From NCBI RefSeq assembly GCF_041529975.1, contig NZ_CP168030.1, positions 2,294,001-2,358,000 on the forward strand: a DNA stretch of 64,000 nucleotides, in the 5' to 3' direction. The DNA is from Microbacterium maritypicum (GTDB lineage: Bacteria; Actinomycetota; Actinomycetes; Actinomycetales; Microbacteriaceae). Made by a program: the position numbers and the translations under genes. Position 1 is the stretch's first letter. Every line of letters starts with the position of its first letter. The notes beneath the pieces were generated by a model, which saw nothing but the letters and a program-made list of their open reading frames with translations, was not told the origin of the DNA and made no database searches. Below, in pieces: positions 1 to 64,000 of the stretch.

Positions 1-624
1 CGCGCATGGAGCATCCTCGGGTCGACGACCCCGGGCTACGACTCCTCGCTCGAGGGCAGCTGGCCGTTCGACCAGGACGCCGCGAACGCGCTTCTCGACG
101 AAGCCGGATGGACCGAGCGCGACACCGATGGCATCCGCATGAAGGACGGCGAGCGGCTGTCGGTGCGCTGGATCGCCTGGACGCCGGTTCCCGACGACCG
201 CGCGGCGCTCGCCAACGCGATCCAGTCCGACCTCAAGGGGATCGGCTTCGAGGTGAAGCGCGAGGTGCTCGAACCCGGCGCCTACAACGCGCAGTACGAG
301 CCGAAGACGTTCGACCTCACCGACTGGGGTTTCTCGGGCGTCGACCCCGACCTGCTGCGCAGCCACCTGCACACCGACGGCATCCAGAACGCGTCGCAGG
401 TGAGCGATCCCGAGATCGACGCACTGCTGGCGCAGGCCGTGGCCAGCAGCGACCAGGACGAGCGCGACGAGCTCTACGCGCAGCTGCAGCAGTGGAACGC
501 CGAACACACCGCCATCGTGCCGCTGTACAGCCCGTCGGCGATCACCGCGGTCGGCGAGCGCGTCGAGGGACTGCAGTACGACCTGTACGGTCGACCGCTG
601 TTCTACGATGTGACCGTCGGCTGA
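1..624 (+). CDS. ABC transporter substrate-binding protein, family 5 (C-terminal part)
   Basis: Partial gene: the frame is already open at base 1 and stops at 622-624, so only the last 207 residues are visible. They resemble the C-terminal lobe of DppA/OppA-type binding proteins: 'ANALLDEAGW' is the usual helix before the second domain, followed by 'LRSHLHTDG' and the alternating helix pattern 'DPEIDALLAQAV' typical of the family. Such lipoproteins capture peptides, nickel or other small solutes outside the membrane and hand them to the permease pair. The two permeases and the ATPase follow directly, so this is one importer operon. The substrate cannot be read from the sequence. Confidence 0.85.
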   Translation, partial: RAWSILGSTTPGYDSSLEGSWPFDQDAANALLDEAGWTERDTDGIRMKDGERLSVRWIAWTPVPDDRAALANAIQSDLKGIGFEVKREVLEPGAYNAQYEPKTFDLTDWGFSGVDPDLLRSHLHTDGIQNASQVSDPEIDALLAQAVASSDQDERDELYAQLQQWNAEHTAIVPLYSPSAITAVGERVEGLQYDLYGRPLFYDVTVG

Positions 625-649
625 ACCGCCGGCTGAGCGGAAGGCTGGG

Positions 650-1597
650 GTGGTGAAGGCTGCTCTCGTCCGCGTCGCCGGCCTCGCTGCATCCGTCGTC
701 ATCGTCCTGTGGGGCGCCGCCACCGTCGCGTTCCTCGCGTTCCGGGTGATCCCCGGTGATCCCGTGTCGGTGATGCTCGGCCCCCAGGCGCAGGTCAGCG
801 AGGCGGTGAAAGACGGGATCCGCGCCGACCTCGGGCTGGATCGGCCGCCGCTCGAGCAGTACGTCGGCTTCATCGGGCAGCTGGCCCGCGGAGACCTGGG
901 CGAGTCGTACCAGCTGCGGTTGCCGGTGTCCGAAGTCATCGGACGTCAGCTCGGCGCGACGGTGCAGCTCTCGGCGCTCGCGCTCCTCATCGCCCTGGTG
1001 CTGGCGCTCTCCGTCGCGGTGCTGGTGCGCGGCCAGGTGGCTCGTACCGTCGCCGCGGGCATCGAACTGGTCGTGCTGTCGTCACCCGTGTTCTGGATCG
1101 GGCTCATCCTGCTCAGCGTCTTCGCCTTCGGCCTGGGCTGGTTCCCCGTCTCGGGGGCGCGGAACCCGGCCACTCTCGTGCTGCCGGCGATCACCCTCGC
1201 CCTTCCGGTCGCGGCGTTGCTGAGTCAGGTGCTGCGGGACGGCCTGATGCAGGCGGAGCGGATGCCGTTCGCGGAGACCGTGCGTGCCCGCGGTGCCAGT
1301 CCCTCGTGGTTCACGGTGCGTCATGGGCTGCGTCACGGCGCGGCCTCCGCCATCACGCTCGCCGCGTACCTCACGGGTTCCGTGCTCGGTGGGGCCGTGC
1401 TCGTCGAGACCGTCTTCGCCCGGCCGGGACTCGGTCGCGTCACACTCGCCGCGATCAGCGACCGGGACCTTCCGGTCATCACCGGCATCATCCTCCTGAG
1501 TGCACTCGTGTTCGCCGTCGTGAACCTCGTCGTCGAGCTCGTGCACCCGCTGATCGATCCGCGCGTCCGAGCGGCCCGATCCGGAGGCGTCCGATGA
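650..1597 (+). CDS. ABC transporter permease, DppB/GsiC type
   Basis: A 315-residue inner-membrane permease of the peptide/nickel importer class. The N-terminal helix runs 'VIVLWGAATVAFLAFRVIPGDP', a signature of DppB-like subunits (helix 1 ending in R.IPGDP). About six hydrophobic segments follow, and the EAA loop that contacts the ATPase is near residues 210-225 ('VRARGASPSWF'). The start is GTG at 650, or the next codon, GTG at 653. The stop overlaps the next start in ATGA at 1594-1597, so the two permeases are translationally coupled. Confidence 0.88.
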   Translation: MVKAALVRVAGLAASVVIVLWGAATVAFLAFRVIPGDPVSVMLGPQAQVSEAVKDGIRADLGLDRPPLEQYVGFIGQLARGDLGESYQLRLPVSEVIGRQLGATVQLSALALLIALVLALSVAVLVRGQVARTVAAGIELVVLSSPVFWIGLILLSVFAFGLGWFPVSGARNPATLVLPAITLALPVAALLSQVLRDGLMQAERMPFAETVRARGASPSWFTVRHGLRHGAASAITLAAYLTGSVLGGAVLVETVFARPGLGRVTLAAISDRDLPVITGIILLSALVFAVVNLVVELVHPLIDPRVRAARSGGVR

Positions 1598-2406
1598 AGC
1601 GCGCACAGCGCGTGCTGCTGTGGGCGGCCGCGGCAGTGCTCGCCGTGATCGTCTTCGCCGCCGTCTTCCCCGGAGTGCTCGCGACTCACGATCCGCTGCA
1701 GACCGACGTGCGCTCGGCGCTGCTCCCGCCGAGTGCCGAGTATCTCTTCGGCACCGACCAGAGCGGTCGCGACGTCTACTCACGCGTCATCTACGGGGCG
1801 GGGCGCTCGCTGGGAATCGGGTTTCTCGCCACGGCGGTCGCGCTGGCGGTCGGCCTCGTCGTCGGTGCTCTCGCCGGGGTCGCGCCCCGGGCGATCGACA
1901 CCACCGTGATGCGGGTGAATGACGTGCTGATGGCTTTTCCTGAGTTCCTCGTCGCTCTCGTCGTGGTCGCGGTGCTCGGACCGGGGCCGGTGAACATCGC
2001 GATCGCGGTCACGCTCGCCGCGGTGCCCGTGTACATCCGGCTCGCCCGCGTGCAGACGCAGACGCTGCGGGTCGCCGAGCACGTCGAAGCCGCGCGCATC
2101 CTGGGCGTGCCGAGGGTGACAGCGTTCACACGTCACGTCGTCCCCGGTGTGCTCGGAGCGCTGAGCGTGCTCGCGACGATCGGCATCGGGTCGAGCATCC
2201 TGGCCGCAGCGGGCCTCAGCTTCCTCGGCCTCGGGCCGTCCGAGCCGACGCCCGAATGGGGGCTGATGCTCGCCGGAGGACGCAACGTGCTCGGACAGGC
2301 ATGGTGGATCGCGGTGTTCCCCGGAATCGCCATCACCCTCACCGTCATCTCGGCGACCGTCATCGGGCGAATCCTGCGGGCACGCGCAGAAGGGCGGACG
2401 TCGTGA
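1594..2406 (+). CDS. ABC transporter permease, DppC type
   Basis: The second permease, 270 residues. The N-terminal helix is followed by 'LFGTDQSGRDVYSRVIYG', the DppC hallmark, then the transmembrane domain with an EAA loop ('EAARILGVPRVTAFTRHVVP'). It pairs with the preceding DppB-type subunit to form the channel. I chose ATG 1594 because it overlaps the upstream stop (ATGA) and gives the standard family N-terminus. Its own stop overlaps the GTG of the ATPase gene at 2403. Confidence 0.88.
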   Translation: MKRAQRVLLWAAAAVLAVIVFAAVFPGVLATHDPLQTDVRSALLPPSAEYLFGTDQSGRDVYSRVIYGAGRSLGIGFLATAVALAVGLVVGALAGVAPRAIDTTVMRVNDVLMAFPEFLVALVVVAVLGPGPVNIAIAVTLAAVPVYIRLARVQTQTLRVAEHVEAARILGVPRVTAFTRHVVPGVLGALSVLATIGIGSSILAAAGLSFLGLGPSEPTPEWGLMLAGGRNVLGQAWWIAVFPGIAITLTVISATVIGRILRARAEGRTS

Positions 2407-3908
2407 GTGCGCTGGAGGTGCGGGGACTGCGGATCGCGTTCGGCGCGGAGCCGGTGGTCGACGGCGTCGGGTTCGCGGTGGAGCCGGGGGAGTGCGTCGC
2501 GATCGTCGGGGAGTCGGGCGCGGGCAAGACCCTCACCGCGCGCGCACTGCTCGGGCTCACACCGTCGGAGGCGACGGTGACGGTCGACACCCTCATCGTG
2601 GACGGGCGGGATGCGGCGACGCTCTCCGAGCACGGCTGGCGGGGACTCCGCGGCTCCGGCATCGGCCTCGTCTCGCAGGATGCCCTGGTCTCGCTCGACC
2701 CGCTCCGCCGCATCGGTGCGGAGGTGGCGGAGCCCTTGCGCCTGCACGACCTCGCGCGGGGCAGGGCGGCGCTCGATTCCCGGGTGCGGGAACTGCTGCG
2801 GCGCGTGTGGATGCCCGATGCGGAGCGTCGCGCCCGGCAGTATGCGCACGAGCTCTCGGGTGGGCTCCGGCAGCGGGCGCTGATCGCCTCCGCGATCGCC
2901 GCGGCCCCCGTGGTCCTGGTGGCCGACGAGCCGACGACCGCGCTCGATGCCACCGTGCAGGCACGGATCCTCGCTCTGTTGCGCGAGATCACGGATGCGG
3001 GGACGGCGCTCGTCTTCATCAGCCACGACTTCGCGGCCGTCCGACGACTCGCGGATCGGGTGCTGGTCATGAAGGGCGGTCGGGTGGTCGAGTCCGGCAC
3101 TGTGGCCGAGGTGCTGGAGAACCCGCAGCACGAGTACACGCGTCAGCTGATCGCGGCGACGATCCACGAACCTCGTGCGGCCGTGGAGTCGGACTCCCTG
3201 CCGGTGCTGGTCGCGGACGGACTCTCGAAGAGCTTCGACGCGGTGCCGGCGGTCACAGGCGCCTCGTTCACCGTTACGGCAGGGCAGACGCTCGGCGTCG
3301 TGGGGGAGTCCGGATCGGGGAAGACGACTCTGGCACGAATGATCGTCGGTGTCGAGCAGCCGGACGCCGGCTCGCTGCGCTGGATCGGCGCGCCGCGGGT
3401 GCAGCTCGTGCATCAGAACCCGCTCGGCGCATTCGATCCTCGGTGGACGATCGGGCGCTCCCTGCGCGAGGGGCTCGAGGCGGCCGGGGTGCCACGGGGC
3501 AGCAGGGCCGTGCGGGTCACCGAACTGCTGGACGAGGTCGGCCTCGCAGCCGAGCTCGGCGATCGCCGTCCTCGCGCACTCTCCGGCGGACAGCGTCAGC
3601 GTGCGGCGATCGCCAGGGCGCTCGCCGCCGATCCCGAGGTGCTGGTCCTCGACGAACCCGTGTCGGCGCTCGATCCCTCGGTACGTGAACGCGTGCTGCA
3701 GCTGCTCGCCCGACTGCAGCGCGAGCGGCAGCTGACGATGATCCTGGTCTCGCACGATCTCGATGTGGTCGGGGCCGTCGCTGACGAGGTGCTCGTCATG
3801 CAGGACGGCCGGATCGTCGAGCAGGGGGTGACCGCCGACGTGTTCGCGGCGCCGCAGCATCCGTTCACGCAGGAGCTGCTGGCCGCGAGCGGTCCCGTCA
3901 GTCCTTGA
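2403..3908 (+). CDS. ABC transporter ATP-binding protein, fused DppD-DppF type
   Basis: A 501-residue protein with two complete ABC ATPase domains in one chain, supplying both nucleotide-binding sites of the importer. Domain 1 has Walker A 'GESGAGKT' near residue 36, signature 'LSGGLRQR' and Walker B 'LVADEPTTALD'. Domain 2 repeats the set: 'GESGSGKT', 'LSGGQRQR', 'LVLDEPVSALD', each followed by the switch His ('SHD'). In many bacteria these are separate dppD and dppF genes; the fusion is common in Actinobacteria. The start is GTG 2403, overlapping the permease stop (GTGA). The last 11 bases overlap the end of the convergent pentapeptide-like gene. Confidence 0.88.
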   Translation: MSALEVRGLRIAFGAEPVVDGVGFAVEPGECVAIVGESGAGKTLTARALLGLTPSEATVTVDTLIVDGRDAATLSEHGWRGLRGSGIGLVSQDALVSLDPLRRIGAEVAEPLRLHDLARGRAALDSRVRELLRRVWMPDAERRARQYAHELSGGLRQRALIASAIAAAPVVLVADEPTTALDATVQARILALLREITDAGTALVFISHDFAAVRRLADRVLVMKGGRVVESGTVAEVLENPQHEYTRQLIAATIHEPRAAVESDSLPVLVADGLSKSFDAVPAVTGASFTVTAGQTLGVVGESGSGKTTLARMIVGVEQPDAGSLRWIGAPRVQLVHQNPLGAFDPRWTIGRSLREGLEAAGVPRGSRAVRVTELLDEVGLAAELGDRRPRALSGGQRQRAAIARALAADPEVLVLDEPVSALDPSVRERVLQLLARLQRERQLTMILVSHDLDVVGAVADEVLVMQDGRIVEQGVTADVFAAPQHPFTQELLAASGPVSP

Positions 3909-4548
3909 TCTGGATGCCCAGACCCGCCGCGATCACCGGTGCCAGCTGCTGCACCTGGAACGACGAGAGTGTCGTCCCGCGGAGGCTGTTGGCGTCGAGA
4001 TAGGTCATCGCATCGAGACCGCGCAGATCGACGTCTGTGGCGCGCATGCCCCGCGGGTCGACCTCGTCGCTGGTCGTGGCGGTGAACCGGACGCGGGTGA
4101 GGTCGGCCTGCGGCATGTCGATCGTGCGGATCGCGCAGCCGGAGATCTCGAGGTCGGTCACCTTCGCGGCACCGAGGTTGAGGTAGTCGATCCGTACGTC
4201 ACGCAACTCGAGTTCCGAGATGCGTGCCTCGCTGAGGTCGAGGGTGCCGATGCGGCCGCCAGCGATCCGCAGTCGTCGCACACCGGTGTCGCGCATCCGC
4301 AGTGAAGCGATGCGTGCCCCGGACATCTCGACGTCGACCACCGTCGCGCCCGTGAGGTCGACGGCTTCGGCATCTGCCGACACGGTGCACTGTTCGAGTG
4401 TCGCGTAGGCGAGGTCCACCGTTCCGCTGAGCTCGAGCCTCGCGGCGATGATGTCGGCGCTGCGCGCGGGGGATGCGGGCTCGAACTCCCGGGGCAGATC
4501 GGGGTCGCTGATACGGGGCGGTGCGGGGGACTCTGCGGTGCGGGCCAT
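3898..4548 (-). CDS. pentapeptide-repeat-like protein
   Basis: A 216-residue protein of unknown role. Residues about 35-185 show an irregular five-residue periodicity with hydrophobic residues at the centre ('VDLTGATV', 'IGTLDLSEARISELELRDV', 'VTDLEISGC'), as in right-handed beta-helix pentapeptide proteins, though the A(D/N)LXX consensus is poor. No signal peptide or membrane segment is visible. It is convergent with the ABC ATPase gene. Upstream on its own strand, TAGCCT (complement of 4555-4560) lies exactly six bases before ATG, predicting a leaderless transcript and supporting this start. Confidence 0.75.
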   Translation of the reverse strand: MARTAESPAPPRISDPDLPREFEPASPARSADIIAARLELSGTVDLAYATLEQCTVSADAEAVDLTGATVVDVEMSGARIASLRMRDTGVRRLRIAGGRIGTLDLSEARISELELRDVRIDYLNLGAAKVTDLEISGCAIRTIDMPQADLTRVRFTATTSDEVDPRGMRATDVDLRGLDAMTYLDANSLRGTTLSSFQVQQLAPVIAAGLGIQIKD

Positions 4549-4843
4549 GCTCCGAGGCTATGGCCTGACACGGACACGGCCCCGGCCCCGGCCTCGGCAC
4601 GCAGTTTCACACCCGAGTCGCACGCTCCGACTTCCTGCCGGGCGCTGCAGGCTGTCGACTCACAGTCGCCCCGGCCTTCTGCGCTCGGCGCGGCCACCCG
4701 CACGGATTTCGGCCGAGCGGAGCGCGAAATACCTGAAGACATGCGACCGCGACTTGTCCTCCACCCGACCTGGAAGCGCACAGCGGTGCACAGATGGCGT
4801 TTTCGCGCTCGGCGACGGAGCATCACAGCTTCACACTGGACGG

Positions 4844-5683
4844 GTGCGGCGAACGGCGGAGGGACTCACGGAGCGAATCGTCGACCTCGGCGGTATCGTG
4901 CGGTCCGGACGCGTCGCTGATCTCGGGTTCGGCAGGACGGCAGTGGAAGCTGCGCTCAGAGCCGGAGCCATCACCCGTCCTCGACGTGGATGGCTCGCCT
5001 CGCCCACGGCCGACCCGCTCCTGCTGGGCGCAGCCCGACACGGGGTGGTACTCACCTGTCGGACTCAGGCCGGCCGCCTCCGGCTCTGGGTGCATGACCC
5101 GAACGGTGTCCCGCACGTCGCCGTCGGGACGAACTCTGCGAGTCGGCGCGACCTCCGAGCCAAAGTGCACTGGGGAGCACCGGTCATCCCGCGTCACCCT
5201 GACGCGTTGGTCGATCCGGTAGAGAACGTGCTGGCGCACATCGCCGAGTGCGAACCGTTTGAGCAGGCGCTCGCCACGTGGGAGTCCGCATTGAACAGAT
5301 CGCTTGTGAAGATCGAGGACCTGAGGGGCCTTCCCTGGAGACCAGCCGCTCGTCGAGTTCTGGCGACCGCCACGCCCTTCTCGGATGCGGGATTGGAGAC
5401 GTACCTCCGCGAGCGGCTCCGCTGGCTCCGGGTGCCCGTGCGCGCTCAGATCTGGATCGCAGGTCACCGTGTCGACGCTCTGATCGGCAGCCGCCTCGTC
5501 ATCCAGATCGACGGTGGGCATCATGTCGGTGCACAGCGCAGTGAAGACATCCGGCATGACGCTGTGTTGAAGCTCGGGGGATACCACGTCATCCGAGTCT
5601 CGTACTCTCAGATGATGTTCGAGTGGCCAGCAGTGCAGGACCTGATCATGCGCGCCGTCGCGCAGGGGATGCACGAGGCCTGA
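4844..5683 (+). CDS. AbiEi-type winged-helix plus DUF559 domain protein
   Basis: A 279-residue protein with two recognisable parts. Residues 1-60 ('LTERIVDLGGIVRSGRVADLG') resemble the AbiEi-type antitoxin N-terminal winged helix. The C-terminal about 90 residues ('VDALIGSRLVIQIDGGHH') are a DUF559 domain with a very-short-patch-repair-endonuclease-like fold, including D, Q-I-D-G and a later 'H..IRVSYSQM'. These proteins are common and scattered in Actinobacteria; no AbiEii partner toxin lies next to it, so a working toxin-antitoxin pair is not supported. The frame is open further upstream, but GTG 4844 gives the usual family length and has CACACT six bases before it, the spacing of local leaderless promoters. 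Confidence 0.7.
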   Translation: MRRTAEGLTERIVDLGGIVRSGRVADLGFGRTAVEAALRAGAITRPRRGWLASPTADPLLLGAARHGVVLTCRTQAGRLRLWVHDPNGVPHVAVGTNSASRRDLRAKVHWGAPVIPRHPDALVDPVENVLAHIAECEPFEQALATWESALNRSLVKIEDLRGLPWRPAARRVLATATPFSDAGLETYLRERLRWLRVPVRAQIWIAGHRVDALIGSRLVIQIDGGHHVGAQRSEDIRHDAVLKLGGYHVIRVSYSQMMFEWPAVQDLIMRAVAQGMHEA

Positions 5684-5781
5684 GTCGCCGAGACGTGCAC
5701 GGGGCACGGGGCCTGTCGGTATTCGGAGGCGTCGCTCCCTCGGCCTTTCGTCTTTTGTTCGGCCAATCTCCTCGATTTCGA

Positions 5782-5871
5782 CCGCGGGAAGCGCGAAAGG
5801 CCGCGGGAAGCGCGAAAGTCCGCGGAAGCGCAGGACGGCGGGAAGCGCGGGAAGCGCAGGGCGTCCCACCG
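5782..5871. repeat. purine-rich short tandem repeat upstream of the ileS leader
   Basis: Two near-identical 19-base units (5782-5800 and 5801-5819) with core CGCGGGAAGCGCGAAAG are followed by degenerate partial copies built on CGGGAAGCGC up to about 5871. The block lies in the 417-base gene-free stretch 5684-6100 and ends just before the predicted ileS promoter. No function can be read; it may be slippage-derived. Confidence 0.7.
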
Positions 5872-5884
5872 CGCGGGACCCGCG

Positions 5885-6090
5885 TACACTGGAGGGACGA
5901 GCATCGATCCGGCATCACCGGGGAGCTCTCGGAAGAACGGCGCATCCCCCGGGGTGTGCTCAGTAGAACCGAGCGGGGCAGGCCCGTCACAGCCGCAGTG
6001 AGAGTGGTCGCGTCGCAAGGCGTGGCACGCGAGGTGGTACCGCGGTCCGTGAGGGTCGTCCTCGCAGGAGCATCCGCCACGACGACCACT
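5885..6090 (+). promoter_or_regulatory. T-box leader of ileS (ultrashort stem I, translational type) with its promoter
   Basis: A tRNA-Ile-sensing leader. The T-box core GGTGGTACCGCGG occupies about 6033-6045; within it TGGT (6035-6038) would pair with the uncharged ACCA end of tRNA. Upstream, GGCATCACCGGGGAGC (5911-5926) carries the probable specifier ATC (5914-5916, isoleucine) followed by purine A, in the short stem I style of actinobacterial ileS leaders. GGAAGAACGG at 5931 fits the conserved linker. A hairpin around GTCGT/ACGAC (6056-6083) sits before ATG 6101, and no T-run terminator is present, so control is probably at translation. TACACT (5885-5890) is a likely -10. Confidence 0.9.
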
Positions 6091-6100
6091 GCGAGACACG

Positions 6101-9100
6101 ATGACCTACCCCCGTTCCTCCTTCGGCCCCGCCGCCGATTCTGTCGCGCCCAGCCCCCGCTTCCCGCAGATCGAGGAGGAGGTGCTCGCGTTCTGGAAGG
6201 ACGACGACACCTTCCGCGCCTCGATCGAGCAGCGTGAGGGATCGCCGGAGTGGGTGTTCTACGACGGCCCGCCGTTCGCGAACGGCCTGCCGCACTACGG
6301 CCACCTCCTCACCGGGTACGCCAAGGACGTGTTCCCGCGCTTCCAGACCATGGCCGGCCACAAGGTCGACCGGGTCTTCGGCTGGGACACGCACGGACTT
6401 CCCGCCGAGCTCGAGGCGATGAAGCAGCTCGGCATCACCGAGAAGGCCGAGATCGAGGAGATGGGAATCGACGTCTTCAATGCGAAGGCGAAGAGCTCGG
6501 TACTCGCCTACACGCACGAATGGCAGGACTACGTCACCCGCCAGGCGCGCTGGGTCGACTTCGACCGCGGCTACAAGACGCTCGACCTCGGGTACATGGA
6601 GAGCGTGCTCTGGGCGTTCAAGACGCTGTACGACAAGGGTCTCGCCTACGAGGGCTACCGCGTCCTGCCGTACTGCTGGCGTGATGAGACCCCGCTCAGC
6701 GCCCACGAGCTGCGCATGGACGACGACGTGTACCAGATGCGTCAGGACCCCTCCGTCACGGTGACCTTCCCGTTGACCGGGGCCAAGGCCGAGTCGCTCG
6801 GCCTCACGGGGGTCCGTGCCCTCGCGTGGACGACCACGCCCTGGACGTTGCCGACCAACGTCGCACTCGCCGTGGGGCCGGAGATCGAGTACGTCGTGCT
6901 GCCGGCCGGTCCCCTCGGCGCGGCCGACGTGCATCAGGTCGCCGGGACCACGGACGCCGCGATCGAGTCGTCCGCGCATCGCTACCTGCTCGCCCGTGAG
7001 CTCGTCGGCGGTTACGCGAAGGACCTCGGGTACGAGAGTGCGGAGGACGCGCTCGCCGCGGTCGACGCCACCGTCCGCGGCGCCGAGCTGCAGGACGTCA
7101 CCTACGACCGTCTGTTCGACTACTACGCCGACACCGAGACGTACGGCACCGAGAACGCCTGGCGCATCCTGGTCGACGACTACGTCACGGTCAGCGACGG
7201 CACCGGCATCGTCCACCAGGCCCCGGCCTACGGTGAGGACGACCAGCGGGTCGCGGGCGCGGCCGGCATCCCCACGATCCTGTCTCTCGACGACGGCGGG
7301 AAGTTCCTCCCGAACGTCACCGATGTGGCGGGTCAGCTGTGGATGGACGCGAACACGCCGCTGGTGCGCCTGATCCGCGAGAACGGTCGTCTGATCCGTC
7401 TGCAGAGCTACGAGCACTCGTACCCGCACTGCTGGCGCTGCCGGAATCCCCTGATCTACAAGGCCGTGTCGAGCTGGTTCATCCGCGTGACGGACATCAA
7501 GGACGACATGCTCGCGAACAACGAGCAGATCACCTGGGTGCCGGAGAACGTGAAGCACGGCCAGTTCGGCAAGTGGCTCGAGGGCGCGCGCGACTGGTCG
7601 ATCAGCCGCAACCGCTACTGGGGTTCGCCGATCCCCATCTGGAAGAGCGACGACTCGGAGTACCCGCGCGTCGACGCCTACGGCTCGCTCGAGGATCTGG
7701 AGCGCGACTTCGGCACGCTGCCGCGTAACCCCGAGGGCGAGATCGACCTGCACCGCCCGTACATCGACGACCTGACGCGCCCGAACCCCGACGACCCCAC
7801 GGGCAAGAGCACGATGCGACGGATCGAAGACGTCTTCGACGTGTGGTTCGACTCGGGGTCGATGCCCTACGCCCAGGTGCACTACCCGTTCGAGAACCAG
7901 GAGTGGTTCGACTCGCACGCGCCGGCGGACTTCATCGTCGAGTACATCGGTCAGACCCGCGGCTGGTTCTACGTCATGCACGTGCTGTCGACGGCGTTGT
8001 TCGACCGCCCGGCGTTCACCGGTGTCAGCTGCCACGGCATCGTGCTGGGCAGCGACGGGTACAAGATGTCGAAGTCGCTGCGCAACTACCCGGACGTTTC
8101 CGAGGTGCTCGATCGCGACGGCTCCGACGCGATGCGCTGGTTCCTGATGTCGAGCTCCGTGCTGCGCGGCGGCAACCTCGCGGTGACCGAAGAGGGCATC
8201 CGCTCCGGCGTCCGCGAGTTCCTGCTGCCGCTGTGGAACTCCTGGTACTTCTTCGCCACCTACGCGAACGCGTCCGGCCCCGACGGCTACGAGGCCGAAT
8301 GGCGCACGGATTCCACTGACGTGCTCGACCGCTACATCCTGGCTCGCCTCGGTGACCTCGTGCGCGAGGTTCGAGCGGACCTGGAAGGGCTCGATTCGAC
8401 CACGGCATCGGCGCGCCTGCGCGACTTCGCCGAGGTGCTGACGAACTGGTACATCCGTCGCTCGCGCGACCGCTTCTGGGTCGGTGTGACCGAAGACCCG
8501 AAGAGCCGCGAGGCATTCGACACGCTGTACACGGTGCTCGAGACGCTCACCCGCGTCGCGGCACCGCTCGTGCCGCTGATCAGTGAGCGCGTGTGGCAGG
8601 GGCTCACCGGCGGGCGCAGCGTGCACCTGACGGACTGGCCGGATGACACGCAGTTCCCCGCCGCCGACGAGATCCGTGACGCGATGGATGCGGTGCGCGA
8701 GCTCTCGAGCGTCGGCAATGCGCTGCGCAAGAAGGAGAAGCTGCGCGTGCGACTCCCGCTGGCGCGTCTGACCGTCGTGTCGCCGCTGGCCGGAACGCTG
8801 GGGCAGTTCGAGGACATCCTGCGCGAGGAGCTCAACGTCAAGTCGGTCGAGCTCGTCGCCCTGCAGGACTCGACCGCCGCCGAATACGGCATCACGCACC
8901 GCCTGAGCGTGAACGCGCGTGCCGCGGGTCCGCGTCTCGGCAAGAACGTGCAGACCGTGATCAAGGCCGCCAAGGCGGGGGACTGGTCCGAGGAGGGAGG
9001 GGTCGTCACCGCGGGCGGAATCGCCCTGGAGCCCACCGAGTACGACCTCGCGCTGGAGACCACCGGGCGTCCGGACGGCGAGGCGCTGGCGATCGTTCCC

Positions 9101-9481
9101 TCGGGCGGGTTCGTGCTGCTCGACACGCAGACCACGCCGCAGCTCGAGGCCGAGGGTCTCGCCCGCGACGCGATCCGCGTGGTCCAGGAGGCGCGGAAGA
9201 ATGCGGGTCTCGACGTCAGCGACCGCATCGTCCTGGCACTGAACGCGTCGCCCGACGACGCCGCCGCGCTGGAAGCCCATGCAGAGCTGATCGCCGCGGA
9301 GACGCTCGCAGTCGCCTTCGCCGTGCAGCCGACCGACGACCTCGAGGCCCTGGTCGATGAGGTCACGAGCCCCGGCGACGGCGTCTTCCGTTCGGGAGCG
9401 CGAGCGCTGGGGTCGACGAAGGCCCCGGTGATCGTGACGATCGATGCGACTGCGGTCGCGAGCGGAAAGGCCGGAGCATGA
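6101..9481 (+). CDS. ileS: isoleucyl-tRNA synthetase
   Basis: A 1126-residue class I aminoacyl-tRNA synthetase that charges tRNA-Ile in the cytoplasm. The HIGH motif is 'GLPHYGHLL' near residue 63, the editing CP1 insertion contains '[12 protein letters not shown]' near 245, and KMSKS is '[10 protein letters not shown]' near 653. Length and the C-terminal anticodon-binding region match the long actinobacterial/eukaryote-like IleRS type. The ATG at 6101 follows the T-box leader, which should raise translation when tRNA-Ile is uncharged. The stop overlaps the folC start (ATGA at 9478-9481). Confidence 0.97.
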
Positions 9482-10830
9482 GCGAGAGGGAACGAGCGGA
9501 CGCCGTCTACGAGGCGCTGCTGAGCCGTGCGGGGGAGCGCTGGGTGCAGCCGCGCAAGGAGCGCACCGCGCGCATCCTCGCCTTCCTGGACGACCCGCAG
9601 CGCACCTACCGCGTCGTCCACATCACGGGCACGAACGGCAAGACCTCGACGGCGCGCATGATCGAGAGCCTCCTGCGTGCCCACGATCTGCGCACGGGGC
9701 TGTTCACCAGCCCGCACCTGGAGCGTTTCACGGAGCGCATCATGATCGACGGCGAGCCGATCGCCGACGAGGCGATCGCTGACGCGTGGGATGAGATCGA
9801 GCCCTTCGTCGACATCGTCGATGCCGAGTTCGAGGCCGCGGGGGATGCGCCGCTGACCTTCTTCGAACTACTGACGGTCATGGCGTTCGTCGCCGTGGCG
9901 GATGCGCCGGTGGATGTGCTGGTGCTCGAGGTCGGCATGGGCGGGGAGTGGGACTCCACGAACACGGCCGACGGCGACGTCGCGGTGTTCGCACCGATCG
10001 ACATCGACCATGCGGATCGGCTCGGCGACACGATCGCCGAGATCGCGGAGGTCAAGGCGGGCATCATCAAGGAGGGCGCGGCGGTCGTCTCCGCCCAGCA
10101 GACTCCCGAGGCCGCCGAGGTGCTGCGTCGCGTGGCGGCGGAGCGCAACGCGACCATCGCCTTCGAGGGCGAGGAGTTCGGCATCACGGAGCAGAAGCTC
10201 GCCGTCGGCGGCCAGCTGCTCACGATCCGCGGACTCGCGGGGGAGTACGCCGAGGAGTACCTGCCGCTGTACGGAGCCCACCAGGGCCACAACGCCGCAC
10301 TCGCCGTCGCCGCCGTCGAGTCGCTCATCGGCGGGGCGACCCAGGCGATCGCGGGCGACATCATCTCCGATGGACTCCAGGGCACGACGTCTCCCGGACG
10401 GCTCCAGCTGCTCGGGATCGCGCCCACCGTGATCGTCGACGCCGCGCACAATCCCCATGGAGCCACGGCCCTCGCCCAGGCGCTGGACGACAGCTTCGAC
10501 TTCGACGAGTGGGGCCTCGTGCTCGGTGTGCTCGACGACAAGGACGCCGCAGGCATCGTCGGCCGACTCGCTCCCGCCGTCGCGCACGTTTTCGCCACGG
10601 CGCCGGACTCGGATCGCGCGAGCGACGCCGACGCGATCGCCGACCTCGTCGAGCAGGCGGGTCAGCGGGCGACCGTGCATCACTCCCTCTCCGACGCTGC
10701 CGACGCGGCGCGCGAGTGGGCGGCCGCATCCGATCGCCGCGCCGTCGTCATCGCCGGCTCGGTCGTTCTCGCCGGCGAGGCGATCGCCCTCGCCGAGGAA
10801 GAGGACTGGAAGTCGGGGTGGCGCGCGTGA
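9478..10830 (+). CDS. folC: bifunctional folylpolyglutamate synthase / dihydrofolate synthase
   Basis: A 450-residue Mur-ligase-family enzyme that adds glutamate to dihydropteroate and folates. The P-loop 'TGTNGKTS' is near residue 50, with '[12 protein letters not shown]' and '[12 protein letters not shown]' following; the conserved 'DAAHNPHGA' marks the C-terminal domain near residue 320. The start ATG overlaps the ileS stop. The pairing ileS-folC is common in Actinobacteria. The stop overlaps the GTG of the next gene. Confidence 0.95.
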
Positions 10831-11240
10831 GTGCGGATGCCGCCCCCGCACGCGCCCCGCGGCCGCCGCGCACGCTCGTGCAGAAGCTCGCGCCCATCGT
10901 GCTCGGGTTCGAGGCGATCGTGGTGTTCCTCGTCGGACTCACGATCTTCGGCCTGCGCCAACTGCCCGACGGTGTCGAGCAGTGGTGGGGGATCGTCGGC
11001 GGTGCAGTCCTCGGGATCGCCTGCATCGCCATCGCCGGGATGATCACGAAGCCCTGGGCCCTCACGGCCGGATGGGTCGTCCAGGCCATCGTCGCGCTGT
11101 CGGCGTTCTTCGTTCCTGCCATCCTGCTCGTCGTCCTGATTTTCGGCGGCATGTGGGCGTATGCGACCATCGGAGGGGCCCGACTGGACGCACGACGCCC
11201 CGCCGAGCCCACGACCGAGACTCAGACAGAGAGTGAATGA
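10827..11240 (+). CDS. DUF4233 membrane protein
   Basis: A 137-residue membrane protein with about four hydrophobic segments ('IVLGFEAIVVFLVGLTIFG', 'IVGGAVLGIACIAIAGMI', 'VVQAIVALSAFFVPAILLVV'). It matches the DUF4233 family found between folC and ndk in Actinobacteria; the function is unknown. GTG 10827 overlaps the folC stop (GTGA), supporting the start and translational coupling. ndk follows one base after its stop. Confidence 0.85.
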   Translation: MSADAAPARAPRPPRTLVQKLAPIVLGFEAIVVFLVGLTIFGLRQLPDGVEQWWGIVGGAVLGIACIAIAGMITKPWALTAGWVVQAIVALSAFFVPAILLVVLIFGGMWAYATIGGARLDARRPAEPTTETQTESE

Positions 11241-11241
11241 C

Positions 11242-11658
11242 ATGGCCACCGAAGAAACCCTCGTCCTCGTCAAGCCCGATGGTGTCGCCCGCGGCCTCAC
11301 CGGGACGATCCTCGCCCGCATCGAGGCGAAGGGGTACGCCCTCGTCGACATCCGCCTCGTCGAGCCCGACCGCGATCTGCTCGCCGAGCACTACGCCGAG
11401 CACGAGGGAAAGCCGTTCTACGAGCCGCTGCTCGAGTTCATGCTCTCGGGACCGTCGGTCGCCATCCGTCTCGCGGGCAACCGTGTGATCGAGGGCTTCC
11501 GCTCGCTCGCCGGCACGACCGACCCGACCACGGCCGCGCCCGGCACGATCCGCGGCGACTTCGGCCGCGACTGGGGCCTCAAGGTGCAGCAGAACCTCGT
11601 GCACGGCTCGGACAGCCCCGAGTCGGCCGCGCGCGAGCTGGGCATCTGGTTCGACTGA
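11242..11658 (+). CDS. ndk: nucleoside diphosphate kinase
   Basis: A 138-residue NDP kinase that moves the gamma phosphate from ATP to other NDPs through a phosphohistidine. The active-site histidine is H121 in 'NLVHGSDS', and the N-terminal strand 'ETLVLVKPDGV' is canonical. ATG 11242 gives the standard N-terminus; in-frame codons upstream belong to the 3' end of the preceding gene. It ends the ileS-folC-DUF4233-ndk run and is followed by a strong hairpin terminator. Confidence 0.97.
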   Translation: MATEETLVLVKPDGVARGLTGTILARIEAKGYALVDIRLVEPDRDLLAEHYAEHEGKPFYEPLLEFMLSGPSVAIRLAGNRVIEGFRSLAGTTDPTTAAPGTIRGDFGRDWGLKVQQNLVHGSDSPESAARELGIWFD

Positions 11659-11674
11659 GATCCGAGACAGAGAA

Positions 11675-11715
11675 AACCCGCCGTCGATCCGAGGATCGGC
11701 GGCGGGTTCGTCTTT
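11675..11715. terminator. terminator between ndk and the VKOR-like gene
   Basis: AACCCGCC at 11675-11682 pairs with GGCGGGTT at 11701-11708, extended inward by GATC pairs. T-rich sequence follows on the plus strand (TTCGTCTTTG) and A-rich sequence precedes it, so it can serve both convergent genes. Confidence 0.85.
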
Positions 11716-11727
11716 GCGTGCGGTGGA

Positions 11728-12345
11728 TCAGAAGATCATGCCGATGACCTCGCCGAGGAGGTCGAGGCCGCGCAGCTGGACGAGCAGGATGATCAACGCG
11801 TAGGCGAGGATCGTCGCGAGTGGCACCCAGGGCATCAGCCGGTTCGCGCGCTCCTGCGCCCGCTCGCTGCTCGTGAACGTGCCGTTGCGGGTGAGATGCA
11901 CCATGGTCGCGAAGAAGGTCGGGATGGTGACCGCCCACGTGGCCATGCACCACGGGCACAACACACCGAGGTTCGGCGCGTACAGGCTCTGGCTGATGAG
12001 CCAGACGACGAAGCCGAACGCGAACGTGATCCCGGCACCGAAAGCCAGCCAGAACCAACGGGGGAAGCGCGCGCCGGCGAGCAGCGCCACGCCGACGACC
12101 AGCGGCGCCATCCACAGTGTGAGGCCGATGATCGGGTTCGCGAAGCCGAAGACCTCGCCCTGCCACGAGTTGAGGTTGACGTCGCACTGGATCATCACGC
12201 TCACGTAGCAGTTGGACACCGCGTCGGGATTCTCGAGCTTGGCGAGCTTCTCGGTGAGGAGCTGGAAGGCGGCGAACCACCCGATCACGCTCGCGATGAT
12301 CAGCCAGACGGCGTAGACGACGGGGCGGGTGCGCTGCTCGCTCAT
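11728..12345 (-). CDS. vitamin K epoxide reductase family membrane protein
   Basis: A 205-residue polytopic protein of the VKOR family. It has the active-site motif C130-P-W-C133 ('LCPWCMA') and the N-terminal pair C46 and C54 expected of the shuttle cysteines. About five membrane segments are visible. Bacterial homologues reoxidise a DsbA-like disulfide carrier using quinones. Start ATG 12345 has GATAAT (complement of 12353-12358) seven bases upstream, a leaderless arrangement. An open frame runs on upstream opposite rne, but that is antisense artefact. Confidence 0.93.
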   Translation of the reverse strand: MSEQRTRPVVYAVWLIIASVIGWFAAFQLLTEKLAKLENPDAVSNCYVSVMIQCDVNLNSWQGEVFGFANPIIGLTLWMAPLVVGVALLAGARFPRWFWLAFGAGITFAFGFVVWLISQSLYAPNLGVLCPWCMATWAVTIPTFFATMVHLTRNGTFTSSERAQERANRLMPWVPLATILAYALIILLVQLRGLDLLGEVIGMIF

Positions 12346-12444
12346 ACTGAGGATTATCCCTGCGATGGCTATGGATGTGGCGAGAACAGGCCGGACAAAA
12401 CGCGCTGGTCTCGATGGGATGCCGTGAACGGACCCACTTGGTGC

Positions 12445-12450
12445 GATAAT
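12445..12450 (+). promoter_or_regulatory. predicted -10 box of the rne promoter
   Basis: GATAAT at 12445-12450, preceded by TG in an extended -10 arrangement (TGCGATAAT). No convincing -35 is visible. It would give a 5' leader of roughly 170 bases before ATG 12628, long enough for autoregulation as known for RNase E in other bacteria. The rest of 12346-12627 shows nothing else I can name. Confidence 0.55.
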
Positions 12451-12627
12451 GGCCTGTGACACGATGAACGGCCTTGCCGCGACACGTGCCGACGCAGACT
12501 TCGGGGCCCCATGCCCCACGCGATCAGAGCCATGAGCCGGTCGCACACCGAGTGAGTTCGCGGAACCCGCGGGTACCGCATGAGATTTCACGGAGCACCA
12601 GTGCCCCGTGCAGGGAGTAAGCCAGAG

Positions 12628-15249
12628 ATGGCCGATGAGAACAATGACAACAACGTACCTACCCTCGACTTCCCGGCTGACGCCGCGGGACCGCTGACGG
12701 AGCCCACGGCTCCCGACGCCGACGACCCGAAAGGGCCGGCGAACGAGGACGACGCCGCAGAGGTCGCGGCCGACGCTGCCGCCGATGATGTCGCCGCCGG
12801 TTACGCGGCCGCCGAAGACGCAGCCGCCGCTGCGGACGACGCTGCGGCGGGTGCCGCCGCGGATGCCGCTGCCGACGACGAGGCGGCCGCGGTGATCGCT
12901 GCCGAGGCTGCTGACGCTTCGGGATCCGAGGTCGAGGCAGACGCTGCGGCGGAGAGCGGCGATGCCGTGGTTCCCTCGGATGCCGACGTCGAGGCGATCG
13001 TCGAGGAGAGCACTGTCCCCGACGCTCCGGCCGAAGGAGCGGCCGTCACTGAGACCGCTGCCGAGGATTCCACCGTCGAGGCACCTGTCGCCGAGAAGGC
13101 TCCGGCTGCTCCCGAGGCCCCGGCCGTGGTGACCGCCGTGTCGCTCGGTCTGCTGCCCGAGGTCTTCGTGTCGCAGGTCTCCACGCAACTGCACTTCTAC
13201 GCGCCCGAGATCACCCCGCTGCCCGCACGGCCCGACCGCGGAGAGCGCATCTTCGACCGCATCGCCGAGCGCGAGCAGTCGCAGGACGAGTCGTCGGGTC
13301 GTGGCCGCGGTCGTGGCCGTCGCCGTGGCGGATCCGACGGGGACGACCAGCGTGAAGAGCCGCGTCAGCGTCAGCGCGTCGTCGAGTACATCACCGAGCC
13401 GAAGGCCATCAAGGGTTCCACCCGGCTCGAGGCGAAGAAGCAGCGTCGCCGCGACGGACGCGACGCGGGTCGCCGCCGTCCGGTCGTCACCGAGGCCGAG
13501 TTCCTCGCGCGTCGCGAGTCCGTCGACCGCAAGATGGTCGTGCGCTCGAAGAACGGCCGCACGCAGATCGGCGTCCTCGAAGACGGTGTCCTCGTCGAGC
13601 ACTACGTCGCCCGCAACCAGGACGCCTCGCTGATCGGCAACGTGTACCTCGGCCGCGTCCAGAACGTGCTGCCGAGCATGGAGGCCGCGTTCGTCGACAT
13701 CGGCCGTGGCCGCAACGCCGTGCTGTACTCCGGCGAGGTCGACTGGGACGGCGTGGAGACCGGCAACCAGCCGCGGCGCATCGAGCTCGCGCTCAAGCCC
13801 GGCGATCGCGTGCTCGTGCAGGTCACGAAGGACCCGGTCGGACACAAGGGCGCCCGCCTCACCAGCCAGATCTCTCTTCCCGGCCGCTACCTGGTCTACG
13901 TGCCCGGCGGCTCGATGAACGGCATCAGCCGCAAGCTTCCCGACAACGAGCGTGCGCGACTCAAGCGGATCCTCAAGGAGGTCCTCCCCGAGTCGTCCGG
14001 CGTGATCGTGCGCACTGCGGCCGAGGGTGCGACCGAGGACCAGCTCACGCGCGATGTGCAGCGCCTCACCGCGCAGTGGGAGCACGTCCAGAAGCAGGTC
14101 GAGAACCAGCAGGCACCTGCCCTCCTGCATGCGGAGCCCGACCTGCTCGTGAAGATCGTCCGTGACGTCTTCAACGAGGACTTCACCAAGATGCTGATCC
14201 AGGGTGAGGACGCGCAGCAGACCATCCGCGCCTACCTGGAGAGCGTCGCGCCCGACCTGCTCGAGCGTGTCGAGGCATACGAGGAGGAGGCCGACCCGTT
14301 CGACGCGTTCCGCATCACGGAGCAGATCGAGAAGGCCCTCGACCGCAAGGTCTGGCTCCCGTCGGGCGGTTCGCTCGTGATCGACCGTACCGAGGCGATG
14401 ACCGTCGTCGACGTCAACACCGGAAAGTTCGTCGGCTCCGGCGGAAACCTCGAGGAGACGGTCACCAAGAACAACCTCGAGGCCGCGGAGGAGATCGTCC
14501 GCCAGCTGCGACTGCGCGACATCGGCGGCATCATCGTCGTCGACTTCATCGACATGGTGCTCGAGTCCAACCGTGACCTCGTGCTCCGCCGTCTGATCGA
14601 GTGCCTGAGCCGCGACCGGACGAAGCACCAGGTCGCCGAGGTCACCTCGCTCGGGCTCGTGCAGATGACCCGCAAGAAGCTCGGCCTCGGACTCCTCGAG
14701 ACCTTCAGCGAGGCCTGCGAGGTCTGCGCCGGCCGCGGTGTCATCGTGCACCACGATCCGGTCGTGAAGCACCGCTCCAGCAACAACGGCGGCAGCAGCA
14801 ACGGCAACGGCCAGAGCGGTCGTCGTCAGCGCGGCGGCAACGGAAACAACGGCGGTAACGGCCAGAGTCAGAACGCGCCTGCGGCTCCGAGCGTGACCCA
14901 CAGCATCACCGAGGGTGCCAAGTCGGCGCTGGCTCAGATCGCGGCCTCCACCATCGTTCCGGCCGCGGAAGGCGCTGCAGAGGCGGAGACCACCCCGGCA
15001 GCGTCCGAGGCGCCGACGGCGGCCGAACGGCCCAAGAAGGCCCGCAAGAAGCGCGGTGGCGATCGTTCGGCACCGAAGTCGCCGGCGGAGCAGCTGCTCG
15101 ACTCGGTTCTCGACGCCCTTCCGGAGCCGAAGGCTCCGGGTCAGGGCCGAGGTCGCCGTCGGGTGAGCACTGCTGCACTCACCGGCACCCCGGTGTCGGT
15201 GAACAACGAGCCGTCAGCGCCGGTCGCGGCCGCGGACTCGGAGTCCTGA
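12628..15249 (+). CDS. rne: ribonuclease E/G family protein
   Basis: An 873-residue endoribonuclease for mRNA turnover and rRNA/tRNA processing. Residues 1-190 are a low-complexity Ala/Asp/Glu-rich extension, then comes an Arg-rich segment ('GRGRGRRRGG'). The S1 domain starts near 335 ('IGNVYLGRVQNVLPSMEAAF'). The catalytic aspartates lie in 'VVDVNTG' (about 594) and 'IVVDFIDM' (about 638), and the Zn-link is 'CEVCAGRG' (about 696). The C-terminal tail is Asn/Gly- and Lys-rich. ATG 12628 has GGGAG about ten bases upstream; an ATG at 12580 is also in frame. Scaffold extensions on both sides of the core are usual in Actinobacteria. Confidence 0.95.
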   Translation: MADENNDNNVPTLDFPADAAGPLTEPTAPDADDPKGPANEDDAAEVAADAAADDVAAGYAAAEDAAAAADDAAAGAAADAAADDEAAAVIAAEAADASGSEVEADAAAESGDAVVPSDADVEAIVEESTVPDAPAEGAAVTETAAEDSTVEAPVAEKAPAAPEAPAVVTAVSLGLLPEVFVSQVSTQLHFYAPEITPLPARPDRGERIFDRIAEREQSQDESSGRGRGRGRRRGGSDGDDQREEPRQRQRVVEYITEPKAIKGSTRLEAKKQRRRDGRDAGRRRPVVTEAEFLARRESVDRKMVVRSKNGRTQIGVLEDGVLVEHYVARNQDASLIGNVYLGRVQNVLPSMEAAFVDIGRGRNAVLYSGEVDWDGVETGNQPRRIELALKPGDRVLVQVTKDPVGHKGARLTSQISLPGRYLVYVPGGSMNGISRKLPDNERARLKRILKEVLPESSGVIVRTAAEGATEDQLTRDVQRLTAQWEHVQKQVENQQAPALLHAEPDLLVKIVRDVFNEDFTKMLIQGEDAQQTIRAYLESVAPDLLERVEAYEEEADPFDAFRITEQIEKALDRKVWLPSGGSLVIDRTEAMTVVDVNTGKFVGSGGNLEETVTKNNLEAAEEIVRQLRLRDIGGIIVVDFIDMVLESNRDLVLRRLIECLSRDRTKHQVAEVTSLGLVQMTRKKLGLGLLETFSEACEVCAGRGVIVHHDPVVKHRSSNNGGSSNGNGQSGRRQRGGNGNNGGNGQSQNAPAAPSVTHSITEGAKSALAQIAASTIVPAAEGAAEAETTPAASEAPTAAERPKKARKKRGGDRSAPKSPAEQLLDSVLDALPEPKAPGQGRGRRRVSTAALTGTPVSVNNEPSAPVAAADSES

Positions 15250-15480
15250 GGCGATCAGGCGTCGCACCAGCTCCTTGCCCTTGACCGGGCGGGCGCCGGC
15301 GATGACGAGCCGGGGGATCATCTCCTCCGGCACGTCGTAATGGTCGAGGTCGAAGGCGCGCGCCGGCACGTCGTTCGCCTTCGCGAAGGTGTGCAGTTCG
15401 TCGAGGCTCTCGTCGCTGACCAGGTGCGCCCACAGGCGTCCGTGGGCGGGCCAGAGGGGGTCGTCGACGAGTACGGTCAC
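15214..15480 (-). CDS. DUF4031 domain protein
   Basis: An 88-residue protein beginning 'VTVLVDDPLWPAHGRLWAHL' that matches the small DUF4031 family, with 'DHYDVPEEM' in the middle. Its function is unknown. The 3' end overlaps the end of rne by 36 bases in antisense. The GTG start at 15480 has TAGGCT (complement of 15487-15492) exactly six bases upstream, so a leaderless transcript is likely. Confidence 0.85.
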   Translation of the reverse strand: MTVLVDDPLWPAHGRLWAHLVSDESLDELHTFAKANDVPARAFDLDHYDVPEEMIPRLVIAGARPVKGKELVRRLIASGLRVRGRDRR

Positions 15481-15554
15481 CTCGTCAGCCTACGACCGCT
15501 CCCGGCGTTGGCGGCCGGGGGAGCGACACGCGGGGGAGCGGGAGCGGCCCCGCT

Positions 15555-15583
15555 TTGCGACACCGACCCGCATCCGGTAAAGT
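15555..15583 (+). promoter_or_regulatory. promoter of rplU-rpmA
   Basis: TTGCGA (15555-15560), 17-base spacer, TAAAGT (15578-15583): a good sigma-70-type promoter. Transcription would begin near 15590 and leave a leader of about 138 bases before rplU. The leader contains the hairpin GGAGC/GCTCC around 15695-15709, which might serve L21 autoregulation, but I cannot show this. Confidence 0.7.
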
Positions 15584-15727
15584 AGTCCCTTGGTGCGTAT
15601 GCCGCGTCGTCCTCGTCGGTCGAAGCGGAGAGTCTTGCGTTCGCGCCCGCCGTTCCACGGTGCATGCAAGCAACAGTCTTCCCGTGAGATCTCGGAGCCG
15701 CGAGCTCCCCAACGAAACAGGTATGAA

Positions 15728-16036
15728 GTGGTTTACGCAGTAGTGCGCGCCGGTGGGCGGCAGGAGAAGGTCGAGGTCGGCACGATCGTTCAGCTCGACC
15801 GTGTCAAGGCTGCCCAGGGCGAGAAGATCGAGCTGGCCGCAGTGCTGCTCGTCGACGGCGCCACGGTGACCACCGACGCTGACTCGCTGGCGAAGGTCAA
15901 GGTCACGGCTGAGGTCATCGGCAACCTCCGCGGCCCGAAGATCATCATCCAGAAGTACAAGAACAAGACCGGTTACAAGAAGCGCCAGGGCCACCGTCAG
16001 GAGCTCACGCGCGTCAAGATCACCGGCATCAAGTAA
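15728..16036 (+). CDS. rplU: 50S ribosomal protein L21
   Basis: A 102-residue large-subunit protein with canonical L21 sequence: '[17 protein letters not shown]' at the start and '[15 protein letters not shown]' near residue 80. GTG 15728 gives the exact family N-terminus; longer in-frame upstream sequence has no L21 character. It is the first gene of the rplU-rpmA-obg group. Confidence 0.97.
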
Positions 16037-16054
16037 GCCAGAGGGGACTAGGAC

Positions 16055-16312
16055 ATGGCACATAAAAAGGGCGCAAGCTCCACCCGTAACGGTCGTGACT
16101 CCAACGCTCAGCGCCTCGGCGTGAAGCGCTTCGGCGGTCAGCAGGTCCTCGCCGGCGAGATCATCGTCCGCCAGCGCGGCACGCACTTCCACCCCGGCGT
16201 CAACGTCGGCCGTGGTGGCGACGACACGCTGTTCGCTCTGGCCGCCGGTGCGGTCCAGTTCGGAGCGAAGGGCGGCCGCAAGGTCGTCAACATCGTCGCT
16301 GCAGCTGAGTGA
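16055..16312 (+). CDS. rpmA: 50S ribosomal protein L27
   Basis: An 85-residue L27 beginning '[20 protein letters not shown]'. The N-terminal tail reaches the peptidyl-transferase centre; there is no Firmicutes-type cleavable extension. It lies 18 bases after rplU and is preceded by GAGGGGA as ribosome-binding site. Confidence 0.98.
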
Positions 16313-16340
16313 TCTCAGCACGACACTAGTCATCCGGTTC

Positions 16341-16362
16341 GGGGCGGGCTTCGGCTCGCCCC
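16341..16362 (+). terminator. GC-rich hairpin between rpmA and obg
   Basis: GGGGCGGGC-TTCG-GCTCGCCCC forms a nine-pair stem with one G-T pair and a UUCG tetraloop. No T-run follows, so it may be an attenuator or an mRNA-stabilising end rather than a full terminator. Confidence 0.55.
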
Positions 16363-16388
16363 GTCCGTGTATCTGCACACCGTCATAA

Positions 16389-18694
<2,306 letters not shown>

Positions 18695-18703
18695 ACTGGA
18701 CGG

Positions 18704-19957
18704 ATGACCGACCAGACCCCGCAGGCGCGCCTGGAGCGCGCCAAAGAGGCCTCCCGCGCCACCGCGGCCCTGACCAGCGCTGACAAGGCTCGTGTGCTCG
18801 AAGCGATCGCTCTCGCGCTCCTGGCGGACGCGCCGCGCATCATCGAGGCGAACGGTCGTGACATCTCGCGCGGTCAGCAGGACGGCATCGGTGAGTCCCT
18901 GATCGATCGGCTGCGACTCGACGAGAAGCGGGTCGCGGCTCTGACTGCCGCCGTCCGCGAGGTCGCCGCTCTCCCGGACCCCGTCGGGCGCGTGGTCGGC
19001 GGTCACCGCATGCCCAACGGCGTGGCGCTCGAGCAGGTGCGGGTCCCCTTCGGTGTGGTCGGTGCGATCTACGAAGCCCGGCCCAACGTGACCGTCGACA
19101 TCGCCGCGCTCGCGTTGCGATCGGGCAACGCCGTGGTGCTGCGCGGTGGCAGCGCCGCCCACGACTCCAACGCCGTGCTCGTGGACATCATGCGCGCGGC
19201 GGTCGAGGGCGCCGGACTCACGGCGGAGGCGATCCAGACCGTCGACGACTTCGGCCGCGACGGCGCGAAGGCGCTCATGCACGGTCGCGGCTTCATCGAT
19301 GTGCTGATCCCGCGGGGGAGTGCGGGCCTCATCGAGACCGTGGTGACGGAGTCGACCGTGCCCGTCATCGAGACCGGGGCGGGCAACGTCCACATCTTCC
19401 TCGACGAGACCGCCCCCGACGACTGGGCGCGCGACATCGTCGTGAATGCCAAGGTGCAGCGTCCGAGTGTGTGCAACGCCGTCGAGACGGTCCTCGTCCA
19501 CCGGCAGGCCGCGCCGCGTCTCGTGCCGCTGGTGGCCAGTGCTCTCGAGAGCGAGGGTGTCGCGATCCACGGCGACGACATGGTCGTGGGGCTCATGTCG
19601 AACGTGATCCCCGCCACCGAGGAGGACTGGGAGACCGAGTATCTGAGCCTCGACATCGCGATGAAGGTCGTCGACTCGCTCGACGAGGCCCTCGCGCACA
19701 TCCGTCGGTATAGCACGGGGCACACCGAGTCGATCATCACGACGGATTCGCGCAATGCCGAGCGGTTCCTCGCCGAGGTGGACTCGGCTGTGGTCATGGT
19801 GAACGCGTCCACGCGATTCACCGACGGAGGCGAGTTCGGGTTCGGTGCGGAGGTCGGCATCTCCACCCAGAAGCTGCATGCGCGGGGACCGATGGGGCTC
19901 TCCGAGCTGACCAGCACGAAATGGCTCGCGCGTGGGTCGGGGCAGACGCGCGGCTGA
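18704..19957 (+). CDS. proA: gamma-glutamyl phosphate reductase
   Basis: A 417-residue aldehyde-dehydrogenase-fold enzyme that reduces glutamyl-5-phosphate for proline synthesis. The catalytic cysteine is in 'RPSVCNAVETVL' near residue 260. It follows proB by nine bases. TAAACT (18692-18697), overlapping the proB stop, lies six bases before ATG, so a leaderless internal transcript of proA is likely in addition to read-through from proB. Confidence 0.97.
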   Translation: MTDQTPQARLERAKEASRATAALTSADKARVLEAIALALLADAPRIIEANGRDISRGQQDGIGESLIDRLRLDEKRVAALTAAVREVAALPDPVGRVVGGHRMPNGVALEQVRVPFGVVGAIYEARPNVTVDIAALALRSGNAVVLRGGSAAHDSNAVLVDIMRAAVEGAGLTAEAIQTVDDFGRDGAKALMHGRGFIDVLIPRGSAGLIETVVTESTVPVIETGAGNVHIFLDETAPDDWARDIVVNAKVQRPSVCNAVETVLVHRQAAPRLVPLVASALESEGVAIHGDDMVVGLMSNVIPATEEDWETEYLSLDIAMKVVDSLDEALAHIRRYSTGHTESIITTDSRNAERFLAEVDSAVVMVNASTRFTDGGEFGFGAEVGISTQKLHARGPMGLSELTSTKWLARGSGQTRG

Positions 19958-20024
19958 GGGCTAGACTGGGGGACGCTGTAACCCCCGCAGGATCCCGAAC
20001 AGCACGCCACGAAACGGAGCCAGG

Positions 20025-20249
20025 ATGAACCTCGTCGCACAGATCGCGATGGCCGCTGCCGAAACCGAGCACCACGGCAACGTCGCGCTCGAGACGCTGA
20101 TCTTCGGGGTCATCGCCGCGATCGTGTTCGGCGCGCTCGGCCTCGTGACGTTCTCGTACAAGAACGTCGCCAACCGTCACTCGGCGAAGGCCGAGGCATG
20201 GGCTGCGCAGCACGGAAAAGACGGCCACGAGGCGGGACACGGCCACTAG
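20025..20249 (+). CDS. small membrane protein between proA and nadD
   Basis: A 74-residue protein with one strong membrane segment ('ALETLIFGVIAAIVFGALGL', about residues 22-41) and a His/Ala/Lys-rich cytoplasmic tail ending 'HEAGHGH'. I recognise it only as a small conserved protein at this place in Microbacteriaceae; no function is known to me. AGCCAGG upstream is a fair ribosome-binding site, and TAGACT at 19962-19967 may be its promoter -10. nadD starts six bases after its stop. Confidence 0.75.
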   Translation: MNLVAQIAMAAAETEHHGNVALETLIFGVIAAIVFGALGLVTFSYKNVANRHSAKAEAWAAQHGKDGHEAGHGH

Positions 20250-20255
20250 GCCCGC

Positions 20256-20861
20256 ATGAACGACGCTGCGACCACGCGCCCCCCGCGCATCGGCGTGATG
20301 GGCGGCACGTTCGACCCCATCCACCATGGCCACCTGGTCGCAGCGAGCGAGGTCGCGAACTCTTTCGGCCTCGACGAGGTCGTCTTCGTGCCGACCGGGC
20401 ATCCGTGGCAGAAGTCGGGTGTCTCGCCGAGCGAGCATCGCTATCTGATGACCGTGATCGCGACCGCCTCGAACCCGCAGTTCACGGTGAGCCGGGTCGA
20501 CATCGATCGCGAAGGCCCCACCTACACGATCGACACCCTGCGCGATCTGAAGCGGGATCGACCCGACGCCGAGCTCTTCTTCATCACGGGAGCCGACGCC
20601 GTGGCGCAAATTCTCAGTTGGAGGGACCATGATGAGTTGTGGGAGTTGGCCCACTTCGTCGCGGTCTCACGTCCTGGACATGTCCTGAGCACTGACGGCC
20701 TCCCGAGCGACAACGTCAGCCAACTCGAGGTGCCGGCGCTGTCGATCTCGTCGACGGACTGCCGCGAACGCGTTCGTGACGATCAGCCGGTCTGGTACCT
20801 GGTCCCTGATGGGGTCGTTCAGTACATCGCGAAGCATCACCTGTATCGGAGCAAGGCATGA
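20256..20861 (+). CDS. nadD: nicotinate-nucleotide adenylyltransferase
   Basis: A 201-residue nucleotidyltransferase that makes deamido-NAD in NAD synthesis. The nucleotide-binding motif is '[12 protein letters not shown]' (residues 16-27) and the late motif is 'ISSTDCRER' (SSTxxR). The stop overlaps the start of the next gene (ATGA at 20858-20861). The nadD ... rsfS order is conserved in Actinobacteria. Confidence 0.96.
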
Positions 20862-22069
20862 GTACATCGGATCAGCAAGGGCACGGTCCGCTGACGCGCA
20901 AGCAGTTGCGGGAGATCCGGTTGACGGGATCGACCCCGGTCATCTCCAGCGAGGAGGCCGCCGCGGCGGCCGAGGCGGCTCCCCCCGCGCCCCCGCTGCC
21001 CCGTGCCGCGGAACCCGTCCAGATCGAGCCGGCACCGGTGCCGGTCGCCGTAACCGACGAAGCGAACGGCGATGCCCCGCTGACCCGTCGCCAGGTTCGC
21101 GAGCAGGAGAAGGCCCGCACCGGTTCCGTCTCCGTGATCGGTGCCGAAGAGGCGGAAGCGGTGCCATCCGCCGAGCCCGCCGATGAGGCCGAGGCAGCAG
21201 CCGCAGCGCAGGTCGAAGAAGAGGCGCCGCAGCAGGAGGAAGCTCCCGCGGTGGCCGCTGCAGAAGCCCCTGTCGAGCTCGTCTCCGGGGTCCCGGACTT
21301 CGCTCGGACCGTCGATGTCGACGATGACGAGGACGACGATGTGGATGACGAGGTCGCCGTCGCCCCCGTCAGCGCAGCAGTCGCGGCCGACACGGTCGGC
21401 GACGTCCCGCTCGAGGCCGTCGAGACCCCTGCAGAGGCCGCGGTTGACGAAGACGATGTCGAGGCGGTGCTCGGACTTCCCGTCGAGGGCAGCGACGAGG
21501 CTGTCGACGGTGACGTCCTCGCCGACGTGCACGATGCTGACGACGATGAAGACGACGACGTGCGTCCGACCGTCAACTCTTCGTTCGGAGAAGGCCTTCT
21601 CGCCGACGCCCCCGAAGCGCACACGCCTTTCCGGCCCTCGTTCGACGAGCTGATCGGCGTGGGAGATTCGACGGGGTCACAGCATTCCGCGCCCAACGCG
21701 CTGATCTTCACACCGTCGCCGGGGGAGGGCTCGCTCTCGGGCCCGGTCGCGTCGACCGGAGAGATCCTCGTCACCGGTTCCTACGAGCTGCCGAAGGGCA
21801 TGGGCTCGCAGGGCCATGCGCTCGGCACCACCGACGGCAAGGACGTCGACGCCGTTCTCATCGATGGCGAGCTGCCGCCGGCATCCTCGCCCACGCCGAT
21901 CGCCGCGAGTGCGGCCGTCAGCACCATCAAGCCGGCCGGAGAGGTCATCCGACCTCCTGCCCCCGAGAAGGGGAACCGACTGATGGTGACCCTCGCCATC
22001 ATCGCCGGCGGACTCGCCCTCGCGATCGGCGTCGTTCTCGTCATCGCCTTCACCACGAAAATGATCTGA
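20858..22069 (+). CDS. acidic low-complexity protein with C-terminal membrane anchor
   Basis: A 403-residue protein of unknown function. The body is rich in Ala, Glu, Asp and Pro and probably disordered. Two copies of a short motif are visible: '[19 protein letters not shown]' near residue 11 and '[20 protein letters not shown]' near residue 73. One membrane helix lies near the C-terminus ('[24 protein letters not shown]'), so most of the chain is likely cytoplasmic with a tail anchor. It is coupled to both neighbours (ATGA with nadD, TGATG with rsfS). Confidence 0.8.
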
Positions 22070-22449
22070 TGCAATCACCTGAAACTGCCGAAGAGATGCT
22101 GCGCCTCGCAGCCCAAGCCGCCATCGACAAGGGCGGTGAGGATCTCGTCGCGCTCAACGTCTCCGAGCCGCTGCCGCTCGTCGACATCTTCCTGCTCGTG
22201 ACGGGAAACAGCGAGCGCAACGTCGCCGCGATCGCGGACGAGATCGAGGACCGCCTGATCGAGTCCGGTCACAAGCGCGTGCGTCGTGAGGGGCGGGCGG
22301 AGGCCCGCTGGGTGCTGCTCGACTTCGGCGACCTGATCGTGCACGTCTTCCACCAGGAGGAGCGCGTCTACTACGGACTCGAGCGCCTCTGGAAGGACTG
22401 CCCGATCGTTCCGATCGACGTGGCCGAGCCTGCGGCAGACGCCAGCTGA
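22069..22449 (+). CDS. rsfS: ribosome silencing factor
   Basis: A 126-residue RsfS/Iojap protein that binds L14 and blocks subunit joining when nutrients are low. Family signatures are 'ALNVSEPLPLVDIFLLVTGNSERN' in abbreviated form (VSE..P..D.F....GNS.R) and 'WVLLDFGDLIVHVFHQEERVYY' (W.L.D.GD..VH.F....R..Y). Its ATG overlaps the upstream stop (TGATG). Confidence 0.95.
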   Translation: MQSPETAEEMLRLAAQAAIDKGGEDLVALNVSEPLPLVDIFLLVTGNSERNVAAIADEIEDRLIESGHKRVRREGRAEARWVLLDFGDLIVHVFHQEERVYYGLERLWKDCPIVPIDVAEPAADAS

Positions 22450-22450
22450 C

Positions 22451-23140
22451 ATGACCACGCACCTGATCACCGGTGCGGGTTCAGGCATCGGGTCGGTTCT
22501 CGCCCGCCGGTTGCTGGACCGTGGCGACGTCGTCGTGGCGATGGCTCGGGATGCAGGGCGTGCCAAGCAGATCGCGGAAGACCTTCCCGGGGCATCCGTC
22601 ATCGTCGGCGACCTCGCGCAGCCGGGGCGACTGTCGTGGGCGTTGTCGAAGCAGCAGCTGCCCGACCGCATCGATTCGCTGGTGCATGTCGCCGGCGTCG
22701 TCGACCTCGGCGACGTCGCTGATCTGCCGGCCGCGCTGTGGGAGCAGCAGCTCGCCGTCAACCTCGTCGCTCCGGCGGAGCTCACCCGGCTTCTCCTTCC
22801 GGTGCTGCGCGTGTCGCAGGGGCAGGTGGTGTTCGTGAACTCCGGCGCCGGCCTGCGCGCCAACGCCGGATGGTCCGCGTATGCGGCGTCCAAGCACGGG
22901 CTCAAAGCTCTGGCCGATGCTCTGCGCGCCGAGGAGGCGCTGCACGGAGTGCGGGTGACCTCGATCTACCCCGGCCGCACGGCGACGCCGATGCAAGAGC
23001 GCGTGCACCAGCAGGAGGGCCAGGCGTACGACGCGGAACGCTACGCCACACCGGAGGCCGTGGTCACGACCATCCTCACGGCGCTCGACCTTCCGCGGGA
23101 CGCACAGATCACCGACCTGACGGTGCGCCCCGGCCGCTGA
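22451..23140 (+). CDS. SDR family oxidoreductase
   Basis: A 229-residue short-chain dehydrogenase. The Rossmann motif is 'TGAGSGIGSV' at residues 7-16, the catalytic Ser lies in 'VNSGAG', and Tyr/Lys in 'YAASKHG'. It is shorter than classical SDRs (about 250). The substrate is unknown. The start is one base after rsfS, so co-transcription is likely. Confidence 0.88.
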   Translation: MTTHLITGAGSGIGSVLARRLLDRGDVVVAMARDAGRAKQIAEDLPGASVIVGDLAQPGRLSWALSKQQLPDRIDSLVHVAGVVDLGDVADLPAALWEQQLAVNLVAPAELTRLLLPVLRVSQGQVVFVNSGAGLRANAGWSAYAASKHGLKALADALRAEEALHGVRVTSIYPGRTATPMQERVHQQEGQAYDAERYATPEAVVTTILTALDLPRDAQITDLTVRPGR

Positions 23141-23235
23141 GCCGACCCGCATCCTCCGCAGGTGCTGTCAAGGGGCTTCTCCTCGGAGCGCTGAGGGCGC
23201 AAGCTCTTCTCGAGAGAGTCCTGGAGGGCCCCCGC

Positions 23236-23520
23236 ATGTCTGAACTCCCCGATCCGCGCTTCATGTTGAATCGCATCACCGCGTCGGAATGGGTCATCAA
23301 CGACCTTCGATACTCACCCAACGATCCGCGCCACGTGGTCGCCTGCGTCTACGAGCTCGCCGAGACCGAGGTCGAGGTGACCTGGCTCCGTGACCTGCCG
23401 CTCGCCACTCGCTACGGAACCGCGTTCGAGGTGCTCGAGGACGTCGAGCGGATGCGTGGTTCCAGCCGCGCGACCCGTCCGATCACGATTCCTCACCGCC
23501 CGCCTCTGATGGCGACCTGA
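23236..23520 (+). CDS. small conserved protein of unknown function
   Basis: A 94-residue soluble protein ('MSELPDPRFMLNRITASEWV') with no motif I can name. GGAGG at 23223-23227, eight bases before ATG 23236, sets the start although the frame is open further upstream. It is the last gene before a strong terminator. Confidence 0.7.
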   Translation: MSELPDPRFMLNRITASEWVINDLRYSPNDPRHVVACVYELAETEVEVTWLRDLPLATRYGTAFEVLEDVERMRGSSRATRPITIPHRPPLMAT

Positions 23521-23540
23521 CGGTCGCTGCCGCGTCGTAC

Positions 23541-23579
23541 AGAAGCGCACCCCCTCGATGCTCGAGGGGGTGCGCTTCT
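23541..23579. terminator. strong bidirectional terminator
   Basis: A perfect 18-base inverted repeat: 23541-23558 pairs with 23562-23579 around a 3-base loop (arm AGAAGCGCACCCCCTCGA). T-runs are short. It separates the plus-strand rsfS group from the minus-strand metal cluster. Confidence 0.88.
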
Positions 23580-23646
23580 GGGTCCCCTGGGCGTTTCGCT
23601 GCGTCGGCCAGTCGTCCGAGCAGCGTCCGATCGGAACAGCGTCCGG

Positions 23647-24264
23647 TCAGAGCAGTTGCAGATCGGTGATGCAGGTACGGTCGTCCGGCGAAGTGGTCGA
23701 CAGGGGCACGGTACCCGTGAGGCCCTCGCTCTCGACGGTCAGCGTCGCCTCGATGTCCCGGGGCACCCAGATGCCGATGAAGCCGTTGTCCTCGGTGGGT
23801 CGGGTCTCGTCGACGAGTGTCTTGCCGTCTTCAGCGGTGACGCTGACCCGTACTTCGGTATCGGAGAGCTCACCGAGGCACGTCGTAAGGCTGTGGAAGT
23901 GGCACTCGTGCGTGTGCTCGCGGAACGGTGCGATCGAGACGTACACCGTATCTCGGGGCATCGGCAGCCGGCTCTCCCGACCGCTTTCGTCGCGGAGCAC
24001 GAGAGCATCGGGTTGCACCGACGCGAGCAGACGATCCGGTCGGTCCGCGACGGGCATCGCCTCGAGTCGTTCGATCACCTCTCCGACGTCGAGTCCGGCG
24101 AGTTCATGCGATGCGAGGATCTCCTGCGCCGCCGCCGGGTCGGCGTCGGGTGCGGGCGCGTTGCATCCGGCCAGGGCGATGCCGGCGACGGCGAGTGCGG
24201 CGAGCACTGCGGACAGCTTGCGTCGTCGAGGCAATGTGAAAAGGGTGGACGTGTCGTGGTTCAT
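23647..24264 (-). CDS. CueP-like metal-binding lipoprotein
   Basis: A 205-residue predicted lipoprotein: basic n-region 'PRRRK', hydrophobic h-region and lipobox 'LAGC' with Cys34. Residues 117-133 'HTHECHFHSLTTCLGEL' match the CueP signature (C....H.L..C.GEL), with a third conserved Cys close to the C-terminus in 'RTCITDL'. CueP of Salmonella binds periplasmic copper; here the protein should be tethered outside the membrane. ATG 24264 has AAGGA at a good distance; ATG 24279 is in frame but lacks one. It follows the DUF305 gene by 63 bases. Confidence 0.9.
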   Translation of the reverse strand: MNHDTSTLFTLPRRRKLSAVLAALAVAGIALAGCNAPAPDADPAAAQEILASHELAGLDVGEVIERLEAMPVADRPDRLLASVQPDALVLRDESGRESRLPMPRDTVYVSIAPFREHTHECHFHSLTTCLGELSDTEVRVSVTAEDGKTLVDETRPTEDNGFIGIWVPRDIEATLTVESEGLTGTVPLSTTSPDDRTCITDLQLL

Positions 24265-24327
24265 GGCGTGGTCCTTCATACGGAGCGGGGCCGGTGCCGG
24301 GCGCGCCGACACCGGCCGCCGAACGGG

Positions 24328-24915
24328 TCAGAGGGCGGTGAGGAGGTCCTTCATCTCCTGGATCTCGTCCGTCTGCGCGTCGATGATCGTCTGGGCGAGT
24401 TCGACTGCTTCCGGGTCGCTGCCCTCGTCGACCTGCGCCTGCGCCATCTCGACGGCACCCTCGTGGTGCATGATCATCTGCTCGAGGAAGAGGCGAGAGG
24501 CCGCGGTGCCTTCGGCTTCCCGCAGGGCGGTGAGGTCGTCCTCGCTCATCATTCCGTCTCCGTGACCCATCCCACTCGCGTCGCGGTCATCGGAGCTGAC
24601 GTCCCATTCGTCCAGCCAGCCTTCGAGCTGTTCGATCTCCGGGCCCTGAGCGGCCGTGATCCGCTCTGCGAGCTCGGTCACCGCGGGATCGATCCCGCTC
24701 GCTGCGAGCACGATGTCGCTCATCTCGATCGCCTGCTCGTGGTGGACGATCATCATCAAGGCGAACATGACGTCGGCATCACCGAAGCCCGCGGACGGCG
24801 ACGAGCCGTGATCCATGCCAGGCATGGATCCGTCATCGGTGCCGGTCGTACAGCCGGACATGAGCAGGACGGCAGACAGCGCGAGTGCGGTTGTGGCCGC
24901 AGCACGAATCTTCAC
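24328..24915 (-). CDS. DUF305 lipoprotein
   Basis: A 195-residue predicted lipoprotein with lipobox 'LMSGC' near residue 24 and a Met/His/Asp-rich linker ('GSMPGMDHGSS', 'GMGHGDGMM'). Two DUF305 half-repeats carry 'MIVHHEQAIEMSD' and 'MIMHHEGAVEMA'. DUF305 is a ferritin-like bundle often seen with copper-handling genes. GTG 24915 has GGAGAA about seven bases upstream, which decides the start against a longer open frame. It lies between the DUF6153 and CueP-like genes on the same strand. Confidence 0.9.
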   Translation of the reverse strand: MKIRAAATTALALSAVLLMSGCTTGTDDGSMPGMDHGSSPSAGFGDADVMFALMMIVHHEQAIEMSDIVLAASGIDPAVTELAERITAAQGPEIEQLEGWLDEWDVSSDDRDASGMGHGDGMMSEDDLTALREAEGTAASRLFLEQMIMHHEGAVEMAQAQVDEGSDPEAVELAQTIIDAQTDEIQEMKDLLTAL

Positions 24916-25019
24916 GGGTGTTCTCCAATACGCATAGTCGTGGCGCACACGCCGGGCGGCGGCGCGCGAGTGTGTGAGAGGTGTGGAGCCGTGCGCGAGA
25001 GCGCGGGCTCGACAGCCGC

Positions 25020-25478
25020 TCAGGTGCGACTGATGCAGAGAACGTGAAGCGAGGGGGCGCGGGGGAGGACCCGTGCCGTGAGGATCTCGATGAGGGGGGA
25101 CCGGAACAGAGTGCCCGACCAGCTGCGGAGAACTCCTGGCGCGATGAGGAGGACGAGCACGAGCAGAAGGGCGAGCATGCACATCATCGCCGCCCCGGTG
25201 TGATCATCCCTGCTGCAACCCGCGCAGGACATATCGGCCGCGCCTGCGGGGCTCCCGGTTGGATGCGCCTGAGCTGTGCCGTGGTGCGCCGAGGAAGACT
25301 CGACAGCGGTCATCGTCAGTGCAGCCGGTGCATCGGCCGCTGCGGTCCCGTGCAGATTCAGAGTGTGCATGCCCAGCAGCCCGATGATGACCGCGGCGAC
25401 GAGCAGCACACCCGACAGCACACCCCGGAAGATGCTCGATGAGCTCCTTCCGAACCGCGTCGCCGCCACCGGTGCCAT
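25020..25478 (-). CDS. DUF6153-like membrane protein
   Basis: A 152-residue protein with an N-terminal hydrophobic segment ('VLLVAAVIIGLLGMHTL'), a loop containing HH, 'CAGC' and 'DDHTGAAMMC', and a second hydrophobic segment ('LALLLVLVLLIAPGV'). This matches the small DUF6153 family that accompanies DUF305 and CueP genes in Actinobacteria. TAGACT (complement of 25485-25490) six bases before ATG 25478 suggests a leaderless transcript starting the three-gene group. Confidence 0.8.
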   Translation of the reverse strand: MAPVAATRFGRSSSSIFRGVLSGVLLVAAVIIGLLGMHTLNLHGTAAADAPAALTMTAVESSSAHHGTAQAHPTGSPAGAADMSCAGCSRDDHTGAAMMCMLALLLVLVLLIAPGVLRSWSGTLFRSPLIEILTARVLPRAPSLHVLCISRT

Positions 25479-25516
25479 GGAGTAAGTCTAAGCGGGGTGG
25501 TGCGGCTCGGGCCCGC

Positions 25517-25705
25517 TCAGACCCCGGTGGCGTCTGCGTCCTCGTCCGCTCCCGCGGCGACGCGATCGGCCTCGGCGCTGTCGACGAGAGCGTCATCGAC
25601 ATCCGGATCGAGGACGCGCTCACCGTCGACGGCCCTGGTGGGCACGTCGGCCGCATCGTCATCGTGGGGGACGGGAGGGACCGGAGGAATGATGGGGTTC
25701 GACAT
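25517..25705 (-). CDS. small acidic protein
   Basis: A 62-residue, Pro-rich then Asp/Ala-rich protein ('SNPIIPPVPPVPHDDD...'), probably disordered. AAAGGA at seven to eight bases before ATG 25705 sets this start over an ATG ten codons upstream. No function can be assigned; similar short proteins occur widely in Microbacteriaceae. Confidence 0.55.
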   Translation of the reverse strand: MSNPIIPPVPPVPHDDDAADVPTRAVDGERVLDPDVDDALVDSAEADRVAAGADEDADATGV

Positions 25706-25808
25706 GATCGCATCCTTTCGTCGAGGTGCGTTCACGCTAGATCCTGGAGCGTGCGGAATGAACCGGGTTGACGCTCATGAAGTCGCACGCTAGCCACGGC
25801 GCCGGGAA

Positions 25809-26270
25809 TCAGGGCTCGAGATACGCGGCGAGATTCGCCAGCGACGATGTCAGTCCTTGCGCGTGGTCGCGGGCGCGGACGCCCTCGGGCACGTCGCGGG
25901 CCGTCAGCTCGACCTCCGTCCCCTCCGCCACGCTGCGGACACGCCACTCCATCCGCATCGTGCCGTGGAACGTCGGGTCGTCGGAGTCGAAGTCGACCTC
26001 CTGCACGATGAGCTCGCCCGGCACGATCCGCGCGACGCGCACCTCGGAGGCGTCCGAGTCGGCCGAGGTCTTGCCCGGCGAGTCGGTGGGGTCGTCATAC
26101 GTGAGAACCAGTCGATACGAGCCGCCTTCACGCATGTCGAAGCGTTCGAACCGCCCGTGCATCCCGTGGGGAGGCAGCCAGGTGAGCAGCGCTTCGCGGC
26201 TGGTCAAGGCAGCGAACGTCTCGTCGCGGCCGACGTGGACGAGGAGACTGGCGCGATCGGTTCTGCTCAT
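25809..26270 (-). CDS. SRPBCC (AHSA1-type) domain protein
   Basis: A 153-residue START/Bet v1-fold protein: 'HVGRDETFAALTSREALLTWLPP' at the N-terminus and 'FDMREGGSYRLVLTYDD' in the middle are the usual AHSA1 pattern; the C-terminal helix is 'GLTSSLANLAAYLE'. Likely binds a small hydrophobic ligand; the ligand is unknown. TAGGCT (complement of 26277-26282) lies exactly six bases before ATG, so the mRNA is probably leaderless. It is the last host gene before the integrated element. Confidence 0.85.
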   Translation of the reverse strand: MSRTDRASLLVHVGRDETFAALTSREALLTWLPPHGMHGRFERFDMREGGSYRLVLTYDDPTDSPGKTSADSDASEVRVARIVPGELIVQEVDFDSDDPTFHGTMRMEWRVRSVAEGTEVELTARDVPEGVRARDHAQGLTSSLANLAAYLEP

Positions 26271-26347
26271 GTCGTCAGCCTATGACGGCGACGTTCCCCG
26301 CGGCTCCCGGTGATCATCGCAGCTTCGAAGGGCCCTGGAAAACAAGA

Positions 26348-26371
26348 AAACCCGCGATCTCTCGCGGGTTT
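26348..26371 (-). terminator. intrinsic terminator, apparently the displaced tRNA-Ala terminator
   Basis: AAACCCGCGA (26348-26357) pairs with TCGCGGGTTT (26362-26371) around a 4-base loop. On the minus strand it is followed by a T-rich run (TTTTCTTGTTTTC), so it stops leftward transcription. No host gene now reads into it; in the chromosome without the element it would lie about 60-90 bases after tRNA-Ala. It now receives transcripts leaving the left end of the element. Confidence 0.85.
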
Positions 26372-26430
26372 CGTTGTGGGGCTCTTGCAACAACACTCAA
26401 AACATGTCGGAGTAGGCGAATCACCTCTGG

Positions 26431-26437
26431 ATTTGGT
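26431..26437 (+). repeat. attL core, left copy of ATTTGGT
   Basis: A seven-base direct repeat shared with 48995-49001. The flanking bases differ (G before and C after here; T before and G after on the right), so identity is exactly seven bases, as usual for serine-recombinase junctions. Host sequence lies to the left. Confidence 0.75.
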
Positions 26438-26804
26438 CTTTCGGTCGCAACGATCGAAGCGGTCAAAAACGCGCCAGAACAAGCCGATCCAGCGGGCGCG
26501 GCAGCTCCGCGAGGAAGAAGTCGACGCTCTCGAGGAAAGATTCCGCGAGCTGGGTCATCTCACGAACGCCGCTTGCGAGTTTGGCATCACACGCATGACT
26601 GCGGCAAAGCTGCTGGGCGAGCGCGGCATCGACACGTCTCGAAGACGGATGTCCGCATCTGACATGAAGCTCGCCACAGACGCGTATCTCGCTGGGGACT
26701 CCGCCGCAGGCATCGGCAAGCGCCTTGGATTCGCGCCCCACACTGTCATCAAGACCCTACGTGCGGCGGGTGTCCTGATCCGACCGCGGCCGGGGCGCGC
26801 CTAG
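26436..26804 (+). CDS. orphan 3' segment of the serine recombinase gene (double helix-turn-helix tail)
   Basis: 122 codons with no convincing start of its own, beginning at the att core. It encodes a basic linker ('RSQRSKRSKTRQNK') then two helix-turn-helix units: 'LTNAACEFGITRMTAAKLLGE' like in abbreviated form 'AACEFGITRMTAAKLL', and 'AGIGKRLGFAPHTVIKTL'. Such tails are typical of resolvase-type recombinases and bind DNA. The frame is in phase with the recombinase gene when the element ends are joined, giving a 678-residue protein. In the integrated state the frame stays open leftward into host sequence to 26310, so a chance fusion product is possible but unlikely to be expressed. Confidence 0.8.
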   Translation, partial: VFRSQRSKRSKTRQNKPIQRARQLREEEVDALEERFRELGHLTNAACEFGITRMTAAKLLGERGIDTSRRRMSASDMKLATDAYLAGDSAAGIGKRLGFAPHTVIKTLRAAGVLIRPRPGRA

Positions 26805-26969
26805 GCTGATCGACTGCTGCCGAGTGCGACCTGCTCGGCGGGGAGCGAATGACAACTGCGTGATCCCTGTTGCCAGGCTGCCCCTCCTGGCCGGTGACGG
26901 GCTGCTGAAGTGGTCCGTAATGGTGAGGCGCGGCATTGGATGGTCCACGACGAGCTCAACTTGGACTGG

Positions 26970-28763
26970 TCAACCATGAACGGTTAGGTCGAGGACCTCT
27001 GCCTCGTCTGGCGCAGCTTCAATTGTCGTCTGTGCGGCTTCCAGGTACGCCGATACTCGATCTAGAAGGTCAATAGCAGGTGATGATTCGTAAGTGCGCT
27101 GGTCAATGACTGACCGCAGCCAGTCCGCCTTGTTGCCCTGTGGCACTTCCGGGTGAAGACGCTCGAGCTCTCCTTGCTCCACAATGAAAACGCCGTGCCG
27201 CTCAAGGTGATTCGCAAGTCCACGGTACGCAGTAAGCGCATCGCCTGAGAGTAGGGCGGAGCCCGAATTCTTCAGATCTTTCCACCCTGATTTCGGGGCT
27301 GCAGCTTCCTGAATCTTCCGCGCGTCGCCCTTCGAAAGGTGGATTGAGGCGGATCGGTCGAAGACCTCTGTGATCTCGGCTCGAACTACACTTCGCTTGA
27401 GAACTTGAGAGCGAGACTGGACAGCAGACACGACAGTGTTGCGTAGCGGGATGAGCGCTGAGGCGTCTGCGCCAGCAGACTCCACGAGCGCATTGAACTC
27501 GTGGTCGTTCTGCAAGATATCGATATCGAAGATTGCAGCAACTGGGACGGCGGTGGCTGCGAAGGCCTTGATGGCGCGTGCAATTCGAGCTTTGCCGCCA
27601 GCGTGCGTGAAGTGTGCTTCTCGTACATACGTGAGGGCTTGCTGGCTCGGAAGGTCGAGTACGGCACGGTAGTACGTGCAATCGGAGTCTGCTTCGCAGA
27701 GAACCACACCCGTCGAGAAAAGACCGTTCAGCATGTCATAGTGCTTGATCAGCGGATCCTCGTACAGCTCCGATACGGCCGTGGCCGGCAACTGAGCAAT
27801 GTGATTTTGAGTGCCATCCCGAGTCAGCCGAGCGATGGAGATTTTTCCCGAAGCAGCAGGCGTCGACGTGAGGCCTGCGATGATGTCCTCACTGTGAGTG
27901 GCGACCACCACCTGCACGCCGTTCGCAGAGGTTGCATAGCTTGCAAGGAACTGACCAAACATTCGCGCCTGCGGTGGGTGCAAGAAGGCTTCTGGCTCGT
28001 CGATCAAAACGAGCGGAGACCGTCCGGTGAGGACAGAGAGGGTCATCCCTACAAAGGCACGCATGCCATCACCCTGATCTGAGAGCAGGGGCAGCGCGTT
28101 GAGCTCGGCCATGTACTCCGGTGGCTGCGGGCTGATGCCTTCCGCGATTGTGACGCTCCCTGAGTGCAAGTGGATCTGGCTTCCTGCGTAGCGGTTGACC
28201 GTGACGCCCACCTTGAAAGCAGCTTTCGTAAGCTCGGCTATTTGGGCTTCGAGTTCACGCTTCGCATACAGAACTTGCAGCGGCCCCGTAGGCTGCTCCC
28301 GATAAAGATCGAAAGAGCTAGTGCTGCCAGTCAGACCGAGTCGTTGTTCGGCGTTCAGGTAAGTCGCGAAGTACTGCCCCAGTCCGTTGAGCCCGCCGTC
28401 TGTTCGCCCCCACCAGTGAGTGATCTGGGTCGGCGTCAGAACGCCACCGTTCGAAAGTCGGAAATGCTCTTCGGTGAAGTGACCGTCGTTGTACTGCCCT
28501 GGTGCACGACGCGGGAATAGTAGTCCGAGCTCCTCGACCTGATCCTGCACAGTTCCTGAAAAATCGAGTTCAATTCGGCCGACGACCTTCCAGGGGCGGC
28601 CCGTCCAAGACGATGAGTCCGAGATGATGCGCTCGTGCAGCTCGCGGAGCAGCGAACTCTTTCCGGTGTTATTCGGGCCAACTATGGCTGTAACACCGGA
28701 GGCTACGTCGACGGCGTCGCCCGACGTGAGCGTGATCTGCTTGAGTTGAATAAGTCTTGCCAT
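26970..28763 (-). CDS. OLD-like AAA ATPase with TOPRIM-like C-terminus
   Basis: A 597-residue protein. The ATPase has Walker A 'GPNNTGKSS' (residues 29-37), Walker B 'LVLIDEPEAFLHPPQ' and the H-loop 'VVATHSEDII'. The C-terminal half contains 'VVLCEADSDCTYY' and 'AIFDIDIL', consistent with the E...DxD metal site of TOPRIM nucleases, followed by about 170 residues I cannot place. OLD-type and PARIS-like defence ATPases share this layout; I cannot choose between them. It lies 70 bases after the GIY-YIG gene and has its own possible -10, CATAAT (complement of 28774-28779), just upstream, so it may be a separate unit. The 165 bases after it hold nothing I recognise. Confidence 0.8.
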   Translation of the reverse strand: MARLIQLKQITLTSGDAVDVASGVTAIVGPNNTGKSSLLRELHERIISDSSSWTGRPWKVVGRIELDFSGTVQDQVEELGLLFPRRAPGQYNDGHFTEEHFRLSNGGVLTPTQITHWWGRTDGGLNGLGQYFATYLNAEQRLGLTGSTSSFDLYREQPTGPLQVLYAKRELEAQIAELTKAAFKVGVTVNRYAGSQIHLHSGSVTIAEGISPQPPEYMAELNALPLLSDQGDGMRAFVGMTLSVLTGRSPLVLIDEPEAFLHPPQARMFGQFLASYATSANGVQVVVATHSEDIIAGLTSTPAASGKISIARLTRDGTQNHIAQLPATAVSELYEDPLIKHYDMLNGLFSTGVVLCEADSDCTYYRAVLDLPSQQALTYVREAHFTHAGGKARIARAIKAFAATAVPVAAIFDIDILQNDHEFNALVESAGADASALIPLRNTVVSAVQSRSQVLKRSVVRAEITEVFDRSASIHLSKGDARKIQEAAAPKSGWKDLKNSGSALLSGDALTAYRGLANHLERHGVFIVEQGELERLHPEVPQGNKADWLRSVIDQRTYESSPAIDLLDRVSAYLEAAQTTIEAAPDEAEVLDLTVHG

Positions 28764-28833
28764 CGTGACCTGATTATGACAGGAGACACCGACACGCCAA
28801 GCGCGACCTTGTTCCGTAGGCCCGTATCAGCGC

Positions 28834-29673
28834 CTAGTTTCGGTTCAGGCCATGCCGCCTCGAGTCCAGCGCGACCTTGAAATGACTCTCGGCGATATCG
28901 ATCGCTGACGTCGGTGTCGACGGGTCGAAAACGCGCAGGAGCGAGTACCGAAAACTTGACGGGTCCAGCGCTCGCAGCTCAACGTTGCCGCCATGCCCGT
29001 TGGTCGCATACGCAGTCCATCGTTGACGGATGTTTTCCTCGCCGTCCGCCTTGCCAACGTAGTGCCGACCATCGCGGGTGTCCGTAACGAGGTAGATGCC
29101 AACGACTGAGGAAAGTGCCGTTCGCCACGACGCATAACGATGCTCGCGCATGACGGCCACGAGCTGCGGATAACTGAGGACGAGGCGGTCGAAGCCAGGA
29201 AACGGGATTGGTTCCGCGTCGGCGATACCGAGGACCGGGTAGGTAGCTGCAGTCGTTCCGCGCAGTTTCCAACTTCGCGGTGCTCGCCAACCGATCACTA
29301 GGCGTCGCTGCAGATCAGCCAGATGGTCGGTCTTACCGATCTCGAACACCCGAAGCACGCCGTCGTTAGACATCTCACCAAAGTTCTCCACGACACCCCA
29401 GAATCGTGCCTGGTTGCCGCCCTCGGGAATGAACACAACCCAGTAGCGCGGCGGAAGCGTTGGGAAACTTGTCCTCTTGGAGGACTGGCGACGCGTGTAC
29501 TCGATGATCTCCGCGTCCGTCGAGTCCGCATGGATTCCGCGGAGGCCAGTATCCGTGTGTTCTTCGATATAGACGTGACGGATCACCAATACTTCGGCGA
29601 GGTCAAGCCCGGCATCGAGAAGGATGGGGCTCAGAGTCAATCCCATATCTAAGCTTCTTCCTGACGACATCAC
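28834..29673 (-). CDS. GIY-YIG nuclease domain protein
   Basis: A 279-residue protein whose C-terminal third is a GIY-YIG nuclease: G192-I-Y, Y205-V-G, the catalytic Arg near 216-218 ('IRQRW'), Glu262 ('IAESHF') and Asn in 'GLNRN'. The N-terminal about 185 residues are not familiar and may recognise a partner or substrate. GTG 29673 overlaps the stop of the UvrD-like gene (GTGA), indicating coupling; ATG 29646, with AGGAAG upstream, is an alternative start. It follows the Gabija-like pair, of which a GIY-YIG protein is not a standard member. Confidence 0.85.
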   Translation of the reverse strand: MMSSGRSLDMGLTLSPILLDAGLDLAEVLVIRHVYIEEHTDTGLRGIHADSTDAEIIEYTRRQSSKRTSFPTLPPRYWVVFIPEGGNQARFWGVVENFGEMSNDGVLRVFEIGKTDHLADLQRRLVIGWRAPRSWKLRGTTAATYPVLGIADAEPIPFPGFDRLVLSYPQLVAVMREHRYASWRTALSSVVGIYLVTDTRDGRHYVGKADGEENIRQRWTAYATNGHGGNVELRALDPSSFRYSLLRVFDPSTPTSAIDIAESHFKVALDSRRHGLNRN

Positions 29674-31352
29674 CGGACGGCGATGGCTGCCCAGTCAGCG
29701 GAGTTGAACCACTCAACGAGCTCTTCGGCTTTTCGAGGGTTTGCCGTCGCGAGACTGGTGAGGAAGCTCGACGGCTTCCGATCCATCGGACGTCCCGCGT
29801 TAGTGGGGACGGACACCGCCCGGCTTACGATCACTCCGTGTCGCGCGCGAGACAACATAACCGAGAGAACCCGAGCTTCCTCGATCTTTTCGTCCGAACT
29901 GGTAGCCCGGAAATCCGGGATCACTCCGTCCTCAAGACCGACGATAACGACCCAGTCAAACTGCTGACCCTTGCCAACGTGTCCGGTCAGCAGATGAACT
30001 CCGGGAGCGGTTATGAGGGTCGCGGCGTCGCCGATTTGAATACGAGACCGGATGTCGCCGGCTGCCACTCCACTACGGAGAAGATCGTGACACCAGTGCA
30101 GGGCGTCGAGCAGGCTCTCGCGCCCGCTCGGCTCTGAGACCGACTCGAATCCCGCGGCGTCGCGCAGGAAGGCCATCTTGTCCGCTGCGGCTTCGTAACC
30201 ACGGACATCGAACCGCGCGAGTAGTGACTTGAGAGTACGAGCTGTCTCCGTATCGAGTACGCCATCGTCCCAGCGGAAAAACGGCACCTTTGCCGCCTTC
30301 AGCGCAGATTCCACGAACCGTCGCCTTCCCAACGTCCGCGCTATGACTCCAATACGTTGCTGAGGAACGCGCGAGACGAGAGCCTGGGCCACCCGAGTGA
30401 CCCAATCGCCCTCTGCATCTGCTGTGTGATGCCCTACAGACGCGGCGAGGCCACCACCGGGCCACGACGCAGGGTCAGCGGCGGTCAGCGGTGTTCCTGC
30501 TGTCAGCGGTGACATTGCATTGACCATCGCCAACACTGCGGGCGACGAGCGATGAGACTCGGAGAACTCAATCACCTCGGTGCACTCCGCGCGGACGGCC
30601 GCGTCGATCGCGACTGGCTTCGCTCCCGCGAATCCATAGATGCCCTGAGCGAGATCGCCAGCGTATGTCGTGTTCTTGTATCCGATGCGGTTAACGATCC
30701 GCAGCTGTTGCGGCGTGAGGTCCTGGAACTCGTCGACGATCACGCTTCCGAAGTGGGCCTGGTACAGGTCCGCCACCAGGTCGTTCGCGAGAATGAGCTC
30801 AGCCAAGCGCGGAAGGTCATCGTAGGTGAGCCGTCCCTCGGACACTCGCTGGCGTTCGATCGTGAGTGCCGCCTCTCGTCCGGGCGCGCTCAAGTACGTC
30901 AGAATCTCGTCGTCGGTGCGTGGCTCTTGCTTCGCGATCCTGAGCGTCGTCTGCACCGCCGCTGACGTACTGAAGTCGAAGCCTTTCGCGCGACACTGCG
31001 CTCCTACCCAGTCGCCGTCCGGAATCGTCATTGCAGGATCGAGCCCGATGACGTTGGCGTGCGCTTTGAATAGCCGTGCGGCCAGCCCATGGAAGTTGGT
31101 GATCGTGACTCGGTCCCGAAGCGTTCCGCTCGGAAGATAGTCCTGAAGACGTTCGCGAATGTTGTCTCGCGCACGATTCGAGAAGGTGGTCACGAGGATC
31201 TTTTGCGGTGCAACGATGTCGCCGCGCTGGAGCAAGCCCTGAATGCGGAGCGCGAGCGCTTCCGTCTTGCCGCAGCCGGCGGGTGCAATAACCAGGAGAT
31301 CACGTGCCGTGGAGTTACGAATCGCAAGTTGCGAAGCGGTTGGTTGAATCAT
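29670..31352 (-). CDS. UvrD-like DNA helicase (GajB-like)
   Basis: A 560-residue superfamily 1 helicase with full motifs: I 'APAGCGKTEAL' (residues 23-33), Ia 'TTFSNRARDNIRERL', II 'VDEFQDLTPQQ', V 'TGHVGKGQQFDWVVI' and VI 'LSVMLSRARHGV'. Its size, simple domain layout and position directly after an OLD nuclease fit GajB of the Gabija anti-phage system, where helicase and nuclease form one complex. ATG 31352 abuts the TAG stop of the preceding gene. It is coupled on the other side to the GIY-YIG gene. Confidence 0.87.
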   Translation of the reverse strand: MIQPTASQLAIRNSTARDLLVIAPAGCGKTEALALRIQGLLQRGDIVAPQKILVTTFSNRARDNIRERLQDYLPSGTLRDRVTITNFHGLAARLFKAHANVIGLDPAMTIPDGDWVGAQCRAKGFDFSTSAAVQTTLRIAKQEPRTDDEILTYLSAPGREAALTIERQRVSEGRLTYDDLPRLAELILANDLVADLYQAHFGSVIVDEFQDLTPQQLRIVNRIGYKNTTYAGDLAQGIYGFAGAKPVAIDAAVRAECTEVIEFSESHRSSPAVLAMVNAMSPLTAGTPLTAADPASWPGGGLAASVGHHTADAEGDWVTRVAQALVSRVPQQRIGVIARTLGRRRFVESALKAAKVPFFRWDDGVLDTETARTLKSLLARFDVRGYEAAADKMAFLRDAAGFESVSEPSGRESLLDALHWCHDLLRSGVAAGDIRSRIQIGDAATLITAPGVHLLTGHVGKGQQFDWVVIVGLEDGVIPDFRATSSDEKIEEARVLSVMLSRARHGVIVSRAVSVPTNAGRPMDRKPSSFLTSLATANPRKAEELVEWFNSADWAAIAVR

Positions 31353-32960
31353 CTACGGTGCGATCTCCGTCAGGAGCTCATCGACGCTTGTGATCGCAGA
31401 CGCATTCGTTTCCGTCAAGATTGGCAGTACCGAAAGAGCAGCACGAACCTTGCGCTTGTTCACGCGGCAGAACGTCGCGACGTCGCTGTCCGTGTAGGTG
31501 CCGCCAGCGCCAGTTGGGACGCAGTTTGCCATTTCGTTTGTCGAGAAGTGTCCGCCACTGAGTAGCGCAGCGTGAACGTTGGGCCCTCCGAGGGCTCTGA
31601 CGTACTCGTCTTCAAGATCGCGCTGCGACACGAAGACTGAGTTAGCCCGGAGGTCGCTGGCAGCGATGCCGAGCGCGCTGGCGATTGTCTTCTCGGCATC
31701 GAGGTCGATGAGACGAGAAACCGAGAGCTTGAAGCCCGTTGCGCCAAAGAGCTTGGCGATCGGAAGGATCTCGCTTGCACCATCGGTCTCGATGACGCTG
31801 ACTCCAAGACGGTCAAGGTTGCGGTCAGTCAAGTCCGCGACGCGCTCGAGGATGATGCGGTCTGAAAGACCCTCGACGGTGACTACTCGAGTCGCAGTAA
31901 GCGGCTCGAGTTTGTCGCGCACCCACCACTTGACGAAGGTTCGCTCGTCAGCCGCTAGGAAGCCCGCGTCCGGTTGGACGATCTTGCCGCCGGGACGAAC
32001 CACCACGATCGAGTCCGCATCGAACGCACCGACGATGTCCGACGAATGCGTTGCGAGCACTTTCTGGTTGCTGCTCGTGCGGAGGAGCCGAGCGAGACTG
32101 CGCTGGGACGTGGGGTGGAGATGGATCTCCGGCTCGTCGATGCCTACAACGTTCGCACCCGCGCTCATGAGGTCATATAGCGCGATTGCATAGAGCGCCC
32201 GCGTGCCGTCCGATTGCTGCGATAGCTCGTGCTCGACTCCGCCCTTAGAGACTCGAAGGCGGACATCACTGAGAAGATCGTCGTCGGCGGACGCGCCGCT
32301 GACGAACGATAGATCCTTCTTTCGCAGCTTCTCGGGCAAAGCCTTCGAGAGTTGGCTGGCCAGTTGCTTGCGGAGATCGCCGAGTGTACTCGACGTGTCG
32401 AGTGCCTTCTGAAAGCCCGTTGTGAGCGTATCGAAGTCTGCCTTCTCGGCACCCAGCTCGACCGCGCGGAGCATATCGTCCAGCGCGGAACGACGGTCCT
32501 CGCGAAGGTCGCGGGTCTGAGCGGTGGCGCTGAGGAACTTCCACCCGAGTCCGGCGATCTGGTCTCGCGACAGTTGTCGGCCCGTCCCCGCATGTGGTCC
32601 GATCCTTGAGATGCTGAGCGATTCGCTGGCATCAACGGATGCAATGAGCTGGAGGGTGAGGGAACGGGATTTGGTGGTCGGGTCGGTATAAATTTCATCC
32701 GCAAACAGCGCCTTCTCGTCTTTCGAGAAGTTGGAGAGCTCTACCTCAAACCTGAGTTCGTGGTCGGAGTCGCGGAAGTCGTCAGCGCTCAGGTTGCCAT
32801 AGAGCTGGGCCGTGCTTGCGCCGAGCACCAGGTCGATCGCTCGAAGGAGTGATGACTTGCCGACATCGTTAGCACCCACAAGGACGAGGTGGTCGCGAAC
32901 CTCGATCTCGGTGTCTTCGAGTCGTCGGTAATTCTCGATCTTGATGCGTGTCAGTTTCAC
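31353..32960 (-). CDS. OLD-family ATP-dependent nuclease (GajA-like)
   Basis: A 535-residue protein with ATPase and TOPRIM domains. Walker A is 'GANDVGKSS' (residues 29-37), Walker B 'VVGIDEPEIHLHP', H-loop 'VLATHSSDIV'; the TOPRIM site is 'VVTVEGLSDRIIL' plus 'RLIDLDAEK'. Together with the following UvrD-like gene this is the Gabija gene order (gajA-gajB), and the length is close to GajA (about 580). The GTG start at 32960 overlaps the hsdR stop (GTGA), tying it into the restriction operon. A different OLD nuclease family cannot be excluded without alignment. Confidence 0.85.
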   Translation of the reverse strand: MKLTRIKIENYRRLEDTEIEVRDHLVLVGANDVGKSSLLRAIDLVLGASTAQLYGNLSADDFRDSDHELRFEVELSNFSKDEKALFADEIYTDPTTKSRSLTLQLIASVDASESLSISRIGPHAGTGRQLSRDQIAGLGWKFLSATAQTRDLREDRRSALDDMLRAVELGAEKADFDTLTTGFQKALDTSSTLGDLRKQLASQLSKALPEKLRKKDLSFVSGASADDDLLSDVRLRVSKGGVEHELSQQSDGTRALYAIALYDLMSAGANVVGIDEPEIHLHPTSQRSLARLLRTSSNQKVLATHSSDIVGAFDADSIVVVRPGGKIVQPDAGFLAADERTFVKWWVRDKLEPLTATRVVTVEGLSDRIILERVADLTDRNLDRLGVSVIETDGASEILPIAKLFGATGFKLSVSRLIDLDAEKTIASALGIAASDLRANSVFVSQRDLEDEYVRALGGPNVHAALLSGGHFSTNEMANCVPTGAGGTYTDSDVATFCRVNKRKVRAALSVLPILTETNASAITSVDELLTEIAP

Positions 32961-35900
32961 AAATTGCTCCCCGTTCCGAGCCCAAAGAACCGCTCGAAGA
33001 AGCGTGTCAACGCTTCAACGACGATTCGCTTCTTTTCCCCATGGCTACCGTCGGGCGCGAACCGGGAGACCGGTCGCAGAATCTTCATGATGGCGGTGCC
33101 ACTCGTACGGAACTGGCCGTCACGGAACGCGGCGTCGATGAAGGCGCGCGTCTCATCGGGACGAAGTTTCTGATCCGCGATTAGGCTCTCAAGCTCAGCC
33201 TCGCGCTTGGCGGCCACGAACGCTTGCCATTGCTCGTCGACAGCACCGGTGACGGATACCGAGTCGACGAAGTCCTCGACAAGGTCGCGTTTGCTGCGCA
33301 GGCTCGGACTAGCGTCGACCGCGCGCGCGATCTCGGCGCGGATCTCTTTGTCATCGCCGTCGCCGAAGCTGGCGCGGTATTTCTCCACGAGCATCAAGAT
33401 GTAGTCGACGTTGATCTCGACCTGCTTGATCAGCTCGATTTCGAACACGACATCGTCGTTGATGAGTTCCTTGTCGGAGTCGCGGTCACGCCGGAACTCG
33501 GCATAGAAGTCGAGGTAAAGGCTGCGGTAGTCCTGGGCCTGGCGTTCGCTCAGGGGGTCTTGACCCTCGAAATCATCGAACGAGGTCAGGATGTTTTGAA
33601 GCCGGAGGATGGCACCAAACAGCGCGATGAAATCCTTCTGTGCTTCTTCGCCGACGATCTGGTGGCCGAGCGGGAAGCGTTGCAGAAGGTGAACGACCTT
33701 CTCGGCGTAGTCGGCGTAGTAATCCTGGTACGGCTTCAGGAGCACGACGCCGCGCGCGTCCTTGTTGCCGAAGAGCTCGAGAGCGGCGTTGGTCGCATCT
33801 TCGAGGTTCCGGAACGAGACGATGTTGCCGTACGTCTTGACGGAGTTCAGGATGCGGTTGGTACGGGAGTACGCCTGGATGAGCCCATGTGAGCGGAGAT
33901 TCTTGTCGACGAACAGCGTGTTCATAGTTGTCGCGTCGAAGCCCGTCAGGAACATGTTGACCACGATGACAAGGTCGATCTCGCGGTTCTTCATCCGCTG
34001 CGACAGGTCCTTGTAGTAGTTCTGGAACTTGTCGGCACTGGTGTCGTAGCTCGTGCCGAAGTAGCCGTTGTAATCCTTGATCGCGGATTCGAGGAACTCG
34101 CGAGCGTCGCCGCTGAGGCCCTCGGTGTCGAACGCCTCGTCGTCAAGAATGTCGTCGACCGGGGCGTCATTCGCGCCGTAAGAAAAGATGACGCCAACCT
34201 TCAGGCGACGATCCGGCGTCAGCTCCTTCTGCTGAGACTTGAACTCGAGGTAGTAGCGCTGCGCGGCCTCGATGGATGCCGTCGCGAAGATGGCGTTGAA
34301 GCCGCGAACACGCTTCTTCTCCCGGAGCGCCTCTGCTCGTTGGCGCGTCCGAACAGACTCCGTGACGTTCGTGACAACGGAGTGCTCATAGCTCGAAGCT
34401 CGTCGTGTCTTCTGGTCGAAGTGTTCCAGCGTGTACTCAACGATTTGGGCTAGGCGCCGGGAGTCGAGGAGGGCCTTCTCAGCCTCAACACCGGATACCT
34501 GCTTGTCATCCGGCGAACCGACCTTGACCGTGTTGATGTAGTCGATCCGGAACGGCAGCACGTTCTTGTCCGTGATCGCGTCGACGATTGTGTAGGTGTG
34601 CAGCTTGTCGCCGAACGCCTGCTCCGTGGTCTTGAGCTGCGGGTTACCCCCTGATCCGGAGTTCGCGGCGAAGATCGGGGTGCCGGTGAATCCGAAGAGG
34701 TTGTAACGCTTGAAGGCGCGGGTGATGTCGGTGTGCATGTCACCGAACTGTGAGCGGTGGCACTCGTCGAAGATGATCACGACGTGGCCCGAGTAGATCT
34801 CATGGCCCTTGTTAGCACGAATGAAGTTCGAGAGCTTTTGGATCGTCGTGATGATGATGCGGGCATTCGAGTCTTCGAGTTGCTTCTTCAGTACTGCCGT
34901 CGAGGCGTTCGAGTTCGCGGCCCCCTTCTCGAATCGGTCGTACTCGCGCATCGTCTGGTAGTCGAGATCCTTACGGTCAACGACGAACAGCACCTTGTCG
35001 ACGCTGGAAAGTTTCGAGGCGAGCTGCGCCGTCTTGAACGAGGTGAGGGTCTTACCCGAACCCGTGGTGTGCCAGACATAGCCGCCGGCCTCGACTGTGC
35101 CGAGGCGCTTGTAGTTCGTCGCGATGTCGATGCGTTGAAGGATCCGCTCAGTCGCGACGATCTGGTACGGACGCATGACCAGCAAGTCGCGGTCGACGGT
35201 GAGCACGCAGTACTTCGTCAGGATGTTCAGCAGCGCGTGCTTCGCGAAGAACGTCTTCACGAACGCGGTGAGCTCCTGAATCGGCCGGTTCTGGGCATCA
35301 GCCCACCATGACGTGAACTCGAAGCTATTGCTGGTCTTCTTCTTGCTGCCCGAGGTCTTCTTACCCTCATCGATGTGACGGTTGCGCGTCGTGTTGGAGT
35401 AGTACTTGGTCAGCGTGCCGTTGCTGATCACGAAGAGCTGGACGTACTCGAAGAGACCCGAGCCAGCCCAGAAGCTGTTGCGCTGATAACGGTTGATCTG
35501 ATTGAACGCCTCACGGATGTCGACGCCGCGGCGCTTGAGCTCGACATGCACCATCGGCAGGCCGTTCACGAGCACCGTCACGTCATACCGGTTGGCGTGC
35601 TTCGCACCGTCGTCGTTCTGCCCGATCTCGTACTGGTTGATCACCTGCAGGCGGTTGTTGTGAATGTTCTTCTTGTCGATGAGCATCACGTTCTTTGTCG
35701 AACCGTCATCGCGCGTCAGGATTTGAACGTGATCCTCCTGGACGCGGACCGTCTTCTCGACGATGCCGTCGTTCTGGCTCGCGACCTTATTCTTGAAGAA
35801 GTGTTCCCACTCCGCGTCGCTGAACACGATGCCGTTGAGCGCTTCAAGCTGGGTGCGCAGGTTCGCGACGAGCTGCGCCTCCGTGGTGATCGGAAGATAC

Positions 35901-36061
35901 TCGTACGCCTGCGACTGCAGCAGGCGGATCATCTCGCGCTCGAGATCCGCCTCCGACTGATATGCCGCCGCCTGAGCAGAGTCGGGGACATACTCAGCAA
36001 CGACCGTGCTCTCGGCAGAGACGGCGATCGGGTCGTACTTGCGTGGAGACAAGTCGCTCAT
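32957..36061 (-). CDS. hsdR: type I restriction endonuclease subunit R
   Basis: A 1034-residue motor and nuclease subunit that translocates and cuts unmodified DNA. The N-terminal PD-(D/E)xK nuclease is seen as 'NRYDVTVLV' and 'HVELKRRG'. The helicase has Walker A 'HTTGSGKTLTS', the DEAD-box variant 'IIFDECHRSQFG', and 'GFTGTPIF'. The C-terminal part binds the methylase complex. ATG 36061 overlaps the stop of the PrrC-like gene (ATGA at 36058-36061), preferred over an ATG five codons upstream. The stop overlaps the next gene. Confidence 0.95.
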   Translation of the reverse strand: MSDLSPRKYDPIAVSAESTVVAEYVPDSAQAAAYQSEADLEREMIRLLQSQAYEYLPITTEAQLVANLRTQLEALNGIVFSDAEWEHFFKNKVASQNDGIVEKTVRVQEDHVQILTRDDGSTKNVMLIDKKNIHNNRLQVINQYEIGQNDDGAKHANRYDVTVLVNGLPMVHVELKRRGVDIREAFNQINRYQRNSFWAGSGLFEYVQLFVISNGTLTKYYSNTTRNRHIDEGKKTSGSKKKTSNSFEFTSWWADAQNRPIQELTAFVKTFFAKHALLNILTKYCVLTVDRDLLVMRPYQIVATERILQRIDIATNYKRLGTVEAGGYVWHTTGSGKTLTSFKTAQLASKLSSVDKVLFVVDRKDLDYQTMREYDRFEKGAANSNASTAVLKKQLEDSNARIIITTIQKLSNFIRANKGHEIYSGHVVIIFDECHRSQFGDMHTDITRAFKRYNLFGFTGTPIFAANSGSGGNPQLKTTEQAFGDKLHTYTIVDAITDKNVLPFRIDYINTVKVGSPDDKQVSGVEAEKALLDSRRLAQIVEYTLEHFDQKTRRASSYEHSVVTNVTESVRTRQRAEALREKKRVRGFNAIFATASIEAAQRYYLEFKSQQKELTPDRRLKVGVIFSYGANDAPVDDILDDEAFDTEGLSGDAREFLESAIKDYNGYFGTSYDTSADKFQNYYKDLSQRMKNREIDLVIVVNMFLTGFDATTMNTLFVDKNLRSHGLIQAYSRTNRILNSVKTYGNIVSFRNLEDATNAALELFGNKDARGVVLLKPYQDYYADYAEKVVHLLQRFPLGHQIVGEEAQKDFIALFGAILRLQNILTSFDDFEGQDPLSERQAQDYRSLYLDFYAEFRRDRDSDKELINDDVVFEIELIKQVEINVDYILMLVEKYRASFGDGDDKEIRAEIARAVDASPSLRSKRDLVEDFVDSVSVTGAVDEQWQAFVAAKREAELESLIADQKLRPDETRAFIDAAFRDGQFRTSGTAIMKILRPVSRFAPDGSHGEKKRIVVEALTRFFERFFGLGTGSNL

Positions 36062-37125
36062 GCCCCGGCCGCCCATCTGAAAGCCTTCAAAAACTCTTCA
36101 AACTCGGTCTTGAATGCTTCTTTGTATTCGTCGGCGACATTAGTAGCATCGATATCAGCGAATCGGTCGTGACTGTACAAATTAAGAACCTTCGTAACGA
36201 GCGCGGCATTCGGGCCGATCAGCAACTCGCCCCAGCCGCCTGTGTGTCCGAGGAAGTTCGCCGTCTTTTCGAGCAGAGCTCTAAACTGGTTAAAGTGGGC
36301 TCGCTCGATCGCGTTCGCCGAGATTGCCCCCTGAACGTCCTTCACGATACCCAAGTGATAACTAAAAGGAGAGTCTTTCGGCTGATTGTTAAGCATCCAT
36401 CCGTCGACCGTTCCTTTCGTAAGAGCATACGCTCGGTCACTTTTACGGCGGAGCGAATTGAAAAGAACATTAAAAAAGAGAGCGTGGTGTGTGGTGATAA
36501 CGAATCTCAAGTTGATCGCTGACGCTCGTTTGACAAGGTTCGACAACGCAAGTGCCACTGATATGATACGAACATCATCCATGGACGACACGGGATCGTC
36601 TATGACTGCAAGCGTCAGCTGGTCATAGCTATCCGTGGATCGCAGATCTGGGCTATCACTGAGCGTTTCAATCGCCTCACTCAATACCGAGTAGTAGACG
36701 CTCCAAACAAATATGCTTTCCTCGGCCCGAGATATCTTGATGTCATCTGTCGAGCCGTCGTCACCGGTGTGTATGCCGAAACTAATCTCGCCGTTCTCGA
36801 AGTCGATTCTCGGTTCAATTCTGCCGCTCGTGAAAAACTGGAAGTTGTCGACGATTGCGCTGTCAAGACCTTGAGTCACGATAGTTTCCAGCAACTCTGA
36901 TCCTGGGTTCATTTTGAGCACGACGCGATCGTTGTCCCAGGTAAATGCGTCCTCGACGAAAGAGTTGTAGAGAACTACCCCGTCCGGGTCGCGGTTCTTT
37001 AGGTGCTGAGCTAGTCGAGTCTTACCAATTGTGTTCGGGGCGTAGATCAATGCGCTTCGCGATTCGGCAAGCCCCTGTATTACCTCGTCAGCCAAGCTCG
37101 CGACCGTCTCATGCGGCTCCGTCAT
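36058..37125 (-). CDS. PrrC-like anticodon nuclease (predicted)
   Basis: A 355-residue protein between hsdS and hsdR, the place of prrC in E. coli prr. It has a P-loop 'APNTIGKTRL' (29-38) and Walker B 'VIDDPVSSMDD' (174-184), the ABC/AAA_13 form of PrrC and RloC. The C-terminal part holds R282-x3-E286 and H319 ('NLYSHD'); the spacing (4 and 37) is close to the R320/E324/H356 triad of E. coli PrrC (4 and 36). PrrC cleaves the tRNA-Lys anticodon loop when phage disable the restriction enzyme. It is somewhat short for the family (about 396). ATG 37125 abuts the hsdS TAG. Its sequence is noticeably AT-rich. Confidence 0.78.
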   Translation of the reverse strand: MTEPHETVASLADEVIQGLAESRSALIYAPNTIGKTRLAQHLKNRDPDGVVLYNSFVEDAFTWDNDRVVLKMNPGSELLETIVTQGLDSAIVDNFQFFTSGRIEPRIDFENGEISFGIHTGDDGSTDDIKISRAEESIFVWSVYYSVLSEAIETLSDSPDLRSTDSYDQLTLAVIDDPVSSMDDVRIISVALALSNLVKRASAINLRFVITTHHALFFNVLFNSLRRKSDRAYALTKGTVDGWMLNNQPKDSPFSYHLGIVKDVQGAISANAIERAHFNQFRALLEKTANFLGHTGGWGELLIGPNAALVTKVLNLYSHDRFADIDATNVADEYKEAFKTEFEEFLKAFRWAAGA

Positions 37126-38253
37126 CTAGACCGCCTCCTTGAAGGTAAGCAGCTTGTCGCGGTAGTACTTGTACTGTTTGCGACGCGCAGCAAGCTCAGC
37201 GGGAAGACCGACCTCTGGATCGTTGACGAGTTTATCGAACTTGTCGAGTTCCGCCGCAATCCGATGTTGGCGCTCCAAAGCCGGAACTGCAACCTGGTAC
37301 TTCAGAAACATCGGTCGACGTAGGGACGTTACCGATGCATGTACCGAGGTACGCTCCAGATAGCGACCGAAGTCAGCAATCAAGTAGTGATAGAGGTAGC
37401 GTGCATCCACGCGCGAATTGGGCACAATTCGATATGCGCGCTGGTGGAGCGCGTACTGGCCCGACGCGAAATGGAAGACCTTCCCTACACCAACGCCGTC
37501 ACCCGCAGTGATAATGGCGTTCTCATTGAAATCAAACGAATCGAGCCTGAGTGGTTCGCGCCCTCGCGCGTAGAAGACGTACTCGCCGTCCACCACAGCA
37601 TCCTTGGTGTCATGGCTTCCAGTACCGATGACAGCCAAATCTGCAAGCGAGACGCGATCGATAGTGTCATCGAATTCCAAAGCCTCGGTTCGGTAGTGGT
37701 CATACTGGCGGTGCCGGGCCTCCAGCTCCGCCTCTAGCTCCGCCTCCAGCTCCGTGAAGCCGTCCAATACTCTAACGATCTCGCGCTGAACTTCCGTGGG
37801 AGGAACTGGGATTTGAAGATTATCGGTGTCCTTCACGCTCAGCTGTGGAAGTTTTACTGAGGTTGCACGTGCCAGAGACTGGAGCTTCTCGACCTGCGTT
37901 AGGAGATAGTAGTAGACGAATTTCTGATCGACTTCCGATTCGTTGATCGAGTACGACCAGAGTTCACTCTTGTGCGTGAATGGGCGATCGTAGTATGTGA
38001 AACCGATATGTCCACGTGACTTCACGATGATGCTCGGGACTCGAACCACATCCTTCGGCGGAATCGCGTCCTCGGCGACATCAGCAACGGTCTGACCACC
38101 AGCGAAGACTCGGATGGGGCCGCGACTGCCAAGTGTCTTCATCTTCGAGGCGGTGATGGCAGTGCCTTTGTTCCGCTTTCCGAGAGATCCGAGCGGGCGT
38201 CGAGCGACCCCTTCCGGGCAGAGCTCTTGAAGCAGTTTATCGATGCGACTCAC
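37126..38253 (-). CDS. hsdS: type I restriction specificity subunit S
   Basis: A 375-residue subunit that recognises the bipartite target. Two target-recognition domains are separated by conserved helices: 'QREIVRVLDGFTELEAELEAELEARHRQYDHYR' region (in part 'VLDGFTELEAELEAELEA', near 150) and 'RIAAELDKFDKLVND' near 335. The first spacer contains the repeated unit ELEA several times, encoded by repeated DNA around 37722-37755, a known place where repeat-number change alters the target gap. The GTG start overlaps the hsdM stop (GTGA). Confidence 0.93.
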   Translation of the reverse strand: MSRIDKLLQELCPEGVARRPLGSLGKRNKGTAITASKMKTLGSRGPIRVFAGGQTVADVAEDAIPPKDVVRVPSIIVKSRGHIGFTYYDRPFTHKSELWSYSINESEVDQKFVYYYLLTQVEKLQSLARATSVKLPQLSVKDTDNLQIPVPPTEVQREIVRVLDGFTELEAELEAELEARHRQYDHYRTEALEFDDTIDRVSLADLAVIGTGSHDTKDAVVDGEYVFYARGREPLRLDSFDFNENAIITAGDGVGVGKVFHFASGQYALHQRAYRIVPNSRVDARYLYHYLIADFGRYLERTSVHASVTSLRRPMFLKYQVAVPALERQHRIAAELDKFDKLVNDPEVGLPAELAARRKQYKYYRDKLLTFKEAV

Positions 38254-39818
38254 TCGGAGTCCTCCAGATTCGCCACCATGTCATCGATCGAAGTGCGGAG
38301 TTCCACCTGGCGCGCCACGATCTGTGCGATCTCGGCGTTCAATGCCGTGATGTCGACGACCTCGCGTGTGTCTTCCTGCTCAACGTAGGAAGACACCGCG
38401 ATGTTGTAGCCGTTGGCAGCGATGTCCGCGTTCGAGACCAGTGTGGAGTAGTGCACTTCCTCGACGCGCTCATCAAGGGTCGTCAAGACGTTCTGCTGGT
38501 GCTCAGGCGTCAGCTTGTTCTTGTTGCCGACGCGCTTGAACTCGGACGAGGCATCGAGGAACAGCACGGAGTTGTCCGTCTTGGACTTCTTGAGCACGAT
38601 GATGCACGTCGCGATAGTCGTGCCGAAGAACAGATCGGCCGGGAGCTGGATGACGGCATCGACGTAGTTGTTGTCGATGAGGTACTGACGGATCTTTTGC
38701 TCCGCCCCTCCGCGGTATAGCACTCCCGGGAACTCAACGATGGCAGCCGTGCCGTTGACCGCCAGCCAGCTGAGGATGTGCATGGTGAAGGCGAGGTCGG
38801 CTTTCGACTTTGGTGCGAGCACTCCGGCCGGCGCGAAGCGCTCATCGTTAATCAGGAGTGGGTTCGCATCTCCATCCCACTTGATTGAGTACGGGGGGTT
38901 GGAGACGATCGCCTCGAACGGCTCGTCATCCCAGTGCGCCGGGTCGAGGAGCGTGTCGCCGTGTGCGAGATTGAACTTCTCGTAGTTGATGTCATGCAGG
39001 AACATGTTGATGCGCGCAAGGTTGTACGTCGTCAGGTTGATCTCCTGACCATAGAAGCCTTCCCGGACGTTCTCCTTGCCGAGTACCTTCGCGAACTTCA
39101 ACAGCAGCGAGCCCGAGCCAGCGGCCGGGTCGTAAACCTTGTTGACCGAGGTCTTGCCGAGGACGGTGATCCGAGCCAACAGCTCAGAGACTTCCTGTGG
39201 CGTGTAGTACTCGCCGCCAGACTTTCCGGCATTGGCTGCATACATCTGCATGAGGTACTCGTAGGCATCGCCGAACAGGTCGATCGAGTTGTCCTGAAGA
39301 TCGCCGAGAGGAAGATCACCGATGGCGTCCAGGAGCTTCACGAGCTTCTCATTGCGCTTCGGCACCGTGGCGCCGAGCTTGTTGCTGTTGACGTCGAGGT
39401 CGTCGAAGAGTCCCTTGACGTCGTTCTCACTGTCCGTTCCGAGTGCCGAGGCCTCGATGTTCTTGAAGACCCGCTCTAGCGTCTCGTTGAGGTTCTCGTC
39501 GGAGGCGGCGCGGGCACGCACGTTCGCGAAGAGCTCGGAAGGGACGATATAGAAGCCCTTTTCGGCCACGGTCTCGCTGCGACCGAACTCGGCTGCAACA
39601 TCGGGGAGCAGGGCGTAGTCGAACTCGGTGTCGCCGGCCGCGCGCTCACCCATGTTGATGTACGCCGCCAGGTTCTCAGAGATGAACCGATAGAAGAGCA
39701 TGCCGAGCACATAAGACTTGAAGTCCCAGCCATCGACAGATCCACGTAGATCGTTCGCGATCCGCCAGATCGTCTTGTGCAGCTCGGCGCGCTGGCCTTC
39801 TTTAGTGGTCGGTGCCAT
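38250..39818 (-). CDS. hsdM: type I restriction-modification DNA methyltransferase subunit M
   Basis: A 522-residue N6-adenine methyltransferase. Motif I is 'VYDPAAGSGSLLLK' and motif IV 'SNPPYS'; the N-terminal HsdM domain reads 'LHKTIWRIANDLRGSVDGWD'. ATG 39818 has GGAG seven bases upstream, so I reject a start 35 codons further out. It is the first gene of the operon and lies about 146 bases after the predicted transcription start, with an inverted repeat in that leader. Confidence 0.95.
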   Translation of the reverse strand: MAPTTKEGQRAELHKTIWRIANDLRGSVDGWDFKSYVLGMLFYRFISENLAAYINMGERAAGDTEFDYALLPDVAAEFGRSETVAEKGFYIVPSELFANVRARAASDENLNETLERVFKNIEASALGTDSENDVKGLFDDLDVNSNKLGATVPKRNEKLVKLLDAIGDLPLGDLQDNSIDLFGDAYEYLMQMYAANAGKSGGEYYTPQEVSELLARITVLGKTSVNKVYDPAAGSGSLLLKFAKVLGKENVREGFYGQEINLTTYNLARINMFLHDINYEKFNLAHGDTLLDPAHWDDEPFEAIVSNPPYSIKWDGDANPLLINDERFAPAGVLAPKSKADLAFTMHILSWLAVNGTAAIVEFPGVLYRGGAEQKIRQYLIDNNYVDAVIQLPADLFFGTTIATCIIVLKKSKTDNSVLFLDASSEFKRVGNKNKLTPEHQQNVLTTLDERVEEVHYSTLVSNADIAANGYNIAVSSYVEQEDTREVVDITALNAEIAQIVARQVELRTSIDDMVANLEDSE

Positions 39819-39867
39819 TGTGTTTGTCTCCTGCGCAGCATGGCGCGATTCGTAGTAGTCACGCTCA

Positions 39868-39903
39868 CCCCCAAGGTATCGGTCGATGCCGACACCTTGG
39901 GGG
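39868..39903 (-). repeat. inverted repeat in the hsdM leader
   Basis: CCCCCAAGGT (39868-39877) and ACCTTGGGGG (39894-39903) are perfect 10-base inverted repeats separated by 16 bases. They lie 50-85 bases before the hsdM start, inside the predicted mRNA leader. It can form a strong RNA hairpin or serve as the binding site of a dimeric controller; no T-run follows, so it is not a terminator. Confidence 0.7.
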
Positions 39904-39970
39904 AGCGCCTCGGGTTTGAACATGCTGTCGGGAGCATTCGTGGCTCGAACCGGTTCAGCTTGCTGGGGTA

Positions 39971-39999
39971 ATTATCGCATGAACAGGTCTTTTTTGAAA
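39971..39999 (-). promoter_or_regulatory. predicted promoter of the restriction/defence operon
   Basis: On the minus strand: TTTCAA (complement of 39994-39999), 17-base spacer, GATAAT (complement of 39971-39976) preceded by TGC, an extended -10. Transcription would start near 39964. Confidence 0.6.
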
Positions 40000-40045
40000 C
40001 ACTGACGAATGATGTGGGGTGCACGACTCCATCGAGGGTGCGCGC

Positions 40046-40756
40046 TCAATTGAACTCGAAGTCCTTATACGAGCTCCGGACATTGAAGCGCCGTCCGTCC
40101 TTGCGTCGTTGCAAGAATCCGGCGACGGTGTCGACATCGTTGGGGCGCATCCCGAGCTCGCGGCACTTTGCGCGAACCTGCTCGACGGTAATCGGAACCC
40201 AGCGGTCGGGTCGGTTCATCATGTCGGCCTTGAGCATGTCCTCCTCATTCCACTTGAGTCCCGACGAGTAGCCCGCAGCCATGGAAGCGACGTACTCGAG
40301 GATGCCGTCGACGCCGTTGGGCAACGGCTCGCTTGGGGTATCGCTCTCCGCCTCCATCCGAGGCGGTACTGTCGCGTCCTTGAGGAGTTGGACTGGATGG
40401 ACGTCCTCAATCCAGTCTTCGGCTTCCGTGCCGCCGTGCTCGATCACGACCAGTGCGTCAGGTGTCGCATCCCACAGATCGTTGAGATGCTGGCGGTCGG
40501 GCCAGCAGTACACAACACGACGCCCACGTAGCGATCCGACCGAGAACCCGCGCCAGGTGTGCTGTGTGACTCCTGGCTGCTTAATGAGGCGCTTCAAACT
40601 GTCGCCGTCGAAGTCCTTCTGGGGCGTGACGACGATCACTGGCCCGCCTTCTTGATCGGCGAGCCATCGGAGCGCTCGTAGATTCTGAGCGTCGCGGGTG
40701 TCGTCTTCGGTGATTCGTGAGATGGCGACGGGGTGGTTGCCGGTGTTGGATGTCAT
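40046..40756 (-). CDS. island protein of unknown function
   Basis: A 236-residue soluble protein. The N-terminal part ('GGPVIVVTPQKDFDGDSLKRL', shortened) looks like an alpha/beta domain and the C-terminal part ('MRPNDVDTVAGFLQRRKDGRRF') is basic and helical. I recognise no family. ATG 40756 has AGAGGA six to seven bases upstream, which decides against an ATG 20 codons earlier. It lies upstream of hsdM on the same strand but ends before the predicted hsdM promoter. Confidence 0.65.
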   Translation of the reverse strand: MTSNTGNHPVAISRITEDDTRDAQNLRALRWLADQEGGPVIVVTPQKDFDGDSLKRLIKQPGVTQHTWRGFSVGSLRGRRVVYCWPDRQHLNDLWDATPDALVVIEHGGTEAEDWIEDVHPVQLLKDATVPPRMEAESDTPSEPLPNGVDGILEYVASMAAGYSSGLKWNEEDMLKADMMNRPDRWVPITVEQVRAKCRELGMRPNDVDTVAGFLQRRKDGRRFNVRSSYKDFEFN

Positions 40757-40788
40757 CGGTTTCCTCTGGGCTCGGGTGCTGTGCCGCG

Positions 40789-41550
40789 ATGCTACGAGAA
40801 GCCGCAGACATTGCACGCGTAAGGAGACGCATCATCGCGCTTACCGAAGAACAGAAGCTGGCCCGAATGGCGAAGCGCCGACTGGACGAAGCTTTGAGAG
40901 CGGAACGTCGCGCGCACCGCCACGAGGCGCAACGGCTGCGGTGGGCCGATGAGGGCATGTATCTGACACGCGACGAAGCCGAGGCCGGCGAACCCTGCCG
41001 CGGCTGCGGCCTGCCGGTCATCGATGGACTGGACAACTGGCCCGGTACCTCCGTCATGAGCGAGGGCGAGCGGATCGAGTACGACAATGTCGAAGCGCGC
41101 TTCCGCGAGATGCACCCGGACTGTGATTCGCACCGCTGGAGCATGGCTGGCTCACGGGCGACGCATTGCGGCTCGTGCTGTCCTCCGCTCCCGATCCCCG
41201 AACGGCACCTGGAGAACCTCCGCCGCTTCTTGGCGTCTCTACCGCCTCGCCGAGAAGATGACCTGGTGGTTTGGGCTCGGACACTCACCTGCGGGCATCG
41301 CGTCGAGGTCAGCGTGCACCATTCGCACAGCGGACCGAGTCTGTCCACTGAGTGGTGCCCTGATTGCGAGCTCACTCGAGGCGTTGTCAGCTCCGAGAAG
41401 GTCATGAGTGCTACTTCCCGCGCAGCGGAAGCCAGACGTCAGCACATGGAGGAAGTGGCACAAGTCGAACGTGACGTCGAGAAGGCCGAGGAGTCCGTGC
41501 GGGCCACTAAGCGGAAGCTGGATGCCCTGCGTGCAAAACCGCCGCTCTAA
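40789..41550 (+). CDS. cysteine-rich protein of unknown function
   Basis: A 253-residue protein divergent from the preceding gene. It has several Cys pairs that could bind zinc: 'CRGCG' near 66, 'HCGSCC' near 127, 'CGH' near 172 and 'CPDC' near 194. The N-terminal 50 residues and the C-terminal 45 residues are Arg/Lys/Glu-rich helices, probably coiled coil. No family is recognised. The start is uncertain: ATG 40789 has no clear ribosome-binding site and the frame is open to 40717. Confidence 0.55.
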   Translation: MLREAADIARVRRRIIALTEEQKLARMAKRRLDEALRAERRAHRHEAQRLRWADEGMYLTRDEAEAGEPCRGCGLPVIDGLDNWPGTSVMSEGERIEYDNVEARFREMHPDCDSHRWSMAGSRATHCGSCCPPLPIPERHLENLRRFLASLPPRREDDLVVWARTLTCGHRVEVSVHHSHSGPSLSTEWCPDCELTRGVVSSEKVMSATSRAAEARRQHMEEVAQVERDVEKAEESVRATKRKLDALRAKPPL

Positions 41551-41621
41551 GCAGCGCGGCTACGTCCGGGCCCTCGACTAGCGTGGCTCATGACGGGCCT
41601 TTGCCTTGAACAGGAGCGAGC

Positions 41622-42896
41622 ATGAGCGGCGAAATCGAGCTGGTGAGCGACGGCGACGGCGTTGCCATCTTTGGTGACCCCAGAGAGATCGACCTCTTCC
41701 TCTCCACCGCTGGAGTGCCGTCGAAGGAGATCGCGCTTCACCATAAGCTCGGCTCCGCCCTGAGCACCGGTTCGGGCGCCGCGCAGGCCGGCTCTCAGAT
41801 TGCTGCGAACTCGGGACGCTGGGTGAAACTGACCGAGGATTCCGCCAAAGCGCTCAAACTTGGCAAAGCGATGAAGGGATCGTCCGATGGCGTGAGCCGC
41901 GCCATCGCGACGACAAGCAAGGGCAAGGTCACGAAGATCCTTGAGTTCGTGAAACCCGGGTCGGTCGGATCGATGCTTACTAATCCAGCGATGCTCGCAG
42001 GTGCTGCAGGCATCATGGCGCAATTGGCCATGCAGCAGACGATGGACGAGATCACGGACTATCTCGCCAAGATCGATGAGAAGGTCGATGACGTGCTGCG
42101 TGCGCAGAAGGACGCAGCGCTGGCCGAGATGATCGGCGTCGGCTTCGTCATCGACGAGGCGATGACTGTCCGAGAGCACACCGGGCGGGTATCGAACGTG
42201 ACGTGGTCGAAGGTGCAGGGCGCTTCGCAGATCGTCGCCACTACGCAGGCCTACGCGCTGCGGCAGCTCGATGCCCTGGCCGAGAAGCTGGAGAAGAAGC
42301 GAAGCGTCGGCGATGTTGCGGAGGTCGCTGCTGCGGCGGACGCCACCGTCGAAGAATGGTTGGCTGTCCTTGCGCGTTGCTTCCAGCTCCAGGACGGCCT
42401 CGCAGTACTTGAACTTGACCGCGTGCTCGATGCCGAGCCCGCCGAACTCGAAAGCCACCGCGCTGGTCTTCAGGCTGCCCGTCGCAAGCGCCGCGAACAG
42501 ATTGCAACCACGACGCGCGGCCTGCTCGCTCGCATGGACGCGGCGGCGAGCACAGCGAACGAAAAGGCGCTCCTGCATCCTTTCAAAGCGGCCACCGTCG
42601 TGCGATCCAGCAATGAAGTCGCGGCTGACGTCCTAGTTTTCAACGAGCGGATCGGGATTGATACAACTCGCCAGGAGATCGAGACCAAGCGCTGGCATGA
42701 GGCGGTAGGCGAAGCGAGGGAAAAGGCGGTTGAAGCTAGCGGTGAAGCCGTCGAGGTTGTGCGACGCTTCAGCATAAAGACATTCGAAGACGCGAAAGTA
42801 GTTGGCGAGAAGCTCGGCCATGAGATCGCCGAACGGATGCCACAGCGGCGCGCTTCCGCCGACGCCGATGCCGCTGCCACGGGTGATGAGCGGTAG
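41622..42896 (+). CDS. helical protein with central hydrophobic segment, unknown function
   Basis: A 424-residue protein. Residues about 115-140 ('MLTNPAMLAGAAGIMAQLAM') are hydrophobic enough for one membrane or pore-forming helix; the rest is mostly charged helix with likely coiled coils ('LDALAEKLEKKRSVGD', 'AREKAVEASGEAVEVVRR'). No enzymatic motif is visible. GGAGCGAGC precedes ATG 41622. The next gene starts nine bases after its stop, so they probably act together. In a defence island a membrane-acting effector is one possibility, but this is inference from context only. Confidence 0.7.
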   Translation: MSGEIELVSDGDGVAIFGDPREIDLFLSTAGVPSKEIALHHKLGSALSTGSGAAQAGSQIAANSGRWVKLTEDSAKALKLGKAMKGSSDGVSRAIATTSKGKVTKILEFVKPGSVGSMLTNPAMLAGAAGIMAQLAMQQTMDEITDYLAKIDEKVDDVLRAQKDAALAEMIGVGFVIDEAMTVREHTGRVSNVTWSKVQGASQIVATTQAYALRQLDALAEKLEKKRSVGDVAEVAAAADATVEEWLAVLARCFQLQDGLAVLELDRVLDAEPAELESHRAGLQAARRKRREQIATTTRGLLARMDAAASTANEKALLHPFKAATVVRSSNEVAADVLVFNERIGIDTTRQEIETKRWHEAVGEAREKAVEASGEAVEVVRRFSIKTFEDAKVVGEKLGHEIAERMPQRRASADADAAATGDER

Positions 42897-42905
42897 GGGA
42901 TAGCC

Positions 42906-43769
42906 ATGGACGTTCGTGGGCCCACGCCGCACGAGACGCGAATTGAGCTTTCTGGAGCGCTCATTGGCATCATCAGCTGCACCAACCGAGTGGTCGGTCG
43001 CACCTCGCGTCTCGCAGGTCCCCAACCCGGAACGACAGCTCACAAATGGCTTGAGGGAGGGAGCTGGTCGACGGGGTTCGCATCAATCATGCAGGCGATC
43101 AGCACCGCCGCAGATCACGGTCGCGCATTCGCCTGGGTTTTACGCGCCAAGGAAGATCACGGGCCATCGTTTGCGGCGTTGTGTCGCGCTTTCGTGGAAG
43201 TCGCTGGACGCGCGTGGTGGTTGCTTGATTCTTGCGATGCCGCCCAGCTTGAGTACCGTGCGGCGGCGATGCGACTCACGGAGGTGAGGGAGAAGGGCAG
43301 CAGCGGACTTACAGTTCGCGTTCGTGACGGCGTTTACGAAACTGTCAGCTACGAGGAGGCGCTTCTCGACGCTCAAAGGGCACTCAGCCGGGTGAGCGTC
43401 GCCGGACGCAAGGAGAAGAAGACACCGGGCTACACAGCGCTGGCGTGTGGTGTGATGTCCGCCGCTGAGATCGTCGAACCCGACGCCAAGTACTCGCATC
43501 TGTCTGCCGTATCGCACGGCGCGGGGTTCAGCGTTGGCGGGCTCGGTGCACGAGCACCCCACCAAGCCGACGGGTTTACGCATTTCACGATCTCGCTGCC
43601 GATCGCGAACGCCCAGCAATATCTCCGGATCATGACTCGGGTATTCAACGTCGTGATGGAGAAGTTCATCTCGCTCGCGGGAGATTCTGCTGAGCAGGCC
43701 CGCTGGCGTTACGCGTATGTGAATGGACACAACAGAATCGTTAACGCGTTCGACGCCCTGTCTGATTGA
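42906..43769 (+). CDS. island protein of unknown function, partner of the preceding gene
   Basis: A 287-residue soluble, mostly helical protein ('FAALCRAFVEVAGRAWWLLD', 'VFNVVMEKFISLAGDSAEQ'). I recognise no family and see no catalytic motif. It is spaced nine bases from the upstream gene. The 192 bases that follow hold only an imperfect GC-rich hairpin around 43926-43954 before the convergent ribbon-helix-helix gene. Confidence 0.65.
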   Translation: MDVRGPTPHETRIELSGALIGIISCTNRVVGRTSRLAGPQPGTTAHKWLEGGSWSTGFASIMQAISTAADHGRAFAWVLRAKEDHGPSFAALCRAFVEVAGRAWWLLDSCDAAQLEYRAAAMRLTEVREKGSSGLTVRVRDGVYETVSYEEALLDAQRALSRVSVAGRKEKKTPGYTALACGVMSAAEIVEPDAKYSHLSAVSHGAGFSVGGLGARAPHQADGFTHFTISLPIANAQQYLRIMTRVFNVVMEKFISLAGDSAEQARWRYAYVNGHNRIVNAFDALSD

Positions 43770-43961
43770 CAGCCGACGACCCTCCAGGCCTCCTTACTGT
43801 TGTCGCGGCCGAGAAACTCTGGTTCTCGGCAAGCCGCGGGGCAGCAACGAGGGCACGAAAGTGATTCCGGGCAAACTGCCCGGGGAGAGCGTCCCAACGC
43901 GCTCAGATCCCCGGACAGCCGCCCCTCTCCCGTTCCCCAGTGCGGGGGAGGGAGCCTTACG

Positions 43962-44279
43962 TCAGGCAGAGCCCGACTTTGCACGCGGAGCCTTGGCTCC
44001 GGTGCCGCCGAAGATAGCCTCGATCGCGTTCTGCTTGGTCTTGGCCTCGCGTTCGATCTCGGCGCGGACCGTCTCCGCCCTGGCGAGCACCTTGGGGTCG
44101 GACTTACTGGTCTCGACCCAGGCCTCGAGGGCGATGCGGATCTCTTCGGTGACGGAACGGTCGTTGAGCTGGGCAATAACTTCCAGCTGCGCCCGGAGGC
44201 CGTCGGTGATGCGAACGCTAAGCGGTCGCGTGGGGCCGAGTGCCGACATCGGCACTTCAGCGGGTTGGTTCTCACTCAT
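43962..44279 (-). CDS. ribbon-helix-helix DNA-binding protein
   Basis: A 105-residue protein with an Arc-type core: strand 'RPLSVRITDGL' then helices 'RAQLEVIAQLND' and 'VTEEIRIALEAWVE' (residues about 24-62), and a Lys/Ala-rich C-terminal tail. Such proteins repress transcription or act as accessory factors in recombination and mobilisation. GGAGG seven bases before ATG 44279 sets the start. It stands alone; no toxin partner is adjacent. Confidence 0.75.
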   Translation of the reverse strand: MSENQPAEVPMSALGPTRPLSVRITDGLRAQLEVIAQLNDRSVTEEIRIALEAWVETSKSDPKVLARAETVRAEIEREAKTKQNAIEAIFGGTGAKAPRAKSGSA

Positions 44280-44429
44280 GGTGAGCCTCCTCATCGGGAG
44301 CGGCCGGCGAACCTGGGTGGTTCTCCTGCATGCCGCATGCCGATGAGGAACGACGCTGAGTATGAACCGCTACTCCAGCACGTCGATCTTCCGATCGCGA
44401 GCGTTGTGAAAACTACGGCGGAACAGGAC

Positions 44430-44458
44430 TTGAACAGATTGCGCTCATGCTTCATAGT
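44430..44458 (+). promoter_or_regulatory. predicted promoter of the surface cluster
   Basis: TTGAAC (44430-44435), 17-base spacer, CATAGT (44453-44458), with transcription expected near 44465 and the first ATG at 44485. Confidence 0.55.
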
Positions 44459-44484
44459 CAGGCCGGTAAAGAGGATGCACGAGC

Positions 44485-44691
44485 ATGAATACGAAGACGA
44501 GGGAACGACTAGATCAGCTGCTGAACACCGAGATGGACCGCAAGGCCTTCTTGAAGTATTGCGGCGTCGCATTCCTGAGCGTTATCGGTATCAGCGGCCT
44601 GATTCATGCCTTGAACAGAGCCGTCAGGAAGCCGACGACAAGCAGCCCGGAAAGGTCGAGTGGTTACGGGGGTCGAGCTTTCGGTGAGTAG
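44485..44691 (+). CDS. small single-span membrane protein
   Basis: A 68-residue protein: charged N-terminal helix 'TKTRERLDQLLNTEMDRKAF', one membrane segment 'FLKYCGVAFLSVIGISGLI' and a short tail rich in Ser/Gly. Small proteins with this 'DRKAFLKYCGVA' start occur in Actinobacteria beside tail-fibre-like surface proteins, as here; the function is unknown. GAGGA lies about nine bases upstream. Confidence 0.65.
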   Translation: MNTKTRERLDQLLNTEMDRKAFLKYCGVAFLSVIGISGLIHALNRAVRKPTTSSPERSSGYGGRAFGE

Positions 44692-45022
44692 CCCACTTCT
44701 GAGCTCCGAATCATATGCTCGCCAGCCGATACGGCAGTTCATGGCCGCGCTGCTGATGACCGCCGTCGCCGCGCTGACGACGATCGGCCTCACTGCGCCA
44801 GTCGGTGCCCAGAGCGTCTACGGCGACAGTTCGGTCTACGGCAGCAATGCCTACGGGGCCGGCGCTGCGAGTGAGTCAGTGCTGCCGCCGAACACGGGAT
44901 TCGGACGCTTCGTGCAGAACGCCCTCGAGCACCCTCTGCTGATCTGGGGATCTGGGATGCTCCTCGTGGCCGCCGTCATGGTGGCAATCGGAAGAACAAA
45001 ACGACGTAAGCAGGAGAACTAA
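44684..45022 (+). CDS. secreted protein with sortase-like C-terminal anchor
   Basis: A 112-residue protein with an N-terminal signal segment ('MAALLMTAVAALTTIGLTAPVGAQS', abbreviated by its core 'LLMTAVAALTTIGL') and a C-terminal module of PPNTG, a membrane segment ('LLIWGSGMLLVAAVMVAIG') and positive tail 'RTKRRKQEN'. This is the layout of a cell-wall sorting signal, with P instead of L in LPxTG. The mature part is tiny and Tyr/Gly/Ser-rich ('VYGDSSVYGSNAYGAG'). GTG 44684 overlaps the preceding stop; GTG 44660 is an alternative. Confidence 0.65.
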   Translation: MSSPLLSSESYARQPIRQFMAALLMTAVAALTTIGLTAPVGAQSVYGDSSVYGSNAYGAGAASESVLPPNTGFGRFVQNALEHPLLIWGSGMLLVAAVMVAIGRTKRRKQEN

Positions 45023-45025
45023 TGC

Positions 45026-46432
45026 ATGGCACGATTACCGCAAGTCGGTGGAGATAAAGGTAACTGGGGAGATATCCTCAACGACTACCTCAAGCAGGCC
45101 CACGCCGACGACGGAACCCTTAAAGCCGGCATCGTCGGCGCACCGCAACTGAAGCCGAGCTCCGTCACAGGAGATGCGCTCGCCAGCAACAGCGTCAATG
45201 CCAGCAAGATCGCCGAGGGGGCCGTTGGTGCCGCTCAGCTCGCTGATGGGTCCGTGACTCGGTCGAAGGTGGCTGGTGCTGGGCAGGCTGACGGTATTGC
45301 AACCCTCGACCGGGACGGTCGACTACCGGAAACGCAGGTTCCGACACGGTTAGAAGCGCCGGAGCTTTCCAACACCATTGTCACGGTGGCGGATGCCATG
45401 CCCGAGGCCTACCTGAACGCGATCAGCGCACCTAACGGGGCAATCACGAGCATTACGCACGGAGAATTGTCCGCGTCGTTCGGCAACTCCCCGGCGACTG
45501 TCACGGGCGATCGCATCACGCATTCACCGACCACAGCATCGAACAGCGCCGCCTACATCCAGGCCGATATCGGCGGGCCGTGCCGACGCGTCGGCATGGA
45601 GTTCGAGATTCCAAACGCCGGAAATGGCACCCTCGCGATCGTCATCCCCAACACATCCTGGGCGGGTGGGATTGTCAACGCTGGGCTGCATACCACCGTC
45701 ACAGCGGCGGGCATCGTTTCGTCGGGCCGGAACGTGGGCGGCACGAACACCGGCACCAACACGACCCGCGTCGGGCCGCTCACCGGAGTGCACAGCATCG
45801 AGGCGCTCCTGGACGACGTGCGCGAAGAGATCACCATCCTTCTCGACGGGGTAGAGGTTCTCCGCTACACCGACGCCATCGCGTTCACGATGCTCTCCGA
45901 CTTCGCGATCTGGGAACTCTTCCAGGCGAACGGGACATCCGGCGTCCCGTCGTTCATCCGCTCGGCATGGGCGGGCAAGCGGACGCTGATCCCGCCGACC
46001 GCGCGCGGCGCACGCATCGAGCGCGTCCGCAAGGGGTACGGCAACACGTTCGCCACTCCGGCATCCATTAGCCTTCCGACGACGTACCGTGCCGTGCTCG
46101 GCATCGGCGCTCTGGGCGTCTACTTCCCGCCGTCCGGGCGACTGCTGTGCGAGTACGAGGTCTGGATCAGCGCGAACGCGCTCACCGCTGGCGTGCGACG
46201 CGTCTACGGATCGATCGCGTCATCGCAGGACAAGGCTCTGATGTACGGCGGCCAACTCGGTCTTGCGCGATGCCGCACTATCGTCAGCGGCACGCCTGGC
46301 GCGCTACAGATCCTCTCGCCGCAGATGTGGGCAGAGGATGCCTCCGGCACCGTCACCGCCACTATCAGTGCAACTTCTGGACCCGCCGTGATGATGGCTA
46401 CACCTATCGAGGCCGTCGTGCCAACGAGCTAG
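45026..46432 (+). CDS. tail-fibre-like surface protein
   Basis: A 468-residue protein. The N-terminal 35 residues ('LPQVGGDKGNWGDILNDYLK') form a module seen at the head of many actinobacterial fibre-like proteins. Residues 40-95 are repeats of the type 'LKPSSVTGDALASNSVNASK' and 'GAVGAAQLADGSVTRSKV', typical of extended trimeric shafts. The C-terminal about 330 residues are beta-rich with Thr/Gly/Ala and may be a binding head. AGGAG precedes ATG 45026. No other tail genes are nearby, so it is more likely a cell-surface adhesin encoded with the anchored protein before it. Confidence 0.7.
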   Translation: MARLPQVGGDKGNWGDILNDYLKQAHADDGTLKAGIVGAPQLKPSSVTGDALASNSVNASKIAEGAVGAAQLADGSVTRSKVAGAGQADGIATLDRDGRLPETQVPTRLEAPELSNTIVTVADAMPEAYLNAISAPNGAITSITHGELSASFGNSPATVTGDRITHSPTTASNSAAYIQADIGGPCRRVGMEFEIPNAGNGTLAIVIPNTSWAGGIVNAGLHTTVTAAGIVSSGRNVGGTNTGTNTTRVGPLTGVHSIEALLDDVREEITILLDGVEVLRYTDAIAFTMLSDFAIWELFQANGTSGVPSFIRSAWAGKRTLIPPTARGARIERVRKGYGNTFATPASISLPTTYRAVLGIGALGVYFPPSGRLLCEYEVWISANALTAGVRRVYGSIASSQDKALMYGGQLGLARCRTIVSGTPGALQILSPQMWAEDASGTVTATISATSGPAVMMATPIEAVVPTS

Positions 46433-46450
46433 CCCACCGATTGCCCACAA

Positions 46451-47245
46451 CTAGTTGACCGACCAGCCCTCAGGCAGATTCATTGTGTTCGGGTCCTGTC
46501 GCTCCGCCCATATAGCGCCATCGCTGACCAGCCCTTCGACCCCGCCCGGCGGGGTCTTTCGCCACCATTGCAGCGACACCTCCACGGCGCGCTCACGGAA
46601 GGTTCGCATGTGGACGGCGATACGGGGGTCGGCGGTCCACGAGAACACGCTCCAAACGGGCCAGACCGGCATGTTCCAGCCGACCCGCAGTACCGCCATG
46701 CGTTCGGCAAAGCCGACGTCGAGTTGCAGCGTGGACTCGGGTAAGACGAATCGCCTCGTGAAAACGCCTGGCATCGTCGGGTGGGGGTGGACATGGAAGT
46801 CGACGTCGATGAGTTCGTTGTCGATCTGCACGGTCGGTGGTTGCCAGGACTCTTCGCGCATGTTGAAGTCGAGCACCGGCTGGAACCGATCTCCGGATTG
46901 GAAGATCGACACGAACGCCCACGGTCGGGAGTGCTCATCCCTGTCGCGAATCAGCGTGACCAGCTCGTCAATGCCACGTTCAGATCGCCGCCATGGCGTT
47001 GATACGTCGCCCGCGTAGTGGCTGGCGACGTAGGCATTGCGGCGCTGATCCACGGAACCGAGCCCGACGCCCCAGCCTGCGAGGTAGAAGTAGGCGCCGA
47101 CGTTGGTGAGCGGGTCGAGCCCGTGGTCTCGATAGAGGACGGCGAGTTCGTCGAAGGCGCGCTCCGGGATCCCGTCCCCGAGCGCTTCGACCAAGTAGAA
47201 CAGTCCGGATATTCGGGTAACTGCGGGTTTGCCGTCGCCGCGCAT
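46451..47245 (-). CDS. island protein of unknown function
   Basis: A 264-residue soluble protein containing many Trp residues ('GWNMPVWPVWSVFSWTADPR'). The N-terminal half is helical ('ISGLFYLVEALGDGIPERAF'), the C-terminal half beta-rich. No family is recognised. ATG 47245 is chosen because the open frame upstream runs into recombinase sequence; the two genes are divergent, 86 bases apart. Confidence 0.6.
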   Translation of the reverse strand: MRGDGKPAVTRISGLFYLVEALGDGIPERAFDELAVLYRDHGLDPLTNVGAYFYLAGWGVGLGSVDQRRNAYVASHYAGDVSTPWRRSERGIDELVTLIRDRDEHSRPWAFVSIFQSGDRFQPVLDFNMREESWQPPTVQIDNELIDVDFHVHPHPTMPGVFTRRFVLPESTLQLDVGFAERMAVLRVGWNMPVWPVWSVFSWTADPRIAVHMRTFRERAVEVSLQWWRKTPPGGVEGLVSDGAIWAERQDPNTMNLPEGWSVN

Positions 47246-47331
47246 CACCGCCGCCACTGCGCCCGGTTGTCGCGATCCATGCCAGCGACACGGAGCCCAA
47301 TGCGCATGCTGTTGAGAGCAGCCCACTCGCG

Positions 47332-49089
47332 GTGCTGAGTGCCCCGGTCGGAAGTCGAGCCGTCCTGTATCTTCGCGTCTCAAGCAAGGGGCAGTTAAAC
47401 ACCGACTACGACCCAGAAGGCATCTCCATACCGGCACAACGCGTGGCCTGCGAACGAAAGGCCGAGCAACTGGGCCTGACGGTTGTCGCGGAGTTCATCG
47501 AGCCTGGTCGTAGCGCCACGGAGATGACTAAGCGCGTTGCATTCCAGCAGATGCTCGAACGCATCCGTCGCGATAAGGACGTTGACTTTGTCATCGTTCA
47601 CAAGCTGTCCCGCTTCACCCGGAACCGTCTCGACGATGCGATCGTGATGGCCGACTTGAACAAGCGCGGCGTCGAACTCATCTCCGCAACGGAACAGATC
47701 GACGCCAGCCCTGAGGGGCAGCTCATGCACGGCATCCTCGCCACCTTCAACCAATACCGATCCGCCGCGGACGGCGCGGACATCGCGTACAAGATGGGCC
47801 AGAAAGCCAAGAACGGCGGAACCCTCGGGCGAGCGCCCATCGGTTATCTCAACGCTCCCGACTTCTTCGAAGGGCGCAAGGTCAACAGCGTCATCGTCGA
47901 CCCAGAGCGCGCACCCTTCGTCCAGCTCGCCTTCGAGATGTACGCAACCGGAGAGTCGACGCTCGAAGACATCGTCAACGAATGGGATGTGCGGGGGTTC
48001 ACCACTAGGCGAACCGCGCACCATCCCGCTGGAAGCGTCGCAATCTCAACCATGGCGCGCCTCCTGCGTGACCGCTACTACATCGGTGAGACAACCTACA
48101 AGGGCGAGACGTTCAAGGGTCGGCATGAACCGATCATCGAGCGCGACCTCTTCAACAAGGTGCAGGACCTCCTTGACGCTACCGGGCACGCGGGTGAACG
48201 ACGCCGCATCTACGAGAGCTATCTCAAGGGAAGCCTCTGGTGTGGAGAATGCTATGCGGAACGCGGTGACGTGAATCGTCGCATGATCATCCAGAGGGCT
48301 GTAGGTCGCACGAAAGCGGAGTACTTCTACTTCTTCTGCCGAGGACGTCAAGAAGGCGTATGCCGTTCTCGGCACCTTCCGATCGACGATGTCGAAGACG
48401 CAGTCATCGATCACTACCGAACCATCAGACTCGCGCCCGACTTCGTCGCTGCGGTCAAGGCGGGGCTCGATGAGATCATTCGTGACCAGCAACGGGTACA
48501 GGAGGTGCTTCGGCGTGACCTCGCTAACCAACGCAACCAACTCGAAGTCAAGGCCGACAACCTCGTCGATCTCGTTGCGACCGGAGGACTTGCTTCGGCG
48601 CGAGCGGCGGCACGCATTCGTGAAATCGAAGCGGAACGCGAGATCATCACGGAGCGGCTCAAAGGAGTCGTCGACGATGTTTCGACGGGCGTTCAGAGCA
48701 TCCTCGGCTGGCTAGAGCTGTTGAAAGACCCGCACGAGCTGTACAAGAACGCAAGCAACGAAATGCGCCGCCAGCTCAATCAAGCGATCTTCACGAAGAT
48801 CTTCGTGGTCGACAACGACAGAGTCGAATCTGAACTTACGGATCCTGCTCGTGCGCTCATCGAGGCGCAGGCAGCCTGGCGCGCAGCCGTGCTCGCCGCA
48901 GAAAATAAAACAGCGATCGATGCCGACGCATCGATCGCTAGTTTCGAGGAAACATTAAATGCCAACCACTTTGTCAATGGTTGGAGTAAGAACTATTTGG
49001 TGGACCTGAGGGGACTCGAACCCCTGACCCCCTGCATGCCATGCAGGTGCGCTACCAGCTGCGCCACAGGCCCAGATGCCGCTCCGTAG
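47332..49089 (+). CDS. large serine recombinase (integrase), C-terminus replaced by antisense tRNA sequence
   Basis: 585 residues as it stands. The resolvase domain has the catalytic Ser17 ('YLRVSSKGQ') and 'KLSRFTRN'; next come the recombinase domain ('GRAPIGYLNAPDF'), a zinc ribbon ('WCGEC' with later 'FFCRG' and 'GVC') and a coiled coil near residues 375-450. Codons 1-556 lie inside the element; the last 29 ('VDLRGLEPLTPCM...') are read antisense through tRNA-Ala and 16 bases beyond it. In the excised circle the gene would instead continue into 26436-26804. The start is GTG 47332. The element's own mover; no separate excision factor is identified. Confidence 0.92.
   Translation: MLSAPVGSRAVLYLRVSSKGQLNTDYDPEGISIPAQRVACERKAEQLGLTVVAEFIEPGRSATEMTKRVAFQQMLERIRRDKDVDFVIVHKLSRFTRNRLDDAIVMADLNKRGVELISATEQIDASPEGQLMHGILATFNQYRSAADGADIAYKMGQKAKNGGTLGRAPIGYLNAPDFFEGRKVNSVIVDPERAPFVQLAFEMYATGESTLEDIVNEWDVRGFTTRRTAHHPAGSVAISTMARLLRDRYYIGETTYKGETFKGRHEPIIERDLFNKVQDLLDATGHAGERRRIYESYLKGSLWCGECYAERGDVNRRMIIQRAVGRTKAEYFYFFCRGRQEGVCRSRHLPIDDVEDAVIDHYRTIRLAPDFVAAVKAGLDEIIRDQQRVQEVLRRDLANQRNQLEVKADNLVDLVATGGLASARAAARIREIEAEREIITERLKGVVDDVSTGVQSILGWLELLKDPHELYKNASNEMRRQLNQAIFTKIFVVDNDRVESELTDPARALIEAQAAWRAAVLAAENKTAIDADASIASFEETLNANHFVNGWSKNYLVDLRGLEPLTPCMPCRCATSCATGPDAAP
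48995..49001 (+). repeat. attR core, right copy of ATTTGGT
   Basis: The right copy of the seven-base repeat. Its last four bases are the complement of the discriminator base and CCA end of tRNA-Ala, so integration keeps the mature tRNA sequence intact. Confidence 0.75.
48998..49073 (-). tRNA. tRNA-Ala (anticodon GGC)
   Basis: 76 bases on the minus strand with encoded CCA: acceptor GGGCCTG pairs with the CAGGTCC-type 3' strand (one G-T), D arm GCGCAGCTGGTAGCGC, anticodon stem CCTGC/GCAGG with loop ATGGCAT (anticodon GGC), T arm AGGGGTTCGAGTCCCCT. It decodes GCC. It is the attachment site of the island: its 3' end is now followed by recombinase sequence rather than by its terminator. Confidence 0.96.
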
Positions 49090-49210
49090 AAGCCGGAGCA
49101 ACTTGAAAAGAGTACTACACGAATCCGCGCGAGCACCAATCGGCGGCAGCCGCCCGGGAGTGTCGTCACCGGGCTGGAACAACCGGGAGTGGCGGGGCGT
49201 TCTGTTCTTC

Positions 49211-50281
49211 GTGAGCATCCTCGACAGTCTGGTGATCGGCGCAGGGCAGGCCGGCCTCTCGGCGTCCTTCCACCTGTCGCGGCTCGGCATCTCGCACGTC
49301 GTCCTCGACGCGGATGAGCGACCTGGAGGCGCCTGGCAGCATCGCTGGGACGCCCTGACGATGAGCGACGTGCACGGTGTCGCCGAGTTGCCCGGCGACA
49401 CGCCTCCGCCGCGTGACGGAGCCCGTGCCAACGTGGCCGTCCCCGACTACTTCGCGACATACGAGCGCACTCATGCACTCCCGGTGCTCCGACCGGTGCA
49501 CGTGGAACGCGTCGAGGACGAAGACGGACTCCTTGTCGTGCGAGCGCGGGAGGGGGAGTGGACGACCCGCACGCTGGTGAACGCGACGGGGACGTGGTCG
49601 CATCCGTTCCTCCCGCACTACCCCGGGATGGAGACCTTCGTCGGAGAGCAGCTGCACACGGTCGACTATCCCGGCCCCGAGCACTTCCTCGGCAAGCGGG
49701 TACTCGTGGTGGGCGGTGGGGCGTCCGCGGTGCAGTTCCTCGGTGCCCTCGCCCCGATCACCGACACGCTCTGGGTCACCCGTCGGGAACCCGTGTGGCG
49801 GAACGACGACTTCACGCCCGAAGCCGGTGCGGCCGCGGTCGCTCTGGTCGAGCAGCGCGTCGCCGCAGGACTCCCTCCCGAGAGCGTGGTCAGCGTCACC
49901 GGACTCATGCTGCGCCCGCAGGAACGCGAAGCCGAGCGTCTGGGCGCCTATGCCGCACGTCGCCCGATGTTCGAGCGCATCGAGCCCGACGGCGTGCGCT
50001 GGGCCGACGGCAGCTTCGAGCACGTCGACGTCATCCTCTGGGCCACGGGTTTCCGTCCGGCCATCAGCCACCTGGCGCCCCTGCACTTGCGCAGCGCGGC
50101 CGGCGGCATCCAGCTCGACCGGAACGGCCGCGGCACGACCGCGGTCGCCGACCCGCGGGTGCAGCTGGTCGGTTACGGGCCGTCGGCGAGCACGATCGGC
50201 GCCAATCGTGCCGGGCGTTCGGCGGCGAAAGGTGTGCAGCGCGCGCTGCGGTCCGCCGGGGCGAGCGTCACCAGCGGTTGA
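49211..50281 (+). CDS. FAD/NAD(P)-binding flavoprotein monooxygenase-like protein
   Basis: A 356-residue protein with two dinucleotide folds: 'VIGAGQAGLSASFHL' at residues 8-22 for FAD and 'VLVVGGGASAVQFLG' near 170 for NAD(P)H, plus 'LWATGFRP' near 280, the pattern of trk/CzcO-type flavin monooxygenases. Substrate unknown. GTG 49211 places the FAD motif at the N-terminus; the frame is open upstream through the tRNA-Ala region but that is non-coding. Its last 14 bases overlap the convergent DUF2804 gene. Confidence 0.87.
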   Translation: MSILDSLVIGAGQAGLSASFHLSRLGISHVVLDADERPGGAWQHRWDALTMSDVHGVAELPGDTPPPRDGARANVAVPDYFATYERTHALPVLRPVHVERVEDEDGLLVVRAREGEWTTRTLVNATGTWSHPFLPHYPGMETFVGEQLHTVDYPGPEHFLGKRVLVVGGGASAVQFLGALAPITDTLWVTRREPVWRNDDFTPEAGAAAVALVEQRVAAGLPPESVVSVTGLMLRPQEREAERLGAYAARRPMFERIEPDGVRWADGSFEHVDVILWATGFRPAISHLAPLHLRSAAGGIQLDRNGRGTTAVADPRVQLVGYGPSASTIGANRAGRSAAKGVQRALRSAGASVTSG

Positions 50282-51290
50282 GCACCTCTTCGGCGAAGCC
50301 CTCGATGCCGTCGACGCGCACCGGCGTACCCGTGTCGTCGTGCACCCAACCCGACCAGACGCCGAACAGCTGATCGGTCCGACTCGCGATGACCAGCGCA
50401 TTCGTACGTGACATCTTGTCGTAGAACGGTGTGAACGTGAGGTCGGCGGTCGCACCGTGCACCTGCCAGGGGCGCATGAACTGCTCGGGGTCGTAGTCCC
50501 ACACGAGTTCCTCGCTGATCTTCGACAGGCGCCCGTCGACGAGCAGGGCGTTCTCGGTGGCCCCGGAGCCATCCGTCCACTTCGCGCCGAGCTGCAACCC
50601 GATCGTGCGGCCGTCGACGATGCCGCTACCGGCGGCCCAGTTCCACCGCACCTGATACGGCCAGCGCCCGCGTCCGTGGTCGAGCACCGCCCAGCTGCCC
50701 ACCGGCACGTCGTGGGCGGTGCCGTCGATGGCGATGCTGCCGGTCGTCGGCCGCGCCACATCCTTCACGGTGTACTGGAACCGGCGGATGTCGTCCCCCC
50801 GACGCCAGGGCACGACCACGCCGAGTGACTCGTGCTCGAGCGGCCGCGCGGCGAGCAGGTCGAAGGACACGCGAGGAGCGGTGCCGCGCAGACGCGTGCC
50901 GTCGAACACCTCGTCGACGTCGAGCGTGATGCGGCGGGTCCGGGCCCGCACCGGGCCGTCCCCGAGCGATGGCGGCAGCGTCGCGGAGCGCGCTCCGGGG
51001 GAGATCACGGTCGATCCGATGTCCTCGCCGGTCGCCCGGTCGAGTACCCAGACCTCGTGCAGCGCCAGGTAGTCGACGCACGACACGGTGAACGCGATGA
51101 TGTGCGACGGCGTCATCACGTTCCAGTACTCCCAGCGCTTGTTGCGCCCCCAGCGGCCTCGACCGGGGATGCCGGATGTGTCGTGCAGAGGCGTTCGAGA
51201 CCAGCCGAGCGCATCGCGGTTCAGTGCCCCGTCGGGAGTCGTGAGCGAGACGGGCGCGGTGATCTCGCGCTCGATCAGCGGTGTGGGCAT
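50268..51290 (-). CDS. DUF2804 domain protein
   Basis: A 340-residue protein of the DUF2804 family, recognisable from 'KRWEYWNVMTPSHIIAFTV' near residue 52 and 'WNWAAGSG..DGRTIGLQLG' near 220. Function unknown; the fold is thought to be a beta-rich lipocalin-like one. No signal peptide or membrane segment is visible. It is convergent with the flavoprotein gene. Confidence 0.85.
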   Translation of the reverse strand: MPTPLIEREITAPVSLTTPDGALNRDALGWSRTPLHDTSGIPGRGRWGRNKRWEYWNVMTPSHIIAFTVSCVDYLALHEVWVLDRATGEDIGSTVISPGARSATLPPSLGDGPVRARTRRITLDVDEVFDGTRLRGTAPRVSFDLLAARPLEHESLGVVVPWRRGDDIRRFQYTVKDVARPTTGSIAIDGTAHDVPVGSWAVLDHGRGRWPYQVRWNWAAGSGIVDGRTIGLQLGAKWTDGSGATENALLVDGRLSKISEELVWDYDPEQFMRPWQVHGATADLTFTPFYDKMSRTNALVIASRTDQLFGVWSGWVHDDTGTPVRVDGIEGFAEEVLNRW

Positions 51291-51430
51291 CGTCGTCCTG
51301 CTGTCGGGAGGGATACCGTTCGGGTCGGCATCGTTGACCCGAGTGTAGAGGACCCGGTGCCGCCGTACGAGGGACCCGGCACACGGATCCGTGTTCGGGC
51401 GGAGACCGGCGCCTGGCTACGCTGAACAGC

Positions 51431-52222
51431 ATGCTCCGCATCGTGTTCCTCGTCGTCTGGCTGCTGCTCTCCGCCTGGCTCGTCATCTGGGTCGGCGAAG
51501 GGCTGTTCGGCGTGGATCAGCGTCATTCGATCCTCCCGTTCGCCGGTGAGGACACCCTCGGCGGCCCGATCATCATCGGCGTCGCGTGGGGCCTGCTGCT
51601 GACGTTCGGCGGGATGCTGTCGGGCCTGGCGCGTCGCAGGACCCCGCGCGGTGAGGCGCAGATCGGGGTCGGCACGATCGTCGAGGTCACCCGCACCGGG
51701 ATGACCGTCAACGATGTGCCGCAGTACGACCTCTTCATCCGCGTGAACCCGGGTGCGGCCGATGACTTCATAGGGCAGCTCCGTACGCTCGTGCAGCCCA
51801 CGGATCTCGCGACGCTCCAGGTGGGGCTTCCGGTCCCGGTGCGCTACAGCGTGACCGACCAGGACACGGTCGAGCTCGCGGACCTCAGCGACCCCGCTGT
51901 GCGCGACGCGATGCTGCAGTGGCGCATCGACCGAGGCTTGATCGACCCCCGCCAGGTACGGGCGCGCACCAGCGGGACGCAGGTGCCCGCGTCGGTGCTC
52001 GAGGTGCGGCCGACGGGCCGACGTCGCGAGGGGCAGAGCGAACTCGCGCTGCGCGTGCTCATGGCACCCGAAGGGGCGGCGACGTGGGAGGCCGACACGA
52101 CCGTGTTCGTCTACCCCCAGGCGATCCCGCATCTCCAGGTGGGAGCTCCCGTATGGGCGTTCTACCGCCGGGAGGACCCGCAGACCGTCGCGGTGACCAT
52201 CGAGAAGGAGACGGCACGATGA
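51431..52222 (+). CDS. membrane protein of unknown function
   Basis: A 263-residue protein with two N-terminal membrane segments ('IVFLVVWLLLSAWLVIWVG' and 'IIIGVAWGLLLTFGGMLSG') and a soluble domain of about 190 residues. The soluble part looks like two similar beta-rich halves, each ending near 'VPVRYSVTDQDTVEL' and 'APVWAFYRREDPQTVAV'. TACGCT (51418-51423) seven bases before ATG suggests leaderless transcription. Coupled to the next gene by ATGA. Confidence 0.75.
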   Translation: MLRIVFLVVWLLLSAWLVIWVGEGLFGVDQRHSILPFAGEDTLGGPIIIGVAWGLLLTFGGMLSGLARRRTPRGEAQIGVGTIVEVTRTGMTVNDVPQYDLFIRVNPGAADDFIGQLRTLVQPTDLATLQVGLPVPVRYSVTDQDTVELADLSDPAVRDAMLQWRIDRGLIDPRQVRARTSGTQVPASVLEVRPTGRRREGQSELALRVLMAPEGAATWEADTTVFVYPQAIPHLQVGAPVWAFYRREDPQTVAVTIEKETAR

Positions 52223-52746
52223 ACCCGATGGACACCCTCGTCTGGCTGGTGAACTTCCCGGCCTCTCACGGATACGCCATGGTCTTCATCGCGGGGTTCT
52301 CGACCCTCGGGCTGTTCGCGCTGTCGGCGCGGGGTGCGGTTCCGGGTGAGGCGCTGCGGAGCATCCGGGAGCGGGAGGGCCTCCTGCACCCCACGGAGCA
52401 CCCGCGAGGTCGGGTCTGGGCCGGCGTCGTCCGTATCGGTGCCCGCGTGCTGGCGCTGGTCATGGTCGGATCGCTCGTGATCGGGATCCTCAGCCTCACC
52501 GGAGTGCCCGTGACCCGGGCCTACATCTACGACAACGGCCGCCCCACCACCGGCACACTGGAGGGGGACTGGGTGACGTTCACGACCGCCGAGGGCGTCG
52601 AGTACACGCTGGAGAGCAACTTCTTCACTCCCGCCGTGTACCCGGATCGCGATGCGTTCCTGACGAGCGGGGAACCGGTGGTCGTCCGCTACCTGCCGAG
52701 TCATCCGCAGGCGTTCGTGATCGACAGCGATCAGACCCCGCGCTGA
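52219..52746 (+). CDS. membrane protein of unknown function, coupled partner
   Basis: A 175-residue protein with two membrane segments ('GYAMVFIAGFSTLGLFAL' and 'VLALVMVGSLVIGILSLTG') followed by a beta-rich external or internal domain ending 'SGEPVVVRYLPSHPQAFVI', which resembles the end of the upstream protein's soluble halves. ATG 52219 overlaps the previous stop, so the two are translated together and may interact. Confidence 0.72.
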   Translation: MNPMDTLVWLVNFPASHGYAMVFIAGFSTLGLFALSARGAVPGEALRSIREREGLLHPTEHPRGRVWAGVVRIGARVLALVMVGSLVIGILSLTGVPVTRAYIYDNGRPTTGTLEGDWVTFTTAEGVEYTLESNFFTPAVYPDRDAFLTSGEPVVVRYLPSHPQAFVIDSDQTPR

Positions 52747-52774
52747 GGTCGGAGGGGGCGCGTAGGGTGAGGGT

Positions 52775-53431
52775 ATGTCGCGCATCATCGTCTTCGGCGG
52801 CCACGGCCGCATCGCCCTTCTGCTCGCGCCACTGCTCGTCGCTCGCGGTGATGAGGTCACCGGCGTGATCCGCAACCCGGAGCACGCCTCCGATGTCGAA
52901 GCGACGGGGGCCGAGGCCCTCGTCGCGGATATCGAGAATCTCGACGTGGACGAGCTCGCCGAGATCATCCGCGGGCACGACGCGGTCGTGTGGTCGGCCG
53001 GTGCCGGTGGCGGATCACCGGAGCGCACGTACGCGGTGGATCGTGACGCCGCTCAGCGATCGATGGATGCGGCCGAGCGGGCGGGCGTCCGCCGCTACGT
53101 GATGGTGTCGTGGCTCGGATCCACGGCCGATCACGGTGTCCCGGAGGGCGACTCCTTCTTCCCGTACGCGGATGCGAAGTGGGCGGCCGACGAGCATCTG
53201 CGCGGCAGCGGGTTGGAAGGCACGATCCTCGCTCCCGGCACGCTCACGTTCGACGAGCCGACCGCGCGGATCCAGATCGACCCAGCGGGCAGCGGAGCCG
53301 TGTCGCGGGCAGACGTCGCCGGGGTCATCGCCGCATCGCTCCACGGACCGTGCACCATCGGCCGCACGATCCGTTTCGGCAACGGCGACGCCGCCACGGC
53401 GGTGCCGATCACCGAGGCGCTCGGCTGCTGA
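52775..53431 (+). CDS. NAD(P)-binding atypical SDR protein
   Basis: A 218-residue Rossmann protein of the YwnB/NAD(P)H-binding type: 'IIVFGGHGRIALLLAPLL' at residues 4-21 (GxxGxxG), 'VVWSAGAGGGSPE' and 'YADAKWAADEHLR' (YxxxK). Substrate unknown. TAGGGT (52763-52768) six bases before ATG predicts a leaderless mRNA. Confidence 0.87.
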   Translation: MSRIIVFGGHGRIALLLAPLLVARGDEVTGVIRNPEHASDVEATGAEALVADIENLDVDELAEIIRGHDAVVWSAGAGGGSPERTYAVDRDAAQRSMDAAERAGVRRYVMVSWLGSTADHGVPEGDSFFPYADAKWAADEHLRGSGLEGTILAPGTLTFDEPTARIQIDPAGSGAVSRADVAGVIAASLHGPCTIGRTIRFGNGDAATAVPITEALGC

Positions 53432-53457
53432 CGCGTCCACACCGCACCGGACCCGTC

Positions 53458-54663
53458 ATGTCCCGATACCGTCGCTGGGCCGCAGGAGCGCTGGCGGTCG
53501 TCGCGACGGCGGCACTGTGCGCCTCACCGGCAGCGGTCGCTTCGACCGCCCCGTCGACGGCTGCCTCCCGCACCTCCGCCGCGGTCTCCCCGGTCGCGGA
53601 GCCAACCGGCCCGGCCGCGCATGCGACCGCTCTCGTCAAGGAGATGTCGGTGGCCGAGCAGGCCTCCGCCGTGGTCATGGGGCACGTGTCGGGAACGGAT
53701 CCCGCCGCGCTCCGGGCATACATGAGTTCCGGTCTCGGCGGGTTCATCCTCATGGGAGCGAACATCCCCGACTCGGAGTCCCAGCTGCAGGCTCTCACCG
53801 CCGCGATGACCATCGATCCCGCGTTGCCGCCGCTGATCGCTGTCGACCAGGAGGGCGGGATCGTCTCGCGTCTGCACGGCGATGAGTACGCGGCCTCCAC
53901 CACGCTGAAGCGGCAGCCGGTCGACGCCACCTCGGCGGCGTTCACGGCTCGAGGGTCGCTGGTGGCCCGCGCGGGGATCACGGTGAACTTCGGCACCGTG
54001 GCCGACTTCACGGCCGACTCGGGAACCTTCATCTACGGTCGCGCGCTCGGCACCGATCCCGCGAGCGCCGCGGATCGCGTGTCGGCCGCCACCACCGCGC
54101 AGGAGCAGTTCGTCGCTTCGACGCTCAAGCACTTCCCCGGACATGGTGCAGCCCCCGGAGACTCGCATTCCGCGATCCCGAGCACGAGCATGGGGCTCGA
54201 CGAATGGCGCAGTACGGAGGCTGTCCCGTTCGCGGCGGGCGTCGATGCCGGAGCATCTCTCCTCATGTACGGGCATCTCGCCTACACGGCCGTGGACGCC
54301 CTGCCCGCCTCCCTCTCGGCGAAGTGGCACGAGATCGCCAGGGAGGAACTCGGCTTCGAGGGGGTGGCGGTGACCGACGACCTCGGGATGCTGCTGTCGT
54401 CGGGGAATCCCGCCTACGCGGATCCCGTCGCCAACGGTGTCGCCGCGATCGCCGCCGGCAACGACCTGGTGCTGATGATCGCGGGCTCCGATGCGCAGAC
54501 CGCGGGCAAGATGGCGGCCGGGATCGCGGCGGCGGTCGAAGCCGGCACTCTGCCGAAGGAGCGGCTCGAAGAAGCGGCGACGCGGGTGCTCACGTTGCGA
54601 ACCCAACTGTCCGCGGCGTCGGCGCGATGGACGCTCTGCGCCGACTGCGAACAGGCGGAGTGA
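53458..54663 (+). CDS. secreted glycoside hydrolase family 3 protein (beta-N-acetylhexosaminidase-like)
   Basis: A 401-residue protein with a signal peptide ('RRWAAGALAVVATAALCASP...AVAS'), a Thr/Ser/Ala-rich linker and a GH3 N-terminal barrel. Motifs are 'AVDQEGGIVSRL', 'KHFPGHGAAPGDSHSAIP' with the His/Asp dyad of NagZ-type enzymes, and 'VTDDLGM' with the probable nucleophile Asp. It likely removes GlcNAc from peptidoglycan or glycans outside the cell. ATG 53458 gives the signal peptide; the frame is open upstream within the previous gene. Confidence 0.9.
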   Translation: MSRYRRWAAGALAVVATAALCASPAAVASTAPSTAASRTSAAVSPVAEPTGPAAHATALVKEMSVAEQASAVVMGHVSGTDPAALRAYMSSGLGGFILMGANIPDSESQLQALTAAMTIDPALPPLIAVDQEGGIVSRLHGDEYAASTTLKRQPVDATSAAFTARGSLVARAGITVNFGTVADFTADSGTFIYGRALGTDPASAADRVSAATTAQEQFVASTLKHFPGHGAAPGDSHSAIPSTSMGLDEWRSTEAVPFAAGVDAGASLLMYGHLAYTAVDALPASLSAKWHEIAREELGFEGVAVTDDLGMLLSSGNPAYADPVANGVAAIAAGNDLVLMIAGSDAQTAGKMAAGIAAAVEAGTLPKERLEEAATRVLTLRTQLSAASARWTLCADCEQAE

Positions 54664-54666
54664 CGC

Positions 54667-55548
54667 TCAGGCCGCTTCTCGTGTGCCGTCGCCGAGCCAC
54701 GCGTCCAGCAGAGCCCTGCGCAGCGCGGTGCCGCGTTCGGCGAAGACGCGCTGCCGGCGCACATACTCCGCCTTGCCCTCCGGCGTCTCGATGCGGACGG
54801 GGGTGACATCCCACGCCGAGAGATCGTACGGCGCGGCCTCCATGTCCAGCAGCCGGATGTCACGCGCCAGCTCGAACGAGTCGAGGAGGAGTTCGCCGGG
54901 GATGAGCGGCCCGAGCTTCGTCGCCCACTTGTAGAGGTCCATCCCCGCGTGCAGACACCCCGGTTGCTCGAACAGCGGCTGGTCCTCGCGGCTCAGGGGC
55001 GTGCGATTGCGGGGGACCGCCTCCGGGGTGAAGAACCGGAACGCGTCGAAGTGCGTGCAGCGCAGGTCATGACTCTCGACGACCGCATCCGTGCCCGCCC
55101 GTCCCAGACGCAGCGGCACCGCGTGACGGTGCTCGTCCGCCTGGTACACCATCGCCCACTCGTGCAGGCCGAAGCAGCCGAACTGGCCGGGGCGCGACGC
55201 CGTGCGGCGCAGCATCCGCTCCACGAGCGCGGCGAGGTCCGCCTTCTCCTGCGCGAAGGATCGGGGATCGGGCACGACACCGCCTTCGGTCTCGCCCGGC
55301 GAATACCAGCGCCACGAGAGACGTTCGGGCGCGTCCTGCAGCTCGACATCGGCTCCCGGGTGCCAGCGCCGAAGCTGTGCCGGCTTGTACGAGTAGTACG
55401 TGAACAGGAAGTCCCACACGGGGTGCTTCTCGGATCGGGAGGAGCGCTCGCGATGCGCGGCGGTCAGCGCGTCGGCGCGCTCGTGATGCGCCTGCTCACG
55501 GGTGAGCCATTCTTCGCGGGGGAGCGCCCTCTCGATCAGCGTGTGCAT
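54667..55548 (-). CDS. conserved protein of the family annotated as 3-methyladenine DNA glycosylase
   Basis: A 293-residue protein with the very conserved stretch 'HPVWDFLFTYYSYKPAQL' near residue 40 and 'FGCFGLHEWAMVYQ' near 125. Members in Actinobacteria are often labelled 3-methyladenine DNA glycosylase, but I see no helix-hairpin-helix, so the function should be treated as unproven. ATG 55548 is preferred over an in-frame ATG 25 codons upstream, which lies inside the next gene. It is convergent with the GH3 gene, three bases apart. Confidence 0.7.
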   Translation of the reverse strand: MHTLIERALPREEWLTREQAHHERADALTAAHRERSSRSEKHPVWDFLFTYYSYKPAQLRRWHPGADVELQDAPERLSWRWYSPGETEGGVVPDPRSFAQEKADLAALVERMLRRTASRPGQFGCFGLHEWAMVYQADEHRHAVPLRLGRAGTDAVVESHDLRCTHFDAFRFFTPEAVPRNRTPLSREDQPLFEQPGCLHAGMDLYKWATKLGPLIPGELLLDSFELARDIRLLDMEAAPYDLSAWDVTPVRIETPEGKAEYVRRQRVFAERGTALRRALLDAWLGDGTREAA

Positions 55549-55564
55549 GTGCGCTGTGGTCTCG

Positions 55565-56590
55565 TCAGTGCAGGATGCCGGCTTCACCGAGCAGGTCGCG
55601 AAGCCCGGCGCCGTCTTCGGCACTCACCCACGGTGCCACGTCTTCGGAATGCGGCTCTCGGCCGGCACGACCGCCGGCGAGCACGGCTTCTGCGGGCAGC
55701 AGGCGCCGGATGGCGACCCCGGCGACCGAATCGGGATGCTCGTCCATGAACTGCGAGTAGATGGATTCGTCGTGCTGGCCGTCATCGCCGATCAGCAACC
55801 ACTTCACGTCGGGGAATTCCGCCGCGAGCCGGCGCAGGTTGGTGAGCTTGTGCTCACGCCCGCTGCGGAACCAGCGCTCATGCGTCGGGCCCCAGTCGGT
55901 CAACAGCATCGACCCCGCCGGGAAGAGGTGGCGACCGAGGAAGCGCCAGAGGGTCGGAGCGACGTTCCACGCACCGGTCGACAGGTACACCATCGGTGCT
56001 CCGGGGTGCTGTCGCAGCAGCTGGTCGAGCAGCACGGCCATTCCGGGCACGGGGAGGCGGGCATGCTCATCGAGCACGAAGGAGTTCCAGAAGGCGATGA
56101 ACGGACGCGGCAGGGCCGTGACCATCACGGTGTCGTCGACATCGGACACGACGCCGAACGTGGTGTCCTTGGCGACGATGAAGGCGCCGGCTTCGACGGG
56201 CTCCTGCCCCTCGACCGAGATCATGAAGTTCTGCCAGCCGGGCTCCAGGTCGACGGGGATCTTCGCATCGACCACGCCACCGCGATCGGCGACCAGCTGA
56301 TGCGTCGTCTCGCCGACATGCACGGTCACGGTCGCGTACCCGACCGGGATCCCGACGAAGCTGCGCCAGCCGCGCACGCTCGCCGGCTCGCCGTCGCGGG
56401 TGCGACGCTGCGGGGGCACGATCAGCACTCGACCCACGACCCGCACCCAGCCCGGACCGCCGTAGCCGGGGAACGGGAGGATCGTGGCGACACGGCCACG
56501 ACGGCGCGCACGACCTTCACGCCAGACATGGAGGCGATGCTCGAGTCGGGCGAACCAGTGGATCCGGGGGGCTGGGGGAGCCGATGCCAT
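55565..56590 (-). CDS. App1/DUF2183-type phosphatase domain protein
   Basis: A 341-residue protein with a HAD-like catalytic motif 'VVSDVDDTVMVT' near residue 145 (DxDxT) and 'YLSTGAWNVAPTLWRFL' and 'LIGDDGQHDESIY' further on, as in the App1 phosphatidate-phosphatase domain. The N-terminal 140 residues form a beta-rich domain. AAGACT at the leaderless spacing (six bases) precedes ATG 56590. Four bases separate it from the DedA stop upstream in transcription order. Confidence 0.85.
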   Translation of the reverse strand: MASAPPAPRIHWFARLEHRLHVWREGRARRRGRVATILPFPGYGGPGWVRVVGRVLIVPPQRRTRDGEPASVRGWRSFVGIPVGYATVTVHVGETTHQLVADRGGVVDAKIPVDLEPGWQNFMISVEGQEPVEAGAFIVAKDTTFGVVSDVDDTVMVTALPRPFIAFWNSFVLDEHARLPVPGMAVLLDQLLRQHPGAPMVYLSTGAWNVAPTLWRFLGRHLFPAGSMLLTDWGPTHERWFRSGREHKLTNLRRLAAEFPDVKWLLIGDDGQHDESIYSQFMDEHPDSVAGVAIRRLLPAEAVLAGGRAGREPHSEDVAPWVSAEDGAGLRDLLGEAGILH

Positions 56591-56594
56591 TGAC

Positions 56595-57266
56595 TCAGTC
56601 TTTCACGTCGGAGTCGGCTGCCGACTCCCGGGCCTCCTGATGACGGGCTTCGAGCCGCTGCAGCAGTTTCTTGCCGAGGAATGCGAGGAGCAGGAACAGC
56701 GCGATGACGCCGACGAAGATGTAGCCGGCGAAGTGCACGCGATCGACGAGTTCGCGGAAGCTGCCGGCCGCGAGGGAGGTCACGCTCACATACGCGGTGG
56801 CCCAGAGCACGCACGCCGGAGCGGTCCAGGCCAGGAACTTGCGATACGGGTACTCGCTCATGCCGACGGTGAGAGGCACGAGGGAGTGCAGCACCGGGAG
56901 GAACCGGGACAGGAAGATCGCGATGCCGCCGCGGCGTTCGAGATAGTTCTCGGCACGGACCCAGTTGTGCTCGCCGATCCTGCGGCCGAGCCACGACACG
57001 CGGATGTGCGGGCCGAGCCAGCGTCCGAGCCAGAATCCGATGCTCTCGCCGATCAGCGCTCCGATCACGACGGCGACGCCCATCGCGATGCCCTCCCACA
57101 CGGTGGCTACGCCCATCGAGGCGATGATGACGATGGTGTCCCCGGGGACGATGAGGCCGATCAGGATGCTGGTCTCCAGCATGACGGCGAGCCCCGCGAC
57201 CAGTGTGCGCGTGATCGGATCGATCGACTGCACGGTGTCGAGGAGCCAGAGCAGGAGGTCGTCCAC
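56595..57266 (-). CDS. DedA family membrane protein
   Basis: A 223-residue polytopic protein with DedA signatures 'LIVPGDTIVIIASMG', 'GESIGFWLGRWLG' and 'FLSRFLPVLHSLVPLTVGMS' (F.GRF.P..R...P..AG form). DedA proteins are flippases for undecaprenyl phosphate and phospholipids. The start is GTG 57266: TATTCT (complement of 57273-57278) lies six bases before it, while the nearby ATG is out of frame. Ends with a charged cytoplasmic tail. Confidence 0.92.
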   Translation of the reverse strand: MDDLLLWLLDTVQSIDPITRTLVAGLAVMLETSILIGLIVPGDTIVIIASMGVATVWEGIAMGVAVVIGALIGESIGFWLGRWLGPHIRVSWLGRRIGEHNWVRAENYLERRGGIAIFLSRFLPVLHSLVPLTVGMSEYPYRKFLAWTAPACVLWATAYVSVTSLAAGSFRELVDRVHFAGYIFVGVIALFLLLAFLGKKLLQRLEARHQEARESAADSDVKD

Positions 57267-57307
57267 GTCATGAGAATACGGGAGCGACCCGGTCCTAGGC
57301 TGGAAAG

Positions 57308-58630
57308 GTGCCCGAACAGCTGACCGCTCGCCCCCTTTCCTCCTGGGTGGAGCCGTGGGCCGTGTTCCGGATGCTCGAAGCGCGCGTCGCCGATGTCTTC
57401 TGGCTCGACGCCGGCGCGGATGCCGCGCAGGGCTGGAGCTTCGTCGGCACGGGGGAGCGGTCGTCGCTGCCGCGGGATGTGGCACTGGATGCGGCTCCGA
57501 CCGATCGCACCCGTCCGCCCTTCTCCGGTGGGTGGGTCGGCTGGCTCGACTATGAGTCCGGTGCCGCGGCCGCCGGCGCCCCGGTGAGTCGGCCCGTCGA
57601 CGAGCCGGGCGGCTCCTGGCTGCGCGCCACACATGTCGTCGCGTTCGACCATGCCGCGCGGCGCACCTGGGTGCTCAGCGCGGACGACGAGCTCCCCTCG
57701 TGGACAGCGGAAGTCTCCGCCGTCCCGCAGCCGGCGGACGACACGGTCCCCCTGAAGGTCCCCGACGGTGCGCGTCGCGTCGCCGAAGCGCGCCACGATC
57801 CGCACGAGTACGCCGTGCTCATCGAACGCTGCCGCGACCTGATCCGCGCCGGCATCGCGTACCAGCTGTGCCTGACGACGCGGTTCACGGTGGCCGGGGC
57901 GCATGATGACGTCGAGGTGTACCGTCGCCTGCGCGCTGCGACGCCCGCGCACCACGGCGGCTTCGTCCGCATCGGCGGCCGTACCCTGCTGAGCGCCAGC
58001 CCCGAGCAGTTCCTCCACGCCGAGGGGGGTGTCATCCGTACCCGCCCCATCAAGGGCACCCGGCCCCGCGGTGCGGACCCGGAGGAGGATGCCGCGCTGG
58101 CCGCAGAACTCGCGGCGGATCGCAAGGAGCGCGCGGAGAACGTCATGATCGTCGATCTGATGCGCAACGACCTCTCCCGCGTGTGCGAGCCGGGGAGCAT
58201 CCGCGTCGACGGACTGTGGGTGGTCGAGAGCTACCCGGCCGTGCACCAGCTCGTGAGCACCGTGAGCGGTGTCGCCACGGCCGGGACGACCGTCGGTTCG
58301 CTGCTCGACGCGGCCTTCCCCGCCGGCAGCATGACGGGCGCCCCCAAGCTCTCCGCGATGACGAGACTGCACGAGTTGGAAGGCGGGCCGCGCGGCGTCT
58401 ACGCCGGCTGCTTCGGGTACATCGGGGCGGACGGCGTGCTCGACCTCGCCATGGTCATCCGCAGCATCCTGATCGACGGCGACCAGGCGGTCGTCGGCGC
58501 GGGCGGAGGCATCACCTGGGGATCGGTCGCCGCATCCGAAGTCGCCGAGGTCGCGACCAAGGCGCGAGCTCCCCTCGCCGCGCTCGGTGCGGAAATGCCG
58601 GGGGTCTGGCGTTCCGATATCCTGAACTGA
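57308..58630 (+). CDS. pabB: aminodeoxychorismate synthase component I
   Basis: A 440-residue chorismate-binding enzyme that makes aminodeoxychorismate for folate. The motif '[11 protein letters not shown]' near residue 245 carries the Lys characteristic of PabB (PIKGT) where TrpE has PIAGT; '[16 protein letters not shown]', '[12 protein letters not shown]' and '[13 protein letters not shown]' complete the domain. No pabA or pabC is adjacent in the window. TAGGCT (57296-57301) lies six bases before GTG 57308, a leaderless start. It is divergent from dedA; the 41-base gap holds both promoters. Confidence 0.9.
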
Positions 58631-58649
58631 TCCCGCTTTTTCCTTCAGA

Positions 58650-61241
58650 TTGGTCGTGCGTTCGTTGTCTGAGAACCTGTCCACCGCTCCCGCCGATGAC
58701 GAGACTCCGTCGGCGCACGCCATCCAGACGAAGTGGCAGAAGTACTGGGCGGAGAACGGCACGTTCCTCACCGGCGGGGAGGAAGACACCCGCCCGCGCA
58801 AGTACGTGCTCGGGATGTTCCCCTACCCGTCCGGTGACATGCACATGGGGCACGCCGAGAACTACGCGTACGTCGACATGGTGGCCCGGTTCTGGCGTCA
58901 CCGCGGGCACAACGTGCTCAACCCGATCGGCTGGGACTCCTTCGGCCTGCCCGCGGAGAACGCGGCGATCAAGCGCGGCGCCGACCCTCGGGAGTGGACC
59001 TACGCGAACATCGATCAGCAGAAGCAGAGCCTGAAGGAGTTCGGCACCTCCTACGACTGGACGCGCGTCCTGCACACGTCCGACCCCGAGTACTACCGCT
59101 GGAACCAGTGGCTGTTCCTGAAGCTGTACGAGCGCGGGCTGGCCTATCGCAAGAAGAGCCCGGTCAACTGGTGCCCCAACGACCAGACCGTGCTGGCGAA
59201 CGAGCAGGTGGTCGACGGTCGCTGCGAGCGCTGCGGTGCCGAGGTCATCAAGAAGAAGCTCACGCAGTGGTACTTCCGCATCACCGACTACGCCGACCGG
59301 CTGCTCGACGACTTGAACCAGCTCGAGGGCTTCTGGCCGCACAAGGTGCTGCAGATGCAGCGCAACTGGATCGGACGCTCGATCGGTGCGGACGTCGACT
59401 TCGTGATCGAGGGTCGCGAGGAGCCGGTCACCGTCTTCTCGACGCGCCCCGACACGCTGCACGGAGCCACCTTCTTCGTCGTCGCCCCCGATTCCGATCT
59501 GGCGTCCGAGCTGGCGGCGGATGCGCCGGACGAGGTGCGCCAGCGCTTCCGCACCTACCTGGAGCAGGTGCAGAAGGAGACGGACATCGCCCGGCAGTCC
59601 ACGGACCGCCCGAAGACCGGTGTCTTCCTCGAGCGCTACGCGATCAACCCGGTCAACGGCGAGAAGCTGCCGGTGTGGGCAGCCGACTACGTGCTCGCCG
59701 ATTACGGTCACGGTGCCGTCATGGCCGTGCCCGCCCACGATCAGCGCGACCTCGACTTCGCCCGCGCGTTCGACCTGCCCGTCAAGGTCGTGGTCGACAC
59801 GACAGCTCCTGTCACCGGCGCGATGCCCGTGATCGAGGTCGACGACGAAGGGGTGCCGATCGACACCGGCGCCGCGCTCGACGAGCAGAACCCGGCATCC
59901 ACCGGCATCGCGTTGACCGGCGAAGGCCGCATGATCAACTCGGGTGCGCTGAACGGACTGTCCAAGCGCAACGCGATCGCCCGCGCGATCGAGCAGCTGG
60001 AGGCATCCGGCACCGGACGCGCGGCGAAGAACTACCGCCTGCGCGACTGGCTGATCTCGCGTCAGCGCTTCTGGGGCACTCCCATCCCGATGCTGCACAC
60101 CGAGGACGGGGACATCATCCCGGTTCCCGAAGACCAGCTGCCGGTGAAGCTGCCCAGCGTGGAAGGTCTCGACCTCTCTCCCAAGGGCACCTCGCCGCTC
60201 GGGGCGGCGGAGCGCTGGGTGCGCACCACGGCCCCCGGGACCGGCGACCCGGTGCTGCGCGACACCGACACCATGGACACCTTCGTCGACAGCTCCTGGT
60301 ACTTCCTGCGCTTCCTGTCGCCGAACAGCGACACCGTGGCGTTCGACCCGGCTCAGGCCGACCGGTGGGCGCCTGTCGACTCGTACATCGGTGGTGTCGA
60401 GCACGCGATCCTGCACCTGCTGTACGCGCGCTTCATCACGAAGGTGCTGTTCGACATGGGGCTGATCGACTTCACCGAGCCCTTCACGACGCTGATCAAC
60501 CAGGGCATGGTTCTTCTCGACGGATCGAAGATGTCGAAGAGCAAGGGCAACCTGGTCGAGTTCTCGTCGAGCATGATCGACCCCGGTGCCGATGTCGTCC
60601 GTGTCGCTCTGGCCTTCGCGGGCCCGGTGGAGGATGACATCAACTGGGAAGACGTCTCCACGGCCGGTGCGCAGAAGTTCCTGGCCCGCGTGCTGCGGAT
60701 CGCCGGCGACGTCGCGAGTCCGGTCGACGTCGTGTTCGACGGTGGGAACCCCGCACTGCGCCGCGCGACGCACAAGCTGCTCGCCGAGGCCCCGGCTCTC
60801 GTGGAGCAGACCAAGTTCAACGTGCTGGTCGCCCGCCTCATGGAGCTGGTGAACCTCACCCGCAAGACGATCGACGGTGCTGCCGGTGCCGCCGATCCCG
60901 CCGTGCGTGAGGCCGCCGAGACGATCGCCGTGATGCTCGACCTGTTGGCCCCGCACACCGCCGAAGAGGTGTGGGAGATCCTCGGTCACGAGCCCTCCGT
61001 CGGCCTGGTGCCGTGGCGGTCCGCCGATCCGGCGCTGCTGGTCGAGGACACGATCACCGCCGTCGTGCAGGTGGGCGGCAAGGTCCGCGCACAGCTCGAG
61101 GTCTCGGCGCGCATCGGCGAGAGCGAGCTCGAAGCGCTGGCTCGCGCGGACGAGCGCGTGATCCGTTCGATCGGTGACCGCGAGATCGTCAAGGTCGTCG
61201 TGCGCGCGCCCAAGATCGTCAGCATCGTCGTGAAGGGCTGA
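58650..61241 (+). CDS. leuS: leucyl-tRNA synthetase
   Basis: An 863-residue class I synthetase that charges tRNA-Leu. HIGH is '[12 protein letters not shown]' near residue 61, KMSKS is '[11 protein letters not shown]' near 625, and the editing domain contains '[15 protein letters not shown]' near 255. A zinc-knuckle-like 'CERCGAEV' is near 192. The start is uncertain: TTG 58650, GTG 58656 and TTG 58665 are all in frame and none has a strong ribosome-binding site; TATCCT at 58618-58623 may be the -10. Confidence 0.96.
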
Positions 61242-61268
61242 TCGGCTCTCACCGCGCGGACTGCATCC

Positions 61269-61304
61269 GGCCCCTGGTGCTCGCTCTCGTGAGCGCCAGG
61301 GGCC
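61269..61304. terminator. terminator between leuS and the PAP2 gene
   Basis: GGCCCCTGGTGCTC (61269-61282) pairs with GAGCGCCAGGGGCC (61291-61304) through a 14-base stem with one G-T pair and an 8-base loop. It separates two convergent genes. Confidence 0.85.
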
Positions 61305-61311
61305 GTCGCCG

Positions 61312-61950
61312 TCATCCCCTTCGCGCTGCTCTGCGGGCCTGAACGACGCGCATGATCGCCTCGATGCCGATGACGCCGAGAAGCGGGACGGCCACGCCGA
61401 GGATCGCTCCGAGGGCGATGTCGTGGACGTAGTGGACGCCCTGTGCGACGCGTCCGACGGCGACGACGGAGGCGAGCGCGATCGCCGACCATGTGAGCCA
61501 CGACCGTCCGACGGCGACGGCGATCACTGCGGCGGCGCCGAATGCGAGGGTCGCGTGGTTCGAGGGCAGCGACCAGTCTCCGGGCGGCGGGCACTCACCG
61601 GCGATCTGCCAGACCGCGCACGGACGCGCCTGGGCGAAGAGCAGCTTTCCGCCCTCGCTCAAGAGGTAGGCCAGGACCACGCCGACGGCGGAGGCTGCGA
61701 TGTGCACGCGTCGTTCATGGTGGTTCCACCATGCACGAGCCATGACCGCTGCCGTGGCGGCGGCGAGCAGGAGGAGCCCCGCTTCGGAGATCAGCTCGAC
61801 CGCGGGGACGGCCGAGCCTGCAGAGCTGAGCCATCGGGTGCCGACCACGCTGAGGCTCCCCGGCAACGGGACGATCAACAGGAGGGCGGCGAGTGCCGAG
61901 GCGATGCCCAGGGGCAGGACGGAGCGCACGGACAGACGAGTGGAGGGCAT
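61312..61950 (-). CDS. PAP2 superfamily membrane phosphatase
   Basis: A 212-residue polytopic protein with the three phosphatase motifs: 'KLLFAQARPC' (K.x6.RP), 'SLPSNHATLAFG' (PSxH) and 'RVAQGVHYVHDIALG' (R.x5.H.x3.D). It likely dephosphorylates a lipid phosphate such as undecaprenyl pyrophosphate or phosphatidate. ATG 61950 with TAGCGT (complement of 61958-61963) seven bases upstream sets the start; the frame is open 56 codons further. Confidence 0.9.
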   Translation of the reverse strand: MPSTRLSVRSVLPLGIASALAALLLIVPLPGSLSVVGTRWLSSAGSAVPAVELISEAGLLLLAAATAAVMARAWWNHHERRVHIAASAVGVVLAYLLSEGGKLLFAQARPCAVWQIAGECPPPGDWSLPSNHATLAFGAAAVIAVAVGRSWLTWSAIALASVVAVGRVAQGVHYVHDIALGAILGVAVPLLGVIGIEAIMRVVQARRAARRG

Positions 61951-62131
61951 GCTCACGACGCTACGGACAGTGGGCTCGGGTGAGCATCGGTCGGAGGATG
62001 TAGCCGGGTCGGTCGTGCGGCTGAGTTGCGCGGGTCGGTGCTCCTCTGCACCATCTGCGCCCGACGGCGGTTGTCCACGGCTCCGGTCTGTGGGGTACGG
62101 GGAGTCTGCCTCGCGCACCTAGCTTGGCCGG

Positions 62132-62728
62132 ATGGCATCCCCGCAAGCACCACCTCCGCCGCGGCGTCGACTGCGTCTGAGCATCGGCGCCGGGGTGGTA
62201 CTCGCGCTCGTGGTGCTGTCTGCCGCCGTCGGCCTCGGCATCCTCCGCGGCCAGGCCGCGCCGACCGCATCCGTACCGTTGACGGAAGCCGCGACGGCCG
62301 CCGGCGCGTCCGGTGAGCTGTACGTGCACGTCCTGGGCTCCGTCACCCATCCCGGCCTCTACGTGCTGGACCTGGACGCCCGCCTCGTCGATGCGCTGGC
62401 AGCGGCCGGGGGAGCCACCGATGATGCCGACCTGGCGGCGGTCAACCTCGCGAGGCTGCTCGAAGACGGCGAGCAGATCGTCGTCCCGGCCGTCGGCGCA
62501 GCGACCGATGCACCGGGAGCGGGGCCGCCGGGTGACGACCGCGTCGACCTCAACACCGCGGATCAGGCCGCCCTGGAGACGCTGCCGCGCATCGGTCCGA
62601 CGCTGGCGGAGCGGATCATCGCCTGGCGCGACGAGAACGGGCGCTTCGGGTCCGTCGACGACCTGCTCGCGGTTCCCGGCATCGGCGAGAAGCTGCTCGC
62701 CGGCCTGCGCGACGGAGTCAGGGTGTGA
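62132..62728 (+). CDS. comEA: ComEA-like competence DNA-binding protein
   Basis: A 198-residue protein with an N-terminal membrane anchor ('GAGVVLALVVLSAAVGLGIL'), an SLBB domain ('YVHVLGSVTHPGLYVL') and a C-terminal double helix-hairpin-helix ('VDLNTADQAALETLPRIGP' and 'LLAVPGIGEKLLAGL'). ComEA binds incoming DNA outside the membrane. TAGCTT (62120-62125) six bases before ATG predicts a leaderless mRNA. The stop overlaps the GTG of comEC. Confidence 0.93.
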   Translation: MASPQAPPPPRRRLRLSIGAGVVLALVVLSAAVGLGILRGQAAPTASVPLTEAATAAGASGELYVHVLGSVTHPGLYVLDLDARLVDALAAAGGATDDADLAAVNLARLLEDGEQIVVPAVGAATDAPGAGPPGDDRVDLNTADQAALETLPRIGPTLAERIIAWRDENGRFGSVDDLLAVPGIGEKLLAGLRDGVRV

Positions 62729-64000
62729 AGGCGCGCGACCTCCGTCTCCTCCCTCTCGCGCTGGTTGTCTGGGGCACCGCCCTGCTCTGCGTACTGATAC
62801 CCGAGGCGGCCTGGTGGTGTGCGGCCGCCTGCGGTCTCGTGGCGAGTCTGGTGCTGATGCTGCTCGTCCGGTGCCCGCGAACCTGGGTCTCGCGGCTGAC
62901 CGGCGGTCTGGCCGTCGTGCTTCTCGCGGGAGCCTCGGCCGCGGCCTTGACGGTCGGGTTCGCCCTCCCCGCACGGGAGGAGGCGATGTCCTGGGACGGT
63001 CGCGTGGTGGAGGCCACAGGGGAGATCACCTCCTCGGCGTCGGTCGGTCGCGACGGGCGGCTGTGGTTCGAGGCATCGACATCCACGCTCGGACCGCCGG
63101 GGCGCGCGAGCGATTCGTCGGCGCCCGTGCGCATCGGAGTGGACCCGGGCGACGGGTTCGACCTCGGCGCGCGCATCCGCGTCATCGGCGAGGCCGCCGC
63201 CACCGATGCGGGCGAGCGATCGGCGCTCGTGGTCTTCGCGAACGATGCCGAGTTCGTCGAGCCGGCATCGGGAGTGTTCGGCGTCGCAGCGGCGCTCAAG
63301 CACGCCTTCGTCGAGCGCTCCCTGCGGCTTCCCGAGCCCGGGGCGGGCCTTCTGCCGGGCCTCGCCGTGGGGGACACTCGGGCGGTGTCGATCGAGCTGA
63401 ACGACGACATGCGCACGAGCGGTCTCAGTCACCTCACCGCGGTGAGCGGGGCGAACTGTGCGATCGTCGTCGGCGGGATCTTCTGGATCGCCGCCCTGTG
63501 CGGTGCGGGGCGAATGCTGCGGGTCGTCCTCGCTGTCGTGGGGCTTGCCGGGTTTGTCGTCCTCGTCACGCCGGAGCCGAGTGTGATCCGTGCGGCGGTC
63601 ATGGCGGCCGTCGGGATGCTCACCCTACTTCTGGGCAAACCGAGCGCCGGAGCCGGCATGCTCTCGCTGTGCGCGGCGGGCATCCTCCTCGTCGACCCCT
63701 GGCTGGCCGCCACGCCGGGATTCGCACTCTCGGTCGCGGCCTCCGGAGCGTTGATCCTGCTCGCGCCTCCGCTCGCACGGGGGTTCGGCCGGATCATGCC
63801 CGGACCGGTGGCTCTGGCTCTCGCGGTCCCTTTTGCCGCACAGTTGGCCTGCGGCCCGATCATCGCCCTCTTCGCCGAGCAGCAGTCTCTCATCGGCATC
63901 GCCGCGAACATCATCGCGGCGCCCGCGGCCCCGATCGCCACCGTCGTCGGGCTGCTGGCATGTCTGGCCGCTCCGTTGCCGGGTCTCGCTGATCTGCTGG
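62725..64000 (+). CDS. comEC: ComEC/Rec2-type DNA uptake channel (5' part)
   Basis: Partial: about 425 residues are visible and the gene runs off the window. The N-terminus has membrane segments and an OB-like domain (about residues 90-190); the competence domain begins with 'SHLTAVSGANCAIVVGG' near 233, the ComEC signature, and continues through further membrane helices. It forms the channel for single-stranded DNA entry with ComEA. GTG 62725 overlaps the comEA stop (GTGA). Confidence 0.92.
   Translation, partial: MKARDLRLLPLALVVWGTALLCVLIPEAAWWCAAACGLVASLVLMLLVRCPRTWVSRLTGGLAVVLLAGASAAALTVGFALPAREEAMSWDGRVVEATGEITSSASVGRDGRLWFEASTSTLGPPGRASDSSAPVRIGVDPGDGFDLGARIRVIGEAAATDAGERSALVVFANDAEFVEPASGVFGVAAALKHAFVERSLRLPEPGAGLLPGLAVGDTRAVSIELNDDMRTSGLSHLTAVSGANCAIVVGGIFWIAALCGAGRMLRVVLAVVGLAGFVVLVTPEPSVIRAAVMAAVGMLTLLLGKPSAGAGMLSLCAAGILLVDPWLAATPGFALSVAASGALILLAPPLARGFGRIMPGPVALALAVPFAAQLACGPIIALFAEQQSLIGIAANIIAAPAAPIATVVGLLACLAAPLPGLADLL

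Follow-up and report, generated by a model that had tools for sequence, protein, structure and literature searches.

The window analysed here, a stretch of 64,000 nucleotides of Microbacterium maritypicum (contig NZ_CP168030.1), contains an island with a recombinase gene running into a tRNA-Ala gene at one end and an open frame with two helix-turn-helix (HTH) units at the other. The question is whether these are two pieces of one gene which integration of the island has split. The recombinase frame starting at 47332 passes through TAT TTG GTG at the 3' end of tRNA-Ala and stops at 49089, so frame and tRNA positions agree with the initial annotation, which had followed it into the antisense strand of the tRNA. 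The features at this end are as follows.

47332..49002, plus strand: recombinase 5' piece, 557 codons from GTG 47332, including the valine GTG at the core
49003..49089, plus strand: stub on the integrated recombinase gene, 28 codons antisense to tRNA-Ala, then stop
48998..49073, minus strand: tRNA-Ala (GGC), 3' end being attB, based on the tRNA gene and on sites without the island
49000..49003, no strand: att core GTGG at the integrase/tRNA end, based on sites without the island

The Resolvase (PF00239, 9e-27), Recombinase (PF07508, 2.1e-13) and zinc ribbon (PF13408, 2.5e-5; its 25.0 bits are slightly below the cutoff of 25.3) domains were found on a single chain, the composition of a large serine recombinase, and all of them remain within one frame after integration. 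There is no in-frame start codon 5' of 47332 and the true start is uncertain; the 5' end of the gene may be damaged.

The left end of the island had been placed at the word ATTTGGT at 26431, which was not borne out. In sites without the island in G398 (L088, L112) and G411 (L090), the terminator of the left flank is joined directly to the tRNA (GTGGACCTGAGG), so the core is GTGG at 26376-26379 and 49000-49003. G411 is the cleaner empty site, and both copies in G398 seem to flank another element. Relatives at other tRNAs agree, with a conserved tail that begins 19 codons further left as V-(H/R/G)LLQxYS. ATTTGGT at 26431 is a chance 7-mer, with a third copy at 32669 within the GajA gene.

26350..26370, minus strand: terminator-like hairpin of the chromosomal tRNA transcript (by eye), which abuts attB when the island is absent
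26376..26379, no strand: att core GTGG at the tail end, based on tails of relatives and on sites without the island
26379..26804, plus strand: recombinase 3' piece (linker and double HTH tail), 141 codons plus stop
26511..26621, plus strand: first HTH unit in the tail, with three helices (residues 46-82 of the model)
26655..26765, plus strand: second HTH unit in the tail, also with three helices (residues 94-130 of the model; HTH_38 matches weakly, E 0.014)

The open frame with two HTH units ending at 26804 was thus confirmed in the phase of the recombinase, and the core does lie within coding sequence. Although the core sits elsewhere than first proposed, the frame is kept: with the 19-codon shift the two pieces join into an uninterrupted gene of 557 + 141 = 698 codons plus stop, not of 678 codons. 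The junction of the circle is expected to read ...TATTTG-GTGG-GGCTCTTG.... Judged from the sequence, the circle would encode the longer recombinase with a DNA-binding tail, as originally proposed, and integration would exchange the 141-residue HTH tail for the tRNA-encoded stub. A fold search gave no matches at E≤0.001, and in the comparison of the joined window protein with the protein database none of 2237 candidates scored at E≤0.001 in the tail region.

Among the matches listed, a tail was found within 120 kb of the recombinase in 44 of 71 family members, and in 37 of these 44 it was upstream on the same strand (median ~22.6 kb). The others were on the opposite strand (3) or downstream on the same strand (4, one of them the joined gene of G268). 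A further 21 of the 71 had no tail on the contig and 6 had one only beyond 120 kb, again among the matches listed; in G359, one of these six, the tail is ~84 kb away across the contig ends. These counts rest on the 150 matches listed out of a larger total, and the null of 1/4 used for them is crude. Core and phase were examined in 35 pairs (one across contig ends) selected for an upstream same-strand tail, which therefore inform on core and phase, not on polarity. Among 29 right ends where a tRNA was detected, belonging to the window and to 28 of these pairs, the longest word common to both ends was unambiguous in 23; the phase was the same in 19 of the 23 (p ~2e-6) and different in 4. The window itself was ambiguous in this test, with five tied 4-base words.

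The boundary also appears when the joined gene is used as query. Of 56 recombinase matches whose end is at most 60 residues from the valine (V), 36 stop at V+0 to V+2, and 9 of 14 tail matches begin at V-1 to V+0. From the remaining 20 recombinase matches, 9 end 6-52 residues earlier, with contig ends, frameshifts or weak alignment, and 11 end 6-40 residues later. An antisense tRNA 3' end is within 12 bases in 40 of 47 recombinase matches ending near V, and an antisense-tRNA word (a rough motif) is carried by 108 of the best 120 recombinase relatives. Two relatives have a recombinase that ends before the core: the Rarobacter recombinase L256 does so apparently by frameshift, and L281, close to the end of a contig, stops a little short of the core. 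The sequence of L256 is the same as IMG/VR L221, a relative of the Gulosibacter gene which ends before the core and has no tail or tRNA in the stretch retrieved. Outside the family the pattern is sparse: 20 recombinases were found in 16 of 316 genomes of the phylum, and two of them (G723, G672) share their contig with a tail, with the expected polarity when compared by eye.

Naturally joined genes were found in several genomes. Joined frames of 765, 751 and 727 codons are present in Gulosibacter chungangensis, Nesterenkonia ebinurensis and Leucobacter sp. wl10, respectively, and the natural joins in these three genera fall at the same valine codon. Leucobacter luti has a joined frame of 647 codons, with one HTH in the tail (by eye), partial joined frames occur in Nesterenkonia sp. 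PF2B19 and N. massiliensis, and G268 is a further case. In Gulosibacter, the joined gene has the 8-mer GGTGGGCC in common with the integrase that comes next, at tRNA-Lys. Several candidates were rejected. In G390 and G161, the long frames that gave tail-like matches are TniQ/transposase-like (by eye) and not recombinase fusions. The frames of L225, L234 and L247, which look joined in BLAST, meet a stop within the tRNA, L279 is an orphan tail preceded by an unrelated frame, and the sequences L240, L285, L288 and L300 are fragments.

A free circle, plasmid or phage with the joined gene of the window was not found in the phages, plasmids, IMG/VR, proteins and contigs searched. In phages, plasmids and IMG/VR, the tail gave one weak match to an HTH of a Caulobacter phage and otherwise none, and the recombinase gave distant recombinases only. 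The exact attP words were absent from the host assembly and from the genome contigs searched.

The att sites contain words similar to the T-loop of the tRNA on both sides of the core.

48980..48987, plus strand: att arm in the integrase 3' coding end, GTTGGAGT, agreeing with the reverse-complemented T-loop word at 7/8 positions
26395..26402, plus strand: att arm in the tail coding start, ACTCAAAA, agreeing with the T-loop word at 6/8 positions, at +17 relative to the core G
49014..49021, plus strand: T-loop word of the tRNA, ACTCGAAC, at +12 relative to the core G, corresponding to the arm in attB and 5 bp nearer

At the left ends, the arm word at +17 matched on average 4.6/8 over 20 ends, compared with 1.4-2.85 at other offsets; 22 left ends had GTG or GTC, the 20 with one in-phase best core were averaged, and 7 ends with a different codon and 2 that were out of phase were left out. 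On the integrase side the arm at -15 ranked with the best offsets in 24 of 29 and was the sole best in 14. The tRNA-side word was at +12 in 24 of 29, but this offset is a consequence of tRNA geometry alone, and the informative offsets are -15 and +17. The difference between +17 (attP side) and +12 (attB side) is 5 bp, which matches the published rule for LI-type integrases, whose zinc-ribbon DNA motif in attB is 5 bp nearer to the centre than that in attP (PMC3783163). The T-loop-like arm word is probably the zinc-ribbon site.

Based on these data, we propose that the island is an integrating element with attP located within its own large serine recombinase gene, in the 3' part. The excised circle would produce the full enzyme of ~698 residues with the double-HTH tail, and this tailed enzyme would recombine attP with attB, integrating the circle at the 3' end of a tRNA gene. 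The recombinase gene would thereby be split at the valine codon, and the integrated copy would encode an enzyme with all recombinase domains and with a tRNA-encoded stub in place of the HTH tail. Integration most likely requires the tail or is strongly favoured by it, so it would be limited to the circle, and the resident integrase would be an inert or excision-biased short form. A later tandem insertion would restore the tail to the older integrase. An integration-dependent change of the integrase which confines integration to the circular form is our best reading, and we hold it with moderate confidence. A further-reaching form is possible and is put forward tentatively: a directionality switch working without a separate directionality factor, in which the tailed enzyme integrates, the stub-ended one excises or is inert, and each reaction rewrites its own gene. 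Here the att arms would allow the family to use many tRNA genes because they resemble the universal T-loop, and tandem insertions would swap tails and re-arm older integrases.

Serine integrases are known to function without such a tail, and the short form retains the Resolvase, Recombinase and zinc-ribbon domains like ordinary large serine recombinases. So attP might lie near the 3' end of the gene by chance, the short and long enzymes being alike and the tail dispensable. We consider this rather unlikely, because orphan tails show purifying selection (omega of 0.16-0.23 across 9 informative pairs, which are not independent), double-HTH tails accompany recombinases down to ~35% identity, in a scan scoring at most three candidates per genome, and at several tRNA types, and joined genes with the tail recur. 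An unrelated open frame near the island end is a very improbable explanation of the tail: long open frames are common in GC-rich DNA, and the 7-bp core at 26431 was indeed a chance match, but position, polarity, phase, core, att-arm spacing and joined relatives are all concordant.

It is also improbable that the HTH tail is expressed alone from the left end, for example as a repressor or directionality factor, in which case the in-frame match would matter only in the circle. The core GTG is usable as a start, and the database entries P0124, P0125 and P0127 begin exactly there. However, the codon at the core is GTC, GCG or CCG in several left ends, and in the window it is directly behind the terminator-like hairpin (by eye). 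Shine-Dalgarno words before the core codon showed no excess, with 2 of 33 left ends against 3.6 expected from shuffling, in a set that includes one joined gene and some ends whose core position is uncertain. The earlier statement that the tail has no start of its own was upheld, with no conserved start or ribosome-binding site seen.

The island also carries defence genes.

26970..39923, minus strand: defence cargo (OLD-like, GajB, GajA, type I R, PrrC, type I S, type I M); the scan left out ORF 28834-29673

The preferred reading, a change of the integrase upon integration, would mean that a class of serine integrases in many actinobacterial genomes splits its own gene and loses only a DNA-binding tail. 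It would explain the antisense-tRNA residues at the ends of many actinobacterial recombinases in databases. Att sites also become available for many enzymes, and the control of direction in serine integrases could be tested directly. When such enzymes are picked as tools from genome annotations, the stub-ended form would be cloned.

Novelty must be tempered. The initial annotation knew of no described mechanism of this kind for such an integrase, and splitting of the own gene is known from archaeal tyrosine integrases, while completeness only on the circle was suggested for dsiB in 2011. Among large serine integrases, the A118/LI type has the same 5-bp offset of the motif between attP and attB as the window family; its modelled C-terminal domain covers residues 133-452, and the relevant parts of that report mention no double-HTH tail or split gene (PMC3783163). 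Actinobacterial AICEs with serine recombinases are similar to the island, with eight at a tRNA-Leu gene, and tRNA integration by serine recombinases was called rare; a split recombinase gene is not described in the corresponding sections (PMC3218068). In the integration-dependent immunity of mycobacteriophages, attP is in coding sequence, attB is at a tRNA gene, the integrated product differs from the free one, and there is no evident directionality factor (PMC9262239). That system, as described there, splits a repressor and has tyrosine-type integrases, whereas in the island the recombinase gene itself would be split.

A serine recombinase is also encoded by dsiB of Dehalococcoides at ssrA, a gene whose 3' end overlaps att and has variable ends, and it was suggested that dsiB might work fully only when on the circle or when beside an island with a 3' fragment (PMC3146451). 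DsiB is CcrB-like, has the small partner DsiA and is at the tmRNA gene ssrA, while the window family is at tRNA genes; the likeness is by description, and section 11 of that account describes no tail fragment, joined gene or att arms. The archaeal suicidal (SSV-type) tyrosine integrases also have att inside the integrase gene, which is split on integration; the intact gene is required for excision, several truncated forms are inactive in vitro, and chimeric genes between integrated copies are also discussed (PMC8371274). The island resembles them in having the att core within an integrase gene that integration would split. It has a bacterial serine recombinase and not an archaeal tyrosine recombinase, so it would work similarly without being a member of that group. 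In the SSV-type, as reported there, the catalytic C-terminal part is parted from the N-terminal part, whereas in the window only the C-terminal HTH tail would be lost.

The Resolvase, Recombinase and zinc-ribbon domains were all found in the recombinase frame starting at 47332. As the initial annotation had proposed, this frame ran antisense into a tRNA gene: it read TAT TTG GTG GAC, continued through the antisense strand of tRNA-Ala(GGC) (48998-49073) and stopped at 49089. The frame open to 26804 at the opposite end of the island encoded two HTH units of three helices each and a basic linker, in agreement with the earlier reading of this far-end segment (the tail); an AlphaFold model gave a mean pLDDT of 79.4 (by block 84-96 across residues 41-140). 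Between recombinase and tail, the island interior carried OLD-like, Gabija (GajA/GajB) and type I restriction-modification genes with PrrC:

26970-39923, minus strand: compact defence block (OLD-like, GajB, GajA, HsdR, PrrC, HsdS, HsdM)

The nearest protein relative (P0002, 97%) was labelled uncultured Microbacterium, which points to Microbacterium or a near neighbour as the probable host. The end of the N-terminal leader of P0002 (ASPPPLRPVV...) was matched by the window frame 5' of GTG 47332 (47221-47332). No start codon was present in the recombinase frame of the window from the upstream stop to 47332. Translation of the integrase may begin there, or the gene may be damaged at its 5' end. 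A rough motif search of the 120 listed protein relatives (P0002-P0121) found a GLEP/GFEP/RFELL-like word beyond residue 500 in 108, which is the word as read antisense through tRNA T-arms. The window HTH tail, sought by BLASTP in the same 120 proteins, was found in none.

The left att core had been placed at ATTTGGT at 26431, but this was a chance match: it keeps the phase and lies 19 codons to the right of the true position. In protein relatives and at the left ends of other elements, the tail was conserved further left, from a valine codon (V) followed by (H/R/G)LLQxYS. Genomes of genus relatives had the chromosomal left flank, with its terminator-like hairpin, directly next to the tRNA. The join at locus L088 of genome G398 read ...GCGGGTTTCGTT GTGGACCTGAGG..., with 93% over 43 bases beside 89% over 121 bases and an overlap of exactly four bases; L112 of the same genome gave 90% over 58 and 100% over 35, again with four bases of overlap, and L090 of genome G411 read ...GCGGGATTCTCTG GTGGACC.... 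Because of these three joins, the core is GTGG, at 26376-26379 and 49000-49003. Joining the ends at GTGG gave 698 codons with no stop, so the uninterrupted gene predicted earlier stood, while its length of 678 codons did not.

A third copy of ATTTGGTGG was present at 32669-32682, inside GajA, which illustrates how easily a 7-bp core such as the one first chosen arises by chance. The encoded 3' end of the tRNA (48995-49003) changes from ...TTGTGGACC without CCA, as in G398, to ...TTGGTGGACC with CCA after integration. G398 itself seems to carry a different element of about 24 kb at the same tRNA-Ala (L112 1501-1588, L088 1462-1621); its flanking repeats are longer, comprising the terminator and 35 tRNA bases, as a tyrosine integrase would leave.

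The 398 family genomes contained 71 recombinase matches (E<=1e-60) in 54 genomes, and a 25-row tail profile matched 98 genomes. Among the 150 tail matches listed, the nearest tail was within 120 kb for 44 of the 71 recombinases, only beyond 120 kb for six and absent from the same contig for 21; the median distance was about 22.6 kb. Those 44 tails were upstream on the same strand in 37 cases (binomial vs 1/4, p about 3e-16), downstream on the same strand in four and on the opposite strand in three. From the cases with the expected polarity, 35 end pairs were fetched; a tRNA could be detected at the integrase end in 28 of them and in the window. For 23 of these 29, a single longest word common to the two ends could be assigned, and its copies shared one codon phase in 19 of the 23 (p about 2e-6). 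Where tRNA-Pro ends read GTC, several left ends read GTC too.

On scaffold 4 of Gulosibacter chungangensis (G377), recombinase and tail were read in a single open frame of 765 codons. A second integrase about 40 kb downstream ended at tRNA-Lys, and the 8-mer GGTGGGCC was common to the joined gene and the tRNA-Lys junction; the arrangement reads as a tandem of an older integrase, the core and the tail of a younger element. With this joined gene as query, 79 loci were found in named genomes. Fifty-six recombinase matches ended within 60 residues of V: 36 at V+0 to V+2, nine 6-52 residues before V and 11 6-40 after. The nine early ends are accounted for by contig ends, by copies that are frameshifted or align weakly, and by one stop that falls just short of the core close to a contig end. 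Fourteen tail matches started within 60 residues of V, nine of them at V-1 or V. An antisense tRNA 3' end lay within 12 bases for 40 of the 47 recombinase matches ending at V-10 to V+25 (Val 13, Ala 13, Lys 7, Arg 6, Phe 1).

Joined frames were also found in Nesterenkonia ebinurensis (751 codons), Leucobacter sp. wl10 (727 codons) and Leucobacter luti (647 codons, one HTH by eye). Genome G268 had a joined gene with a more distant recombinase, on a 65-kb contig where no tRNA was found. The match before the tail covered only the recombinase C-terminus in Nesterenkonia sp. PF2B19 and N. massiliensis. About 28 kb from the N. ebinurensis gene, the same contig (NZ_VWNF01000050) held a second joined fragment, whose tail differs. 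That one contig has two recombinase ends (L228 and L300), each joined to its own type of tail, suggests that tandem insertions exchange tails. At two other loci, L221 (IMG/VR) and L256 (Rarobacter faecitabidus, with an orphan tail about 7.6 kb upstream), the recombinase stopped just before the core and another frame continued to the valine, which looks like a frameshifted copy.

At the level of sequence, the comparison shows that the integrated state splits the recombinase gene at the valine codon and that relatives with the joined form exist. The circle would make the tailed enzyme. Related tails had omega of 0.16-0.23 in nine informative pairs of ten, the tenth being identical; pairs within a group are non-independent, synonymous divergence exceeds 1 in two, and the Gulosibacter tail is at present joined. 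A Shine-Dalgarno word of at least four bases preceded the first tail codon in two of 33 left ends vs 3.6 in shuffled sequence; a few of the 33 core positions are uncertain, and one of the ends belongs to the joined Gulosibacter gene. From omega and these counts, the tail is kept as protein, but nothing points to a separate translation start for it. Selection of the tail through the full-length enzyme is the simplest account. Integration is probably aided by the tail, which might add DNA contacts or hold the enzyme near its own attP, for instance; the stub-ended enzyme from the integrated copy might be inert, excision-biased or unchanged. The main rival is that the tail is dispensable, and a separately expressed tail is less likely.

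A word like GTTCGAGT was found in the integrase 3' coding end at -15 from the core G; in 24 of 29 right ends no other offset scored better, and in 14 none scored as well. On the tRNA side, +12 was the position of its reverse complement ACTCGAAC, which is the T-loop, in 24 of 29; the position was +11 in four and +9 in one, where the reference codon differs. The +12 position is dictated by tRNA geometry. In 20 left ends, the T-loop word scored 4.6 of 8 at +17 vs 1.4-2.85 elsewhere from +5 to +34. We infer that the T-loop of the tRNA is recognised by the enzyme as one half-site of attB, and that attP imitates it. Such recognition would account for the range of tRNAs targeted, and also for why the gene ends read SSK and YSNP/YSKH: these stretches would serve as protein code and att arm together. 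The 5 bp between +17 and +12 equal the difference between the zinc-ribbon motifs of attP and attB (positions 16-24 vs 11-19) published for the LI integrase (PMC3783163).

Nothing on tRNA or self-splitting was found in the available part of a large-scale recombinase discovery paper (PMC10083194), and searches of open-access papers, where absence is weak evidence, turned up no actinobacterial case of a split serine integrase that has an HTH tail. The closest published mechanism to the split recombinase is that of the archaeal suicidal integrases (PMC8371274). The same idea was voiced for another serine recombinase in Dehalococcoides (PMC3146451, section 11), there without the tail fragment.
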